Source: Symbiodinium natans (lineage: Eukaryota > Sar > Dinophyceae > Suessiales > Symbiodiniaceae). From it: a stretch of DNA of 64,000 nt. The stretch is from the NCBI GenBank assembly GCA_905221605.1, contig CAJNDS010002141.1, positions 380,878-444,877 on the forward strand, given 5' to 3'. Shown here piece after piece: positions 1 through 64,000 of this stretch. Numbering within the stretch: position 1 is the stretch's first letter; each line of letters starts with the position of its first letter. The notes under the pieces are model-generated. The model was not told the origin of the DNA, searched no databases, and was given only the letters and a program-made list of their open reading frames with translations. The position numbers and the translations under genes are program-made.

Positions 1-81
1 GCGTGTGTGCGTGCGCATGTCGAGTGCCATGTTATGGAGTTATGCCAGCATCCTTCGAAATCCTGCCGCCCAAAACCCTTT

Positions 82-190
82 CCGGAGCCGCTGATGCTGC
101 TGATGCTCGCTTGCAAAGAGAAACGAAGCCTCGATGATGCGCACCCTGGCCCCCCGCCCGGCCGCGCATCATGAGCATCAGCGGCTCCGG
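82..190. repeat. Small inverted-repeat element
   Basis: A perfect 17-bp inverted repeat (CCGGAGCCGCTGATGCT at 82-98, its complement at 174-190) encloses about 75 bp. A related CGCTGATGCTC stretch recurs near 325. This looks like a MITE-sized element or a stable hairpin. No target-site duplication is obvious. Confidence 0.5.
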
Positions 191-973
191 CCTCCAGGCA
201 TGCATGGCTTATAGGGGCATATGCCGGCCTCAAAACGGAAATGTCCGTAACAGCACGAAAACCACGGTATTTACAGCGATTTCTGTGTTTTCCAAGCTCT
301 CAGCCGCATCCGAAACCCAAAACCCAACCCGCTGATGCTCATGCGCGCTCTTGTGGGGGTCCTTTCAGTGGCCAATGCCACCCAAAAAACATCAGCAACG
401 CGTATTTGGCCAAAGTTGAAAAAGAGAGTCGATGATGCTCTCCGGGGTCGTTTTTGGGACCCCCATGGGGCACCCAAAAAATGCGTCCAGGCCCAAATTC
501 GGTGGGAAATAGCGCGTTTTTCGCGATAAAAATTGTACCTGAAAATTGATGCCCTTCGGGAGCCGCATTTGGAACCGGATGTTGGGGAGCCAACCGGGTC
601 AGCGGCTTAACCCCCCCCCCCCTCATAGCTAAAGCTATAGGGCTGGCGCCTAACGGCGTCGGACCACGGGCGTGCCCGGATTTAAGAGCCTCCGGCTCAA
701 GCCGCCGACCCCGCAGGAGCATAGTTGAAAGGTTTAAACGCGTTGGTTAGGTCAAAGGATGCCAAAGTTGGTGGGGGGGGGGGGTGGTAGGGGGGTGGGG
801 GGGGGGGGGGTGGGGGTAGTGGGGGGGGTGGGGGGGGGTGGGGTGGGCCGTAGGGGGGGGGGGGTAGGGAGGTTTCCCATCCAACACACCGCCAGGGTCG
901 GCGGACCCTGAACCCCTGGACCCCACACCCTAAACCCCTAAACCCTAAACCCTCAGCCCTAAACTGCAGCCAG
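191..973. other. Non-coding stretch with G/C homopolymers
   Basis: No convincing gene. It contains GATGATGC-rich sequence, a C run near 611-621, and a long G-rich tract at about 771-862 with only scattered T and A. The last part (900-965) is degenerate CCCTAAA repeat leading into the exon-like island at 974. Confidence 0.5.
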
Positions 974-1039
974 GTCTCGCGGCTGGCTCCGGATGTCGTT
1001 CGGCGGTTGGCCAAGACTTTCAACACTGAGCGCGCCGAG
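974..1039 (+). CDS. Exon-like island, possible 5' part of ankyrin-type gene
   Basis: Sixty-six bases (22 codons, no stop) lie between CCAG and GTCCGC. They read VSRLAPDVVRRLAKTFNTER followed by AE, an ordinary amphipathic protein sequence in GC-rich codons. CCCTAAA-type repeat lies upstream and TTTAGGG-type repeat downstream, the same arrangement seen around the better-supported exons. Assignment to the same gene as the downstream ankyrin exons is inference from strand and order only. Confidence 0.6.
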
Positions 1040-1256
1040 GTCCGCCCCCTTGCCCTCTCACGGGGCTTTAGGGGTGCGGGTTTGGGGTTTAGGGTTTAGG
1101 GTTCAGGGTTTAGGGTCTAGGGTAGGCTTTAGGGCTCAGGGGGTTTAGGGGGTGTACTCGGTGGAATATGCTATAGTTCCCAAAGTTTGCTCTAAGACGA
1201 TCATATCTACGAATATTTTTCAAAGGGCGTTAAAGGCTGTCCTATTTTAGGGGTTC

Positions 1257-1359
1257 GGGTCCATGTACCTAAATAAGGTATACTTGGGCCTTAAAGTACT
1301 TGCTTTCTTTTTAAATGGACTTTGATCTCCAAGTATATAATCATGAGGTACATGGACCC
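1257..1359. mobile_element. MITE-like element, 14-bp perfect TIR (family 4)
   Basis: GGGTCCATGTACCT at 1257-1270 is the exact inverted complement of AGGTACATGGACCC at 1346-1359, giving a 103-bp non-coding element. A second copy lies at 48027-48165. It sits in telomere-like repeat and encodes nothing. Confidence 0.65.
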
Positions 1360-1437
1360 GTAGGGTTAGGTTTCAGGATTGCGGCTGCTGAGATCGTTGG
1401 GCTCGGGTGCTTAAGGTTGACACAGAGTTGTGCTATC

Positions 1438-1495
1438 GTTTAGGGTTTAGGGTTTAGGGTTTAGGGTTTAGGGTTTAGGGTTTAGGGTTTAGGGT
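1438..1495. repeat. TTTAGGG tract
   Basis: Eight near-perfect tandem TTTAGGG heptamers. It is interstitial: non-repetitive sequence and candidate exons lie on both sides. Confidence 0.95.
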
Positions 1496-1499
1496 CGTA

Positions 1500-2039
1500 C
1501 CCCTTGGTCCTCCCGCCCCTCTTACACATCCCCCGAGTCAAATAAAAAACAACCCTAGTCAACCCTGAAAAGACCCTGCAATCTAGGGCTTTAACACCCC
1601 GAATAGGGGGTTTTTGGGGTTCTTCTAATATAACTTTCTTTGGGGGGACCATCAGGGAAGAATATTAGTAGTTTTTCCGACCCCTATATTGCATCATTTT
1701 TGAAGCTGACGAAGCTGCCCAGATCACCCAGAGGCCCAAAGCCATGGCACAAATCTCTGCACCTAAAACCCAGACCAATCCACGTCCAAAACGTAAACCC
1801 TAAACCCAGAACCCCCAAGCCCGAAGCCCCAAGCCCAGACCTGCACCTCATGGCTTTCTGCGCTTTGTGCCAACAAAAGCATAGCCCCTAAACCCTGGAA
1901 CCGTAAGGGTTTAGGGTTTGGGGGCTCGGGTTTAGGGTTTAGGGTTTAGGGCTAGGGTTTAGGGTTTAGGGTTTAGGACCCTAAAACCCCAAAAGCCTTA
2001 AACCCTTCAGCCCCAAACCCACAAAAATCAGACCCGCAA
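1500..2039. other. Degenerate telomere-like repeat, no gene seen
   Basis: Mixed TTTAGGG and CCCTAAA fragments with short unique pieces. An open frame at 1640-1891 is mostly translated repeat (PKP-rich) and is not supported as a gene. Confidence 0.5.
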
Positions 2040-2155
2040 AAGCGAAAACCTAAACCCTAAACCCTAAACCCTAAACCCTAAACCCTAAACCCTAAACCCT
2101 AAACCCTAAACCCTAAACCCTAAACCCTAAACCCTAAACCCTAAACCCTAAACCT
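2040..2155. repeat. CCCTAAA tract
   Basis: About sixteen nearly perfect CCCTAAA heptamers, in the opposite orientation to the tract at 1438. Opposite orientations close together argue against a chromosome end. Confidence 0.95.
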
Positions 2156-2362
2156 CTGCAGCTCATGGCCCAGAGCTGTGAGTAGACCGAAGTCCCTGGG
2201 GCCCTGGGACCGGCCCGCTCCTTGCGGCCGTCGCGACCGGGCCATGCCGGGGACTTAGAAGACCGCAGGAACACTGCAAAGGGATCTTATTTTTTGTTTT
2301 CTTTTCGGGGTTCTTTGGGGTTCAGGTTTTAGGGTATAGCGTTTGAGATTTGTCTTTTGAAG

Positions 2363-2540
2363 GTCGCCAACGCCCTCGCTTCGCCTTGCCCGGGATCTGG
2401 TGCTCCTATTTCGTGCGCTAGCTACCGTATAGGTGGGTCGGCGTGGCAGACGGTCGGTCTCGTGTCACGTCTTCCTCATAAGTCGGTTGGCGTGTCTTCT
2501 CGAGCATGTGCCGACTCGCGCGCGTACTCACTGTCAGCAG
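2363..2540 (+). CDS. Possible exon, weak
   Basis: An island free of telomere-like repeat follows a TTTTGAAG acceptor-like site and stays open for about 59 codons, starting VANALASPCPGSGAP. It ends near GTCAGCAG just before TTTAGGG-type repeat. Composition is compatible with coding, but it is Ser/Ala/Gly-rich and matches no family I recognise, so it may be chance. Confidence 0.3.
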
Positions 2541-3326
2541 GATGTAGGGTTTTGGGGTTTGGGGTTTGGGTTTTAGGGTTTGTCGGTTTGCGTTGTTTGT
2601 TTTAGGCTTGGGGGCTCTCGGTTTTCGTTGTTTTTCTTACTGTCAGAGGGGGTTTTGAAAGGTTCTTGCGTTCGGACACTCTGGGCTGCTTAGGACCCGG
2701 ATGGGGGCTCAGGGCCCTAGAGGCTTATGAGCCTACATGCTTAAACCTCCCCACATAACCTTGCAGCAGCTCAAAACCCTATTGGCCCTAACCAATCCTA
2801 GCCACCCGCCCCACGCTTTAGGGTTTAGGGTTTAGGGTCTAGGGGTTATGGTTCAGGGTTTAGGGTTCAGGGTTTGGGGGGTTTAGGGTTCAGGGTTTAG
2901 GGTTTAGGCCCAAAACACCTAGCTACACCCTTTCGATCGCCTAGTCCCCTAAACCGGAAACCTGAACAAGGGTCCAGGACTGTAGGATTTTAGGGTTGTG
3001 GCAGGGGGTTTAGGGTTTAGGGTTGTAGGGTGTTGAGTTGAATGCAGGTTCTCCACTTGTTTAGGTCTCCCACCTCAAAATACTTGGACCCGGAAACCGA
3101 CCCAACGATCTACCAGGCCACCAAAACCCAAAACCAAGCCCGAAACCCGAAACCCTAAATCCTTTTTCCACTTTTGTTGGGGTCCGCTTGGTAGCCCAGT
3201 GGTCTTTTCGGGTTCGGCACCCTTCCCTTTATAACAAGATGGCTACTGGGTGACCAAGGTTCGGATCCCTTTTATGCCCCCCCCCCCCCCCCCCCCCCCC
3301 CCAAAACAAAAATCAAGAATATAAAG
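2541..3326. other. Repeat-rich intergenic or intronic DNA
   Basis: Degenerate TTTAGGG/CCCTAAA with one tRNA-like family-2 element at 3187-3258 and a pure C run at about 3279-3302. No coding island recognised. Confidence 0.5.
3187..3258 (+). mobile_element. Family-2 element, short copy
   Basis: It starts CTTGGTAGCCCAGTGGT and ends TACTGGGTGACCAAG, an imperfect inverted repeat. TAGCCCAGTGG resembles a Pol III A box, and GGTTCGGATCCC directly after the 3' end (from about 3258) resembles a B box. It is shorter than the copies at 32241 and 45124. Confidence 0.5.
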
Positions 3327-3387
3327 GTCATCGTCTTGATGTTTGCGGCGATGCCCAAGAGTCTCCATGCTCAACCGAGAGCCCGTT
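3327..3387 (+). CDS. Possible ankyrin-type exon
   Basis: After ATAAAG the frame reads VIVLMFAAMPKSLHAQPRAR. The VLMFAA core resembles the ankyrin helix seen at 7045 (AVMFAA). The donor is uncertain (GT at 3388). CCCTAAA repeat follows and poly-C precedes. Confidence 0.4.
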
Positions 3388-3459
3388 GTCACCAAAACCC
3401 TAAACCCTAACCCCAACCCTAAACCCTAAACCCAGAGGCTTTACTCATCCAAAACCGGC

Positions 3460-3493
<34 letters not shown>

Positions 3494-4410
3494 CAAAGTC
3501 GCAACGCGTCTGAACTCCGCCGCAACTCCGCCGCTGAACCGCTAAACCTAAACCCCAAACCCTGCTGGAAACTTCATGCATGGTAAGGTTCATGGGTTTA
3601 GGGTTTAAGGCCCTTCCCCCACTCCTTTGTTGCAGCCAATCAATTCATCACTTATGCCCCTCCCCCCTCCCAGATAAGACTACGTACCCATCTAGGGTTT
3701 AGGGCTTAGGGTTTAGGGTTTAGGGTTTAGGGTTTAGTGTTTATGAATGCCGTCAGCGGAAGCATCCGAGGCCTCTTCGCGTGCTAGATCAAAGATCCGT
3801 TGAGGCTGCGACTGGGTGCAGAGCTACGTTCTTGCTCCCTAAACTATGAGCCACTCGGCTCCATACCTACGACACAAAATACACCTTATTGGGTTTAACG
3901 GTTTAGGGTTTGGGGCTCGGGGTTTAGGGCGTAGGACCCAGAGCAGGCAGTTGTTCCATTTTTGGGGTTTTGGGTTCCCTTTTCAGCCTCTTGTAAACCC
4001 AAATAAAAGGGCACCGTTTGTGCTTCTAGTACTCTTGGGTTTAGATACACACCCAAGACTTCTACAACATGGCCTGAGACCCCAAACACCCTAATTCCAA
4101 AGCACCTGCCCTTGGTGTGGGTGTTGTGAGAATTCCAGGACGGGCTATTGGGCCCTATAATCCCCAGAATCAACCCTATAAAGGGCCTTTTTAAGGGGTT
4201 ATAAGGTATAATTGCCCGTCCTGTTTGTCGTGGTGGTGATATTCATCATGAACCTTCACACTCATTATCGTAAGCATAGTCTTCATACATTGTGAACCCT
4301 TAGACCTTCAAATCCTGAAACCCTGAAGCCCTAACCCCGAACCCTGAAACCCTGAAACTTGAAACCCTGAGACCCTAAACCCTGCAACCCCAAAACCCCA
4401 ACACCTCGAG
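3388..4410. other. Repeat-rich stretch between candidate exons
   Basis: Contains a 25-30 nt C run (about 3464-3492), TTTAGGG tracts near 3693-3735, a family-1 element at 3931-4044 and CCCTGAA-type degenerate repeat at 4310-4400. No further exon could be supported. Confidence 0.5.
3931..4044. mobile_element. Family-1 MITE-like copy
   Basis: Left end GTAGGACCCAGAGCAG and right end CTAGTACTCTTGGGTTTAG are imperfect inverted repeats. The interior shares the lines GGGTTCCCTT and AAAGGGCACC with the copies at 7228, 31181, 41219, 41858, 45768 and 51380. Confidence 0.6.
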
Positions 4411-4506
4411 CAAGTGCTGTTTTGGGCAGCAGCGCAGGGGTACTTCCCAACCAACAAGAAGTTCGCGGAAGTGCTGCGCGAAAGACCGGAGATGGACCCG
4501 TGCCGG
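4411..4506 (+). CDS. Ankyrin-type exon
   Basis: Thirty-two codons without stop lie between CTCGAG and GTTTCTTG. The translation begins QVLFWAAAQGYFPTNKKF and continues AEVLRERPEMDP, close to an ankyrin repeat (LxxAAxxG helix then a second helix). CCCTAAA-like repeat ends just upstream, and a long TTTAGGG tract starts 14 bp after the donor. Confidence 0.7.
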
Positions 4507-4519
4507 GTTTCTTGCTAGC

Positions 4520-4621
4520 GGTTTAGGGTTTAGGGTTTAGGGTTTAGGGTTTAGGGTTTAGGGTTTAGGGATTAGGGTTTAGGGTTAGGGTTTAGGGTTT
4601 AGGGTTTAGGGTTTAGGGTTT
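4520..4621. repeat. TTTAGGG tract (intronic)
   Basis: About fourteen heptamers with one ATTAGGG and one TTAGGG variant, directly downstream of the exon at 4411-4506. Probable intron interior. Confidence 0.9.
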
Positions 4622-5205
4622 TGTCCGTGGCCCCCTCCAAATGTCTGGTGATTGTTTCGGCAGTTGTTTGTCTCCAGGGGTTATGCCCTGCAGCCTAGAG
4701 CCCTGCTCCCTAAGCCCTCAGACATCCTCCTGAATCCCTCTTAGAGTTTCGGATCTGGGGTTTGGGGCTTTGGGTTTCTGAACCTGAACCCAACAGACAT
4801 GGGCACAAAGGACTGCTGGAAGGAGGGTGTCGGGGTATGTTTGGGTTATCGGGTGCCTAGCAAAGATCGTGTGGATTTTCGTCCTCAAAGCCCTCCTTAC
4901 CCTTCGGCTCAAAATGTATCCATTCTTCCTACTAAACTTGGCACTATCTACATGCGTGCTTCCAGAAACTTCCTCCTTCATGAAGACTCGATTTAGGGGA
5001 TGCAGGGTCTCAGGATGGGTTTTTAGGGTGGCCGGGCCTTGAGGACCCCCGAGGGCTCAAAAAAACCCAAAGCCAAAACGTTTCATGTATTCAGCGGTTC
5101 AGGGCGCCAATCATGGCGGCGTGCCCTCCCAAACCTACCAATACCGCCCCATAGCCCTGCACCCACAACGTAGGGTTTGGTGCAGGACCTGTACTACCTT
5201 TGCAG

Positions 5206-5259
5206 CATCGGCAAGAGCCGGTGTCTTATTGGGCGGCTGGGGGTTCACCCAAGCATGAG
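5206..5259 (+). CDS. Ankyrin-type exon with GC donor
   Basis: Eighteen codons after TTTGCAG: HRQEPVSYWAAGGSPKHE. The YWAAGG core matches the first ankyrin helix. The next bases are GCTTGC, so the donor would be GC rather than GT, an accepted dinoflagellate variant. Confidence 0.6.
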
Positions 5260-5654
5260 GCTTGCATTGTTCCAACCCTAAACCCTAAAGGTTTCCACTG
5301 TTCTATGCCTACCCTCATGGGTTCCCCTACTATCCCCCTCTATCCAACACAACCGTTTAAAAGCCCTAGCGTTTAGGGTAGCCCCTTTAAACCAAACAGG
5401 GTACCCGTTTCACGGGTTTCTCTTGGGTCTAGTACTCGTCCCCCCAGACAACTTTTTAAACCCTAGACGCCAGGGTTCTACGCTTTTTGGGTTTAGGGTT
5501 TTAGACCTTAGATGGTGTCTGGTCCATGTCGTTCGTGGGACTAGTATGGAGTAGCAGGCCCCATGGCACCCTTGGTCCCTACTTCCTGAGTGACTAGAAA
5601 ATCCTCTGGTGAAGTCCCGAAACCCCGAACCCTAAACCCGAAGCCGCAACTCAG

Positions 5655-5695
5655 GAAGACCACTCCAGCATTCGACCTCCTTGAAGGGGCTCCAG
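5655..5695 (+). CDS. Short ankyrin-like exon
   Basis: Forty-one bases between ACTCAG and GTTACT. One frame reads KTTPAFDLLEGAP, like the ankyrin turn and helix TPLDLL. It does not join in phase with the exon ending at 5259, so a missing exon or a different border is likely. Confidence 0.45.
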
Positions 5696-5699
5696 GTTA

Positions 5700-5802
5700 C
5701 TCAGTAGTAGAGTAGGTAACCTTTAACCTTTTTGGGGTAATAGAATCCTATTAGAATCCCAAAGGTTAACCTTTAAAACCCCTAGGTACTGGACAACTAA
5801 GG
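5700..5802. repeat. Dispersed repeat (family 6)
   Basis: TAGAGTAGGTAACCTTTAAC and TTTTTGGGGTA, then ACTGGACAACTAAGG, recur in the same order at 48338-48422. About 100 bp, non-coding, located just after an exon. Confidence 0.6.
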
Positions 5803-6151
5803 TTAGGATTTAGGGTTTTCGTGTTGGGGTCATTAATCCTAAAGCCCCTCAGCTCAGGTCAACAACCCTCTAGGGCCAGTACAGGAGCCTATAAATAATT
5901 GCCAATGCTATCCCCTTGTAATTTGAATGTAGTATAAACTACCCAAGGTACGCACTGAAGTTACATAGCTTACTAGAAGGTTTTAGGGTTTCGGGTTGAG
6001 GGCATGAGGGCATAGGGCCTCAGGGTTTTCAACGCCCCCAAACCTTGCCCCTACACCCTAAACCCTAAACCCCTTTACTAAAGAAATATGCCTTAAGTCA
6101 TTCCTGAAACCCTAAACCCGAAACCCTAAATCCCAAACCCTAACCCAAACA

Positions 6152-6174
6152 CCCCCCCCCCCCCCCCCCCCCCC
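6152..6174. repeat. Poly-C run
   Basis: About 23 consecutive C, one of many dC/dG runs in the window. The exact length may be uncertain because homopolymers are hard to sequence. Confidence 0.85.
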
Positions 6175-6209
6175 GAAATGTAGGGATCCTGTCGCCTAGG
6201 TCACTCCAG

Positions 6210-6258
6210 GTTAGAGAAGTGCTTGAAGAGCCAGGTTGACGTCAACAAGCCCAATGAG
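6210..6258 (+). CDS. Ankyrin-like exon
   Basis: After CTCCAG the open frame reads LEKCLKSQVDVNKPNE, with SQVDVNKPN like the ankyrin loop (SGADVNxxN). An alternative acceptor is CCTAG at 6199. The bases after GAG are GCCTTC, a possible GC donor, and CCCTAAA repeat follows at once. Confidence 0.55.
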
Positions 6259-6369
6259 GCCTTCAAGAGCTTCCCTAAACCCTAAACCCTAAACCCTGAA
6301 CCCTAAACCCCAAACCCTAAACCCCAAAACCTAAACCCGAAACAGAACCCAGCAAATGATCTTTACAAG

Positions 6370-6466
6370 GTGCCGAAGTCCCGAATCTTTATTGAGCTTG
6401 ACCCCGATGATGTTAAAATGGAAGAGTTGGATTGGAGCCTGTTGCGCCCGCGGACTCTGCGTTGTG
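6370..6466 (+). CDS. Exon, acidic segment
   Basis: Ninety-seven bases between TTACAAG and GTGTATC. It reads VPKSRIFIELDPDDVKMEEL then DWSLLRPRTLRC, ending in phase 1. The next island at 6583 starts in phase 1, so the two join with no stop. Confidence 0.7.
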
Positions 6467-6582
6467 GTGTATCAGGGGTCCCATACTCAAGGACCATGTA
6501 ACTGCTCTAAACCCTAATTAACACTCTAAACCCTAAACCCTAAACCCTAAACCCCCGTTGGATTAGTTTCTGGAGCTCTAAG

Positions 6583-6637
6583 CCCGCCACTATGAGCAGA
6601 TGCAGAACTCAGCCCAAAGCCTTGCTTACAGATCGAG
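6583..6637 (+). CDS. Exon bounded by GTTTAGGG donor
   Basis: Fifty-five bases after CTCTAAG, reading (A)RHYEQMQNSAQSLAYRS and ending in phase 2 directly at GTTTAGGGTTTG. The first codon is completed by the last base of the exon at 6370-6466. Here the telomere-like repeat itself forms the 5' splice site. Confidence 0.65.
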
Positions 6638-7044
6638 GTTTAGGGTTTGTAGGGTTTTTAGGGTTTGTAGGGTTTAGGTTTATGGGGTTTACAGGGTTTA
6701 TCGAGTTTTAGGGTTAGAGGGTTTGTAAGGTTTATGGGGTTTACAGGCTTTGTAGATTTTATGGGTTACCTGGGTCCCTATTTACCTACAGGTTAGTAGT
6801 AACGACCCCTGAATTTGTAGGTATAGCCCACTAGACTGTAGGTAAAGAGAGTCCCAGGTATAGGGTGTGTAGGAGGTATCGGGTTTATGGGTTTACTGGA
6901 GTTTATGGGTTTTTTGGGGCTTATGGGGTTTGTAGGGCTTATATTATGGTTTGCAGGCTTTATAGGCATTTTAGGGTTTGCAGCCTTTATAGGTTTTGTA
7001 GGGTTCGTAGGGTTTATGGGGTTTGTGAACCCTCCCTGTGCCAG

Positions 7045-7116
7045 ATGGGTGCCACAGCCGTGATGTTCGCCGCGCGTGCGTGGCAGGGAGCCAAGACTTT
7101 GCCGAGAGAACCCATA
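7045..7116 (+). CDS. Ankyrin-repeat exon
   Basis: Twenty-four codons after TGTGCCAG, starting MGATAVMFAARAWQGAKTL. GATAVMFAA matches the core ankyrin motif GxTPLHxAA. GTCTAGG follows as donor and then TTTAGGG repeat. The ATG is probably internal, not a start. Confidence 0.65.
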
Positions 7117-7137
7117 GTCTAGGACCAAGAGTAGGGT

Positions 7138-7228
7138 TTAGGGTTTGGGGTTTAAGGTTTAGGGTTTAGGGTTTAGGGTTTAGGGTTTAGGGTTTAGGGT
7201 TTAGGGTTTAGGGTTTAGGGTTTAGGGC
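7138..7228. repeat. TTTAGGG tract
   Basis: About twelve heptamers running into a family-1 element at 7228. Confidence 0.9.
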
Positions 7229-7336
7229 TAGGACCCAGAGAGGCTCCATTCCCTTTTTTAGGGTTTAAATTCCCTTATAAGCCGGCTTAAACCAAAAAGG
7301 GCACCCTTTTTATTCTTAGCCTACTCCGGGGTCTAG
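7228..7336. mobile_element. Family-1 MITE-like copy
   Basis: CTAGGACCCAGAG at the left end and CTACTCCGGGGTCTAG at the right end are imperfect inverted repeats. It is inserted at the end of a TTTAGGG tract, 109 bp long and non-coding. Confidence 0.65.
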
Positions 7337-7477
7337 TAGGCCTGAATTTGCGGTGTACTGTAGGGGCTGCCTTGAAAGCCCAAAACTCCAAGCCCCAGCG
7401 CTCTACAAGCCCTAAACCCCAACCTCCGCATGCGCCCCCCAAACCCTGTGCACCCTAAACCCCAAACCCCAAACCCC

Positions 7478-7548
7478 AAACCCTAAACCCTAAACCCTAA
7501 ACCCTAAACCCTAAACCCTAAACCCTAAACCCTAAACCCTAAACCCTA
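7478..7548. repeat. CCCTAAA tract
   Basis: About ten heptamers in CCCTAAA orientation, upstream of the ankyrin exon at 7578. Confidence 0.9.
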
Positions 7549-7577
7549 CCCCCTACCCCATGAGTGCCCCCTCCGAG

Positions 7578-7637
7578 GTCCCCCTCTTTCGTGGAGCGGC
7601 TTATCGAAGCGAAGGCCGATGTGAATGCCGAGGCAAA
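7578..7637 (+). CDS. Ankyrin-repeat exon
   Basis: The frame reads SPSFVERLIEAKADVNAE then ANRAL, and GTGAGGGTTTAGGG follows as a near-consensus donor merging into the repeat. VERLIEAKADVNA is a textbook second ankyrin helix plus loop. The acceptor is CCGAG, with CCCTAAA repeat just upstream. A second frame is also open, but the ankyrin frame is much more protein-like. Confidence 0.7.
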
Positions 7638-7650
7638 CAGGGCCCTCGTG

Positions 7651-7735
7651 AGGGTTTAGGGTTTAGGGTTTAGGGTTTAGGGTTTAGGGTTTAGGGTTTA
7701 GGGTTTAGGGTTTAGGGTTTAGGGTTTAGGGTTTA
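7651..7735. repeat. TTTAGGG tract
   Basis: Twelve heptamers directly after the exon donor at 7638. Confidence 0.95.
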
Positions 7736-8232
7736 TTGAGGGATTACGGTTTCGGGCTCAAGTTGAGGGTTCAAGGATTTAGGGTTTGGAGTTTAGGGTC
7801 TAGTGCTCAGGGTCTTGCGGACTTTGATTTAGGGCTGAGAGCTCAAGTGGATTCAAGGGCTCAGTTCAAGGGTTTGGGGTTGCATGGTTTAGACATCTTC
7901 GCTTTTCAAGTCAGGTTTATCGAACGTTACTAGCCTTTTCTCAAGGGGACCTCGTTTGGCAATGGATGGAAGTAAGCATATATGAAGTTGAAGTGCTTGT
8001 CGCCCTCGATGATGGGATGGAAGTAAGCACATCCTATGGTCTTCATGACTGCGATGCTCAGACACTTGGCCCTGAACCCCTCAACCTTAACCCTGACCTC
8101 CGATGCCTGTCAGTGCGCCCTAGCAGAATAGCAAGTGAAGCCAAACCCCTTTGGGAATCCTAAACTTAAGCCCCAGGTTCTGAGCCCTTTCCTACCATGT
8201 CAGCCCTGCTTCTGCGATTCCGAGCCCTGTAG

Positions 8233-8280
8233 GACCGCTATGGCGCCACTGCGCTAGACATGGTCAACGATGACGTGCGA
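8233..8280 (+). CDS. Ankyrin-repeat exon
   Basis: Sixteen codons after CTGTAG: DRYGATALDMVNDDVR, followed by GTATTCG. RYGATALDMV matches the ankyrin consensus xGxTALDxA. It begins and ends in phase 0 and can join the next island at 8650. Confidence 0.65.
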
Positions 8281-8649
8281 GTATTCGAGGAGGGGCCAGG
8301 GCGAGTGGCCCAAAGCTGCCAAGCCCTAAACCCTAAACTCGACAAACCCTAAACCCTAAACCCTAGACCCTAGACCCTAAGCCCCGCATTGAGGGTTCAG
8401 AAGGCCTAGGGTTGATAAATACATGATAAGGGCTCAAGCGTGATAAGCTTGTGTGGGAGCCGGGGAGATCCAGAACCAGACAAGGACTTATGCCCGCGCA
8501 CCCTGAGGTTTAGGATTCGGGGTTTAGGGTTTGGGGCTTAGGGTTCAGGATTTTGGGGGTTTAGGGTCGGGGGTTGAGGGTTCGGGATCAGGGTTTGGGG
8601 TTCGGGGTGGCCCCTAAACATGAATCCGTCGTCTCTGAATATGGCGCAG

Positions 8650-8703
8650 GACCAGAAGCGCTTCGAGCAAGCGGATTGCAGAAGGAACGCCTGCAGCGAC
8701 TGG
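8650..8703 (+). CDS. Short exon
   Basis: Eighteen codons after GGCGCAG: DQKRFEQADCRRNACSDW, ending at GTTTTGGGG. It is in phase with the exon at 8233. No domain recognised. Confidence 0.5.
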
Positions 8704-9315
8704 GTTTTGGGGTGGCGGTCGTTTGCAGTATGTACATGTACATGTATTGTTTTTGTACTTACTTTATTTGTTGATAATTGATGATTATATGTAGGTTAAT
8801 GAATATAGAGGGGTGTTCCTATTGGCGGTTTGTGCATGGTTTTACAGGTTTCAAGGTCCCAAACCTTAAGCCCGAAGCCTGTTTGGGCCTTGGGGCGTTA
8901 ATTGAATCCCGGCTCGGGTTCCCAGAAAGCATACACCGCAAGCGCCAAACCCGATTTCCCACACTTCCCTGCAAGAGACCAGAGCTACCGCAGCGAAGGT
9001 CCCGGGGAAAGGGTTGACCCTAAACCCTAAACCCTAAACCCTAAACTAAACCCTAGACCCAAAAGATTTCAATCGGGTACCAGACCTGACCAGTCCTCAG
9101 TCCCCAAAACCCCTGAACCCCGGCCTGGCTACCCATAGAGGTTTAGGGTTTAGGGTTTAGGGTTTAGGGATAAAGGTGGATGGAAATTATGGACCTTGTC
9201 GTGGCCACTACGGGTATGTTCCTGCCCTAAGAGTGCCCTCAACCCTCAGCTCCAACCTTTCGAGCCGAAGGTTGCAAAACCCTAAACCCTATCAATTTGT
9301 TTTTAAACCGTACAT

Positions 9316-9437
9316 CTTAGGGTCATGGCCCCTTAAAAGGGGACCCCCTTAGATACTTACATACCCCTAACCCAAGGGCCCATACTTCAGAACCCCTGTA
9401 AAGGAGGCAAGGGACCATGTGAAGGGACCATGTAACT
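9316..9437. repeat. Dispersed repeat (family 7)
   Basis: It begins TTAGGGTCATGGCCCC, contains GGGCCCATACTTCAGAACCC, and ends GGGACCATGTAACTACCC. Related sequences lie at 44290-44432, 52841-52981 and 57242-57411. Approximate inverted ends suggest another small element family. Confidence 0.5.
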
Positions 9438-10059
9438 ACCCTAAACCCTAAAACCCTAATCCCTACACCCTATATCCTGAAACCCTAAACTTACCCTAAA
9501 CCCTCAACCTGGCAAAGGCGGCGGCTGGCCATGGAGGTTTCCGGTCAGATCTTGTTTGACAGGCGCACGGGCTGTGGGGTGCTTTTAGCTGGGGTTTAGC
9601 TGGTGAAGGGGTCTAGTGTAAATATGAAGACTAATTTAATTACTGAAAGAACTTTGAATATTACTCATCGTCATCGCCATCATCATATCACACTATTTAC
9701 TCGTAGGTATGGGTCTACATGTAGGTGTGAAACGGAGTATTCTCCTTGATGCCGGTGATCGCTCGAAGAGTTTTATGTTACGCAGCATAGCGGCTCAAAG
9801 ATTTCAATCTGCTTTCGCACTCAATACCCTGAACCCTGAACACTAAACCCTAAACCCGAAACCCTGAACCCTGAACCCTAGATCCTACAGTAGTTGGGGT
9901 AGAAAACCTTCAATCTGACGCGTGTTGGGGACAAAGCCCGCGGCCCACATCGCAGGCCGAATGTGGAGGAGCTGGAGCCCTTCTCCGCCTCTCGACTTGG
10001 GGTTTGCGCTAAGCTGCCTTGCCCGCGTTGGTTTCAATAGTGGGTTCCCGTGCGTGCTC

Positions 10060-10510
10060 GGCGCGTAAAAGCGTAAAAGCGTAAATTTCGAAATTTCGTT
10101 TTTACCGTTTTACCGTCCGCGCTTCCTGCATCCTCAGTTTTGATCTACATGAACGTGTAAAAGCGTAACGGCGTAAAAGTGTAAAAGCGTAAATTTCGAA
10201 ATTTCGTTTTTACCGTTTTACCGTCTGCGCTTCCTGCATCCTAAGTTTTCCGCCGCGCGAGTCCAGCGTAACAGCGTAAAAGCGTAAAAGCGTAAATTTC
10301 GAAATTTCGTTTTTACCGTTTTACCGCCTGCGCTTCCTCCATCCTCAGTTTTCCGCCGCGCGCGTAAAAGCGTAAAAGCGTAAATTTCGAAATTTCGTTT
10401 TTACCATTTTACCACCTGCGCTTTCTGCATCCTCGGTTTTCGGCCGCGCGCGTCCAGCGTCAAAGCGTCAACGCATAAAACGTGCAAGCGTAAACTTGGA
10501 AATTTCGTTT
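10060..10510. repeat. Palindromic repeat array 1
   Basis: Five units spaced about 88-110 bp share the perfect palindrome AAATTTCGAAATTT (at about 10083, 10190, 10294, 10382 and a degraded one near 10492), flanked by GCGTAAAAGCGT and TTTTTACCGTTTTACC. The flanks extend the palindrome to about 40 bp. Between units lies GC-rich TGCGCTTCCTGCATCCTCAG. A matching array lies at 26995-27365. Confidence 0.85.
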
Positions 10511-11206
10511 TTGCTTTTTTACACTTTCCGTTGCGCGGGTTAAAGCGTACCATGCGATATTCCCTCCATCATGCGCCAGCTGCCGATGTGGTGCTAAGTG
10601 TTTGGGAGATCTGCACTGCAGAAATAGACTTCCAACGTGCTGCAAAGAGCTGGCTGGCGAGTGCGCTGCGGCTGGTCTACACCAGAATGTGCCTGGCTGA
10701 TAGAGCAGGCGCTTCTGTTTGATTCTGTTTTGCAGCCAAGCCAACCAAGAACAGCATATCAACTCTATCCCGCCTGCCTATAACTACCTACCGCTATCTA
10801 CCTAAAGTCAGCAACTACCCTAGAGAGGGAACCCTCAACTTTTCAGAGACAAATGAGTTGAGAGGCTGAAGAGGAAAGAGCTTGGGGTTGTAAGCTTTTT
10901 GGGTGCTTCCTGTGTTTCGCAGGGGAGGCCACGGGGGAGAAAAAAACATATAGAAAATCTGTATAAATACATATATATATATATACAGATTACATAACCA
11001 GGATATAGCAACAAACATACGATTGATTTGATATACTTATTGATTTGAAGTCATAGACGTTCCACCCTGCCGGCCGGTTCTCGACGCCTAGAGAAACCCG
11101 AGACCTTGATCCCCTGTAACCCTAAACCCTAAGCCCCAAACCCTAAACCCTAAATATCCTCCTTAAATCCTGGCCCCTAAGTTCTGAAACAAAAGTTGCT
11201 TGCAAG

Positions 11207-11280
11207 ATCAGTGGTTCCTCTGTGGAGCAGCTGGGCATAGACGATGCGCGGGTCGGAGCCGTGGATCTTCCTGTGCTGCT
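11207..11280 (+). CDS. Exon-like island
   Basis: After TTGCAAG the frame reads ISGSSVEQLGIDDARVGAV then DLPVLLELP, with no stop. The 3' end is uncertain: the frame stays open to about 11330 and candidate donors are not clear. It belongs to the same strand series as the ankyrin exons. Confidence 0.5.
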
Positions 11281-11610
11281 GGAATTGCCCATAGAGCCCA
11301 AGACCCCTCAATTAAGCCATAGACTTTAAAGTATTACCGGGATCCTTAGTATGACTTCAGGGAACGTTCTCTGGTTAAGGGCTCTCGGCCTCCCCTCTCG
11401 AAGGTTCTTTGGGGGCTACAGTTTGGGGAGCGGGGTTTTTTGCGGCACGAAGCCCTAGCCCCCAAACCCTACACTCGAAATCCCGAAGCCCTAAGCTCTG
11501 CAAATAGCCCTTCTTTGAGATTCACGATTCTTTTCGCCCAGTTACAGCTGTACTCATAACCCACCTCGAAACCCTGGCCCTAACATGGTTAACATTGGGT
11601 TCTCGGTACT

Positions 11611-11652
11611 GTTATAATTGGCTTGGTAAGTACCATGAACATCCAAGTGCAC
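11611..11652. mobile_element. Partial family-3 element
   Basis: GTTATAATTGGCTTGGTAAG and TACCATGAACATCCAAGTG match the right terminal repeat of the element at 42405-42559. The left half is missing. Confidence 0.5.
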
Positions 11653-11707
11653 CCTAAACCCCGCTCTGTAAGAGGGTAGGAACCTAAACTCTAAACCAAG
11701 CCTTCAG

Positions 11708-11757
11708 GTGACTACGCCTTGGCTGCTATGGGCCAGTGGACTACGTACACCAGCGAG
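11708..11757 (+). CDS. Exon-like island
   Basis: Fifty bases between CCTTCAG and GTCCAGGGTTTAGGG. They read DYALAAMGQWTTYTSE. Short but clean, with the telomere-like repeat starting 5 bp after the donor. Confidence 0.55.
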
Positions 11758-12029
11758 GTCCAGGGTTTAGGGTTTAGGGTAAGCTCTTCCATCGGGATTC
11801 TCAAGATGCTTCGGGCAGCGAACGGGCAGCCGTCACTGTCGCCGCCAGTGTCTCTCTCGCATAATCCACATATTCTCATAAATTGATTCGAGACCGAGCT
11901 GACAACAAACAGCTACTAAATGTGAGTACTTCTTTGACGCTTCTTGCCTTCATGGAGTCCCGCTCATGTGAACATGGGGGATGTTACTTTCTGCCGGTCA
12001 AGACTTGCTTTGCACGCCCGCGCGATTGG

Positions 12030-12870
12030 ACCTTCTCCACTTCTGGAGCCAATGCTGGCAAGTTACTTCGAAAACATCTTGCGCTGCATGAGAAGCATGC
12101 CAGTCAGCGAGATCAGCTGTCAGCCGTAGCCGAGCGAACAACTCGTTTAGAAAACGGTTTTCGCTGCCGGTGTGGTCGAGAAGGAAGCATTGGCGTCATG
12201 TGCCATCATGTTTGCTCGACAGCCAGGGGAGCTGGCGGCCGCCTTTTGAAGAGAGCACGTGGAGAGTCGCCCGCCGTCTCTAGTAAGCCTGCTAAGCGTA
12301 GGCGGCGATGCGTGCAGGTCTTGGCCGTGACATCTCCCAGGGCTGCTGTCCCTGGCGGAGCCTTCCCCGAAGATTTGACCCAAGGTCCTTACGCGGAGCT
12401 TACTGACCAGTTTCAACGCCAAGATGCCGGCAGCGTCACAAGCTTCTTGCGTGCCATGAATGTGACCTGCATGCTGGCGCCTCCCTTGCCTGTGCCAAGC
12501 GCTGGCCTGGCGCCGGACGACAAGCCGCTGCGTGTGGCTTCGTGCATATTACGCACAAAACCTTTCTATACTTTCGCATTGCAAACAAACGCTTTCTTAC
12601 TACTAGCAACGACGTGCTTGCAACTGCCGCGCAGTCCAGGTTGGAGACTTCTGTATCTGGCCTGGTGCGCCTTCTGTGTACGCCTGCGTCACTGCTCTGA
12701 CGGAGGACTCCGTCCAGGCGATGCGGTTTGCCCCGTATCCCACGTCCGGTCCTTGTACTTGCCCCGGCCACGCCAAGTCAGGGCGCTGCTGGCGTGCCAA
12801 GCCAGACCAGCCGAAAACCTTGCCACGTCAGGGTCTCCAGCGTGCGGTTCCTCTGTTGCCACGGCAGAGC
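12030..12870 (+). CDS. 5' exons of transposase-like gene, unknown domain
   Basis: A long open region without telomere-like repeat. The frame around 12040-12560 reads a basic, Arg-rich segment with an NLS-like KPAKRRRR and Cys/His groups (FRCRCGREGSIGVMCHH). Another frame (12676-12870) reads CTCPGHAKSGRCW, so an intron or frame change lies between about 12560 and 12680. A donor at GTGGGTTGTTT (about 12876) precedes the intron leading to 13071. No true start codon could be fixed. The function is inferred only from the following exons. Confidence 0.4.
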
Positions 12871-12875
12871 TCAGG

Positions 12876-13070
12876 TGGGTTGTTTTTGCTATTGGGAGGG
12901 CACACGGAAGATGTCACTGTCCTTTAGGACGCCTCTGTAGAAGTGCCCTGAACCCAGGGCTTGCTTTAGGGTTCCCAAAGCTGTAGAGAAACCACACATG
13001 TAGCCCTACCTACTAAGAGGGGGCCTGGGAAACAACGTATGCGCCGCAGGCAAGCCTGCGCCCATCCACA
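12876..13070. other. Intron with sequence shared with 21370-21600
   Basis: It runs from GTGGGTTG to ATCCACAG. AAACCACACATGTAGCCC and ATGCGCCGCAGGCAAGCC recur with few changes at about 21380 and 21552. The shared block suggests a mobile or duplicated intron sequence. Confidence 0.5.
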
Positions 13071-14080
13071 GCTGCTGCTATGGGATCGTCTCGGACGACG
13101 TTGCTTTTACAGCTCCACTATCAACCGAAGATTCTGCCGCCGCACGCATGCTGCTCCCGGGTGCAGGTGGTGGTCCTAACACGGACAGCCATGATGCAAA
13201 TAACCCAGATCTGCCGCCGAACGCCCTCCGGCTACTGAACGACCTCATCACAATGCCCGTCTCCTTCGATGCCATGCCAACAGCTTGTCCACATCGTGAC
13301 GATGCTACTCCATGTTGCGTGGTAGCGCATGGCACTTACACCGGTCCTCGTGTGCTCACAGCCTCCGGCGTGTATCGCGCGCGTGTGCAGCGCGTGCGTT
13401 GCAAAACACACGGCGCTGTCTGGACGCCGTTGCGCGCCAATCACGTGTCCACCCGCTCCTGCACGGGAGACATCCTGCACGGTTGCATTCTTGACGGCAA
13501 CTACTGGCCCCGTGCTTTTCGCTTGTGGCAGGACACTGAAGACATGCTTGTCCTGGAGCGAGATCTCCGAGATGCTACTGCTGACAGGCTCTGCGTTTCT
13601 CTGGCCAGGCATTCTCTCCGTCCCAGCTTGAGCGCCGTGGCGCAAGCAACGCTTGTGCAAGCCTTAACGCAGTTCCTCCTTGAAACCCCTACGCGGCAGT
13701 TGCTCAAGGAAATACTTTGCGACTACATGACTTCTGCTGTGGCGCCCCGTGTTCATGCTCTGGCGCAGCCTCTAGTCGCTACCCAGGGAGCCTTACTCAA
13801 CATGGACTTCAGCGCTTGCGATGCCCGACAGCTGCGACCCCGGCGCCGACGACGAGCCTTGGGCGAGACGCGCCCGCGACAAACTTTTGGGGGGGTTACT
13901 GGCTTGGACGATTGCTTGCTCCTGCCACCACTTCTCACCAGTGGAGAAGACGGAACTACCAAGCATCGCCTACTGCAAGAATGCATGCAGCGCCTTGGTT
14001 TTTTTGATCCGTCGGGTTTCTGCGCACACGTCTCTCACTTCCTTTCTAGAAGTTCTCGTTCTCAACCTTTCTTTCCCTGG
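13071..14080 (+). CDS. Candidate DDE transposase, N-terminal exon
   Basis: Open frame from the CCACAG acceptor. It has a zinc-binding-like segment (CPHRDDATPCC, later VRCKTHGAVW), then a helical region, then ALLNMDFSACDA, which resembles the first RNase-H strand carrying a catalytic Asp, and a Cys after GFFDPSG. The frame stops at 14081, probably inside an intron whose donor lies near 14018-14050. A KDZ-type or other DDE transposase is possible; the family match is from pattern memory and weak. There is no telomere-like repeat here. Confidence 0.45.
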
Positions 14081-14214
14081 TAGCACTAGCAAGGCCAACC
14101 CCCTTCCACTTTGTTTTTTTGAAAACTCCCCCCCGACAAGTCTGATGACAAATGCACGGTTCCAGAGGCAGCACCCTCAACACGGAAACCCGTCCAGGAT
14201 GCTGGCAGCCGCAG

Positions 14215-14770
14215 GCAAGCGCCCCGTCGGCGTCAATGTAGATGACATCGAGAAAAGTTTCAACACCGTGGCCCATTGTCTGGAGACATGTTTCCCTGGA
14301 TGCGTGAGGCACATTGATGCGGACTGCGCTGAGCAAGACCTGCCAGCGTGGGCGTGCACACACATCCGCGCTGGCGGAATTGTCATAAACCTCAAAGCTC
14401 GCGCCGCTTGGGGAATAGAAATTGGAGAGGACCCCCTCCACGTCTACAAGCGGCTTCTGGAATCTCTTGACTTCCGCAGTCGTGAAGCTGCTTTTGCAGC
14501 CAGATGCTTGCAGGCTCTCCTGTCATCCACTAACCCAGCCAACCGTCATTGCGCCGACAGGCGCGACGAGAACGTCGGAGCCACGCGTGCCAGGCCGCGT
14601 AGTGACTTGTGGGTTCACTTCGACGCTTGGGAGTCGCGGAGGCCGCCGGCAGTGGCAGACATTCTGCGCTCCTACTTCCAAGGATTTTCCTTCCCTCACA
14701 ATGCTGCCACAGTCCTTGCGCAGGGCATGGACCAAGACTGGGCCCATCCCACCTCTGGGAAGTTGCGCGG
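14215..14770 (+). CDS. Candidate DDE transposase, middle exon
   Basis: After GCCGCAG the frame reads KRPVGVNVDDIEKSFN and includes CVRHIDADCAEQDL and GEDPLHVYKRLLESL. These could carry the second catalytic Asp and its following D..H motif. It ends near a GC-rich stretch at 14765. The following piece (14790-14935) contains a CA microsatellite and reads as intron although no stop interrupts it. Confidence 0.4.
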
Positions 14771-14832
14771 CGCCTGTCCATGTCTTTGGTGGAGGGGTTT
14801 GGGGTTTAGGCTCCATGCAGGGACACACGTCC

Positions 14833-14851
14833 ACACACACACACAGACACG
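14833..14851. repeat. CA microsatellite in intron
   Basis: ACACACACACACAGACAC between coding-like segments, consistent with intron sequence. Confidence 0.7.
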
Positions 14852-14936
14852 CATACACCCACAGTTCGCTTCTCCTATTGATTGTGTTACTATATTCCTG
14901 TGTGTTAACACTTTCCTACATTGTCCAGTCACGCCA

Positions 14937-15665
14937 AGGTTGCTGCCGCGTTGTGCCAAAGCGGTCGTGTACCGAGATGTGGCCTTAGCGGGCCGCTGCA
15001 GTAAGCGCGACGTGCGGCTCCTACTTGCGCAGCACCTGTATCCCGATGCCTTGAGCACCCACGAGTTCCAGAAGGAGCTGTCTCTCTTGTCCGACCTCCT
15101 CAGCCAAGTACTTTTCCAGGAAGCGCGAGCGTCCGGTAGCGGCCTTTGGTACAAGCAGCAGCTGGCTTACCTCAAACATGTGCGCCAGCGTCCCATCTTC
15201 AGTCGGGACGGCGCCGTTCAGCAGGCGTCGGTCAAGCCCGGATCTCTGGCCGCGCCCGCTGGAGGCAGCTCATTCCAGCACGCTTGTCGACTGCAGTCCC
15301 GCACATTCATTGCGCGTGGAGTGGTGGCTGCGTACCGCAGCAAGCTGTGGGCAATCCAGGCGGGTCGTCGGGTATCCCTCGGGACGGTGGGGACCGAGCG
15401 TGCGTGGCGCAACCTGCAACGCTCCAGTCGCAACAAGACACGCACTGTGTCGGATGCCCGGACCCGTCAGCTGCTCTCGCTGACTCGGTGGCTGCGCGAG
15501 GCTCAGGGTCGGCTCATGGCAAAATCCCAGGTGTCGCATCTAGGCAACGATGCCAGAGGAAACATGCAGTTGCTTCTGCACACTGAAAGGTTCGCTGCCA
15601 GTATGATCCACGGAAGTGCAACAGATGCCCACCTGCATAGCATTAGTTCAACCAATCCCGCCTAA
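14937..15665 (+). CDS. Candidate DDE transposase, C-terminal exon
   Basis: After ACGCCAAG the frame reads LLPRCAKAVVYRDVALAG, continues open, and ends at TAA 15663-15665. SLGTVGTERAWRNLQRSSRN could supply the catalytic Glu (E followed by W and a basic helix), as in many DDE enzymes. Spacing to the previous Asp is long and contains a helical region. The triad is a hypothesis; no family is claimed. Confidence 0.45.
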   Translation, partial: RLLPRCAKAVVYRDVALAGRCSKRDVRLLLAQHLYPDALSTHEFQKELSLLSDLLSQVLFQEARASGSGLWYKQQLAYLKHVRQRPIFSRDGAVQQASVKPGSLAAPAGGSSFQHACRLQSRTFIARGVVAAYRSKLWAIQAGRRVSLGTVGTERAWRNLQRSSRNKTRTVSDARTRQLLSLTRWLREAQGRLMAKSQVSHLGNDARGNMQLLLHTERFAASMIHGSATDAHLHSISSTNPA

Positions 15666-15954
15666 CGCGAGTGATGCTGCGCGGTGACCAAAACATGCAC
15701 CTGCTCCGGTTGCTCTTCCTCGCTGCCGCAGTACTGCAGACGCAGCTCAGGGTTGAATCAAGGCACGCCCGGCCCTCTATCCCACAACAGCACTTCTCGG
15801 AGAAGTGCAACTGAAACTGTCGGGCCCATGGCTGCTGTGCAAACAGTGACCGCTCTGCCTCAAAACGAGAAACACACTGGAAGTAAGCACAGCCGCTTCA
15901 AAACCTCAGCGCTCAGGGTTCAAACCAGACTCGAGAAGAGTTTCCAAGCACACA

Positions 15955-18097
15955 CCGAAGCAGTCGTATGGCATGCGACTGGTTTCTCCTCAAGCGTAGC
16001 CTCCTTGCATAGTCGTATCCCCACAGCTTTCACCATCGCAGGCGGACATCGTGGCCTCCTTTTGGCGGACATCGTGGCCTCCTTTCTCTTTCTGAAGGAC
16101 TTGGGGGGAAGCCGGGCGGTTGGCTCAGGGTCCAGTCATTGCGAGGGAAGAGTTTCCAAGCGCACCCAGGAAGCAGTCGTATGGCATACGAGTGGTTTCT
16201 CATCAAGCGTAGCCCCCCTGCATAGTCGTATCCCCAGTCGTGTGGCATGCGACTGGTTTCTCCTCAAGCGTAGCCTCCTTGCATAGTCGTATCCCCACAG
16301 CTTTCACCATCGCAGGCGGACATCGTGGCCCCCTTTTGGCGGACATCGTGGCCTCCTTTCTCTTTCTGAAGGACTTGGGGGGAAGCCGGGCGGTTGGCTC
16401 AGGGTCCAGTCATGGCGAGGGAAGAGTTTCCCAGCGCACCCAGGAAGCAGTCGTATGGCATACGAGTGGTTTCTCATCAAGCGTAGCCCCCCTGCATAGT
16501 CGTATCCCCAGTCGTGTGGCATGCGACTGGTTTCTCCTCAAGCGTAGCCTCCTTGCATAGTCGTATCCCCACAGCTTTCACCATCGCAGGCGGACATTGT
16601 GGCCTCCTTTTGGCGGACATCGTGGCCTCCTTTCTCTTTCTAAAGGACTTGGGGGGAAGCCGGGCGGTTGGCTCAGGGTCCAGTCATTGCGAGGGCAGAG
16701 TTTCCAAGCGCCCCCAGGAAGCAGTCGTATGGCATGCGAGCTCAAGCGTAGCCTCCTGGCATAGTCGTATCCCCACAGCTTTCACCGTCGCAGGCGGACA
16801 TCGTGGCCTCCTTTTGGCGGACATCGTGGCCTCCTTTCTCTTTCTCAAGGACTTGGGGGGAAGCCGGGCGGTTGGCTCAGGGTCCAGTCATGGCGAGGGA
16901 AGAGTTTCCCAGCGCACCCAGGAAGCAGTCGTATGGCATACGAGTGGTTTCTCATCAAGCGTAGCCCCCCTGCATAGTCGTATCCCCAGTCGTGTGGCAT
17001 GCGACTGGTTTCTCCTCAAGCGTAGCCTCCTTGCATAGTCGTATCCCCACAGCTTTCACCATCGCAGGCGGACATTGTGGCCTCCTTTTGGCGGACATCG
17101 TGGCCTCCTTTCTCTTTCTAAAGGACTTGGGGGGAAGCCGGGCGGTTGGCTCAGGGTCCAGTCATTGCGAGGGCAGAGTTTCCAAGCGCCCCCAGGAAGC
17201 AGTCGTATGGCATGCGAGCTCAAGCGTAGCCTCCTGGCATAGTCGTATCCCCACAGCTTTCACCGTCGCAGGCGGACATCGTGGCCTCCTTTTGGCGGAC
17301 ATCGTGGCCTCCTTTCTCTTTCTAAAGGACTTGGGGGGAAGCCGGGCGGTTGGCTCAGGGTCCAGTCATGGCGAGGGAAGAGTTTCCCAGCGCACCCAGG
17401 AAGCAGTCGTATGGCATACGAGTGGTTTCTCATCAAGCGTAGCCCCCCTGCATAGTCGTATCCCCAGTCGTGTGGCATGCGACTGGTTTCTCCTCAAGCG
17501 TAGCCTCCTTGCATAGTCGTATCCCCACAGCTTTCACCATCGCAGGCGGACATTGTGGCCTCCTTTTGGCGGACATCGTGGCCTCCTTTCTCTTTCTAAA
17601 GGACTTGGGGGGAAGCCGGGCGGTTGGCTCAGGGTCCAGTCATTGCGAGGGCAGAGTTTCCAAGCGCCCCCAGGAAGCAGTCGTATGGCATGCGAGCTCA
17701 AGCGTAGCCTCCTGGCATAGTCGTATCCCCACAGCTTTCACCGTCGCAGGCGGACATCGTGGCCTCCTTTTGGCGGACATCCTGGCCTCCTTTCTCTTTC
17801 TCAAGGACTTGGGGGGAAGCCGGGCGGTTGGCTCAGGGTCCAGTCATTGCGAGGGCAGAGTTTCCCAGCGCACCCAGGAAGCAGTCGTATGACATACGAG
17901 TGGTTTCTCATCAAGCGTAGCCACCCTGCATAGTCGTATCCCTAGTCGTGTGGCATCCGACTGGTTTCTCCTCAAGCGTAGCCCCCTTGCATAGTCGTAT
18001 CCCCACAGTCGCAGGCGGACATCGTGGCCTCCTGTTGGCGGACATCGTGGCCTCCTTTCTCTTTCTGAAGGACTTGGGGGAACCGGGCGGTTTAGCT
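15955..18097. repeat. Higher-order tandem array (274/204-bp units)
   Basis: The sequence around GGCATGCGACTGGTTTC recurs at about 15970, 16247, 16521, 16999, 17477 and (degraded) 17956: spacing 274, 274, 478, 478, 478. The 478-bp unit is a 274-bp monomer plus a 204-bp monomer lacking about 70 bp. Each monomer holds a doubled GCGGACATCGTGGCCTCC and near-palindromes around CAGTCGTATGGCATACGA. Lengths are not multiples of three, so the long open frames across it are accidental. Confidence 0.9.
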
Positions 18098-18384
18098 TGA
18101 GGTTAGCTCAAGCCTCTGCTGCCAAGAGTTTTGGGGTTCTGCCATCAATCATTGACAGCTCGTGAAGGGTCCACTTGCACGTGTCTCCTGTGTCACCTCT
18201 GTGGCTTGCTGCCGTTGCACGTGTCTTCCCGGAGATGCCGGAACTCGAAAGCTGTCATCCTCAGTCCAAAGCAGTGGCAGACATTTTCAGGGTTTTCCAG
18301 TTCTCCAGACATGCGTGCCTCACAACCAAATGACTCATAAAGCGGTAACGCAGACTTTTTACACTTCTTCTGCTACCTGTCCCC

Positions 18385-19860
18385 ATGGATGAGATGAGTT
18401 CCTGCCACGCGGCAGCCTCTCATGACCAAGATCCTACCGAACCAACGGCGGCACAACCAAGCTCCGGCGAGGCCCCTGCAGACACAAGACCCGAGGAGGA
18501 TCAGCTGCTTGCAGACGCCCGGGCAAGCGCCAAGGATGCTAAGGATGAGCAGTTGGCAGTAGACGATGTCTCCTCCAGCCAGAAAACTCCCAAACCTTTG
18601 AGCTTCGTTCTGGACGCCCTTGAGGAAGAGTCCAAGGATCAGTACAACCAGATGGTGGCCCGGATCTGCCAGAGCCAGGACCCGGGTAAGGAAGCAGTGG
18701 ACCGACTCAGGGCAGCAGCTGTGGCTGCTTGGCAAGCAGCCTGCGTGAAGCAGATGCAGCCAGATATGGATGCGGCCGACACCATGGCCCTGCAACGCAT
18801 CCTTGCGCAGGGCCCCGTGGCGGAGCCGTTGCTCGAAGCTTTCCATGACCAGTGGAGCCGAAAAGTTTACGACGAGGACGCCGTCGGCCGCTCCCTCGAT
18901 CTTAGACACAAGCCGCAGTCGATGACGCTCAAGGAGTACATGAAGAGCGTTTCCCAGGAGTTCTATAGCGACTTGCTCGATGACAGGGCCTCCATCGACC
19001 CGCTTCAGATGCAGCGAGAGACTCCGCTGACACAGGTCGCTGCTGTCGAAGTGGCGCACGCCTTGGCCCGGCTGAGCGCAGGCCACGGACTTCCCCCAGA
19101 CGGCCATGTGGTCCATGCCCAGTTCCAAGGCTTGTCCAAGTACCTCTGGAATGGTCCCCTGCAGCATGCCAAGCTGACCAAGGCGATTCCTCAGAGCGAA
19201 AGTGAGTGGGACATTGCCAACGCAAAGTTGGCGCAGCTGATCATAGGCGAGAGTGCTTCTGGCAAGGACAATGCCAAGAGTCTTCTGGCAACCTGGATGA
19301 AAGACTTGCGGGGACAGGCTCCTGTCATGTCCAGGGAGGCTTTACTGGAGCAAGGAAATATAACTATTTCCGGCATTTTCAACCGATTGAAGGCCGCAGA
19401 CAGCAACCTTCAAGTCGTCAATCCGGAATTAGAAAAAGTGCTACAGGGCCGCAAGCGCGACGTCTACTTGCAGGATTCACAAATGATAGAGCTCTTAGAC
19501 GGCACGGCTACAGGGAAGGCCAATGGGAATGAAGACACAGTGCTCACTGCAAACGCTTGGGCATCTCTCGGAAGCCAGCTCAAGGTTTACGTGTCACAAC
19601 TCGCAGGGGATGCCTGCGCCCGGTTCCGCTTCTCGCCCTCCTTCATAGATGATCACGCAGTGGCGGACACAGCGTTCGAAGAGAAATTGCTGCCCAGGCG
19701 GTGCTCTCAGGCGCTAGCAGTGAGTGTGCTGAAGGCGATCCTGGCAGCTCAGCACCGCGTTGCTCCCCCGGAACAGAGCAGCAAGGGCAGTGCCGAGGAA
19801 GATCCGATCCGCCTGCGACAGCCTAAGCGCAAACGAGACTTCCTTGTCGAAAGCTTCTTT
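18385..19860 (+). CDS. Unknown protein, first exon
   Basis: ATG at 18385 opens 497 codons. The first 60 residues are acidic and Ser/Ala-rich, then a mostly helical region follows, including a stretch like LDLRHKPQSMTLKEYMKSV. A basic tail PKRKRD near 19825-19845 may be an NLS. The last codons before the stop at 19876-19878 look intronic: FFLSLYI follows a pyrimidine-rich change in composition. No known domain recognised. It probably continues through 19930-21079. Confidence 0.6.
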
Positions 19861-19930
19861 TTAAGTCTGTATATCTAGTACGCCCCAAGGCCTCCTGCCT
19901 TTCTTTCTTTCCGGACCTATGCCAAGCAAG

Positions 19931-20043
19931 GACAGAAGAACGATGGGCAAGAAGAACCAGCAGCCGGCAAAGAAGACAAACAGCCTGCTGTCAACATGCT
20001 CAGCCCAGAGGCCGTTCCACATCAGCTGCTGCCCTCCATCAAG
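19931..20043 (+). CDS. Unknown protein, second exon
   Basis: After ATGCCAAG the best frame reads GQKNDGQEEPAAGKEDKQ then PAVNMLSPEAVPHQLLPSIK. A Gly/Glu-rich linker like this fits the acidic protein upstream. The next in-frame stop lies beyond 20110, and a short intron of about 41 bp (20044-20084) is needed to reach the following exon. Confidence 0.45.
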
Positions 20044-20084
20044 CCTAAGGAACCCCTTCATACTCACTCACGCCTGCCTTTCAG

Positions 20085-20188
20085 GTCCCAACGACATCCT
20101 GGTCGCCAGGCGCTATCATGATCCTGGCTGGATACACCGATGGCGGCGCCCAGGCCACCAACAAGTGCGCGGGCAGTGCCTTGCCTCT
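20085..20188 (+). CDS. Unknown protein, third exon
   Basis: After CTTTCAG the frame reads VPTTSWSPGAIMILAGYTD then GGAQATNKCAGSA. Clean coding composition; the donor near 20185 is not canonical. Confidence 0.5.
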
Positions 20189-20289
20189 CACGCATGCCTT
20201 GCATTAAACCTGTGTGGTCAGCTGCGACACATGAACCGTGCTCCTGGGTATGTGCCTGCTCTTGTACACGTGCCTTTTCCTTAGCCCAG

Positions 20290-20471
20290 GTCCCTTCATC
20301 TCGGCTGTGAAGAAAACGTACTCTAAGATCGGAGCGTTGGCTGATGGTAACTTGGCAGTACGCAATGGGCTTCTGCGTGTCGCGGTGCCGGGAGCGCCCT
20401 TGGACACCACAGTACGCCTGCTCGATGCCCTGGCAGCGGGGGCAAAATGTGATGTTTTTGCCGCCAACCAG
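20290..20471 (+). CDS. Unknown protein, fourth exon
   Basis: After GCCCAG the frame reads GPFISAVKKTYSKIGALAD and runs to CDVFAANQ at 20471. The downstream border is a GC donor (CAG|GCCAGA) and phase 0, matching the next exon. Confidence 0.6.
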
Positions 20472-20536
20472 GCCAGACAATGCACTGCGTGCCTCTGTGT
20501 CTGATTCTCTGCCTTCAAGTCTCCACTTCTGCGCAG
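20472..20536 (+). other. GC-AG intron, 65 bp
   Basis: Starts GCCAGACAATG and ends TTCTGCGCAG. Removing it joins CDVFAANQ to VFLERKLLAI in phase 0. GC donors are common in dinoflagellates. Confidence 0.6.
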
Positions 20537-21079
20537 GTGTTCCTCGAGCGCAAGCTCCTGGCTATCAACAAGAAGAGTGGCGCGGACGAAGGACCCTCCG
20601 GTCTCAATGCGGAGCTTCGCGAAGCGCCGCCTAACCTGGGCGGAGTCGAGCTTGCGTGCCGCCGGCTCCTGACAAAGTTGGCTGACGATGAACCTCGCTG
20701 GGCGGATGCGGTTCAGTCTGGCATTCCCTTTGCCATCAAGAACGGCAGCCCTTGGTATAACTTCAGGCAGCTTCACTTTTCGCGTAAGAAGAAGGACAAT
20801 GTCACGTACCTCCAGTATGGAGGCTTGGAGAATCTCTACACACATGGAAAAGCTGGTGGCTGGCGAGCAATGTTGGAGCGACTTGAGGCAGGCAAGATGG
20901 CAACGCGCAGCGCGGGAGACAAAGGCGTCAAAATGAGACTTTCTCGGACATTGGAGGGCGAGGAGTTCATGAGGAAGCTGCACCTGTCGGCTGAGGTCCA
21001 CCAAGCTTACAAGCAGCTTCCGGACGATGACGCGCGGCAGCAACAGCTGTACCCCCCCAACCCTCCTAGCCAACATTAA
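20537..21079 (+). CDS. Unknown protein, last exon
   Basis: From GTGTTCCTCGAG the frame reads VFLERKLLAINKKSG and stays open to TAA at 21077-21079, ending with NPPSQH. It has a Tyr/Gly-rich middle (VTYLQYGGLENLYTHGKAGG) and a charged helical end. No family recognised. Confidence 0.6.
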   Translation: MFLERKLLAINKKSGADEGPSGLNAELREAPPNLGGVELACRRLLTKLADDEPRWADAVQSGIPFAIKNGSPWYNFRQLHFSRKKKDNVTYLQYGGLENLYTHGKAGGWRAMLERLEAGKMATRSAGDKGVKMRLSRTLEGEEFMRKLHLSAEVHQAYKQLPDDDARQQQLYPPNPPSQH

Positions 21080-21369
21080 CTACAAGCCCCCAGGCCCAGA
21101 CAGAATGCCCTGACCTTGCCCGAGGACCTGTGACAAGAGGGTCCCCAGCATGCAGAGCTCAGGCGCCCGTGCCTTCTCTTGTCTCAGCATACAGCAGAGG
21201 GAAAAGGGCAGTGTCGCAGGAGCACCAAGCTTGGAGGATCGGTGGTAGTTTTTGGTCCCGGGCTTAGGACATAGGACCCTGGACGCAATCCGAACCAGAA
21301 ACCAGTATGTGCCATACGACTCCGCTTCCACATGCCTGATGTAACCCCAAATGACACCCTATAGTGACT

Positions 21370-21600
21370 GCCAAAACCCTAGGGAAACCACAAATGTACC
21401 CCTGCCAACAAGGAGGTAGGTCTTGGAACCGGCACCCCATCCAGACCAAAAGCCAGTCGTATGCCATACGACTGCTTCAACCTGCTTGATGTAGACCCTA
21501 ATCTCACCCTATACCAACCAGGGCACGCAGGTCTTGGGAATAGCCTGCGCATGCGCCGCAGGCAAACCTGCAGCCATCCACAGCTGCTACGTATGACGGA
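21370..21600. repeat. Copy of the 12.9-kb intron block, with palindrome
   Basis: AAACCACAAATGTACCCC and ATGCGCCGCAGGCAAACC match the intron at 12985-13075. The perfect palindrome CAGTCGTATG-C-CATACGACTG at 21454-21474 is also the core motif of the 16-18 kb array. Confidence 0.65.
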
Positions 21601-23012
21601 TATGTGTTTCAGCGTGCTGAGACGTGGGGAATCGTTCCAGTACGCTGGGAGGACAACGAAGTCGATGCTGGCAAAACAAAAGCGACTTCTGCGCAGAGTT
21701 AACAATCTCAGACTTTACTTCGTATCTGAATCACGTGCGGCCATCTTCTAAACAAAACTTTCCCGAGAACCCCGGTCGGATCCAGCCAGGACGGACTGTG
21801 CAGCTGGATCGCCGCGTCGACCCTGCGAAGTTTCTTGCCGCTGGAGGATAGGGAACGGTTTGGCTGTTTAGAGTTTAGGGCTTAAGGTCAAGGATTTAGG
21901 TTTTCGGTTTAGGGATTAGGGTTTAGGGTCTAGGGTTTAGAGTTTAGAATGTATCCGTATACTTATTTATACATATCTGTACGTTTGTGGCTGTCAGCGG
22001 GGTCCCTCCGCCCTATGGCTCCGTATACAAGGGAGTTTCAATGACCCTCAGCCCTAAACCCTAGCAATGCATACGTCGCCTATGGTAGGGAGGGCTGGAG
22101 CGTATTAATTCCCGAGAGCCGCATTCAAACCCAAAGCCCGGACTCTAAACCCAATAAGCAAGGGGGTTAGGCGGGCTAGGGTTTAGGATTTGGGCGGAGT
22201 ACTTCGGGGTCAGCCATGCACGTCCTGGTTTGGGGTTTAGGCCTTATTTTGCAGTGTTTGTTATAATCCTCATGAGGAAGATCACATCCGGGGACACTTT
22301 CAGAGTTTCAAGGGCCAGCTGGGATGCGCCTCGTCCAGCGCCTTCAGTGTAACCTGTCATCTTTTCTTCTTTATCAAGACGTCTAGAATTTAGGGTAGAT
22401 GGTTTCGGGCTCATTTGCTCAACCCTTGAAGCCTCAAAAACGGGAGAAACACGGGGCACATTTGATTCCGGTGTTGCGTGACAACGCATCTGAACCTGGG
22501 AGGAAAGCACTGCCGTCCAGATTGCAACTACTGCCGAGCCGGCCACCGCAAAAGAAGGCCCTCAAGGGTCCACGGTTCAGGGTTTAGGGTTGAGGGTTTA
22601 GCTTAGGGTTTTCAGTTTAGGTTCTGAACCGGGTTGTCGAACCAGGGGTGTTGTAACAATCTGCTCGGTCAAAAAGTGTATGTATGTAAAAAAAAAGAAG
22701 CTCCGCTCTTGCTCGTTTATGTCTTCGCCGTATATATGAAGGTGCTGGCGTAGCGCAAGTGCAGCGCTAGGTCTTCCTTTCCTTAGCTGACGCGGTATGA
22801 CCTCAGGATGCTGATGCTTGCTTGCGGAACATGAGCTCCAGTAGTTCTGAAGACGACACCTCAGTCTTCAAATCAAGACGCTCATGTGTTTTGCGATGTT
22901 TTCGTGCAGGGAACAAAATTAGTACTATACTTCTGTACGTGCCAAAGCCGTCCTCGTTCCACACATTCCTTATCCTTTTCCTCCGCCGTTCCGGCAAGAA
23001 GGACTCTTAACG

Positions 23013-23031
23013 GTGTGTGTGTGTGTGTGTG
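23013..23031. repeat. GT microsatellite
   Basis: About nine GT units followed by CAGACAGACAC. It lies about 100 bp upstream of the ATG at 23128. Confidence 0.85.
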
Positions 23032-23127
23032 CAGACAGACACGGTTCTGCTTTCTTTCACGCCGTGCCCTTCCTTTCGCAAGATCTTGGAGTACTGACTG
23101 AGGCATTGCTGTCCATGTGTCCCAGCC

Positions 23128-24576
23128 ATGTCGGCCGACATCCGGGACCTGCTTTCTGCGCGTATCCGCGCAACGGCGCCAGAGGATACGGTGCTGGGAC
23201 TTCGAGCCCTCCTAGCCGGAGGCAGCCCGGACAAGCCCCAGAGCTTCTTGTTGGCTCTCTTGGTCCTGTACACTTCCATACAGTTCCCGGCAAACATGTC
23301 CCTGCCAGTGGCGCTGCTCACGGTCTGGATGACATTTCGGAATGACCCTGCACCCTCGCAGCCGCCCGCTTGGATGCACCACCTGCATAATCGCCGGCAT
23401 CCATGTTACAACGATGAGTGGAGCCTCAAAACGATGCTCGCAGCAGTCAGATGCCACGCACCTACAAAGCATACGGGGGATGCCTTTGCACGTGACTTCT
23501 GCAGGTTCATAGAGAATGCCCCCAAGTCCACGCAAAATGACAAGCGTCAGCTCTTTGTCTGCGCGGCTCTCATCCTCATCCCAAGGTCAGAGCGTATGCT
23601 GCAATACTTTTGCGAAAGAGGAACCGCTTTGTCCCTGGATACAGTCGGCGGGCTGTACTCCTATTTCGTAGGAAAGCATGGCTCTGTCTATCCAGGTCTC
23701 CAGCACCAGCGTCAAGCGCATACATCTGAGCAGAAACTAACAACCCTGGGGGCGCTGATTGATGCTGTTTTGGTTCCGTTTCTACTAGACACCTGCTGCT
23801 ACGATGCGATGCTCGACCTGGGTTCTACCATGTTTATTGTTGACAGCAGCAATTGCGCCCTCTTACGTGGCCCTTTTGTGTCCCTACATTTCAATCAATA
23901 CTGCCACCTGGCTGGCATCATGTTGCCGCCAGTGGAGACGGCAAAAAGTAACGGCAAAAGCTCAGACTTTTTCCTGAGCATCACTGGCCTGCCAACATGG
24001 ACTGCTGTTGCGCAGCAGGTGCAGCCGCACTTGCGTTTCCGCGTGGATTGGTGGGACGTCTCGGCGTCTGCTTGCATGACCCTGCGCTTGCTCCGCTGTC
24101 TCATGTCGGGCTCCACGCTTGGCAAGCACAGGACCGAGCCCATCACAGCCAAGAAGAGCAAATGGTCCATCTTGATTGCGAAACGGCTTCAAAACCTGCC
24201 TGACTTGGATGTGGACTTCTGCCACAGTGCTGTGCTGTATGCAGGATGTCGCTACGCCACTGCGCGCACCTTCCTCGTCGCTGTGGGACATACGCATGGA
24301 TCCTCGCCCTTGCGACAAATACTTACGGACAACAACAACTACAAGCAGGGGGAGGTTTTGGCAGTCAAGTGCAGCCAGCATCGGATAGGTCATTTTGTGG
24401 CAGAGCTTGCAGGAGAAGACGCTGTCCTTGACCACAGATGCAAAAGGCTTCGTCTCACCACTACATCGCAAGACAGCAGCACGACGTATCTGTATCGTGT
24501 CAGCGCCATGGCTCGCCTTGCAGCAAAGATTCCTGGGAACCGTGCCTGTCATTCCTCTCGGCGCCTTACCTACTGA
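23128..24576 (+). CDS. Unknown 482-residue protein
   Basis: ATG at 23128 (MSADIRDLLSARIRATAPED) opens a frame to TGA 24574-24576. It has a Leu-rich helical start, scattered Cys/His (LPDLDVDFCHSAVLYAGC), and no signal peptide. The last 60 codons may be intron read-through, because another frame continues past 24590 (CAG|GTTTCC). No known domain recognised. GC-rich codon use matches the genes at 12-21 kb and not the repeat-rich flanks. Confidence 0.6.
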   Translation: MSADIRDLLSARIRATAPEDTVLGLRALLAGGSPDKPQSFLLALLVLYTSIQFPANMSLPVALLTVWMTFRNDPAPSQPPAWMHHLHNRRHPCYNDEWSLKTMLAAVRCHAPTKHTGDAFARDFCRFIENAPKSTQNDKRQLFVCAALILIPRSERMLQYFCERGTALSLDTVGGLYSYFVGKHGSVYPGLQHQRQAHTSEQKLTTLGALIDAVLVPFLLDTCCYDAMLDLGSTMFIVDSSNCALLRGPFVSLHFNQYCHLAGIMLPPVETAKSNGKSSDFFLSITGLPTWTAVAQQVQPHLRFRVDWWDVSASACMTLRLLRCLMSGSTLGKHRTEPITAKKSKWSILIAKRLQNLPDLDVDFCHSAVLYAGCRYATARTFLVAVGHTHGSSPLRQILTDNNNYKQGEVLAVKCSQHRIGHFVAELAGEDAVLDHRCKRLRLTTTSQDSSTTYLYRVSAMARLAAKIPGNRACHSSRRLTY

Positions 24577-25445
24577 CTACCCACTACCCAGGTTTCCGGA
24601 TGTTCTACAATTCAAGCCGGGCCCCAGCATTGAGCGCTCACAATGGACAAGTCGCTGTTGTTGCTAACCCCCTCTAGTGGCTCGAGGCCAGCGTGTAAGC
24701 AGGCGATCTGCCTGCTCACGCGCACATCCCGCGGCCTTGCGCAGCCCACGCGCAGCCCACCAGAGCCAAACTCACTCCTCATGACACCTATGCTTGCAGC
24801 AGCGGTTCCAAGGGCAGGGATGTGTTTCTTATGACTTCTTCCAGTTTCTCTAGATGGGAATGGTCAGCTTCTGAAAGATACTGTCCAATCAGGGTGTTGA
24901 TTGCGACTTGGTCGCGTCTCTGTTTTTTTCAGCAAAACAAACGGGTTTGGCTTACCCAAACGTATTTGTTGTAACTTCGGTGTTTCCCTGCAAGGCTTCA
25001 AGTTTTACACGCCACCCGGCCGCGTGTTGTGAAGCTCTCCACGGGGAAACCGAGGAGGGGGAATCGGGTTGCGTGGTTTCCTACTGGGGGTCCTTGTCTA
25101 AGCTAATCGGTTTGCAATGTGTCCAAAATTGTTCAGATCTCGAATCCTACATCCTCAGCCGCAATTTGCAACAGACCCAAAATCCTTGATTGGCCATAGG
25201 CTCCGGGACACAGTCTCGCAGCTGGCCCAGCACTAACTGGACCGGCCTTGGCGGAGCTTGCGCAGGTGGAGGGCAGATGTGGAGGGCACACGTGGAGGGC
25301 GTGGGACGTAGGATTTCAGGTTAATACCTTGAAGTTTCGGATTTGCAGAGTACCCTAAGGGCAGTCCGAATGCCTCGCGCGTGTCGTCAGCTATACTTGC
25401 TGAAGCCCCTCGGGAGCCCTGACGTTCAGCCTCCAAACATCGCAG
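24577..25445. other. Region without a supported gene
   Basis: Mostly unique sequence with several short open frames (24643-24834, 24908-25189) that show no recognisable content. The terminal part returns toward the repeat-rich composition. Confidence 0.4.
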
Positions 25446-25530
25446 GCCTCTGCTCGACTACGATTGTGCGATGATGGCGTGATTCGGGCCCTCAGCGAGC
25501 TTGCTAAGGGCCCAGAGCCACCTGAGATGG
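25446..25530 (+). CDS. Armadillo-like exon
   Basis: After ATCGCAG the frame reads ASARLRLCDDGVIRALSEL then AKGPEPPEM, ending in phase 1 at GTTCGACG. CDDGVIRALSELAK resembles an armadillo helix (xxGGIxxLLxLL). The next island, 26844, starts in phase 1, completing a Gly codon. Confidence 0.65.
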
Positions 25531-26700
25531 GTTCGACGGGGTCTTAGGGAGTTAGGGTTCTCCCTGTTACGGGTTCAGGGTTTAGGCGTGTCAGGAATTA
25601 CGATTCTAGGGCTTTCGGGGTTTTCGCGTCTAAGGGTTTAATTTCAAAACCCTGCAAGGCCATTTTAGCCACGAAGACCTATAGCCTCCAAAGCCTTTAA
25701 GCCCCAAAAGCCACTAAACCCCACATCCCCTAAACCCCTGTAGCCCCGAAAACCCCTGCAGCCCCGAAACTTCGAAAGCCTATTAAACATAAACCTCTTA
25801 AGCCTCCAACACCTGAAACTTTCAACCCTAAACCGCGAACCTTTCACCCCAAAGACCCTTGACCCGTATCTCAACCCTCAACCCTAAATCCTAAACACGG
25901 AACCCTATACCCCTACAGCCCAAACAAAACCGGGAGGTCCCCGCCTGGCGCCCGCAGCGCACGGGAATCTACACCCTAAGCCCTATAAACCCTAGCCCCT
26001 TACCCACTCAGGCCTCGCATCTCGGCACTCGACTGGGGAAATTCTTTATCTGGTATACTTTCTAATATGGTTTACATCTTCGGTTTAGAGTTTCAGGTTT
26101 TGGATTTAGGCTGTATAGGGTTTGGGGTTTAAGGTTAGGGTACTTACAACCCAACTACCCATGAACCCTCAAGCAAGTACTAAGGCTACTAAGATGCCGA
26201 GTTCCTGTCTTCGGGGTTTAGGCAAGCCTACACCCCACACCCTATCCTTTAAGGGTTCAGGGTTTAGGCCTTAGAGTTTAGGGTTTAGGGTTTAGGGTTT
26301 GGGGTCGTTGCAAGTGGAGCTTCCTGGTGTGGGGTTTAGGGCTTCATGCTCTCTCAAACGTAAACCCTGAACCCTAAACCTAAACCCTAAACCCTAAGCC
26401 CTAAGCCCTAAGCCCTAAACCCTAAACCCTAAACCCTAAACCCTAAACCCTTTCCCTTCTTGAAGGTGTCTCAGAATAACGGGGTAGGCTCTGCTCGGCT
26501 CACACCTGCTACTTACGGTCTAAGTCGGCCCCTGGGATGTCTTCCATGTCCCCTAAACTCTAAACCCTAGGCCCTAAACCCTAGACAATACACCCCACAC
26601 CCCACGCCCTAAACCCTAAACCCCAGAACCTGAACCCTAAACCCTATAAACTCTAAACCCTGAACCCTGAACCCTGAACCCTATAGACCCTAAACCCTAA

Positions 26701-26785
26701 ACCCTAAGCCCTTAGCCCTTAGCCCTTAGCCCCTAACCCTTAACCCTTAGCCCTTAGCCCTTAGCCCTTAGCCCTTAACCCTTGA
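26701..26785. repeat. CCCTTAG variant heptamer tract
   Basis: A run of CCCTTAG with a few CCCTTAA heptamers embedded between CCCTAAA tracts. The seven-base period is kept but the variant is locally homogenised. Confidence 0.85.
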
Positions 26786-26843
26786 CCCTAAACCCTAAAC
26801 CCTAAACCCTAAACCCTGACAGTTGGGAGGCCAAGGGTTGCAG

Positions 26844-26896
26844 GATCCGGCAAGATGTTGGAGCAGATTACGGAGGGCCCTCAGATCCGAAACCAG
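26844..26896 (+). CDS. Exon in phase with 25446
   Basis: Fifty-three bases after GGTTGCAG read (G)SGKMLEQITEGPQIRNQ and end at GTCGGTTCC. The split Gly codon joins exactly to the exon ending at 25530. Confidence 0.65.
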
Positions 26897-26994
26897 GTCG
26901 GTTCCTACATCCTCCGATATCAACTGAGCGCGTCCTACGCACAGACATGAAAACACATAAAGCGCAGAGAGAAATTTTCCAAACCTGGGGCCGC

Positions 26995-27365
26995 GCGCAT
27001 CCAGCGTAAAAGCGTAAAAGCGTAAATTTCGAAATTTCGTTTTTACACTTTTACCGTGTGCGCTTGCGGCGGCCTCAGATTTCCGCCGCGCGCGTCCAGC
27101 ATAAAAGCGTAAAAGCGTAAAAGCGTAAATTTCGAAATTTCGTTTTTACCGTTTTACCGCCTGCGCTTCCTGCATCCTCAGTTTTCGGCCGCGCGGGTCC
27201 AGCGTACAAGCGTACAAGCGTAAATGCGTAAATTTCGAAATTTCGTGTTTACCGTTTTACCGTCTGCGCTTCCTGGATTCTCAGTTTTCCGCCACGCGCG
27301 TCCAGCGTAGAAGCGTAAAAGCGTAAATTTCGAAATTTCGTTTTTACCGTTTTACCCTTTTCGTT
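26995..27365. repeat. Palindromic repeat array 2
   Basis: Four units with AAATTTCGAAATTT at about 27024, 27127, 27230 and 27325 (spacing 103, 103, 95). Flanks and the TGCGCTTCCTG spacer are the same as in the array at 10060-10510. Confidence 0.85.
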
Positions 27366-27432
27366 GCGCGGGGTTGCCCGGAACCCCTTATCCCTTGCAA
27401 CAACGGCAAACCAGCACAGTCCGTTTGCGGAT

Positions 27433-27530
27433 TTGGGGTTTAGGGTTTAGGGTTTAGGGTTTAGGGTTTAGGATTTAGGGTTTAGGGTTTAGGATTTAGG
27501 GTTTAGGGTTTAGGGCTTAGGGTTTAGGGT
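27433..27530. repeat. TTTAGGG tract
   Basis: About fourteen heptamers with ATTTAGG and CTTAGGG variants. Confidence 0.9.
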
Positions 27531-27682
27531 GTGTCCTGTGAGGTCGCGTGCACGCGTTGCTTGTAAAGACCTACCCCGACCTGCCAAGCTGATCAGGGCT
27601 TCGAGATGCCCCCCCCCCCCCCCCCGCCCCCCCGCACAGCCCCCTCAAAGGAGGCTTCCTAACTTCTCCTAAACCCTAAACC

Positions 27683-27766
27683 CTATAACCCTATAACCCT
27701 ATAACCCTATCAACCCTATCAACCCTATCAACCCTATCAACCCTATCAACCCTATCAACCCTAAAC
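27683..27766. repeat. CCCTATAA / CCCTATCAA variant tract
   Basis: Eight- and nine-base derivatives (CCCTATAA, then CCCTATCAA repeated about eight times) of the telomere-like unit. Confidence 0.85.
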
Positions 27767-27896
27767 CCTAAACTCATCTAAAACAGGCCACAAACATCTA
27801 AGCAAGCCGGCCCCCTCGGGTTGCGGTCCGTGGCCTAAACCCCAAACCCCAAAATCCTAAATGAAATCGCTGCTTGGGGAGGGGGGTAAATAGCCT

Positions 27897-28060
27897 CGGG
27901 GGGGGGGGGGGGGGGGGCCTTTCTCATTCAAGAACTTGAAAAGAAGGTGACAAGAAGGGGAGCTCAAGTAGGGAATGTTTACCCGGAGGCACGGAATGGG
28001 GTTTTGGGTTCAGGTTATCAGCATAGGTAGGTTCGTATGACCTTAAGATGGGGTGGGGGG

Positions 28061-28095
<35 letters not shown>
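27897..28095. repeat. Poly-G runs
   Basis: Two uninterrupted G runs of more than 15 bases (about 27899-27917 and 28062-28095) close together, with a poly-C run at 27609-27624 just upstream. Confidence 0.85.
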
Positions 28096-28096
<1 letters not shown>

Positions 28097-28534
28097 GCTC
28101 CTTGTAAGTTCCAGGGTGTATCGAAGCTGTTGACCTTAGGCGAGTTCATGGTTTGACCCAGGGCTTGGGAGTCGGAGGACTTCCAGGGTTTAGGGTGAGG
28201 GTTTTGGGGGGGGTGTTTTGGGATTGGGGTTTAGGGTTTAGGGTTTAGGGTTTAGGGTTTAGGGTTTTGGGTTTTGGGTTTAGGGTTCTTGGGGGGTGCT
28301 TTGGGTTTGGGGTTGAGGGTTTAGGGCCTTTAGGGTGTTTGGTGTGTTTGCGGGCGATGCGCGAGTGTTCAACTCTTCCGGGGCTGGGGGAGGGCGGGAG
28401 GGAGTTTGGGGCGTGGGGGCTGCGATCAGGAGACTGAAGGCTCCCAAACCCTAAACCCTAAACCCTAAACCCTAAACCCTAAACCCCAAACCCTAAACCC
28501 TAAACCCTAAACCCTAAGCCCTTCCTGCGCTCAG

Positions 28535-28582
28535 GAGATGGAAAAGCTCTACAAAGTCAAGAGCGTCGGGGGGCCCAAGACT
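28535..28582 (+). CDS. Exon, charged helix
   Basis: Sixteen codons after GCGCTCAG: EMEKLYKVKSVGGPKT, ending at GTAGAAG. Starts and ends in phase 0, compatible with the exon ending at 26896. CCCTAAA repeat lies just upstream. Confidence 0.65.
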
Positions 28583-28736
28583 GTAGAAGCGCTTACTTAA
28601 ACAACCCTAAACCTTAAGCGATGAGCCCTAAACCCGAAGCCCTGCTTATATCCTTAAGTTAGGGTGTTGGGGTGCATCCCTGGCCCATGATTAGCTCCTG
28701 CTCGGCTTTCCAACCCTACTTTGACCGGGCGGGGGG

Positions 28737-28856
28737 TTTAGGGTTTAGGCTTTAGGCTTTAGGCTTAGGGTTTAGGGTTTAGGGTTTAGGGTTTAGGGTT
28801 TAGGGTTTAGGGTTTAGGGTTCAGGGTTTAGGGTTTAGGGTTTAGGGTTTAGGGTA
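28737..28856. repeat. TTTAGGG tract
   Basis: About sixteen heptamers with CTTTAGG and TTCAGGG variants. Confidence 0.9.
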
Positions 28857-29533
28857 TGGTTGGGGGCGTTGGGTTTGGGGAGTTCCTGATCAGCAATAAG
28901 CTGAAGGGATACTAGGAGTTCCCGAGGGCTGAGGGTTTAGGGTATGCGGTTTCGGGTTTGGGGTTTAAGGTTTGGGGCTTAACTTGAGAATAGCTGGATC
29001 AGCTAAAGCCCAAACCCTGAAACTCTGAACCTTTAGAGCCTGAACCCTCACCCCTGAACCCTAAATCCTTAAACCCGAAACTTTAAACCTTAAACCGAAA
29101 CCCTAAACCCCAAACCCCGAAACCGTCAACATACCAAGCGTGAGAAATTCTGGTATTGACTCTAAAGCTACATAGGGCTCTCCATGATGATTTAGTGAAG
29201 TTGTGTTGGGCTCACGGGCCCTAAGCCCCTTCCCCCCCCCCCCCCCCCACCCCCCCACAAGCCCACCCAAAATCGAAGAGCACAACCTCGGGACCCTAAA
29301 CCTGAAAGCCTAAACCCTAAACCCTAACCCCACTCCCAAACCCGAAACCCTACAACCAAACACCTAAAACCTAACACCCTCCTACTCCCTCATTCGCCAA
29401 AGCCTTTGCCTAAGTCCACAACACCCGAAACAATTCAACCCTGGAGCATGCAACAAACAAGACACTAGGGTTTCGGGTTTACAGTTTAGGGTAAACCCTG
29501 AAGACACCCCAAACCCAAAACCCCCAACCCCAA

Positions 29534-29660
29534 GCCCCGAACCCCAAGCCCTAAACCCTAAACCCTAAACCCTAAACCCTAAACCCTAAACCCTTGACCC
29601 TTGACCCTTGACCCTTGACCCTTAACCCTTAACCCTTAACCCTAAACCCTTAACCCTAAA
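29534..29660. repeat. CCCTAAA / CCCTTGA / CCCTTAA tract
   Basis: CCCTAAA switches to four CCCTTGA, then CCCTTAA, then back to CCCTAAA. Confidence 0.85.
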
Positions 29661-29698
29661 CCCTAAACCCTAAACCCCAACCGACTCACCCAGAGCAG

Positions 29699-29745
29699 GT
29701 GCTCGAGGCAGCGGGCGCCAGGCCACTCCTTCGCTTCACCTGGGG
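29699..29745 (+). CDS. Armadillo-like exon, GTTTAGGG donor
   Basis: After AGAGCAG the frame reads VLEAAGARPLLRFTW and meets GTTTAGGGTTTAGGG. EAAGARPLLRF resembles an armadillo segment (EAGALPPLVRLL). CCCTAAA repeat lies just upstream. Confidence 0.6.
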
Positions 29746-31016
29746 GTTTAGGGTTTAGGGTTTAGGGTTCAGGGTTTAGGGTTTCGGGTTTAGGGTTTAG
29801 GTACCCCTAATTTTCGGAAACCCCACCTGAGCTGCTGTTAAGGAACGCGAGGGCTGAGGCATTTTCGGATGTTAGGGCTTTAGGTTTGAGGGTTTAGGGT
29901 TTTGAGGGTTTAGGTGTTTTTTTTTTTTTTTTTTTGGGGGGGGGGGGGGGCTTCGGGTTGCGGAGCTCTGGCGGGTTTAGGGCTCTAGCGGGTTTCAGGG
30001 GTTTAGGGCTTTGGGTTTTAGGGCTTTAGGGATTTAGGGGCTTTGGGGGGGCTGAGAGGTTTTAGGCTTAGGGTTTCGGGTTTTAGGAGTTTAGAGGTTT
30101 TAGGGTTCTCTGCTGTTCGAGGTTTAGGGGCTTTGAGGGCTGGGGATGCGGGCGGTGAAGTTTAGGGTTCAGGGTTTTGGGTTTATGGGGTGTTAGCAAG
30201 TTGAACTTCAATGAGATGTGTAGGGTCAGTTTCTGTATACGCAGGAATCGGACCAACCTCATCGTAGGGCACAGGATTGTGTAGAGTTGCAGAGTCATAG
30301 GGCTGTCGGGCATAGGATCAGCGTAAACCCTAAACCCTGAGCCCTCAACCCTTAACCCTCAGCCCCTCAACCCTAAACCCTAAACCCTCAACCCTAAACC
30401 CTAAACCCTGCACACCCTAAACCCACATCTCAAAAGTCCTACACAGCAAGCCCAGGCCCGCCACCCCATCGGAGCCCAGGAACACAGCCAGAATTTATAT
30501 TGAGCACGCCCGTACACATACAGATATACAAATATTTGTTTATAGATGCGAAACATATTCGTTTTTATTATGTATACGTCTATTTGTTTTTTTATGTAGT
30601 CGTTATTTATTTATTTGTTTGTTTATTGGTTTGTATGTTTATATTTGTATGTATGTACCAATAGGTGTGTGTGTGTATATAAAAACACATATACTATGGA
30701 GTTTCAGACACATGTATACACGCACACACGCAACAAGTCATTCCCTATTTTTGCTGACCTCCTCAGTTCGTGGTGTGAACCCCTATATAAAGTTCCGAGC
30801 TTCTATTTTCAATGCTCCAGAAAACTTAATTCACCATGAGAACGCCCATATGGTTTAAGGTATACACTACGGACCTTCATTCACAATCAAGGCCCCTATA
30901 TAGCATACATTCCCTGAAGCACATCCTTTCGGGGTATTGACCCTAAACTTGATGAAGCCCCAAGTATGAGGGCCGCGCTAAACCCTAAACCCTTAGCATG
31001 AGGGTTCTGCCCGCAG
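29746..31016. other. Long repeat-rich stretch, AT-rich island inside
   Basis: TTTAGGG-like repeats, a T15-20 run followed by a G run (29918-29950), and an AT-rich island at 30495-30740 with TATTTATTTATTTG and ATATACACAT-type sequence. No exon supported. Confidence 0.5.
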
Positions 31017-31054
31017 GCCCGGTGAGAACCGCTTCCGTCCAGGCTATGATTGAG
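31017..31054 (+). CDS. Short exon with canonical donor
   Basis: After CCCGCAG one frame reads PVRTASVQAMIE, followed by GTGAGCAG. VRTASVQAM fits an armadillo/HEAT helix (VRxxAVxAL). The other frames hit a stop. Confidence 0.55.
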
Positions 31055-31180
31055 GTGAGCAGAAAGAACACCCCTTCCTAGGACCCGTAGTAGCCCTTAT
31101 TGGGTTTAGGGTTTAGGGTTAGTGTTTAGGGTTTAGGGTTTAGGGTTTAGGGTTTAGGGTTTAGGGTTTAGGGTTTAGGG

Positions 31181-31276
31181 CTAGCACCCAGAGTAGGCCC
31201 TTGTTCCCATTTTTAGGGCTTAGGTTCCCTTATCAGCCCCTTTAAACCAAAGTTCCTCCGCTACTCTTGGGTTTAG
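31181..31276. mobile_element. Family-1 MITE-like copy
   Basis: CTAGCACCCAGAGTAG at the left end and CTACTCTTGGGTTTAG at the right end, inserted at the end of a TTTAGGG tract exactly as at 7228 and 51380. Confidence 0.65.
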
Positions 31277-31656
31277 CTTTAGTAAGGCTCAGGGTTCTAA
31301 AATTGGCTCCTTTGGGGTTCCCGGCTTAGGGTTTAGGGGTTAGGGTTATAGGGTTATAGGGTTAAGGGGGGTTTAGGGTTTAGGGTTTAGGGTTTAGGGT
31401 TTAGGGTTTAGGGTTTGGGAGTCTGACTTTGAGACTGTAGATTTCACTGCTCAGGATCCAGGGCTCGGCTGTTTGGGGCATGAAGGTTACTGGGGTTCAG
31501 GGTTTAAGGCTTAGGGTTCCAGGTTTAGTGTTAGAGTCGTCGCAGCGGTTGAATGCAGCTGCGTACCTTATGCCTCCAACCTTGCAAGCCCGAAAGCCCC
31601 CCCATGTCAAAGACCGAGTTTGTAAATCATTCTCTTGAGTTCAGCACCCAGCACCC

Positions 31657-31776
31657 TAAACCCTAAACCCTAAACCCTAAACCCTAAACCCTAAACCCTA
31701 AACCCTAAACCCTAAACCCTAAACCCTAAACCCTAAACCCTAAACCCTAAACCCTAAACCCTAAACCCTAAACCCT
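31657..31776. repeat. CCCTAAA tract
   Basis: Seventeen near-perfect heptamers. Confidence 0.95.
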
Positions 31777-31778
31777 AG

Positions 31779-31822
31779 CAGTGATCACAGCCGAAACAAG
31801 GCTTCCTGCAGCCACCAGGATG
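31779..31822 (+). CDS. Possible exon, weak
   Basis: After AACCCTAG one frame reads VITAETRLPAATRM. The borders are uncertain and another frame is also open. Confidence 0.3.
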
Positions 31823-32168
31823 GGCTCCTCGGTCTTACAACTTAACACCCCTTCGGCCTGACAGCCCAGTGGGTTTAGGGTTTAGGGTTTGGGGTTTAGG
31901 GTTTAGGGTTTTAGGGTTTAGGGTTTAGGGTTTAGGGTTTAGGGTTTAGGGTGTTTGTTTTGGTTCTAACCCCTGCCAAGCCAGAGAGCCCAACAAGTTG
32001 AGTAGTGTACCTTACACATATTCATACTCGGTTCCCCTTGCCTAATTTGAGATGGCTTCCTGAATAGCCTGCTGCTGGGCTCTCTGGGCCCATAAAGAAG
32101 CAACCCCAAACCCTACACCCTAAACCCTGAACCCTAAAAACCCTGAACCCTAGGCCGTTTGAGTCCAG

Positions 32169-32230
32169 GGCATCTTCGCCCATCCTGGAAGTAGACATCT
32201 TCCGCAGACAGTGGCGTCGCTACCGTGCCG
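32169..32230 (+). CDS. Possible exon
   Basis: After GTCCAG one frame reads ASSPILEVDIFRRQWRRY, with a GTGCCGGC donor candidate. A second frame is also open, so the frame is uncertain. Confidence 0.4.
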
Positions 32231-32240
32231 GCATGAAATA

Positions 32241-32351
32241 CTTGGCAGCCCAGTGGTACCCTTCTCCGTGTTGTTGGTTCAAGGTTCCCTTATGTAGTAG
32301 CCAACCCCAAAAAGGGTGCACTTATTATAGTATCGTTACTGGGCTGCCAAG
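32241..32351 (+). mobile_element. Family-2 element, perfect 14-bp TIR, Pol III-like boxes
   Basis: CTTGGCAGCCCAGT at 32241-32254 is the exact inverted complement of ACTGGGCTGCCAAG at 32338-32351. CAGCCCAGTGG and GGTTCAAGGTTCCC sit where tRNA A and B boxes would, about 35-40 bp apart. Confidence 0.65.
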
Positions 32352-32510
32352 AGTATGAACGAAACCTTTCTCTTTGGGGGTTTATAGGGTTTGTGGTTTG
32401 GGGTTTAACTATAGAGTTTTAGGGTTTAGCGTTTGACGGGAAAACCATACTCCAATTGTTCCCTGTGCACATCATATGCCGTAACCTAGCCTGGCCTGCA
32501 TCACTTGCAG

Positions 32511-32582
32511 CGCATCCTCGGTGGCTTCAGTGCCGCGTCATCGCTTGCATATGGGCGCCAGGAAAAATGTGGCGCAATTCGG
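32511..32582 (+). CDS. Exon ending at GTTTAGGG
   Basis: Twenty-four codons after ACTTGCAG: RILGGFSAASSLAYGRQ then EKCGAIR, ending exactly at GTTTAGGGTTTAGGG. Clean reading in phase 0. Confidence 0.65.
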
Positions 32583-32984
32583 GTTTAGGGTTTAGGGTTT
32601 AGGGTTTAGGGTTTCGGGTTAAGGGCTTTGGGCTTCGTGTCCAGGAGTCGCAGTAGTGTCCTTGCTGACGGCATGATGTGCTAGCCTGCTTACCCCCGCC
32701 CTGCAAGGAAACAACAGTTGAATTTTTAGCACCCCCCCCCCCCCCCATCCCCTCGCCGCTGCCCCCCGAATCTTGAAGTGAGGAGATTGTTCGTCTAAAG
32801 GGGATTGTGAAGGGACATATATGAAGAGGAATTGTGCGCACGCCTTTATGCCAAGACGTCAGGGCTTCAAAATCACCCAGGCCCGCCCAAGGGCTTAGGG
32901 TTTTGGGTTCAGGGTTTAGGACCAAACCGGAGCTCCCACATCACACAAGGAATTAGGGTTTAGTGTTTAGCGTTTAGGGTTTGT

Positions 32985-33048
32985 AGGGTTTATAGGGTTT
33001 ATAGGGTTTATAGGGTTTAAAGGGTTTATAGGGTTTATAGGGTTTATG
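32985..33048. repeat. TTTATAGGG variant tract
   Basis: Nine-base units GGGTTTATA repeated about six times, a period-9 derivative of the heptamer. Confidence 0.85.
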
Positions 33049-33375
33049 GCCTAGTTGGCCCATCCTGGTTGCTAACCTCCACTCAACCCTAAACCGCAAG
33101 CCCTCAGCCCTAAACCCGGAGCCCTACACCCTAAACCCTAAACGTCCTTTCTGTGCGGGGCTTCCCTGGCCTTGAATGGTTCTTCGAGAGTTTGGGGCGT
33201 CTCTGGCTTGACGTCCAGCATGAGAGACTCATCTTCTCCATTTGCCCCAACCCCTAGCTCCCCCAAACCCTTCCCTAAAACCCTGGGCCCTAGATCCCTA
33301 GACCCCTAAAGCCCGAACCCCTCAAACCCGAAACCCGAAACCCTAAACCCCAGACCCCCGAAGCCCCTCGCGCAG

Positions 33376-33419
33376 GTCAAGCAACAGATCCTGGTGCTGG
33401 CCCTGAAGGCTTTCTGTCA
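33376..33419 (+). CDS. Short helical exon
   Basis: After CGCGCAG the frame reads VKQQILVLALKAFC. GC donors are possible after CTGAAG or CATG. The helix would suit an armadillo/HEAT protein. Confidence 0.55.
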
Positions 33420-35261
33420 TGGCTTTCCCTACTACCCTTTTTGGGGTTCAGGTTTTAGGATTTAGAGTTTAGGAGCCCTACTCCCCCTTGTATACTATCC
33501 CCTCTAAGGTCCCCCGGCGGTAGTATAGAGGGGGCTAGTAGGGGAACCCATTGAAAGGCTTCCTGTGTGCCGTCAGGGTGCTTCCCCGACGTTCCAAGGG
33601 GGTCCAAATGGTCAGTTGTCCAAGTTATGGTCCCTTTCTGGGTACCCCGCACAAGAGGGGCCGCCTTATATTGAGGACCCCAAAGAGGACAATTTTTTAG
33701 GGAAATCACGAAGCGACTTGACCGCACTTTTGTGCAGGTCTGGGCTTTCCACTCCCTCAATGCCAAGGGGGAGGTGCAGGCACGGGCACTTTTCAGAAGC
33801 AAAAGGGTTTAGGGTTTAGGGTTCTGGAACATCAGGGTTTAGGGCTACTCTTGTTCCCCTAAACCCTAAACCCGAAATCCTAAAACCCTAAAAACCTTTG
33901 ACAGGACTCCAGATTTATTATACTCCCTTGACCCCCTAGACTCTGCAACGTCCCCACCTGTAGTTTGCGCCCCTTCGCGGCGTTTACGTCGCTTCGGGTG
34001 TCTCTTTGATGTTGGAGAAATGAGAAGTCTATAGGGCTGGGAGTTTAGGGCCCGGGTTCCTTTGTCCTAGCCAAGGGAACCTGCTCGCAAATGATTTTCA
34101 TTGGTCCTGGCACTACTCAGGTGATGGTTTTGGATTTTGGCTTACTTATGGTTCATGGGGTTTACCCTAAACCCTAAGCCATACACTCATGAAGGACCCG
34201 AGGGCGACGGGAACGCCCTACAAGCCCCTTTCAAAAACCTTTGAGGCCCCTAAACACCCTAAAACCATAACCCTAAACCCTAAACCCCTAAACCATTAGG
34301 ATAGTTTGCAAGGCCATTCAGTGCCCCTGTCTGGTCACTTACCCTCTTAGAGGGCTCCGCACGTATGGAGCCCTTGGGTGTGTAGGGTATCCAGGGCCAT
34401 ATATTAAGGGTCCCAAGTCAGGGCCCACTATACAGGGGACCTGAAAGCTAGTTACATGAGCTGCTAAACCCTAAACCCTAAACCCTAAACCCTAACCCCT
34501 AAACCTAAACCCTTAAACTCCCAAACCCTAAACCCTGAAACCTGGGAGTCCAGGGCCGGCCGGAGGCCAAGTTGGAGCCAGGCCGAGGAGTTTAGGGTTT
34601 TAGGTTAGGGTTTACGGTTGGTCTGGGATGGACAGGTTGTGCTTGGGGCTTTGGGGAATGTGGAGTGTGGTCCTGGGTCAGCCTCATACTCCTCTCTTTG
34701 CGGGCGGGCTTAGTGTCATTGACCAACACTCATTAAAAATGGTTCTCAGGTACCACTAAGGCATGAGAGATTGAAAGGGTCTCGCACGTTTAGGGTTAGG
34801 GTTATAAGGCTTAGGGCTTAGGGCTTAGGGTGGGGCTTAGGGTTAAACCTCCTAGACTTAGGACCCCAAAACCCAATCTCCTTGACCATGACGCGTAACC
34901 CCAATCTCCTTAACCTCCAAAGCCGCATATCCCTAACCCCTCAACCCTTTAAAAACCCTAGCCTACACCCATCTAACCCCTTAACCCTTAAACACCCCTA
35001 AAGCCTTACAACCCCTGTGATACTTATAACCCCCTAACACCTAAAAACTCTGAACCCTTAAACCCCTAGACCCTTTAAACCCTAAACCCTCATCACCCAA
35101 AGACCCCTATAACCCTAAAAACCGCATCCCAATGGCTGAGGGGACTGCGTACCCTGTATATAATCCCTTTACGGTATGTACGTGGCCCTACATTCTTCAT
35201 TCCCTAAACCCTAAACCCTAAACCTAAACCCTTACTAAGTCCATGGCAAAAATTTTTGAAG
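33420..35261. other. Repeat-rich stretch
   Basis: Contains an inverted repeat (33476-33500 with 33521-33545), degenerate CCCTAAA/TTTAGGG, and CCCTTAA-like sequences at 34880-35100. The short open frames at 33565-33819 overlap the inverted repeat and look accidental. Confidence 0.45.
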
Positions 35262-35320
35262 CAGCGCAAGGCCGCGGACAAACCGACTCCTTCCCGTGAG
35301 CCCAGATCCTGGCTCCAACG
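35262..35320 (+). CDS. Exon, basic Ser/Pro segment
   Basis: After TTTTGAAG it reads QRKAADKPTPSREPRSWLQ, ending in phase 2 at GTTTGTAGG. An internal GTGAGC is an alternative donor. It joins in phase with 36247, completing an Arg codon. Confidence 0.65.
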
Positions 35321-36246
35321 GTTTGTAGGGTTCATTGGGAGTTAGGGTTAGGAGTGTAGGGTTTAGGGTTAAGGCTTTGGAGTTTTATGTAATTGTGGTT
35401 TCACAAGATTCAGGTCACAAGGTTTAGGTTAACGGGGTTTGTCAGGTTTAGGGTTTAAGGTTTCTGAGGTCTGGGGTTAGGGCTAGGGCGGCACTGCAGT
35501 AAATCGGTTTTTTTGCTATCAGGCCCTGGGGAATGGGAACTAAAACCATAAACCCTAAACCCCTAAAGCCTACACGGCGGCAGACCTGCCAAACCGGACC
35601 TCCCCTCCCCTGCCTGTACCTTAAGGATTACTGGGAAAGAAGGACCCCGAATATAGACTCCCAATATAGGGCCACAGCATAGGGCCGGCGACAGGACAAG
35701 GTGGAGGAGGAGGCTTGGCAGGGCGTAACTCAGGTCTGGAGGAGGATCTCGAGGAGGACGGGACCGGGGCCTGGCCAGACAATGGGCGATCCCATGGGCA
35801 GCCTGCAAGATGATGGAGGGTCGGGGGGCCGATGGAGCCTGGCAAGGGCCAGCCAGAGTGGCGAGGATGCCAGACGTCAGCAGAAAATCAGAATCATGGG
35901 GGTTCACGGGTTTAGGGCTTACCCAGAACCAAAAAGAGTATAACTGGATCATATTCCGATCCCTCTCAGAGTTAAGGGATATTCTTACAAGTTTTATGGG
36001 AGCTCTTGAAACCTTGATTTGGATGTTTCATGGTTGCTCCCCCTCAGTACTCTCAATGATACACTGTACTAGATAACTGTAATCACCATCTTAAGGGCAC
36101 TTAAGGGGCGTATAAGTGGGTTATAAGTACCACGCCTAAACCCTAAACTCCCTCATAAACACTAAACCCCACTAAACCTACCAAACCCCCTAAAACCCTA
36201 AACACTAAACCCTTCAAAACCCAGTCAGTGATTTAGTGCTTTCTAG

Positions 36247-36316
36247 GACTTTCGTCGCTTCTTCCGCCACGGTTAATCGAAGGTCTCCAGCCAAAGCGCA
36301 GCCGGAGTCTTACGTG
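36247..36316 (+). CDS. Exon joined to 35262
   Basis: After CTTTCTAG the frame reads TFVASSATVNRRSPAKAQ then PESYV and ends at GTAAATGCC. Phases match on the left (2) and right (0). Confidence 0.65.
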
Positions 36317-37069
36317 GTAAATGCCCATCGGGCTTGGGGTTAGGGTTTTAGGGCTTCGGGTTTAGGTTCAGGGCTTAGGGTTTAGGGTTTTTGGTGGGTT
36401 CCTACTATTTTTTGAGCACCCAGAAGTTAACATATTCTTCCTTACTTCGGAAAATACGGCGGTTAGTATTCTCGTGTTTTTGCAAGGTTCTTAAGAAAAT
36501 AGTAGATTTCGGGTTTAACACTCGAAACGATTTGAAACTTAAGGTACCTAAACCGAAAACCTTAAGGTATACCCGAGCTACCTGAAGGCTCCAGTGTAGT
36601 TCGTTTTGGGCTAGTCATGGGGATTCTAGCCAGACTATCTCATAAAGGAGACATCGGAGCCTTTGGGTAAGCCTCGGCAAGCCCTAAGCACCTAAAATTG
36701 TCCCTTTCGTTAAAAACTACGGGCCCATATATACACAGATATACATATATACATACATGTATAGCCTTTATGCCTTATGTTGCTCTATGTGAAGGTACGA
36801 ATGTGTATAATCCAAAAATGCTGGCAGGTACATTTAGGCCCATGACCTAACACTTGGAACGAAACGCGTTGAAGGATAGAAAAAAAAAAAAAAAGCAAGT
36901 GACGAAGCTGCTACCGAGACTGGAGGCCAGGGGGCTTTGGGGTTAGGGTTCTCGGTTGGGATGTTACCCTTATACAAAAAAGTCCCTTATAGGGATTCTA
37001 GTTTACCACCTATTCCACCGTATCCCTATTAAAGGACTGTTAGAATACGAATTGTCGCACCCTGCGCAG

Positions 37070-37150
37070 AAGCCTGAGAGGGCCTCCAATCGAAGTCCTG
37101 GAAACCCTGTTTGTGGCGGCTGGAATGCTTGGCTTCAGGATTCTTCTCGG
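37070..37150 (+). CDS. Exon ending at GTTTAGGG
   Basis: Twenty-seven codons after TGCGCAG: KPERASNRSPGNPVCGG then WNAWLQDSSR, ending at CGG|GTTTAGGGG. Phase 0, in register with 36247-36316. Confidence 0.65.
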
Positions 37151-37517
37151 GTTTAGGGGTTTTCGGGTTGGGGTTTAGGGTTTGGTAGGGTTAGGGTTTG
37201 AGGGAGGTTTCCAAGGGCGTTTATAAACGTAGGTCTTGCAATCGTATATCAGCCCCTGGTGACTATCGGAGTCAAGAGGATCGAGGCCTAAACACTAAAC
37301 CCAGTAAGTGTCAGAGCCAGATTTAGAGGGCCTTGTCCAGAAAGCAAAGTGTTTTCTCACAAAAAAATTCCAGGACCTTGAAGCCAACTTAGGAAATCTG
37401 TCAGCCTCTTTCAATCCACCCTAAACCCTAAACCCAAACACCAAAACCCAAAACCTAAACCCTAAAAACCTAAACCTAAAATATTAGGGGCAGGGATTTG
37501 CATATATGCACAGGGAG

Positions 37518-37576
37518 GGTGGACCACATCTTCGACCTCGCGTCTACGACCCTCGTGGACGTGCGAGATTCGGCCG
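37518..37576 (+). CDS. Exon-like island
   Basis: One frame reads VDHIFDLASTTLVDVRDSA, a convincing soluble-protein segment, with a GTGTGCTTGG donor. The acceptor is either GGGAG or CACAG, which changes the phase. Confidence 0.5.
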
Positions 37577-39527
37577 GTGTGCTTGGCTTTCAGTGTTTAG
37601 GGTATAGGAGTATAGGGTATAGGGTGTAGGGTTTTGGTTTTGGGGTTTGGGCCATAGGGTGGGTTTTAGCGTCCAGGGCTGGGGAGGGTGAAGCACCGGA
37701 TTCCGGGGGTGAGGGGCCACCTCGGTCTTGGCTCTGACTTTGGTGCTCAGGGCTGTTAGCCAATTCCTTAAACCAAAAGCTTAGGAGTTCAGAGTTAAGG
37801 TTGTAGGGCCAGTGATAGGTGTTGTTCCGGGATTGATAGCAACAGCCATACTTTCCACACGGCTGTTCCTTTTTTGGTGGGTGGGGGGGGGGGGGGGAAG
37901 GGGGAAGGGGCGGTCTTTCCAGCCGGCTTTCTACACAAGGCTGTTTTTTGTTTTTTGTGGGGAGTTCCGATTTCGGGCACAGCTGTGCGCAGGGTGACCC
38001 TCAAACCAACGAGCTACATTGTCAAATTTTTGGGTCTTGGGCCTCACTTTAGGCCCCCTAAGGTTGTATCCTTGGGTTTGGGACCCTTTTTCCAAGGTCC
38101 TCCAGGGGACAATAGACGGGTCGTGAGTATGGACTCCCGTTCATGGTTTAAGGCTTTGGCGTAGTGTTAACGGCCACACAAAAACATGAGGATCGATATT
38201 GGGTAAAAGGGCTCTTTTCAAGGGGCGATTCTGGAAAGCCATGTTTGTGAAGCCGCACGTTTATGTGATTTTTGGACCCCCGATTAGTGTTTAGGGCTTG
38301 GGGCGTAGAAGCAATGTGCCCTTGCAGAGGGGGAGCGGAGTAGAGGCGTGGCGGGGGGACCTGCGTTTGACTCATTGCGGTTGATGGCAAGGGTGATGGT
38401 GAAAACCGGAAAGAAGCAAATGCTGTCTCCCTCTTTCTTGGAGGGCGAGAACGGCCCTTTTTTTTTTTTTTTTTTTTCTTTTTGTCGCACTTTGTTCGAC
38501 CTCTCCAGAGACCAAAAGAAGGGCTCTGACAACAAAGAACGTGCTCAGGGTAGGGGTTTAGGGCGGGGTGTTTCACCAACCAAACCCCTAAAACTCCATC
38601 ACTTTTCAGGCGCGGGCCGGAGCAGCATCAGGGCTCCGCCAAGGCGAGGCGAACTGCTTTAGGGCTTGTGGGTGGTGCGGGCTTTGGGGCTTTTAGGGTT
38701 ACGTAGGGTTTAGGGTTTAAGGTTTCTTTTTGGGGTCCGGGGGTTTTGGGTTTAGGGTTAGGGCGGTGTGGGCCTTTGGGCTTGAGGCTTAGGGTTGAGG
38801 GCTCTAGCGTTTGTAGGGTTTCAGGCATTATAGGGTTCTAGGGTGTTGGAAGGCAGTAAAATGGGGCGGTGCAGGGGTCAACAGGAAACCTGTTGTCATA
38901 GGGTAAGTTCTGAGGGCGGGGGGGGGGGCCCAGTGTGACAAACTTCACCAAAATCCAAAAACCAGAAGCTCAAATGCTGAAGCCTTAAGCCTTCTGCAAC
39001 TGTTCCCAGCAACGTATCACCATTAAGGTCTGCGTTTCAGGTCAGGGTTTTTGGGTTGTGTGGGCTTTTTTGTTGAGCTCCTGCTATTACAGAGGATGTC
39101 AGTCACTTTAGACCTGGACCCTGGAGTCTTACACGTTCACGATGTCGAGTTTGGACATTAGGCCTGCAGGGTTTTTTGGGCATTTGCGTCCAGTTCGCCT
39201 GGACCCCCATGCAAACATTAAGGTTAGGGCTTACGCCCTCTCTAAGCCAAAAAGGGTTAAAAGGCCTATTTGTTCCGGCTTACTCTTGGACCTAGCCATA
39301 AACCCTAACCTAAACCCTAAACCCTAAACCCTAAACCCCTAAACCCCTACACCCTACCAAAACACTAAACACCCCCTAAACCCCTAACCTAAAACCCTAA
39401 ACCCTAAACCCTAAATTCCCATAAACCCCTAAAACCTAACCCTAAACCCTAAACCCTAACCCGAACACCCTACAACCCCTACAACCCTATACCCCTCTAA
39501 ACCCTACCCTAAACCCTAAACCTACAG
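37577..39527. other. Repeat-rich stretch, homopolymers
   Basis: Poly-G near 37879-37895, a T-rich run at 38459-38477 and degenerate repeat. Small open frames are unsupported. A degenerate family-1 right end lies at 39285-39297. Confidence 0.4.
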
Positions 39528-39589
39528 ATGCCATTCGGCGGGGCCATGTCGTCAAACGGCAAACACGGCCCTGAGCAGATGGGTCTCTG
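39528..39589 (+). CDS. Exon, possible start Met
   Basis: After CCTACAG it reads MPFGGAMSSNGKHGPEQMGL and ends at GTGAGCC. The leading ATG could be a gene start directly after a trans-splice acceptor, or be internal. Confidence 0.55.
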
Positions 39590-39634
39590 GTGAGCCTCTG
39601 AGCCGTTAGGGTTGAGGGTTACGAGCGGTTTAGG

Positions 39635-39790
39635 TTTATAGGGTTTAGGGTTTAGGGTTTAGGGTTTAGGGTTTAGGGTTTAGGGTTTAGGGTTTAGGGT
39701 TTAGGGTTTAGGGTTTAGGGTTTTCAGGGTTTAGGGATTAGGGTTCAGGGTTTAGGGTTTCGGGTTTAGGGTTGCGGGTTGCGGGTTTAG
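39635..39790. repeat. TTTAGGG tract
   Basis: About twenty heptamers with TTCAGGG, TTTCGGG and TTGCGGG variants toward the end. Confidence 0.9.
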
Positions 39791-40299
39791 GACCGTGGCC
39801 TTCTGCTTTGGCTCTTCCCCCCTTGATGGTCAAGTAGCACCCTCGTTAAGATGTACAACGCATGCGTCACATGGCCGGCAGTGGTGCTTCAGCCCTAACT
39901 TTGGGGGGTGGCGGGGGGCCGGGGGGGGGGGGAAGCCTAAAGCCTAAACCCTTAACCCTTAAGCCTTAACCCTTAACCCTGAACCCTGAACCCTAAACCC
40001 GAAACCTAGCCTTCCCCCTGCCCCCCTGTCCCCCCCCCCGTGCCTTGGACGCTTAACGTCTATTCTGCGCGTGCTCTTTGTTTTCTTGGATTCTTCCCGA
40101 AAACCAATTCTGTTCTTGGGTTCTCGTTTGGCGCTTCAACGCGGAAGGCGTTCTACCGGATCGCTTTTTGGCGAAAGAGGTTACGAAGAGGAGACGGTCA
40201 ACATTTTGACGGGAGGCCGCGGAGACGACACGGTCAAGGGAGGGGGTTCGGAACATTTTGCTGGGAGAGGGGTGGTGTGGGGAGGCGTGGACCATGCCT

Positions 40300-40586
40300 C
40301 ATGCCTCCGCGCCCTCCGCGCCCTCCGCGCCCTCCCTCCGCGCCCTCTGCGCCCTCCGCGCCCTCCGCGCCCTCCGCGCCCTCGGCGCCCTCCGCGCCCT
40401 CCCCGCGCGCCCTCCGCCGCTCCCTCCACTCCCTCCGCTCCCTCCGCTCCCTCCGCTCCCTCCGCTCCCTCCGCTCCCTCCGCTCCCTCCGCGCCCTCCG
40501 CGCCCTCCGCGCCCTCCGCGCCCTCCGCACCCTCCGCGCCCTCCGCGCCCTCCGCGCCCTCCGCGCCCTCCGCGCCCTCCGCGCCC
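40300..40586. repeat. GCGCCCTCC minisatellite
   Basis: About thirty copies of a 9-bp unit (CGCGCCCTC / CGCTCCCTC variants). Because 9 is a multiple of 3 and no unit contains a stop, all three + frames and the complement stay open, giving artefactual 120-200 residue frames. Confidence 0.95.
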
Positions 40587-41420
40587 CCGCCCGGGACACA
40601 GTGTGCTGATGCTAAGGGTGCATTGCGTCTATTCTGCGGGTGCGTTGCGTCTATTCTGCGGGTGTTTCCTTTGTAAAGTATTTGTTTACAAGGCACGCAC
40701 GTGCAGCATAGCCTTTAAGTGTCCATCTTACCCCCCACACCCCCCCCCCCCCCCCCCCCCCCCCAAAACACTAGCAAAAGAGAGACTTTTTTTGCATACC
40801 CAAAACCTTACCCCCAACCCCCCCCCCCACCCCCCACAAACCCCATAAACCCTACCTAAACCCTGTTTTAGAAGCTTCCCCGAACAACACGCACGGGCCC
40901 TGCAAGGTACTGCCGTGCCTGCATCACCGGGGCTCCTGCCTTGGATGGCTCTCCTGGCCTGTTTTTTTGTCACAGGGTTTAGGGTTTAGGGTTTGGGGTT
41001 TAGGGTTTAGGGTTTGGGGTTGAGGGTTTCGGGTTCAGGGTTCAGGGTTTAGAGGGTTTCCTCAGAAGACTAACAAATGTCTGCTTCTGCCTGCTATCAT
41101 TCGCATTCCTGTCGTTCTCCATCGCCAGTACCATGGTGCTATTGTTTGTGGGTGCTAGTTCTTTACTAAGCAGAATGCTTATATGCCATTCGGATGATGA
41201 GCAGTTGTGTTCAGTACTCTAGGACCCTTATTCCCTTTTTTGGGTTTAGGTTTCTTATAAGCCACTTAAAATCAACAAGGGCATCCTTTTTATTCCCAGG
41301 TTAGTCCTGGGTCTAGCCCTAAACCCTAAACCCTAAACCCTAAACCCTAAACCCTAAACCCTAAACTCTTGCACTTAGTAATGGTTTAAGGCTATGCGCC
41401 CCTGCTTCTTTGTTTGCCAG
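40587..41420. other. No gene seen
   Basis: A 22-bp direct duplication (GCGTCTATTCTGCGGGTG, 40624-40665), poly-C at 40741-40764 and TTTAGGG at 40977-41060. Family-1 copy at 41219-41316. Confidence 0.5.
41219..41316. mobile_element. Family-1 MITE-like copy
   Basis: Left end CTAGGACCCTTATTCCC, right end TTAGTCCTGGGTCTAG, with the shared interior TCTTATAAGCC and AAGGGCATCC. Confidence 0.6.
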
Positions 41421-41470
41421 CCGACGGCGTGGACGCCTCCGCCACCATAGAGAAGAGCACTGGCGAGAAG
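41421..41470 (+). CDS. Exon
   Basis: After TTTGCCAG it reads DGVDASATIEKSTGEK and ends at GTCCGACATG. It can join the exon at 42583 in phase 0. A second frame is also open. Confidence 0.6.
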
Positions 41471-41484
41471 GTCCGACATGTGGG

Positions 41485-41655
41485 GCTTAGGGTTTAGGGT
41501 TTAGGGTTTAGGGTTTAGGGTTTAGGGTTTAGGGTTTAGGGTTTAGGGCTAGGGTTTAGGGTTTAGGGTTTAGGGTTTAGGGTTTAGAGTTTAGGGTTTA
41601 GGGCTTAGGGTTTAGGGTTTAGAGTTTAATGTTTAGGGTTGAGGGTTTAGGGATC
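41485..41655. repeat. TTTAGGG tract
   Basis: More than twenty heptamers with a few CTTAGGG/TTTAGAG variants, directly after the exon at 41421. Confidence 0.9.
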
Positions 41656-41857
41656 TAGGAGCCGGGCTACTTCAGGGTGTGAGGGTCCTAAGATTGGCAG
41701 TGTTTCCGCTTGAAGCACTTGTGAATATCGATGTCTTATCGTTTGGTGCTGACGGTTTTTCGCATTGCGTAGGGCCCCTAGAGAACCCGAGAACCTACAT
41801 CCTGAACCCTAAACCCGAAACCCTAAACCCTAAACCTGAAGCACCAGAATCACCTCT

Positions 41858-41957
41858 CACCCCAGAAGTAGGCCTTTATTCCGTTTTTTGAGGCTTAGGA
41901 TCCCTTCGAAGCCCCCTTTGAAACCAAAAGAGTACCCCGGGTTACTTCTGGGTCTAG
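41858..41957. mobile_element. Family-1 MITE-like copy, degraded
   Basis: CACCCCAGAAGTAGGCC left, GTTACTTCTGGGTCTAG right, with the same interior order. Confidence 0.45.
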
Positions 41958-42156
41958 CAGAGCAGCAAGCCCTTGAAACCGAAGATGGTCCCGGGCTCCA
42001 AACCTGATAATGGCCTCAGGGCTTTGTGGTACTTTACTGTAACTTTAGATCCTTACCTTTTTTGGGTGTATTGGGTTTCTTATTAAGGCAGCTAAAAGTT
42101 TAATTTATAGCTACCCTCCTGAGTGCAGCCAGGAGGGGCTGTGCAACTCTACACCC

Positions 42157-42266
42157 CTGGCAGCCCAGTGATGCCCTTTTGCACCCTTTTTTTAGGTTCT
42201 AGGTTCCCTTATAAGGTAACCACCCCAAAAACAGGGCACCCCCTCATTTTCGTATGGTTACCTATA
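42157..42266. mobile_element. Family-2 copy, degraded
   Basis: CTGGCAGCCCAGTGATGCCC left, then GGTTCTAGGTTCCCTT and ACCACCCCAAAAACAGGGC as in the 32241 copy. The right inverted repeat is decayed. Confidence 0.45.
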
Positions 42267-42404
42267 AACCTTATAAGCCCTAAACCCTAGATTTACAGTA
42301 GGGTTTGAGGTTTTGGATCTGTGCTCATCATCAGGGTCCTCAGGGATAGTTTAGGGTCTGCACCTCGGCTGAACCCTGAACCCCAAACCCTCAACCCTAG
42401 ACCC

Positions 42405-42559
42405 TACTTGGAGGTTCATGGTACTTACCAACCAATGATAACTGGGCTTATAACCCTACTTCTAAGTGGGAGAACCCCTTTCCGGCCCTTTAGGTGTATT
42501 ATAAGTAGGGTTATAAGTACAGTTATAATTGGTTAGTAAGTACCATGAACCTCCAAGTA
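42405..42559. mobile_element. MITE-like element with 40-bp TIR (family 3)
   Basis: The first 40 bases (TACTTGGAGGTTCATGGTAC...) and the complement of the last 40 agree at 38 positions. Total 155 bp, no coding capacity. A diverged copy lies at 52037-52174 and a half copy at 11611. Confidence 0.8.
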
Positions 42560-42582
42560 CACCTTCAACCCTGTCTCGTCAG

Positions 42583-42637
42583 GCAATCAACTCTACGTGG
42601 ATCCTCGGGTCCCTGGCCCAGGCACCGCCGAAACTAG
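42583..42637 (+). CDS. Exon with GT donor
   Basis: After CTCGTCAG it reads AINSTWILGSLAQAPPKL and ends in phase 1 at GTAGTGTT. It joins the exon ending at 41470 in phase 0. It starts just 23 bp after the family-3 element. Confidence 0.65.
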
Positions 42638-42649
42638 GTAGTGTTTTAG

Positions 42650-42740
42650 GTTTAGGGTTTAGGGTTTAGGGTTTAGGGTTTAGGGTTTAGGGTTTAGGGT
42701 TTAGGGTTTAGGGTTTAGGGTTTAGGGTTTAGGGTTTAGG
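42650..42740. repeat. TTTAGGG tract
   Basis: Twelve or thirteen perfect heptamers between two coding-like islands. Confidence 0.95.
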
Positions 42741-42749
42741 TCCTCTCAG

Positions 42750-43040
42750 CACGAAGCCAGAATGCTTGCGCCTGATGGCCTGGAGAGAGGGTGGCACTTG
42801 CGATCACCTGAGCAGAAGACACGTGCCATGCTGGAAGCCACGGAAGACCTGGGCCCTGCACACTGGCCAGCGCCGTGATTCGCTGTGCGCGAGGATGGCC
42901 ATGCCATGTGGTTTCTGTGGATGATGTGCTGCAGACAGCAGACATTGCCCGCGAGTTGAAGATTGCCCACGTTGATGAGGTGCTTCAAGGACCATCGTCA
43001 GGTTTTCTCGGGGTCATCCAGGGATTCCCAGTATGGTTTG
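42750..43040 (+). CDS. Larger exon-like island, frame unclear
   Basis: About 290 bp without telomere-like repeat. One frame reads HEARMLAPDGLERGWHLRS and stops near 42880. Another, further on, reads VSVDDVLQTADIARELKI then AHVDEVLQGPSSG. A third is open across much of it. Two exons or one frameshifted remnant are both possible; no family recognised. Confidence 0.35.
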
Positions 43041-43786
43041 TAGTGCCCCTGTGTTTTTTTTAGGTAACCCTGAACAATCTCCAGCCCTTGACATCCCTAC
43101 CCCCTCCCACCCCCCACCCCCCCAAACAAAAACCCTAAACCCTAAACCCTAAACCCTAAACCCGTGAAGGCCGGACCCGAACCCTAAGCCCCCACAGGGA
43201 GGACCTTCCGATTGGCGGGGACCAGCCTGGTCTTTCCTTAGACCTTAGGGAACTCAACCCCTTAGCCTTGAAGCCTCAACCCTAAACCCTTCAACCGTTA
43301 AACCTAGAAACCCTTGAAGCCCTAGAGACCCTAATTAAGAGCCCTAGACCCTGTAGAGTTTAACTTTTAGGGTTTAGGGTTCAGGGTTTAGGGTTTACGG
43401 TTTGGGGTTTTGGGTTCAGGGTTCAGGGTTTAGGTTTCGGGCTCTTGTCTAGAATCTGTTTGCAGAGGTGTAGGGTATGGGCCCCTAATATGTGCCCTCA
43501 GCCCCTCAGCCTTTCTTTTGGGGATAGGACCCTTACTAGGGCTATAGAGCGGTAGGAAAAACTGGGTAATGACCTCAAATCCAGGCTCCATTGCAAGTCC
43601 TTAACATGCTACGACTCCAACATCCTAAGCCCAAGCCCCTCAGGGGCGCCCCTACTTGAAACTCTAGATGTTGCAGAGGGTTCCCTGAACCCTAAACCCG
43701 ACACCCTAAACCCTAAACCCTAAACCCTAAACCCTAAACCCTAAACCCTAAACCCTAAACCCTAAACCCTAAACCCGCCACGAGAG
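43041..43786. other. Repeat-rich stretch
   Basis: CCCTAAA tracts (43133-43160 and 43695-43775), C-rich runs near 43097-43125, and degenerate repeat. No exon supported. Confidence 0.5.
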
Positions 43787-43869
43787 GCCCTCCAGTTCCC
43801 CCTGGAGACATACCGGCCGATTCCTGCCTGGGCTGAGGCTGGCGGGGTGCTTTTCCCAATGGGTCGAGG
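43787..43869 (+). CDS. Exon with GTTTAGG donor
   Basis: After CACGAGAG it reads ALQFPLETYRPIPAWAEAG then GVLFPMGR, ending in phase 2 at GTTTAGG. A strongly protein-like sequence, with a CCCTAAA tract immediately upstream. Confidence 0.7.
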
Positions 43870-45123
43870 GTTTAGGTTTGGGGTTTAGGGTTTCGGGTTT
43901 CGGGTTTCGGGTTTAGGATATAGCGTTTTAGGGGTATATAGGATTTGGGGTTTTGGGGGCCTCTGAGCAGTGCCTATATGTTTCTGGTAGCTGAGCGGTA
44001 CCCTTGGCTATGCTGTGGATGTCAGTTTTCACCAAGACTAAGTGCTTATGCGCCCGCGTTATGCGTAATCGACCCCCCCCCCCCCCTAACCCTAAACCCT
44101 GAACCCTGAACCCTGAACCCTAAACCCTAAACCCTAAACCCAACCACAGGGGGGGGGGGATTGCGCCTATGCTGGCACACTTAGGGGATAAGGTAGCGCC
44201 TGTTTTGGGCCCGAGGCGATTTGCTCAAAAGCTTTTGGGAGTATCTGTGGGCGGAGGAGCGTTTGATAGTCGATACGTCTGCCTGGGAATCTAAGGATAG
44301 TTTCATGGGCCCCTAGTATGGTCCCTCACCTCCTTTAAAGGCTTCTGATGTATTGGCCTTTCGTTTACATAAGGTATACAAGGTCTAATTATCAGGGGGT
44401 CCCCTTTGAAGGGCCCATATGAAGGGACCATGCAACGACCCCCAGAGGGAAGCAGAACTCCACCTTCCTCTGCCGGCGTCTGTTGGCGGTGTCAGTACGC
44501 AGTACCCCCCTCCCCCCTCCCCAAAGTGACCGACCAGATGCAATATTTAGGGTTTAGGGTTTAGGGTTTAGGGTTTAGGGTTTAGGGTTTAGGGTTTAGG
44601 GTTTCAAGAGTCACCAATCCTGCTGTTTTGTGGCCACTGGGTTACCAAGTTACGGTGCAGGGTATAGGGTACAGATTGTACAAGCCCCATTACACCCTTG
44701 TTTGCTGCGAGCCAAAGGGTTTGGGCTTTAGGGGGTTAAGTTTAGGGATTAGGGACCCGATTTGGGTTTAGGAGCGGCCAAGGTCTAGCAGTACATATGT
44801 TCACGCTCCCACCCCTCTCTCTAACCCTAAACCCGAAACCCTAAACCCTAAACCCTAAACCGCTGAGAGTGAAGCCGTGTCAGGAGAACAGCCCCGACGA
44901 GCTGAGACAGGTCAAGGCCCGAATTCATTCGGGGCCGTGCTCAGGGCTTGTGAAGCGCGTTCTGTGTTGGTTTTTGAAGGTAGGGTACCCCTAAACCCTA
45001 AACCCTAAACCCTAAACCCTAAACCCTAAACCCTAAACCCTAAACCCTAAACCCTAAACCGGGTCCTTTTTAAAAGGCCCCCTATGTTCGTAAACTCCCA
45101 TATGGCGTATCGATGTTGATGGA

Positions 45124-45231
45124 CTTGGTAGCCCAGTGGTACCCTTTACCCTTTTGTTGGCTTTACGTTATGGGTTCAACCCCAAAAACGGGTGCCCTTA
45201 ATTAACAGAGTATGGTTACTGGGCTAGCAAG
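45124..45231 (+). mobile_element. Family-2 element with Pol III-like boxes
   Basis: CTTGGTAGCCCAGT at 45124-45137 and ACTGGGCTAGCAAG at 45218-45231 form a 13/14 inverted repeat. TAGCCCAGTGG fits an A box and GGTTCAACCCC at 45173-45183 fits a B box exactly, 44 bp apart. Confidence 0.65.
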
Positions 45232-45767
45232 TAGATGCTTGGGTTGACAGGGGGCTTCCAGATGTTGCTGTTTGTACCCTCCCCCCCCCTCCCCCCCCCC
45301 TCCCTCCCCCGCCCCTCCCCCCCCCCTCCCCCTCACTAAAGATTCCAAGATGGTAAGCCAAAACCCTAAACACTAAACCCTAAACCCTGTGGGTTCTAGC
45401 AGGTGTAGAGTTGGAGCTTGAAAGCGATGAAGAGTGTTTTTTTTGCAACTGCAATGCGGCTACTGCCTGCGGCCCATGCGGTCGGAGCCGCTTTGGGCTT
45501 AATTTGGGTTAGGGTTTAGGGTTTTAGGGTTTAGGGTTTAGGGTTTAGGGTTTAGGGTTTAGGGTTTAGGGTTTAGGGTTTAGGGTTTAGGGTTTAGGGT
45601 TTAGGGCCCAAACCACGCCAACCAGAACAAGGCCCAATTAATTCTTGAGCCATCTGCAGACGCAGCTGGGACATTTTGAAGGCGGCATTGTGGGTAGGGA
45701 GGGTGAGGTTCGTGTAGCACCCTGAACGAATTTCGCTAAGTCTTTTGCAGGGTTTATCTGCTATAGC

Positions 45768-45891
45768 CTAGCTTCCAGAGTCGGCTTATTCCCTTCCCCG
45801 TCTTTAGGGCTTGGTTTTTTTGTTTGTTTTAAGAAGCCCTTTAAACACAAAAGGGCACCCCTTTTTATACCTAGGTTACTCTTGGGTTTAG
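45768..45891. mobile_element. Family-1 MITE-like copy, degraded
   Basis: CTAGCTTCCAGAGTCGG left and TTACTCTTGGGTTTAG right, with AAAGGGCACCCC inside. Confidence 0.5.
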
Positions 45892-45906
45892 TAGCTCATC
45901 CCCAAG

Positions 45907-46002
45907 TTCTGGAGATGTATGTGAGACAAATGAAGGCAGAGGTCATCGCAGCAGAGAAAGCGCGGGAGAATGCTCCGTGCCACGGTTGCATTGCGCGGAG
46001 TG
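45907..46002 (+). CDS. Exon ending at GTTTAGGG
   Basis: After CCCCAAG the frame reads LEMYVRQMKAEVIAAEKAR then ENAPCHGCIARS and ends in phase 1 at GTTTAGGGTTTAGGG. It is charged and helical with a CHGC motif. It joins the island at 46439 in phase. Confidence 0.75.
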
Positions 46003-46438
46003 GTTTAGGGTTTAGGGTTTAGGGTTTAGGGTTTAGGGTTTAGGGTTATAAAATCCCCAGGCATGTCTTGCAAATGGCATCCTCTGTGTTTACTAGTACA
46101 TGGGCCGGGGCGCCGCATCTAGGGGTCGGAATAATTTTTCTAACAGTATTCCTTTCTGGTCCCCCCAAAAAAATCGGGCCCCTATATTTGCTCAACACAT
46201 GCATGTTCCTATTGTTCTTAGAGATAGTCACTTATGCACCTGTTAAGCAAAGAAGGAAACCCCTTTGTCCTAAACCCAATATGGCTTAGTGTAGAAAGCC
46301 TATACAACAATCTCATGAAAAAAAAGAGCAGCCCCAAAATCTTAGGGTTTAGGGTTTAGGGTTTAGGCTTTAGGGTTTAGGGTTTAGGGTTTAGGGCCCC
46401 AAAATCGTCCATTTGTACTCCCTGATTGTTGAATGCAG

Positions 46439-46493
46439 TTCCTGAAGAGAGCCAGTATCAGATATGTTGCAGCATTGTACAGAGCGTCAAGCC
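46439..46493 (+). CDS. Cys-containing exon
   Basis: After GAATGCAG the frame reads (V)PEESQYQICCSIVQSV; the split Val codon matches the exon ending at 46002. It may extend to 46518 (CSQPC). A second frame is also open. Confidence 0.5.
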
Positions 46494-46837
46494 CCGCTGC
46501 TCTCAACCTTGCAGGGATTAGGGTTTAGGGTTTAGGGTTTAGGGTTGAGGGTGAAGGGGCGTAGGCTGTAGGAGTTCTTAGGGTTCAGGGTTTAGGCGCA
46601 AGTTGTTCAGCGACTTGGTGTCGTTAGTGCGAGCACTCACAGCTCTAATCCGAAGCTTTTGGACACGGGAGTTGTTCTCAAGGTCTCATGGCCTAATGGA
46701 AAGGAACACGGGGCTCCCCCATTATGTGGAAAAGCCTTGTTGATCATACCCTATACGCGAAACCCGAAACCCTAAACCCTAAACCCTAAACCCTAAACCC
46801 TAAACCCTAAACTATTCCTTCGACTCCGATCTACAAG

Positions 46838-46894
46838 CGCATCATCAGGAAAAGCATCTCCTCCGCAACAGTGGGCAACATCACGCACATGGCG
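46838..46894 (+). CDS. Exon-like island
   Basis: The frame reads RIIRKSISSATVGNITHMAG, preceded by a CCCTAAA tract and followed by a G-run. Borders are approximate (a GC donor after GGCGG is possible). Confidence 0.5.
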
Positions 46895-47303
46895 GGCTGG
46901 GGGGGGGGGCCGGGGGGTTGGGGTGTAGAGGTTTTGGTTTTCGTTTGGGGCTTAGGGATATGGTGTTTAGAGTTTGTAGGGGTACCCCCTCTTCCATAGC
47001 AAGAAGACATCTTCGTTAACAATATACATAAAAGGTTCGAGGACGTTTTTGTAGCGGATGGAGGTTCACGGGGTTGGGATTTGGGGTGGGCTTGTTTCGG
47101 TTCTTTGGGCCTTTAAGTTGTTTTGCGATTTGGGGTCTCGGGGGTTTAGGCTGTCCTTCGGGTGTAGAGTCTAGGGAGGAGTTTTGAGGACAGTCCTAAA
47201 CCCTAAACCCTAAACCCTAAACCCTAAACCCTAAACCCTAAACCCTAAACCCGATGACGCAAGGGGGGCGTGGGCAGCCCAGTAACCCCCGAGAACCCTG
47301 GAG

Positions 47304-47349
47304 GCCACTAAGCCCAAGAAGCTCTTCGCTCTTCAAGACGTCCAATAGG
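47304..47349 (+). CDS. Possible exon
   Basis: After CCTGGAG one frame reads ATKPKKLFALQDVQ then TAG, and a GTAGTTC donor overlaps the stop. Another frame is open through the donor. Either a short final exon or an internal exon in the other frame. Confidence 0.35.
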
Positions 47350-47444
47350 TAGTTCTCTGTATGAGGTCCCTTCTGAGTCCCCCGATATAGTGCGGCACCT
47401 TCAAAGGAAGGGCCCTAGGAAGGCAGGAAAACTAATTTCGAGAC

Positions 47445-47790
47445 CCTAAACCCTAAACCCTAAACCCTAAACCCTGAACCCTAAACCCTAAACCCTAAAC
47501 CCTAAACCCTAAACCCTAAACCCTAAACCCTAAACCCTAAACCCTAAACCCTAAACCCTAAACCCTAAACCCTAAACCCTAAACCCTAAACCCTAAACCC
47601 TACAACCTAAACCCTAAACCCTAAACCCTAAACCCTAAACCCTAAACCCTAAACCCTAAACCCTAAACCCTAAACCCTAAACCCTAAACCCTAAACCCTA
47701 AACCCTAAACCCTAAACCCTAAACCCTAAACCCTAAACCCTAAACCCTAACCCTAAACCCTAAACCCTAAAACCCTAAACCCTAGACCCT
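47445..47790. repeat. Long CCCTAAA array
   Basis: About 345 bp of nearly pure CCCTAAA with only a few variants (CCCTGAA, CCTACAA, CCCTAA). One of the two longest pure tracts in the window, immediately upstream of the exon at 47801. Confidence 0.97.
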
Positions 47791-47800
47791 CAACCCTCAG

Positions 47801-47900
47801 AATGCCAGGAGAAGAGGGTACAGCTGCCCTCCAACATCACGAACATGCCGGTGACACAAAGCCTGGAGGCGACGAGACGCAGCGGCGCCTTCTCCTTAGG
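47801..47900 (+). CDS. Exon ending at GTTTAGGG
   Basis: After ACCCTCAG the frame reads CQEKRVQLPSNITNMPVTQ then SLEATRRSGAFSL and ends at TTAGG|GTTTAGGG. Clean open reading and the same repeat arrangement as other exons. Confidence 0.65.
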
Positions 47901-48026
47901 GTTTAGGGTTTGGGGTTTTGGGTTTTGGGTTTTGGGTTTTGGAGTACTATACTTCAATGCTTTTTGTTGGTTCTCTTGGACCTAAAAAGTATATATCTTT
48001 CCAGGGACTACTCCAAAACACGTAAA

Positions 48027-48165
48027 GGGTCCATGTACCTATATTGGGGCCCGAAAGCTACCACAAGCGCCGTTGAGGCCCAAGTATATCGCATAGCCCT
48101 AAACCCTAAACCCTAAACCCTAAACCCTCAACCTTAAACCCTATACTATAGAGGTACATGGGCCC
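48027..48165. mobile_element. Family-4 element, copy with CCCTAAA inside
   Basis: GGGTCCATGTACCT at 48027-48040 and AGGTACATGGGCCC at 48152-48165. It is larger than the 1257 copy because about five CCCTAAA heptamers sit inside the right half (48096-48147). Confidence 0.65.
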
Positions 48166-48337
48166 TTCTGGTTCAGAATCTCTCTCCCCCCCCCCCCCCC
48201 CGGCGCTCAGCCTGAAGGGGTTCAGGGCCTAAGGGCCTTTAGGTTGAGGCGTCTCCCAAAGCTCTAACATACCAGCCTCTCGGATTTCGGGCTCCGGGAT
48301 CAGGGTTTGCAGACTACTGTGTATACAGGGTGTCCTA

Positions 48338-48422
48338 ATAGTAGAGCCGGTAACCTTTAACCTTTTTGGGGTAGTATAACCCCCTTAGCCATGAATCCCC
48401 CCAGGTTACTGGACAACTAAGG
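48338..48422. repeat. Dispersed repeat (family 6), second copy
   Basis: TAGAGCCGGTAACCTTTAAC, TTTTTGGGGTA and ACTGGACAACTAAGG as at 5700-5802, with a shorter interior. Confidence 0.6.
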
Positions 48423-48863
48423 TGTTATATGGGGCGTGTATAGGGTTTAAGGTACAGGGATTTCAGTTCAGAGACTTTTTCGGGGCTTTTAACCTGGGGC
48501 CCTTGTGAAGTACAGGGCATTAAATGTAAGGGTTCCCCAATTACAAGAGTTCCCCATGGCCAACTGAGGCCTCATAGTAGGGGACCATGTAGAAACTACC
48601 CTGAGAACCGAACGGCCTCAGCCGCTCCTCCCCTGGCCACCACCCGCTAGAAAGCGGGGCCCCTTGGCTTACCTGAAGCAGGGGGTAGTATCAACAAACC
48701 GAAGGAGGGCCCTGATTCTCTTAATTTGTTCAGATTTTGGGCCCGATTCTTTGTTAGAGCTTAGAGTCTTATGGCGTGATTACCCCCAGAAGATTGTACA
48801 ATCCCTAACCACAAACCCGAGTTAAAACCCGAAAATGGGAACCCTTGAGGAGCCGGCACGAAT

Positions 48864-49048
48864 GAACCCTAAACCCTAAACCCTAAACCCTAAACCCTAA
48901 ACCCTAAACCCTAAACCCTAAACCCTAAACCCTAAACCCTAAACCCTAAGCCCTAAGCCCTAAGCCCTAAGCCCTAAGCCCTAAGCCCTAAGCCCTAAGC
49001 CCTAAGCCCTAAACCCTAAACCCTAAACCCTAAACCCTAAACCCTAAA
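48864..49048. repeat. CCCTAAA tract with CCCTAAG block
   Basis: CCCTAAA heptamers switch to about ten consecutive CCCTAAG and then back. Confidence 0.95.
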
Positions 49049-49173
49049 CCAAACAGTAGAATCCCCTCATATTCAGGACCCCAATACGGTAATCCCAATT
49101 TCAGAACCCTAAACCCTAAACCCTAAACCCTAAACCCTACACCCTAAACCCCCCGCATGCGCCCGTCACGCAG

Positions 49174-49228
49174 GATCTCGACCTCTTCTACAGCGAGGCC
49201 CCTCCCAGCCGTGGACGCGGACACGCGG
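49174..49228 (+). CDS. Exon with GTTAGGG donor
   Basis: After CACGCAG it reads DLDLFYSEAPPSRGRGHA and ends in phase 1 at GTTAGGGTTG. It joins 49784 with a completed Gly codon. Confidence 0.7.
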
Positions 49229-49783
49229 GTTAGGGTTGAGGGTTTGGGGTTTAGGGTTTAGGGTTTAGGGTTTGGGGGTTAGTTTAGGGTTTGGGGTTTG
49301 GGGTTTTAGGGAGTTGAGGGTTTCGAACATGCTTCTCACCTGACCGAGAAGCCATTATACGAGCAATTGTTTATTCCTCATTCCCCAAAGTTTCGTACCA
49401 ATGGTCCGTAAGGAGGGCTTTGAGATGAGGGCTTTGAGATGGGGGCTTCGGGTTGAAGGTTCAGGGTTCAGGGTTTAGGGTTTAAGGTTTAGGGTTTAAG
49501 GTTTAGGGTTTAGGGGTTGGGGTTCAGGTTCACCCTAAACCCTCAACATCCCGAAATCTGGCTGAGAATCATCAAGGGAGCGCTTTACCCCAAAGGGGTC
49601 ACTAGATGCCTCCTCCAAGCCCTAAACCTGGATCCAACCCCCTAAGCCACTAAGCCGACCTCTACCAGGGGTTACGGATCAAGGTGCCTCCGCCCTGTAG
49701 CCGTTTAGGGTTTAGGGTTTGGGGTTTAGGGTTTGGGGTTTAGGGTTTAGGGTTTAGGGTTTAGGGTTTAGGGTTTAGGGCAG

Positions 49784-49950
49784 GATACAGTAGCTTGAAA
49801 GCACCCAGTGCACCAGTGGTGGTACGATTGGCGGCTGGTGGAGATGGGTCGAGGTGCACTTCCCTCGCTGCGTCGTTCCTGAGGTCCCTGAGCACACAGC
49901 AGCTGACCGTTGTCGCCCAGTTCATCCACCAGTTTTCCAAAGACCGTCAT
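49784..49950 (+). CDS. Long exon
   Basis: After GGGCAG it reads (G)YSSLKAPSAPVVVRLAAG and continues through FLRSLSTQQLTVVAQFIHQF. It remains open to a TAA in CCCTAAG repeat at 50071. A parallel frame from about 49910 reads VDCGHQEAFCDLREPHRDC, so a frame change, an intron, or the true coding frame near 49950 is unresolved. Confidence 0.6.
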
Positions 49951-50424
49951 AAACCCCGATCCCGTAGACTGCGGCCACCAGGAGGCATTCTGCGACCTCA
50001 GAGAACCACACCGGGATTGTGCGCTTGGCAGTGTTTGCGTCGCCCTCCTGTTGCTGCCAAACCTAAGCCCTAAACCCTGGGCCGTAGGCCCTGAGCCCCA
50101 AGCCCTAAGCCCCAAGCCCTAAGCCATAAGCCCGAAGCCCGAAGCCCTAAACGCCCTAAATCCTAAACCCGAAACCCTGAACCCCAAAGCCCGAAAGGAC
50201 CCACTTGATAGCCCGGTGGTGCCTTTTGTCTTTTCTAGGGGTCTGGGTTCCCACATAACAAGGTACATTTCTTGTTCGGTTTTCTGTTATGTTTATGTAT
50301 TCGTTCCTTCACTAGAACAAGATCACTCGAAACCATGATCTGAACTCCAAACCCGCAACCCTAAACCCTAAACCCTGAACCCTGAACCCTCGACCCTAAA
50401 CCCTGAACCCTGAGGCCTAAATTC

Positions 50425-50826
50425 CCGAAACCCTAAACCCTAAACCCTAAACCCTAAACCCTAAACCCTAAACCCTAAACCCTAAACCCTAAACCCTAAA
50501 CCCTAAACCCTAAACCCTAAACCCTAAACCCTAAACCCTAAACCCTAAACCCTAAACCCTAACCTAAACCCTAAACCCTAAACCCTAAACCCTAAACCCT
50601 AAACCCTAAACCCTAAACCCTAAACCCTAAACCCTAAACCCTAAACCCTAAACCCTAAACCCTAAACCCTAAACCCTAAACCCTAAACCCGAACCCTAAA
50701 CCCTAAGCCCTAAGCCCTAGGCCCTAAACCCTAAACCCTAAACCCTAAACCCTAAACCCTAAACCCTTAACCCTTAACCCTTAACCCTAAACCCTAATCC
50801 CTAAACCCTAAACCCTAAACCCTAAA
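50425..50826. repeat. Longest CCCTAAA array
   Basis: About 400 bp, mostly perfect CCCTAAA with a single CCTAAA phase slip, a few CCCTAAG and CCCTTAA heptamers. It lies upstream of the exon at 50857. Confidence 0.97.
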
Positions 50827-50856
50827 CCCCAACCACTACTTGCTTTTGGGGGACAG

Positions 50857-50928
50857 GCTCCGGCGCCGGCCGCGCCGGCTCGGGCACAGCCCGCCGCGCT
50901 CGGGCGCCCAGCTTCCGAAGTCATGAGG
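50857..50928 (+). CDS. Ala/Pro-rich exon
   Basis: After GGGACAG it reads APAPAAPARAQPAALGRPAS then EVMR and ends at GTTCAGGG. Twenty-four codons, phase 0, very GC-rich; a disordered linker. Confidence 0.6.
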
Positions 50929-51197
50929 GTTCAGGGTTTAGGGTTCAGGGTTTAGGGTTTAGGATTTAGGGTTTTAGGGTTTAGGGTTTAGGGTTTAGGG
51001 CTAGTGGTTTTGTTGGGGCTTCCCCTTAGGCTCAAAATGACCCATGGGAAGGCCTTTGGGCCCCAAAACCTCAAAATGTGAGTCCCGACACCTAAACCCG
51101 AAACCCTAAACCCTGAACCCTAAACCCTAAACCCTACACCAAGGGTTTAAGGGTTTCAGGGTGTCATTCGACTTTTAGCCCTCGGGAGCCCCTGCAG

Positions 51198-51239
51198 GAG
51201 TCGCAAGACTGCGAAACCTCGGCTGAACCCATGCTACAG
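51198..51239 (+). CDS. Short exon, GC donor
   Basis: After CCTGCAG it reads ESQDCETSAEPMLQ, then GCGATGC. Fourteen codons in phase 0, in register with the exon ending at 50928. Confidence 0.55.
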
Positions 51240-51284
51240 GCGATGCTTTAAACATCTAGGACCCAGAGTAGGGCCCTTATTCGT

Positions 51285-51379
51285 AGGGTTTAGGGTTTAG
51301 GGTTTAGGGTTTAGGGTTTAGGGTTTAGGGTTTAGGGTTTAGGGTTTAGGGTTTAGGGTTTAGGGTTTAGGGTTTAGGG
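51285..51379. repeat. TTTAGGG tract
   Basis: About thirteen perfect heptamers running into a family-1 element. A fragment of the same family-1 left end (GACCCAGAGTAGGGCCC) also lies just before the tract at about 51262, as if the repeat had expanded inside or beside a copy. Confidence 0.9.
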
Positions 51380-51493
51380 CTAGGACCCAGAGTAGGCCCT
51401 TATTTTTTCTTTTTTTCTAGGGGTCGGGTTCCCTCATAAATTCCTCAAAACCAACGGGCACCCTTGTTATTCCTAGGCTACTCTTGTGTCTGG
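51380..51493. mobile_element. Family-1 MITE-like copy, best preserved left end
   Basis: CTAGGACCCAGAGTAG left, CTACTCTTGTGTCTGG right; 114 bp. Confidence 0.65.
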
Positions 51494-51828
51494 ACATATT
51501 GTTGAGGGTTTACAGGGTTTTGAGTGTGGGTCTGGCGGGTAAGCCGAAGTTAACCCCAAACCCTAAACCCTCAACCTTCTAGTTTTGAGGTTTTAGGGCT
51601 CAGGGCGACCCATGCCTGAGTCTGATAACTCCAAGCTCCAAACCTTTATCTTCAGTGCTTTCAGTGCCTTGTTTCGTTGTATTGTCCGTGCCTGAACCTC
51701 TACAGCCTAAGTAAACCCTAAGCCTAACACGAGCAAAATTAAGCCGGAGACTTGCAAAAAACAAACCTCACCACAATCTTTTCCTTGAACTTGATACTTG
51801 GTAGAGAAGCAAACCCCAACCTCCCACA

Positions 51829-51862
51829 CACACACACACACACACACAGACACACACACACG
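51829..51862. repeat. CA microsatellite
   Basis: CACACACA run interrupted by GACA and CGCA. Confidence 0.9.
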
Positions 51863-51978
51863 CACAGACAGAGGATGTAGGGCTTTGGGCTTACGGCTGC
51901 GAATCTTAAACATCCTTTTCAAACTCGCAACCCCCAAACATCTCCCTCAAACCTTGTTATTCTCCCCCTTTTTTCCGA

Positions 51979-52034
51979 ACAGTCCTTGATCGGGACTATA
52001 ACAGGGGATACCATCATCCCTATTAAGGACTGTT
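51979..52034. mobile_element. Small palindromic element
   Basis: AACAGTCCTT left and AAGGACTGTT right, with CATCATCCCTATT inside. A relative lies at 36985-37042. It abuts the family-3 copy that starts at 52037. Confidence 0.5.
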
Positions 52035-52036
52035 AG

Positions 52037-52174
52037 TACTTGGAGGTTACTTATTAACCAATTATAACTGCACTTATAAGTGTACATATAACCATATTAG
52101 GGCGCTTAAAGGGCTTACAACTGGGTTATAAGCACAATTCCAATTAGTTACTGAGTACCATGAACCTCTAAGTA
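52037..52174. mobile_element. Family-3 element, second copy
   Basis: TACTTGGAGG, TTAACCAATTATAACTG left; CAATTCCAATTAGTTACTG and CATGAACCTCTAAGTA right. Diverged from the 42405 copy. Confidence 0.7.
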
Positions 52175-52204
52175 TGTGGGGGAACATCCCAACTCATACC
52201 ATCA

Positions 52205-52280
52205 GCCCCCCTAAACCCTAAACCCTAAACCCTAAACCCTAAACCCTAAACCCTAAACCCTAAACCCTAAACCCTAAACC
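52205..52280. repeat. CCCTAAA tract
   Basis: Ten to eleven perfect heptamers just upstream of an exon. Confidence 0.95.
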
Positions 52281-52292
52281 CAAGTCTTTCAG

Positions 52293-52356
52293 CTGAAGGC
52301 CTCCAGCGCCAGCATCGGCCAGCTTGGAGCAGGCAAAGCCCCGAGCGGACTCCTAA
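52293..52356 (+). CDS. Exon-like island
   Basis: After CTTTCAG it reads LKASSASIGQLGAGKAPS then GLL, open to a TAA at 52368-52370. A GC donor inside (after GGAGCAG) is possible. Confidence 0.55.
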
Positions 52357-52840
52357 ACCGTCCCTCCTAAACCCTAAACCCTAAACCCCAAACCCCAAAC
52401 CCCAAACCCTAAACCCTAAACCCTTAGTACCCAGAATCATGACCTGTGTAGCCTCTTGAAGGGTATTGAGGCCATTGCTACGGTAGGTACTGAGGGGGAA
52501 GCGGGCTTGAGCCAGAGCTTATGGTTCAATAGTCCGATTCAAGGGTGGAGGCCTCGGTTTGTGGTTACGGATATGGGCAGTTCTCTGATGTAGGGTTTCC
52601 TTATGGCTCACCGTTTCTGACAGGAAACTACTAAGCTCCATAGTTTTTTGGAGCTCACCATCTGACTTTGCAGCACTTGAGGTCAGGATTGCTATACCCT
52701 AAACCCTAAACCCCAAACTCTGAACCCTAAACCCTGAACCCTAAACGGTTTAGGGTTTAGGGGTTTAAAACCCTATTCCTTCCACATCCTTTGTGCACCA
52801 AGAGAGCCCACTTAGTTTAGCAGCATGCCTAGTTGCTTAA

Positions 52841-52981
52841 AGTCTAAGGGCAGTTTCATGTGCTCTGAATATGGTTCCTAAACTCCCCTTAATTGATATA
52901 GAGTCTATAAGGGGTGCATAAGGGGTCCCCTTTTCAGCGCCCATAATTAAACCCTAAACCCTAAACCCTATGTAACTACCC
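52841..52981. repeat. Dispersed repeat (family 7), copy
   Basis: TCTAAGGGCAGTTTCATG left and ATGTAACTACCC right, with ATAAGGGGTCCCC inside and three CCCTAAA units near the right end. Confidence 0.5.
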
Positions 52982-53104
52982 AAAGATATTGCTTAAAGTA
53001 CGGGGCCGTGGAGAGCCGCGCCCCGCTTCTGCACATGAGAGGAGGCCTTTCCAAATGTCCACTTGGGGTTTAGGGTTTAGGGTTGTCCCGTTGTCTATAG
53101 GAGT

Positions 53105-53400
53105 GTGCTGCATCCATTCGAAACTACTCAACTGCCCTCATTCGAGCCAGCCAATGACAATGAGCCTACTCAGATCCAAGTGTTCTTGGTCTTCTTCTGC
53201 GAGAGCATGTTCCTGGCAACGAACTCGCTTCTCACTTGTTTTGGTCCACGATGCGCGCTCGCATCGAACAGGCCTGGAATGAGCAGGACCCTAAACCCTG
53301 CGCAGCTTTTGGCGCCTGCTCAAGCGTGGGCTGCAGACCACGGCACGGGCCATACACTTGGACTGCGCCGCTGCTTCCTGGCGCACGCGCGGAGACCGAA
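53105..53400 (+). CDS. Possible coding island, weak
   Basis: About 300 bp without telomere-like repeat, open in two frames. One reads LPSFEPANDNEPTQIQVFLV then FFCESMFLATNSLLTC. It may be an exon or a decayed gene fragment. Confidence 0.3.
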
Positions 53401-53630
53401 ACACCAAAGCCAAAACCCTACATTACCCTAGAAACCCTAAACTCTTTAAAGTCTACATTATATGTTATTCATACCCAACACCCTCGAAAGAAATGTTATG
53501 TTCCTACCCTTTGTGTTCCTGCCGGAAACTTAAGGTTTTGTTTATTCTTGTCCTACTTTTTACGGGGTCTCCCTAAACCCTACACCCTAAACCCTACACC
53601 CTGAACCTAAACCCTAAACCCTAACCGAAG

Positions 53631-53711
53631 GTGCGGCTCGGGGCGCCCACAGCGCCGGCCGGTCCCGTCGGCACCGCCGTCTTCGGCGAGGACGACGAGT
53701 CCGACGAGGAG
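53631..53711 (+). CDS. Exon with acidic end
   Basis: After AACCGAAG it reads VRLGAPTAPAGPVGTAVF then GEDDESDEE. Using the GC donor (GAG|GCCGGC) it ends in phase 0 and joins the acidic exon at 54274. The alternative GT donor is GTTTAGGGGG at 53719. Confidence 0.65.
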
Positions 53712-53775
53712 GCCGGCGGTTTAGGGGGTAGGGTTTCGGGTTTAGGGTCTGGGTTTTTTAGGGTTTAGGGTTTAA

Positions 53776-53852
53776 GGTTCAGGCTTCAGGCTTCAGGCTT
53801 CAGGCTTCAGGCTTCAGGCTTCAGGCTTCAGGCTTCAGGCTTCAGGCTTCAG
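53776..53852. repeat. TTCAGGC heptamer array
   Basis: About eleven perfect TTCAGGC units, a two-substitution derivative of TTTAGGG that keeps the seven-base period. Confidence 0.95.
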
Positions 53853-54184
53853 GTACACTTGTTTGCGTACATACATATAGCGCCTAGGACAGAACTGTTG
53901 GACACCTAGAACGGCTCAACTGGTTCCTATGCACTGACCTTTGTTAATTTGCGTGCGCATGTGAGTATGTAAGCGATGCCCAGTTGAGCTTACCCTAAAC
54001 CCTAAACCCTAGACCCTAAACCCTGATCTCAATTTAGCATGTGTCTTCTTCCCAAACAATTCCACTGCGAACATCCAAAGCTGCGGAGCTTGAACGGACA
54101 TCACATGCACCCGCTCGAGTCAGCTGGAGATCCATAGAGTTAAGCAAAGAGGGGTCGGGGTATGGAGGAACGGGGGGTTGATAA

Positions 54185-54255
54185 GGTTTAGGGTTTAGGG
54201 TTTAGGGTTTAGGGTTTAGGGTTTAGGGTTTAGCGTTTAGGGTTTAGGGTTTAGG
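54185..54255. repeat. TTTAGGG tract
   Basis: About ten heptamers, upstream of the acidic exon. Confidence 0.9.
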
Positions 54256-54273
54256 GCCGCAATCAGCTGCCAG

Positions 54274-54375
54274 GCTGAGGATGACGATGACGACGACTGG
54301 AAGTACTGCCAGCAGGCAGCTCCGCCAAAGCCTGCTGAGCCAGCTCCTGGGACTTCGTGGAAGAGGGCTTCTTAG
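54274..54375 (+). CDS. Acidic exon with stop
   Basis: After CTGCCAG the frame reads AEDDDDDDWKYCQQAAPPK then PAEPAPGTSWKRAS and TAG at 54373-54375. The acidic start continues the acidic end of 53631-53711. The stop overlaps the start of TTTAGGG repeat, so it could instead lie beyond a GC donor. Another frame is open too. Confidence 0.6.
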   Translation, partial: AEDDDDDDWKYCQQAAPPKPAEPAPGTSWKRAS

Positions 54376-56259
54376 GGTTGAGGGTTTAGGGTTTAGGGTT
54401 TAGGGTTTAGGGTTTAGGGTTTAGGGTTTAGGGTTTAGGGTTTAGGGTTTAGGGGTAGGGGTTTTAGGGTTTTGGGTTTTGATTTTAGGGTTTAGGGTTT
54501 AGGCTTTAGGGTTTAGGGGAACCTTTGACCTTTTTGGTTGTACAGAACCCTTCTATCTATAAAAGGTTTTCCCTTGTTTGGGCTAGGGTATTCAGCCCCT
54601 AAGGCTTCACATGGGGCTTCCGAAATTAGGGGCGGGGGGGGTACCTCATTGGGGTCCTTATTTAATGGGAATCCGACTATCTGGGGTTTAGGGTTTAGGG
54701 TTTAGGGTTTAGGGTTTAGGGTTAGCGGTTCCTTATTTTTTCGAAAACCCCCACATGTTCACGGGGGCCTCAACGCTAAGGCGCTAAGCCTTCGCTCCAA
54801 GCCCAAAACTTCAAGCCCCGAAGCTCTAAACCCTAAGCCCTAATCCCTAAACCCTGAGCCCTAAAGCCTAACTTACTTCTCCAACAGCTGAACTTTAAAC
54901 TTTTTGGGTTTCCTTATTTAGTAAGAATAATAGAGTTTAACCTTTTTTCCCCTTGGCTATTGGAGAAGTAAGCTAAAGCATCATGTTTCATGACATCCAT
55001 ACTATGGCTCACTGCCGACGGCCCCTTGGACAGTCGTGGAACCCAAGCCCACCTTAAAGGTTCTCAGGAATTTCAGAGGTTGGGGTTTAGGGTTTTGGGT
55101 TAAGGGTTTAGGGTTTAGAGTTTAAATGTTTGAGGTTTAGGATATAGGGAGTTTGGGGTTTAGATTTCTGGGTTTGATATTAGCGATTAGGGCTTAGGGG
55201 CTGGGGGGGCTTCGCCGAATTGCAGCGAACCCGACATGTTATTTTAGTCTTAGAACCGATTACCCAATGTGTATAGGGGGCTCGACTTCATATTGCGTCT
55301 GTACAAATGACCTAACATACATAGATTTGTCCTGGGCTTGTCATCGAATTAGCCCAAGAATGGCCACGCAAAAGTTAACAAACTTTCCGTAGAACTTGCC
55401 ATGGGCAGCAAATTCAACGATGATTCTATTGGTTCGTTGCTGTTTTTTACCCATGTCGGGTGCAGAAGCTCTGTGTCTTTGCAGACTTTGTGTTTACATA
55501 GTGTCTGTGGAAGGGGGGGGGGGGGGGGGTGCCCAATCTTTGTGGGTACGTCGAACAATATGTGGGCCGAGGGTTCACCATGCAGATCTTGATCATTTAG
55601 GCTTTAGGGATTTAGGGTTTTAGGGTTTTAGGGTGTTAGGGTTTCAGGGTTTTAGGGTTTCAGGGTTTAGGGTTTTAGGGTTTCGGGTTTAGGGGTTTAG
55701 GGTTGTAGGGTTTGGGGTTGGGTGGGGGTTTAGGGTTTCGCAGAGGGTTCCGGGGGGGCTGAAAAGTACCTAAAAAGGTTCGGAGAGGTTCGTCGAAACT
55801 TTGGATCTTTGGTTTTCGAGACGTGGATACAGGACATGCGAGATTCTCTGTAGGGTTTAGGGTTTAGGGTTTAGCTTTTAAACTCTGGTTGCTAGTGACT
55901 AATTACGGCTGCCTTGTCTTATCGGCCAATTCTTGCACTTTTGTTTCCAGCCCCAGAGAGCACCGCGATAAGGGCTGGGCAGGACAAGATTTTGGATTGT
56001 ATAGTTCGGGTTTAGGGTTTATGATTTAGGGTTTAGGGTTTAGGGCTTAGGGTTTAGGTCTTTGGGCTTAGGGTTTAGGGTTTAGGGTTTGGGTGGGGGT
56101 TTGGGGTCTAGGTCTTAAGATTTCGGGACACTGCATAGACAAAAATTCGGTGGTATTTTCAGGGTTTAGAGATAAGAGGCTGAGGGGTCCAGAGGTTTTG
56201 TAGGGGTCGGGGGGCTTTGGGCTAGTTCGAAAAGCCGCTTTGCTGTCTCCTGTTCGAAG
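54376..56259. other. Repeat-rich stretch
   Basis: TTTAGGG tracts (54376-54455, 54682-54721), a 13-bp TIR element at 54872-54972, a G-run at 55511-55529 and period-8/9 variants (55600-55700). A short island at 55390-55470 (MGSKFNDDSIGSLLFF) is unconvincing. Confidence 0.45.
54872..54972. mobile_element. MITE-like element, 13-bp perfect TIR
   Basis: CTTACTTCTCCAA at 54872-54884 and its exact complement TTGGAGAAGTAAG at 54960-54972 enclose about 75 bp with AAACTTTTTGGGTTTCC. It resembles family 6 internally (CTTTAAACTTTTTGGG). Confidence 0.65.
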
Positions 56260-56403
56260 GTGGGCGGCGCCACGAGCGGAGCAGCCGCACCCGCCGCAAC
56301 CGGGCCAACCGCAAGCGGAGCACCCCCAAGTGCTGGGGGAGCGATGACCCCTGAGGACCTCCATGGATTCCAGCATGGCCAGAGATACCCTGACTCTACT
56401 TAG
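56260..56403 (+). CDS. Ala/Gly-rich exon
   Basis: After TTCGAAG it reads VGGATSGAAAPAATGPTAS and then AMTPEDLHGFQHGQRYPDST, ending at TAG 56401-56403 followed by GTAGGG. A real terminus or a GA/GC donor upstream of the stop are both possible. Confidence 0.6.
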   Translation: MGGATSGAAAPAATGPTASGAPPSAGGAMTPEDLHGFQHGQRYPDST

Positions 56404-56619
56404 GGTAGGGTTCCGTTTGTGAACTTCTTTGAACGAAACAAGAACACCCCTTTCCCTTTCCTGGCTTACAGGGTTTCCTCTTGAAGGTGGTTGGGGGCTG
56501 ACAGCAGGTTGCATGCTGGAGAATCGGCGCTGGGCTTGCCTACTAGAGCCATTTGGGCACGATCAAAGAAACAAGGACCCCCGAACCCCAAAAAACACAT
56601 AAGGGTCAAGAAGCGAACA

Positions 56620-56725
56620 AATATATGTGTGTGTATAAATAAATAAATTATGTATATGTATATATGTATATATATATATATTTCTGATTATGTTTCTACT
56701 TACATGTCCATGTATGTATATAGTG
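56620..56725. other. AT-rich patch
   Basis: TATATGTATATATATATATAT-like sequence with an ATAAATAAAT run, similar to AT-rich patches at 8720, 30500 and 36730. No gene. Confidence 0.7.
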
Positions 56726-57241
56726 AGAGGGATCGACGTGTGAAGGTGTGTAGTAGGGCCCACAAACCAGAACTCGCGGGATGCGAGCATGTGTTCGTCC
56801 CCCAAGCGCCAGTAGACCCTAAACCCTGAGCTTTTTACATGGCTTCTACTCTGAAGCTCCAATTTTAGACTTGAAAATCCTCGCAAAACCCTCAACAAAT
56901 CTCCGCGAAGCTCCTAAAAACTCAGCCACAAACCCTGGACTACCCAGACCTTGAACTATGTAACAGGAAAGGCAGACGGGAATGAAAGACCACAACAAGA
57001 AGACGCAATCCGATACTATCCGACACAAGAACCAAAACATCACTTGAACCCCATGCCCGGAACAACCCTAAAGCCCTGACCCTCAACCGCCGAACCTTAA
57101 ACAATCTTAATTCTAAGCATGGGGGGAAGCCGCCTGAACACCGAACACCCGAATTCCACAACAAAAAACCGTAATACCCTAACTTTGCCTGAACACCCTT
57201 ACCATAAACCCTGATATATCGTCTACCGTTGCCCTAAACTC

Positions 57242-57411
57242 TTAGGGTCGTTGCATTACTTACAGTAACACGGTCCCGTAATATGGGGCCTTGAACTGGA
57301 AAGCCTTATACACCCCTAATGTTCCCCGCAAACCTCAAGGGCCATACTTCAGAACCCTTTGAAGAATTCACAGGACCATATTCAGGGACCATATAACTAC
57401 CCCTAGATCAG
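57242..57411. repeat. Dispersed repeat (family 7), copy
   Basis: CTTAGGGTCGTTGCATTAC left, GGGACCATATAACTACCCC right; GGGCCATACTTCAGAACCC is shared with 9316-9437. Confidence 0.55.
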
Positions 57412-57419
57412 ATTGACAG

Positions 57420-57479
57420 GAACAGTCAAAGCAGGAAGCAGACGAAACCGCGAAAGCTGCGCAAGCGAAGGCACGTTGG
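57420..57479 (+). CDS. Penultimate exon, charged helix
   Basis: Twenty codons after ATTGACAG: EQSKQEADETAKAAQAKARW, ending at GTGAACGG. Joining to 57595 in phase 0 makes an Ala/Glu/Lys helix typical of a coiled coil. Confidence 0.8.
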
Positions 57480-57594
57480 GTGAACGGTGTAGGGTTTAGG
57501 GTCCAGGGCCAAGAATCCTCGACCATAAGCCCTACTATGCTCATGTGCCTTCCAGCCTAAACCCTGAACCCTAAACCCTAAACCCTAACTGAAG
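57480..57594 (+). other. Model GT-AG intron with inverted telomere-like ends
   Basis: It starts GTGAACGGTGTAGGGTTTAG and ends CCCTAAACCCTAACTGAAG. The 5' end carries GTAGGGTTTAGGG and the 3' end CCCTAAACCCTAA, so the ends can pair as a hairpin. Splicing it joins two exons perfectly in phase. Confidence 0.75.
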
Positions 57595-57663
57595 GCCCTG
57601 GCCGAGAAGCAAGCTGCGGAGGCAGGTTCGCGGCTGGCGCGGTTTCAGTGTCTACTAGCGTAG
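57595..57663 (+). CDS. Last exon with stop
   Basis: After AACTGAAG it reads ALAEKQAAEAGSRLARFQ then CLLA and TAG at 57661-57663. Continues the charged helix. This ends the + strand gene; about 365 bp separate it from the retroelement reading frame. Confidence 0.75.
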   Translation, partial: ALAEKQAAEAGSRLARFQCLLA

Positions 57664-58028
57664 CGCCCAATCATGTCAACGATAGCGCGAGTTTCTTCGG
57701 AGTGTCATATTATATGTGATTATATTCTGTTTTGTGATGCTACATAATGTTTATGTCTTTTTGATTAATTATTACTCATTTACATCTTATACCAACTTCC
57801 ATGTTGATGTCCCCTGTCCCAGGTGCGCCCAACGCGACCGCTGCAGCCGTGTCTTGCAGACTTTGCACAAGCATCAGAGGCAGCAGACATGGCACGAAGG
57901 TAGCTTGATCCCAACCCTAAGGGTGTATGAGGTACATGAGCAACTTCGTTTGTGCGAGAAAACAAGTCCTTCTGCCGCCATAGTTTCGACCGTGGTTTCA
58001 TTCATTGGAACGATACAGAGAAGATTAC
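57664..58028. other. Spacer before retroelement frame
   Basis: AT-rich at 57695-57800, then GC-balanced sequence. A 108-residue frame (57716-58042) overlaps the start of the retroelement frame and has no support. I see no clear LTR boundary or primer-binding site here. The retroelement's own frame is closed upstream by TAG at 57981. Confidence 0.5.
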
Positions 58029-61000
58029 ATGGCAGACGCTGATCATCAAGTTCCGAGGCCTGTTGGCTCTAGACCTGGGGGTTCTCAGAACCAACAGGTT
58101 ATGAGCCCAAATGGGCGGGCTCGGCTGGAAGGTGAACACAGTGGACCACCATATGGATCGATTCCAAATTTGGGTCAGCCAGCTGGTGGTATTGGTGGTG
58201 GTGCTTCGCATGCTTTGCCAAATGGCGTGATCTCCGGTCCTCCGGGGCAGGGTGCCAGAACCTCGAGTTCGGTCCCTGTCCTTGAGCCCCCGAGATCTTC
58301 GAACGCAGACAACGCTGGTCAGTGTGAGGCTGGTGGTGCAACGATAACCGGAGCTGCGAACGAAACCGGACCGGGCGCGACGATGGCAGGTCACGATCGT
58401 GCACAACACACCCAACCACTTACATCTACAACACTTTCAGCAGCAGAACAGCCTGCCTCTTCAGAAGCATTGCCTTCGCAGCCTTCGCAGGGAAGTGCTG
58501 GACCTGGAATCCTTCCTACGCCTCTTCAGCAAGCTGTTAGACAGTTTCATGAACAGAGAGCAGCTATGGTCCAAGCAGTGCAACATCGTGCAAATATGGC
58601 TGTGAACAATGTCCCAGGTGGAACAGAGTCCTCAGGTCGGAATCCCTTTCGCCCACTCACCGCTCCTCCTCCAGTACCTCAAGGCCTTCAGCAAGTTTCG
58701 ATGAGTTCTGAGGGTGGGACAGAGGCTCAAATGGAGCCTGGTGGGGCGTGGTCGCTTACTCGTATCAGCAATGTGTTTCATCGTCGAGTGGTGACGCCAG
58801 TCCTAGAGCATGTTGGTGTGGCTGCTACGAGGTTACAAATGGAACAAGCTTCGCCGCCTGAGTGGCAGAGCATCCATGGAAGTCCATCGGAGGGCACCCC
58901 TCTCATGAGCCCTGAGGTTGGTCAAGCGATGCAAACCTGGACAGAGAGGAGAACCCTTCTGACTCCCGGGCCGAGAATGTTTCAACAGGGAGCTTCTCGT
59001 GACGACAGCTCAAGTGGAAGTATTCCCCAGGAGGTCATCATGGATGAAGTTCGACGGCAAGTACAAATGGCCTTGCAAACTCGTGATGAGGAGATGAGGC
59101 TTTTGCGCGGCGAAAATCAGGACTTGAGAGAAGCACTACGAATCATGCTGGAGACGGACAAAGGCGGTGGCGGACGACGAGATCAGGATGAGGTACCTCA
59201 ACAGGCTCCTTCAGGACTTCGAGGCCATGATAAGGAACCTCGGGGAATTCCTGGCGGCAGAGGTCCTGGTGATGAACAATCTCGAGAGAATCGTTCGTCG
59301 GCCTTGGGAAGTTCTGGTGTTCCTGATGCAGTGCCCGGTGATCGGTCCTTGCCACGAGAGGTGCGACTGACTGAGGGGCAAGAGCATGAAGCTCATTCTG
59401 GAGGTGGAGGCAACCCTATCGGGTCGGGCCAGAACAACGGACCGGCAGGAACTGGTGGTGGGCCTTCGGCTGATGGAGTGGGACAGGACCCAGACCTTAC
59501 TGAGTCCACAGACGCCAAGCTCTTGGTGCAGGGTATGAGACAGCTGCAACAAGTGTACATGCAGAAGAAGGAGGCCCCGGAGCAGGAAGCCATCAAGGGT
59601 GGGGTCGATCTTCAACCTATGCCACCCGTGACGGGTGACTCGGCAGTGGAATTTGCAGATTGGTTGTATATGACTGAGCAGACGGTTGGGGGCTTGACAG
59701 ACTTGGCGTCTACGTGGTTTGGAGCGACTTTGAAATGTGCTCGTGAGGCCTACGACAAGTACCAGATTGCAAGTCCGTTGGAAAGGCTCACCATCAAGCC
59801 GAATCTGCCGAGTGAGCTGAGTGAAGCAAGATGGAAGCGCTTGGAGCGTCGTGTCCTGACATTGCTTCTCAACGCCATGAATGCGACAGCGAAGGAGGAC
59901 TGTGTGACTCATCGTGTCACGAATCCTGCCGAGGCCCTCTACAGACTACACATACTGTATCAGCCAGGTGGCTCTTCAGAACGGGCTGCCATTCTTCGAC
60001 AACTTGAGGGCTCAAGTGCTGGCGAGGATCCGAATGAGGCGGTGATGCAGCTTCGCAAGTGGAGGAGGTACCTGGAAAGAGCTGAAGAGTGCAACATTCG
60101 GGCGCCAGACTCCAGCGTGTTGGCTCGTGCTGTAGACACCATCTCGCAGAAGGCCATTGAAAAGTTTCCGGAGGTGAAGTTCAGGATCTCCTTGGTGAAA
60201 AATGAGTTACAAATTCAGTCAAGACCAAGCCAGGCCACGGTGATGAAGTACGTTGACCACGTTATGGCTGAGCTTCAACATGCATCTCCGGCCAGAAAGG
60301 CGACACAGTCCAACGCGGATCAGCCAAAGTTGAGGGCAGTGGGAAATCAACAGACTGGAACCGGGGAACCAACTCCATCTTCTTCTTCGCCTTCCTCTAA
60401 GACTGGTAAGAATGGTGGAAAGGCTCCCTGCAAATTCTTTCTTTCGGAAGCCGGCTGCCGACGAGGTCCTGCCTGCCAATTTCAACATGAGTTTCCCACA
60501 AAGGATGAGAAAAAATCTCGTTGTTGGCATTGCGGTTCCCGAGCCCATCGACAAGGAGAATGTCCGGTGAAGGAGGCTACAAAAAATGGTGGCAAGTCCC
60601 AGCGGGCTCCTACTCCGAAGGCGGCAGCTATGCAGCCTGCTCCCTCCTTGCAGTCTGAATCTCAAGCATCAGGGTCGCAGCCTCAAGCATCTGTGCCCGC
60701 TTCGTCCTCTATGTCTTCGTCTTTGGACTCTCAGCAGGATGCAGCTAGCACTTCGTCTGATGGGACAGCAAGGGACCCTGAAATCAAGGCATTGCTGCAG
60801 GAAGCGAATGCCATGTTGAAAAAGCTTGGGAATTTGCAGGCCCTGAGGACAGTTGAGGAGAGTGCAGAAATGATGACGGCTTTGAGGGCAATTTTAGACC
60901 CCAACGAGAACCTCGCTCTGCTTGATTCCGGCGCCACTCATATCTTCAGGGAAGGAACGGAGCTTGAGAGAGCCACTGCTGAAGAAGTACACGTACAGTT

Positions 61001-64000
61001 GGCCGACGGAAGGATTGTAGCCCTCAAACAGAATCGTGCTGGTACTCTGATGCCTGCAACCCCGCAGGAAGGCGCTATCAGGCCTACCTCGATCATCCCG
61101 TTGGGCGAGCTCGTAGAATCCCTGGGATGTACCTTGCATTGGACTCGAAAAAGGGGCTTGGTCGTGGAACACCCGGAGCATGGGGTGTTGAGAACGCATG
61201 TAGCAGGCAGCTGTCCGATGTTGGGAGAAGCGCAAGCCTTGAACATCATTCAGGAGTTGGAAGAGCAAAAGCTGCAGAGGCTTCATGACAACGTGCAAGA
61301 AGGTCACCTTAGAGCCCTGGAGCATATCTTGAACAAGGAGTTTGGCGACTACCTGAATGAGTATGTTCTTTCGGGAGATCGAAGAGTGGGTTTGCAGGCC
61401 TTGATGGACGAGTCTTCGCCTTTTGGAGTTCTCACAGAAGCCCAGCGCTGCATGTTGATCCAGGATTTGGATTTGAGTGATAAGGCTGGGCAGACCTATG
61501 TGAAATCGTTGCCGGTCAAGAGAGCCATGCGAAGGAAACTTCTTCAGAACCCATGGATAGTGCATTTGTTTTCCGGAAGGACGGTGCACAATGAGTTCAA
61601 GGTCTTGGAGGAAGCCGGCAATGTGATCCTTGAAGTGGACATCGGCAAAAGCAAGGCCTGGGATTTGAAAGACTGGAGCCCCGCGTATCGTGCACTTCTC
61701 TGGGCGGCCATGAAAGGAAAAATTAAGGGAATCTTTGGCGAGCCGCCTCGTGCAGCTGATGGACAGCTGGCAATGAAGCAGCTTTTTCTGTGGACAGTCG
61801 CCCGCCAAGCTTCGGTCATGTCGGAGGCCAATATCCCCTTCTTCGTCCTTGAGGGCAACATCGATGGAGGTTTCTGGACATCCACGGTTTGGGAGACCTT
61901 TCAGGCAAAAAACCGGATGTTTGTGGTGGAAAGCGATGATGGTTGCCGATGTGCTACCACGTTGTCAATAGATCCTCCGTCTGAGTGGAAGGTTCGAAGC
62001 GATGGACACACAACTTGGACCATGAAGTTCAAGAATGCCCTGGTGAAGGGAATGTTGTTCTGGAAAAAGGGAGCATGTGTCAGAAGGCTGGATGGTCCGC
62101 TGGAAGGGATGACCAGGGCTGAGCTTGAAGGGTGGGCTCGACACGTCAGGAACAACCACATTCCCTACAACAAAAGGTGCCAAACATGTGTAGCTACGAG
62201 AGGAACAGGGCGGCGACATTTAAGAGTCGTCACCCCCTCCTGCTATACCCTTTCTATCGATGTTGCTGGGCCGTTCAGGGCGCTTGGAGAGTCTAGTGAA
62301 TACCGTGACTACAAGTACATGCTTACCGGTGCTTACGTTGGCCCTATTCTCGAGGGGTCAAGGCAGCCTCCGGAGGATGTCATCGACAATGATGAGGGTG
62401 CGGGCGTTGGTGCGCTTGAAGAACCTCAACCTTTTCAGCCTCCTCTTTCCCCAGCAGAAGTCCCAGAAGAAGAACCCCAGGGTGAACAAGATGGTGGTGA
62501 AGCTGATGACGAGTACGAGGCTCTCTTAGATGAGCAGGAAGTTGAGGAGGAGCCCGTATCTCAAGAAGACAAGGATAAGATGGCTGAGATCAATGAAAAA
62601 TATAAGGAGGTCGTGAAGGAGGTGGGCGACAACATCCGTTATCATGTGATTCGCTTTGCTGTGCCGATGAGATCTCGAAGAACAGCAGAGGTGAATGCTT
62701 GCGTGCGAAAGATGCTCCTCCAAGTCGAAGCCGAAGGATTACCGGTTTTTCGATGTCACTCAGATCGGGCACGCGAGCTGTGCAATGGAAGTCTTCGAGC
62801 TTGGTTCGTTGAGAGAGGAATTCTTCCAACGACTGGTGAGCCTCAAAGCCCACAACAGAACGGTAGAGCCGAGGCGACCGTTAAGATGGTTAAGTCCCAT
62901 GCCAAGACCCTCCTGCGTTCGAGCAGATTGCCGCCTTCAGGGTGGCCACTTGCAATGGCATACGCCGTTTACAAGCAGCGAGAGGAAGCTCTGGGCCGGA
63001 AGGGGCCTATTCCTTTTGGAACTCCAGTGCATGTGAGGACCAAGGTTTATGGAACTGGAGGAAAATATGATCTCGACCCACGTTGGCGTCAAGGACTCTA
63101 TGTTGGCCCTTCTCCCGATGTTCGTGGTGGTCATTTGGTTAGGTTCGAGGACGGTTCCTATGTCACAAGCATGCACTTAAGAGCAAGCTTAGTTCCCGCC
63201 GATGATCTGGTCGAGATACCTTCTCATGAGATGGACCTGCCCATGCCGGAGAGACGAGTGAGAGGGAAGACCTCGTTGTCGTTGCTGTTGGCGTCGCTTT
63301 CGAGGCCCTTGAGCGCGTCGGAGGTGGAAGCGGAAGCGTTTGCCAGGAAAATGTTTCGTGAAAAGAAATGGACTGTGGAAGTTCTGTTGGAGCTGAGCAA
63401 GTTACTGGGAACCACAAAGCTTGAGGCCCACGGCAGTAGAGCTGTCCAACAAGAGAATCAGTTGTCGTGGTTGACTGGTGTTTTCGTGCATGGTGGAGTG
63501 GCCGGGATTCGCAACACAACGAAGAGAATGAAGTGGACAACAAAGTATTTGGTCAAGGCGACAAAGGAGATCACTGGTCAAAGAGAGTTCACTGCTTTGG
63601 GACTTATTCGAAATACGTCGTTTGGATGTCATCGTGATGTTCACAACGAAGCGGACTCCCGGAATGTTCTCCTACCTCTGCTTGTCCCTGAGAACGGTGG
63701 TGGTCTTTGGATAGAAGATGAAGATGTTCCTGAAGAAGGGGCGGTTTTCAGAACACCACCTGGAGCGAAATCTCCTAAACGAGGCAAGGTGCAGGAGCTG
63801 GAAAAGGGGAAGCCGATTGTTTTTTCTGGACGAAAATGGCATGAAGTACAAGAATGGGAGGGTGATCGTGTGGTTTTGATTGCTTTCACACCGAGAGCGA
63901 CCAAGCTTTATGAAGAAGATCGAAGGCGTATAAAGGAGCTGGGGTTCACTTTACCGAAAAGAAGAGAGCTTCGGAAGGTGAATGCCAACCAGTTCCAGTA
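58029..64000 (+). CDS. Ty1/copia-type Gag-Pol, open at window edge
   Basis: One frame of at least 1990 codons with no stop. Approximate residues: 1-330 Pro/Gly/Ser-rich; 335-376 coiled coil; 495-760 Gag-like helical domain; CCCH finger C801-x8-C-x5-C-x3-H820; knuckle C832-x2-C-x4-H-x4-C845; protease D966SGA; methyltransferase-like segment with HLFSG at 1179 and GEPPR at 1237; integrase zinc motif H1372, H1377, C1384, C1387; integrase catalytic D1411, D1579, E1615 (last spacing 35); a segment with RWRQGLYVGPSP typical of copia elements; then a dioxygenase-like module with H1868, D1870 and H1938. Reverse transcriptase and RNase H would follow downstream. The intact frame suggests a young copy. 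The ATG at 58029 is the first after the upstream stop. Confidence 0.85.
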   Translation, partial: MADADHQVPRPVGSRPGGSQNQQVMSPNGRARLEGEHSGPPYGSIPNLGQPAGGIGGGASHALPNGVISGPPGQGARTSSSVPVLEPPRSSNADNAGQCEAGGATITGAANETGPGATMAGHDRAQHTQPLTSTTLSAAEQPASSEALPSQPSQGSAGPGILPTPLQQAVRQFHEQRAAMVQAVQHRANMAVNNVPGGTESSGRNPFRPLTAPPPVPQGLQQVSMSSEGGTEAQMEPGGAWSLTRISNVFHRRVVTPVLEHVGVAATRLQMEQASPPEWQSIHGSPSEGTPLMSPEVGQAMQTWTERRTLLTPGPRMFQQGASRDDSSSGSIPQEVIMDEVRRQVQMALQTRDEEMRLLRGENQDLREALRIMLETDKGGGGRRDQDEVPQQAPSGLRGHDKEPRGIPGGRGPGDEQSRENRSSALGSSGVPDAVPGDRSLPREVRLTEGQEHEAHSGGGGNPIGSGQNNGPAGTGGGPSADGVGQDPDLTESTDAKLLVQGMRQLQQVYMQKKEAPEQEAIKGGVDLQPMPPVTGDSAVEFADWLYMTEQTVGGLTDLASTWFGATLKCAREAYDKYQIASPLERLTIKPNLPSELSEARWKRLERRVLTLLLNAMNATAKEDCVTHRVTNPAEALYRLHILYQPGGSSERAAILRQLEGSSAGEDPNEAVMQLRKWRRYLERAEECNIRAPDSSVLARAVDTISQKAIEKFPEVKFRISLVKNELQIQSRPSQATVMKYVDHVMAELQHASPARKATQSNADQPKLRAVGNQQTGTGEPTPSSSSPSSKTGKNGGKAPCKFFLSEAGCRRGPACQFQHEFPTKDEKKSRCWHCGSRAHRQGECPVKEATKNGGKSQRAPTPKAAAMQPAPSLQSESQASGSQPQASVPASSSMSSSLDSQQDAASTSSDGTARDPEIKALLQEANAMLKKLGNLQALRTVEESAEMMTALRAILDPNENLALLDSGATHIFREGTELERATAEEVHVQLADGRIVALKQNRAGTLMPATPQEGAIRPTSIIPLGELVESLGCTLHWTRKRGLVVEHPEHGVLRTHVAGSCPMLGEAQALNIIQELEEQKLQRLHDNVQEGHLRALEHILNKEFGDYLNEYVLSGDRRVGLQALMDESSPFGVLTEAQRCMLIQDLDLSDKAGQTYVKSLPVKRAMRRKLLQNPWIVHLFSGRTVHNEFKVLEEAGNVILEVDIGKSKAWDLKDWSPAYRALLWAAMKGKIKGIFGEPPRAADGQLAMKQLFLWTVARQASVMSEANIPFFVLEGNIDGGFWTSTVWETFQAKNRMFVVESDDGCRCATTLSIDPPSEWKVRSDGHTTWTMKFKNALVKGMLFWKKGACVRRLDGPLEGMTRAELEGWARHVRNNHIPYNKRCQTCVATRGTGRRHLRVVTPSCYTLSIDVAGPFRALGESSEYRDYKYMLTGAYVGPILEGSRQPPEDVIDNDEGAGVGALEEPQPFQPPLSPAEVPEEEPQGEQDGGEADDEYEALLDEQEVEEEPVSQEDKDKMAEINEKYKEVVKEVGDNIRYHVIRFAVPMRSRRTAEVNACVRKMLLQVEAEGLPVFRCHSDRARELCNGSLRAWFVERGILPTTGEPQSPQQNGRAEATVKMVKSHAKTLLRSSRLPPSGWPLAMAYAVYKQREEALGRKGPIPFGTPVHVRTKVYGTGGKYDLDPRWRQGLYVGPSPDVRGGHLVRFEDGSYVTSMHLRASLVPADDLVEIPSHEMDLPMPERRVRGKTSLSLLLASLSRPLSASEVEAEAFARKMFREKKWTVEVLLELSKLLGTTKLEAHGSRAVQQENQLSWLTGVFVHGGVAGIRNTTKRMKWTTKYLVKATKEITGQREFTALGLIRNTSFGCHRDVHNEADSRNVLLPLLVPENGGGLWIEDEDVPEEGAVFRTPPGAKSPKRGKVQELEKGKPIVFSGRKWHEVQEWEGDRVVLIAFTPRATKLYEEDRRRIKELGFTLPKRRELRKVNANQFQ
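60429..60566 (+). other. CCCH finger plus CCHC zinc knuckle
   Basis: CKFFLSEAGCRRGPACQFQH has the exact C-x8-C-x5-C-x3-H spacing of RNA-binding CCCH fingers. CWHCGSRAHRQGEC follows with C-x2-C-x4-H-x4-C, the retroviral/retrotransposon nucleocapsid knuckle. They probably package the element RNA. Confidence 0.85.
60921..60953 (+). other. Retropepsin active-site motif
   Basis: LLDSGATHIF carries DSGA in place of DTGA/DSGA, the aspartic protease signature of Ty1/copia elements. Confidence 0.85.
61551..61755 (+). other. Methyltransferase-like segment
   Basis: WIVHLFSG, then ILEVDI about 22 residues later, then IFGEPPR about 35 residues after that. This order resembles motifs I, II and IV of cytosine-5 methyltransferases (LFxGxG, E, GxPC). 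The Pro-Cys is replaced by Pro-Pro-Arg, so catalytic activity is unlikely. The match is from motif order, not an alignment. Confidence 0.4.
62142..62880 (+). other. Integrase core with acidic insertion
   Basis: Catalytic D1411 in SIDVAGPF, D1579 in CHSDRARELC and E1615 in QQNGRAEATVK; the D-E gap of 35 is canonical. The D-D gap of about 167 is long because of an acidic segment (residues about 1440-1545) rich in EEPQ, EADDEYEALLDEQ and similar. The zinc motif H-x4-H-x6-C-x2-C is much shorter than the usual HHCC. Confidence 0.8.
63430..63897 (+). other. 2OG/Fe(II)-dioxygenase-like module
   Basis: CHRDVHN (H1868, D1870) then, 68 residues after the Asp, KWHEVQEWEGDRVVLIAFTP (H1938, R1947). HxD...H...R is the iron and 2-oxoglutarate binding pattern of the double-stranded beta-helix oxygenases. 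A Gly/Trp-rich strand (GGGLWIED) between them fits the fold. It sits between integrase and the expected reverse transcriptase. Confidence 0.5.

What the first reader, a model, noticed from the sequence alone, without database searches (positions are those of the whole stretch)
974..57663. Telomere-type repeats form the introns of real genes
Short GC-rich islands with open frames, AG on the left and GT or GC on the right, occur throughout the TTTAGGG/CCCTAAA-rich DNA and all lie on the + strand. Several pairs join exactly in phase (6466 to 6583, 25530 to 26844, 35320 to 36247, 36316 to 37070, 46002 to 46439, 49228 to 49784, 57479 to 57595). The repeat mass is therefore mainly intronic, not terminal. 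Introns built from telomere-like repeat on this scale are, to my knowledge, not a described arrangement.
Basis: partly seen in the sequence, partly recalled or inferred. Interest (0 to 1): 0.9.

Follow-up and report, generated by a model that had tools for sequence, protein, structure and literature searches.

The report
Telomere repeats fill algal gene introns
In this dinoflagellate-type genome the repeat that normally caps chromosome ends sits inside the introns of ordinary genes, mostly pointing outward from the exons at about 30 bases from the splice sites, an arrangement I did not find described.

Summary
The window (contig C1829 of a 759-Mb genome) carries two + strand genes whose exons are islands in TTTAGGG/CCCTAAA DNA: an AP-3 beta subunit gene and, inside one of its introns, a 13-exon ankyrin gene that reads gap-free against a transcript-derived protein. 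A gene on contig C1 gives the same picture with 24 exons.

Of 50 mapped introns, 45 hold arrays. TTTAGGG:CCCTAAA units are 244:41 within 200 nt of donors and 52:191 within 200 nt of acceptors. Outermost arrays so oriented lie a median 31 nt from the splice site. The two ends of an intron are oriented independently (Fisher p=1.0), which argues against one unit element. The repeat is genome-wide (1.7 million overlapping 28-mer matches, backward control 31). Whether telomerase-type insertion, splicing constraint or both made the polarity is not settled. Splicing itself is inferred from homologs; no transcript of this organism was available.

The parts
970..1039 (+). AP-3 beta exon (QVSRLAPDVVRRLAKTFNTERAE)
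   Evidence: tblastn P0007 E 1.1e-5, found with 5 of 8 queries; junction to 33376 (P0001)
33376..33408 (+). AP-3 beta exon (VKQQILVLALK)
33738..33776 (+). AP-3 beta exon (VWAFHSLNAKGEV); 3' end not fixed
37518..37574 (+). AP-3 beta exon core (VDHIFDLASTTLVDVRDSA); boundaries not fixed, not used in intron counts
39528..39589 (+). AP-3 beta exon (..GPEQMGLW); start uncertain
40907..40947 (+). AP-3 beta exon (YCRACITGAPALD, 13 of 13 as P0004)
41421..41470 (+). AP-3 beta exon
42583..42621 (+). AP-3 beta exon
43787..43837 (+). AP-3 beta exon
44884..44916 (+). AP-3 beta exon (ENSPDELRQVK)
45936..45976 (+). AP-3 beta exon (AEVIAAEKARENAP)
46849..46891 (+). AP-3 beta exon (KSISSATVGNITHM)
47809..47868 (+). 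AP-3 beta exon (EKRVQLPSNITNMPVTQSLE)
49174..49197 (+). AP-3 beta exon (DLDLFYSE); 3' end uncertain (49197 or 49207)
50857..50897 (+). AP-3 beta exon, low complexity; 3' end uncertain
52299..52332 (+). AP-3 beta exon (PPAPASASLEQ); start uncertain
   Evidence: P0004
53631..53711 (+). AP-3 beta exon (VRLGAPTAPAGPVGTAVFGEDDESDEE)
   Evidence: tblastn E 1.5e-10
54274..54350 (+). AP-3 beta exon (AEDDDDDDWKYCQQAAP..); 3' end uncertain
3771..3804 (+). ankyrin gene exon 1 of those found (PLRVLDQRSVE); start codon not located
   Evidence: aligner start 3772
4438..4494 (+). ankyrin gene exon 2
5186..5216 (+). ankyrin gene exon 3
6200..6258 (+). ankyrin gene exon 4
7045..7082 (+). ankyrin gene exon 5
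7578..7632 (+). ankyrin gene exon 6
8233..8289 (+). ankyrin gene exon 7
8650..8684 (+). ankyrin gene exon 8
9518..9562 (+). ankyrin gene exon 9
   Evidence: anchors were out of frame for its 3' end
9956..9986 (+). ankyrin gene exon 10
28535..28564 (+). ankyrin gene exon 11
29699..29721 (+). ankyrin gene exon 12
31017..31053 (+). ankyrin gene exon 13 with stop codon
1040..33375 (+). AP-3 beta intron of 32,336 nt that contains the whole mapped ankyrin gene
9987..28534 (+). ankyrin-gene intron of 18,548 nt with long open frames and a satellite on each side
47479..47771 (+). example of CCCTAAA arrays just upstream of an exon (47809)
46004..46045 (+). example of a TTTAGGG array just downstream of an exon (45976)

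Best explanation
Supported by homology: these are ordinary spliced genes whose introns carry telomere-type arrays. The splice signals stay in an array-free shell of about 31 nt at each end (together a median 68 nt where both outermost arrays have the usual orientation). The outermost arrays mostly run outward from the exon: TTTAGGG after the donor, CCCTAAA before the acceptor. Inferred: ancestral introns were short; breaks inside them were repaired with telomerase-type addition of TTTAGGG to free 3' ends. A 3' end leaving the upstream exon gains TTTAGGG on the sense strand; the facing end gains it on the other strand and reads CCCTAAA. Other DNA, including foldback sequences, was caught between. 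Such insertions persist because splicing removes them, and are purged from exons and from the splice-signal shell. Confidence that these are spliced introns holding telomere-type arrays is about 0.97; the number given here is for the insertion mechanism as the main cause of the polarity.
For: Collinear, in-phase exons of three genes. No exact telomere 7-mer in 1,350 exon bases against 23.6% of 22,679 bases in 25 short window introns. Polarity 244:41 near donors and 52:191 near acceptors (sign-flip p 0.0002 and 0.0016). Median distance 31 nt at either end for arrays in the usual orientation against 72 and 68 nt for the others; array-free ends sum to 68 nt, IQR 52-86, in 21 introns. The unit is the telomere unit reported for dinoflagellates (PMC11453091 passages). 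Insertion of telomere repeats at break repair is reported for mammals (PMC7215372 passages), and a telomerase model for plant telo boxes in open chromatin (PMC3022908 passages).
Against: No empty orthologous site was seen and no telomerase RNA scar was looked for. If one repair event made both arrays, the two ends should be linked; they are not (21, 11, 9, 4; Fisher p=1.0), so ends must gain arrays separately. 13 of 45 first arrays and 15 of 45 last arrays have the other orientation. Introns average several arrays, so many events are needed (170 arrays of 10 nt or more in 25 introns). For the C1 gene alone the acceptor-side bias is not significant (34:54, p 0.21).
Confidence: 0.45

Rival explanations
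1. Splicing constraint made the polarity. Arrays arise in either orientation, but near the acceptor CCCTAAA is kept (C/T-rich, no AG, CTAAA resembles a branch site), whereas TTTAGGG there would offer false TTTAG acceptors; near the donor TTTAGGG gives G-runs that may help weak GC donors.
For: CTAAA is 10.7 times denser in the last 65 nt than in intron middles, and AG density falls from 0.067 over whole introns to 0.032 just before the acceptor (42 introns). Each end follows its own rule independently. Few units lie within 15 nt of a splice site.
Against: In 15 of 45 introns the last array is TTTAGGG, for example just before 54274, so false acceptors are tolerated. The CTAAA enrichment is largely the arrays themselves. 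No branch point was mapped. CCCTAAA-exon-TTTAGGG equals its reverse complement, so the data cannot tell an RNA rule from a DNA rule.
Confidence: 0.35
2. Each intron is an introner-like mobile element whose terminal inverted repeats are telomere-type arrays, or a hairpin that brings the splice sites together.
For: Most introns fold more stably than shuffles (16 of 23 at z of -4 or lower, only 8 shuffles each); local foldbacks such as 42408-42443 with 42521-42556; introners with inverted repeats are reported in Amoebophrya (PMC7789003 passages).
Against: Orientation at one end does not predict the other (Fisher p=1.0). Repeat-masked self-comparison of the window shows few sequences shared between introns. 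Direct repeats at the boundaries do not exceed shuffled pairs.
Confidence: 0.1
3. Neutral microsatellite growth with no polarity beyond chance.
For: Many degenerate and variant units next to exact arrays; Polarella glacialis carries (TTG)n over 18-19% of its genome (PMC7245778 passages).
Against: Polarity and distance to splice sites; model-free test repeated in two loci not used before (p 0.005).
Confidence: 0.08
4. A chromosome end, subtelomere or assembly artefact.
For: The repeat is the telomere unit.
Against: The window lies inside a 640,285-base contig and has no N; exons of three genes on two contigs run through the repeats in order; genome-wide counts. The long intron and the nesting could still hide a local misjoin; the DNA upstream of the window has N runs.
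Confidence: 0.02

Closest known systems
Short interstitial telomeric sequences of mammals (PMC7215372, abstract and passages seen)
   Same: Telomere units at internal sites, some in introns, attributed to break repair with telomerase
   Different: There few and, by that paper, compatible with random insertion in introns (31% of human ones); here millions of overlapping matches, in 45 of 50 mapped introns, with polarity and set distance to splice sites
Plant telo boxes (PMC3022908, abstract and passages seen)
   Same: Telomere-unit motifs in genes
   Different: Mostly single units near 5' UTRs and not enriched in introns; here arrays inside introns
Introners of Amoebophrya and other dinoflagellates (PMC7789003 and PMC11453091 passages; Roy et al. 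2023 seen only as cited there)
   Same: Dinoflagellate introns with repeats and non-GT donors
   Different: No linked inverted ends, no boundary direct repeats in excess, few shared families in the window
(TTG)n-rich genome of Polarella glacialis (PMC7245778 passages)
   Same: A simple repeat taking a large share of a dinoflagellate genome
   Different: Other unit; no splice-site polarity in the passages seen
(TTTAGGG)n telomeres of dinoflagellates (PMC11453091 and PMC6395649 passages)
   Same: Same unit
   Different: In Karenia, FISH signals at interstitial sites were rarely seen; here short arrays are spread through genes

Membership tests
Interstitial telomeric sequences | Telomere-type tandem units at internal sites | tested here: met
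   172 arrays in the window, 64 kb inside a 640-kb contig
Interstitial telomeric sequences | Unit identical to this organism's own chromosome-end repeat | not tested
   Contig ends were not examined; TTTAGGG is reported for dinoflagellates
Interstitial telomeric sequences | Empty orthologous site in a relative | not testable with these tools
   No eukaryotic relative's genomic DNA was at hand
Spliceosomal introns of dinoflagellates | Exons join in phase to a homologous protein over several junctions | tested here: met
   Ankyrin gene gap-free over 176 residues and 13 exons; AP-3 beta; C1 gene, 327 of 371 columns identical. GT/GC/GA donors and AG acceptors were imposed by the aligner
Spliceosomal introns of dinoflagellates | Spliced transcripts of the same organism | not testable with these tools
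   Only proteins of other organisms were available
Introner elements | Sequence family shared among introns | tested here: not met
   Within the window only; not tested genome-wide
Introner elements | Linked terminal inverted repeats and boundary direct repeats | tested here: not met
   Fisher p=1.0; direct repeats like shuffled pairs
Chromosome-end telomere or subtelomere | At a chromosome or contig end | tested here: not met
AP-3 complex beta subunit | Closest named solved relative is AP-3 beta | tested here: met
   Tested on homolog P0005: AP-3 beta 3e-39, AP-2 beta 2.9e-22 (one unnamed yeast chain at 1.4e-22 between)
Ankyrin-repeat protein | Pfam ankyrin model over its cut-off | tested here: met
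   Tested on homolog P0009: Ank_5 27.8 bits, cut-off 27

The most novel reading that the evidence does not exclude
Telomere repeats are a working part of gene structure in this lineage: the seven bases that cap chromosomes have been laid down outward from the exons in most introns, and TTTAGGG after weak GC donors and CCCTAAA before acceptors now help define the splice sites, so that telomerase, or reverse-transcribed telomere RNA, acts as an intron-growing agent genome-wide.
Probability: 0.25. Interest if true: 0.92.

Novelty: new variant of a known kind. Interest (0 to 1): 0.78.

Why it matters
Interstitial telomere repeats are usually read as rare scars. A genome in which introns are rich in them, with polarity and a set distance to splice sites, gives many natural tests of two open questions: how telomere repeats enter chromosome interiors, and how dinoflagellates define introns whose donors are mostly GC. 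It also warns annotators that masking this repeat, or calling such regions subtelomeric, could cut real genes apart.

Tried and rejected
Codon-usage exon finders over-predicted and did not separate the strands; set aside. Hand-picked islands were partly wrong: for example the 6346-6466, 6583-6637, 25446-25530, 32513-32582 and 49784-50027 islands are not exons of the mapped genes. Element, hairpin and fusion models were considered and weakened. Exons as capped units: flanks of the same exon are near independence too (C|T 19, T|C 4, C|C 8, T|T 7).

Dropped before counting: AP-3 beta introns between 33776 and 39528 and after 54350 (boundaries not fixed), and the first aligned segment of the C1 gene (1016-1063 of L044, doubtful). 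The two longest introns were left out of the 25-intron counts but kept in the 50-intron counts. Two of the 25 short introns were not folded. In one search five AP-3 beta junctions and one ankyrin junction came out wrong because my anchors were out of frame; I set them by hand and the aligner gave the same places. The aligner also forced small, doubtful exons outside the shared ones; these were not used.

Weaker replicates: in L040 the first array is TTTAGGG in 11 of 12 introns with arrays, but the last is CCCTAAA in only 5 of 12, combined p 0.06; C1 gene acceptor side 34:54, p 0.21; ankyrin gene donor side p 0.09; model-free test not significant in L045 alone (p 0.37) or L048 alone (p 0.08). 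Whole-genome searches with PF00225 and P0005 did not complete. No structure was predicted.
Full report
WHERE. The window is bases 380878-444877 of contig C1829 of a 759-Mb assembly in 2,543 contigs; the contig is 640,285 bases long. Named homologs are from dinoflagellates (Polarella glacialis, Cladocopium goreaui, Symbiodinium sp. CCMP2456), so it is very probably a dinoflagellate near the Symbiodiniaceae (inference).

REPEATS. Exact 7-mers of TTTAGGG or CCCTAAA cover 14.4% of the window (0.44% in one shuffle) and are almost absent from 12-20 kb and 58-64 kb. In the whole genome (TTTAGGG)4 has 853,942 forward and 852,709 reverse overlapping matches, against 21 and 10 for the pattern read backwards: 2.25 per kb, against 4.11 per kb in the window. 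If arrays elsewhere have the window's lengths, about 35 Mb, near 5% of the genome, would be exact arrays of 14 nt or more; this is my rough extrapolation. Six loci were picked without regard to repeats, by chaperonin hits or arbitrary numbers: two are rich (L047 3.9 and L048 5.6 per kb; L048 is on the window's own contig), one poor (L039 0.71), three have none (L038, L041, L049). The feature is widespread but not uniform.

GENES IN THE WINDOW. Islands of the + strand between 32.5 and 50.0 kb, joined by hand, hit eight proteins, the best at 1.9e-17. tblastn placed short matches of these proteins in order along the + strand, among low-complexity matches on both strands. Homolog P0005 is closest to AP-3 beta among solved structures. 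Islands between 4.4 and 32.6 kb hit two 177-aa MMETSP proteins with ankyrin repeats at 1.3e-21 and 3.3e-20. A spliced aligner that I wrote, which allows only GT/GC/GA donors and AG acceptors, recovered 13 exons; the joined sequence aligns to residues 2-177 of P0009 without a gap and ends in a stop; by my count 163 of 176 residues are identical. For AP-3 beta, four homologs (one of them, P0004, cut to residues 241-500) scored 624-732 on the + strand and 145-253 on the reverse strand.

NESTING. All 13 ankyrin exons lie, on the same strand, inside an AP-3 beta intron of 32,336 nt between 1039 and 33376. The exon at 970-1039 carries this claim: it matches P0007 at E 1.1e-5, and P0001 uses it, while P0003 was aligned elsewhere. 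A further exon upstream of the window fits, but weakly (10 of 12 residues, E 0.23), and that DNA has N runs.

REPLICATE. L040 (C1:258001-268000) was chosen only because the pattern listing showed arrays there. Its hand-joined islands hit six proteins, the best P0011 at 5.7e-24. P0011 mapped to 16 exons in L040 (score 1040, reverse 96) and, with the neighbouring L044, to 25 segments over residues 3-371, 327 of 371 columns identical (score 1382, reverse 146). I used 24 of these.

INTRONS. 27 introns from the window and 23 from the C1 gene, 50 in all: donors GC 38, GA 7, GT 5. PMC11453091 gives 25-74% GC or GA donors for Symbiodiniaceae (passage). No exact telomere 7-mer lies in the 1,350 exon bases; 23.6% of the 22,679 bases of the 25 short window introns is such sequence, and 22 of these 25 hold 14 nt or more of exact array. 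45 of 50 introns hold an array of 10 nt or more.

POLARITY. Within 200 nt of donors TTTAGGG:CCCTAAA units are 244:41, within 200 nt of acceptors 52:191 (p 0.0002 and 0.0016 by flipping whole introns). The first array is TTTAGGG in 32 of 45 and the last CCCTAAA in 30 of 45 (binomial p 0.007 and 0.036); such arrays lie a median 31 nt from their splice site at either end, the others 72 and 68 nt. In the 21 introns with both, the array-free ends sum to a median of 68 nt (IQR 52-86). First arrays lie closer to the donor than uniform placement gives (35 vs 71 nt, p 0.002), and last arrays closer to the acceptor (41 nt, p 0.0075). Orientation at one end does not predict the other (21, 11, 9, 4; Fisher p=1.0). 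Without gene models, islands between CCCTAAA and TTTAGGG are richer in GC than islands between TTTAGGG and CCCTAAA: 0.568 vs 0.510, 51 and 51 islands in five loci including the window, p 7e-7 (in the three loci new to the test 0.563 vs 0.498, p 0.004), and 0.581 vs 0.521, 15 and 14 islands in two further loci, p 0.005. L045 and L048 alone are not significant.

READING. CCCTAAA-exon-TTTAGGG is how a telomere-capped linear chromosome reads: the G-rich strand points outward from each exon edge. The pattern equals its own reverse complement, so a DNA cause (telomerase-type addition at ends) and an RNA cause (splice-signal constraint) predict the same picture, and I cannot separate them here. The shell of about 68 nt suggests growth inside short ancestral introns. 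Independence of the ends argues against inverted-repeat elements and obligate hairpins, with limited power at 45 introns.

The central claim stands; the offered junctions do not: none of seven is a mapped one, four are contradicted and three lie where I could not test. Codon usage gave no clear strand.

LITERATURE. Nine searches of open-licence PMC and passages of ten papers showed no report of telomere-repeat introns in dinoflagellates. No paper was read whole. Subscription papers, among them Roy et al. 2023 on introners (seen only as cited), were not seen.

Noticed in passing
window 58041-63998 +: A long open frame (1,986 codons to the window's end) that I take by eye and recall for a copia-like retroelement (CCHC-like and LLDSGATH motifs); Pfam gave only a CCCH zinc finger below its cut-off. 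It lies just beyond the last telomere array.
   Followed up: partly
window 12-25 kb +: Long open frames (for example 13776-15662, 18349-19875, 23098-24573) in telomere-free DNA inside the 18.5-kb ankyrin-gene intron; the three given to Pfam had no match at E 0.01.
   Followed up: partly
window 10063-10536 and 27004-27369: Arrays of a unit of roughly 100 bp, 79-83% alike, on both sides of the 16-kb telomere-poor block; they may mark an inserted element.
   Followed up: no
window 16.0-18.1 kb: A tandem repeat of several hundred bases seen by eye, not measured.
   Followed up: no
window 42408-42443 with 42521-42556; relatives at 11606-11648, 52036-52076 and 52129-52174: A foldback sequence with relatives elsewhere in the window.
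   Followed up: partly
window 3771-31053 inside 1040-33375: A complete gene nested on the same strand in another gene's intron; how the two transcripts are kept apart is unexplained.
   Followed up: partly
L038 (C1992:31001-39000): A chaperonin (PF00118) gene in several exons with short gaps and almost no telomere units: not every gene has such introns.
   Followed up: no
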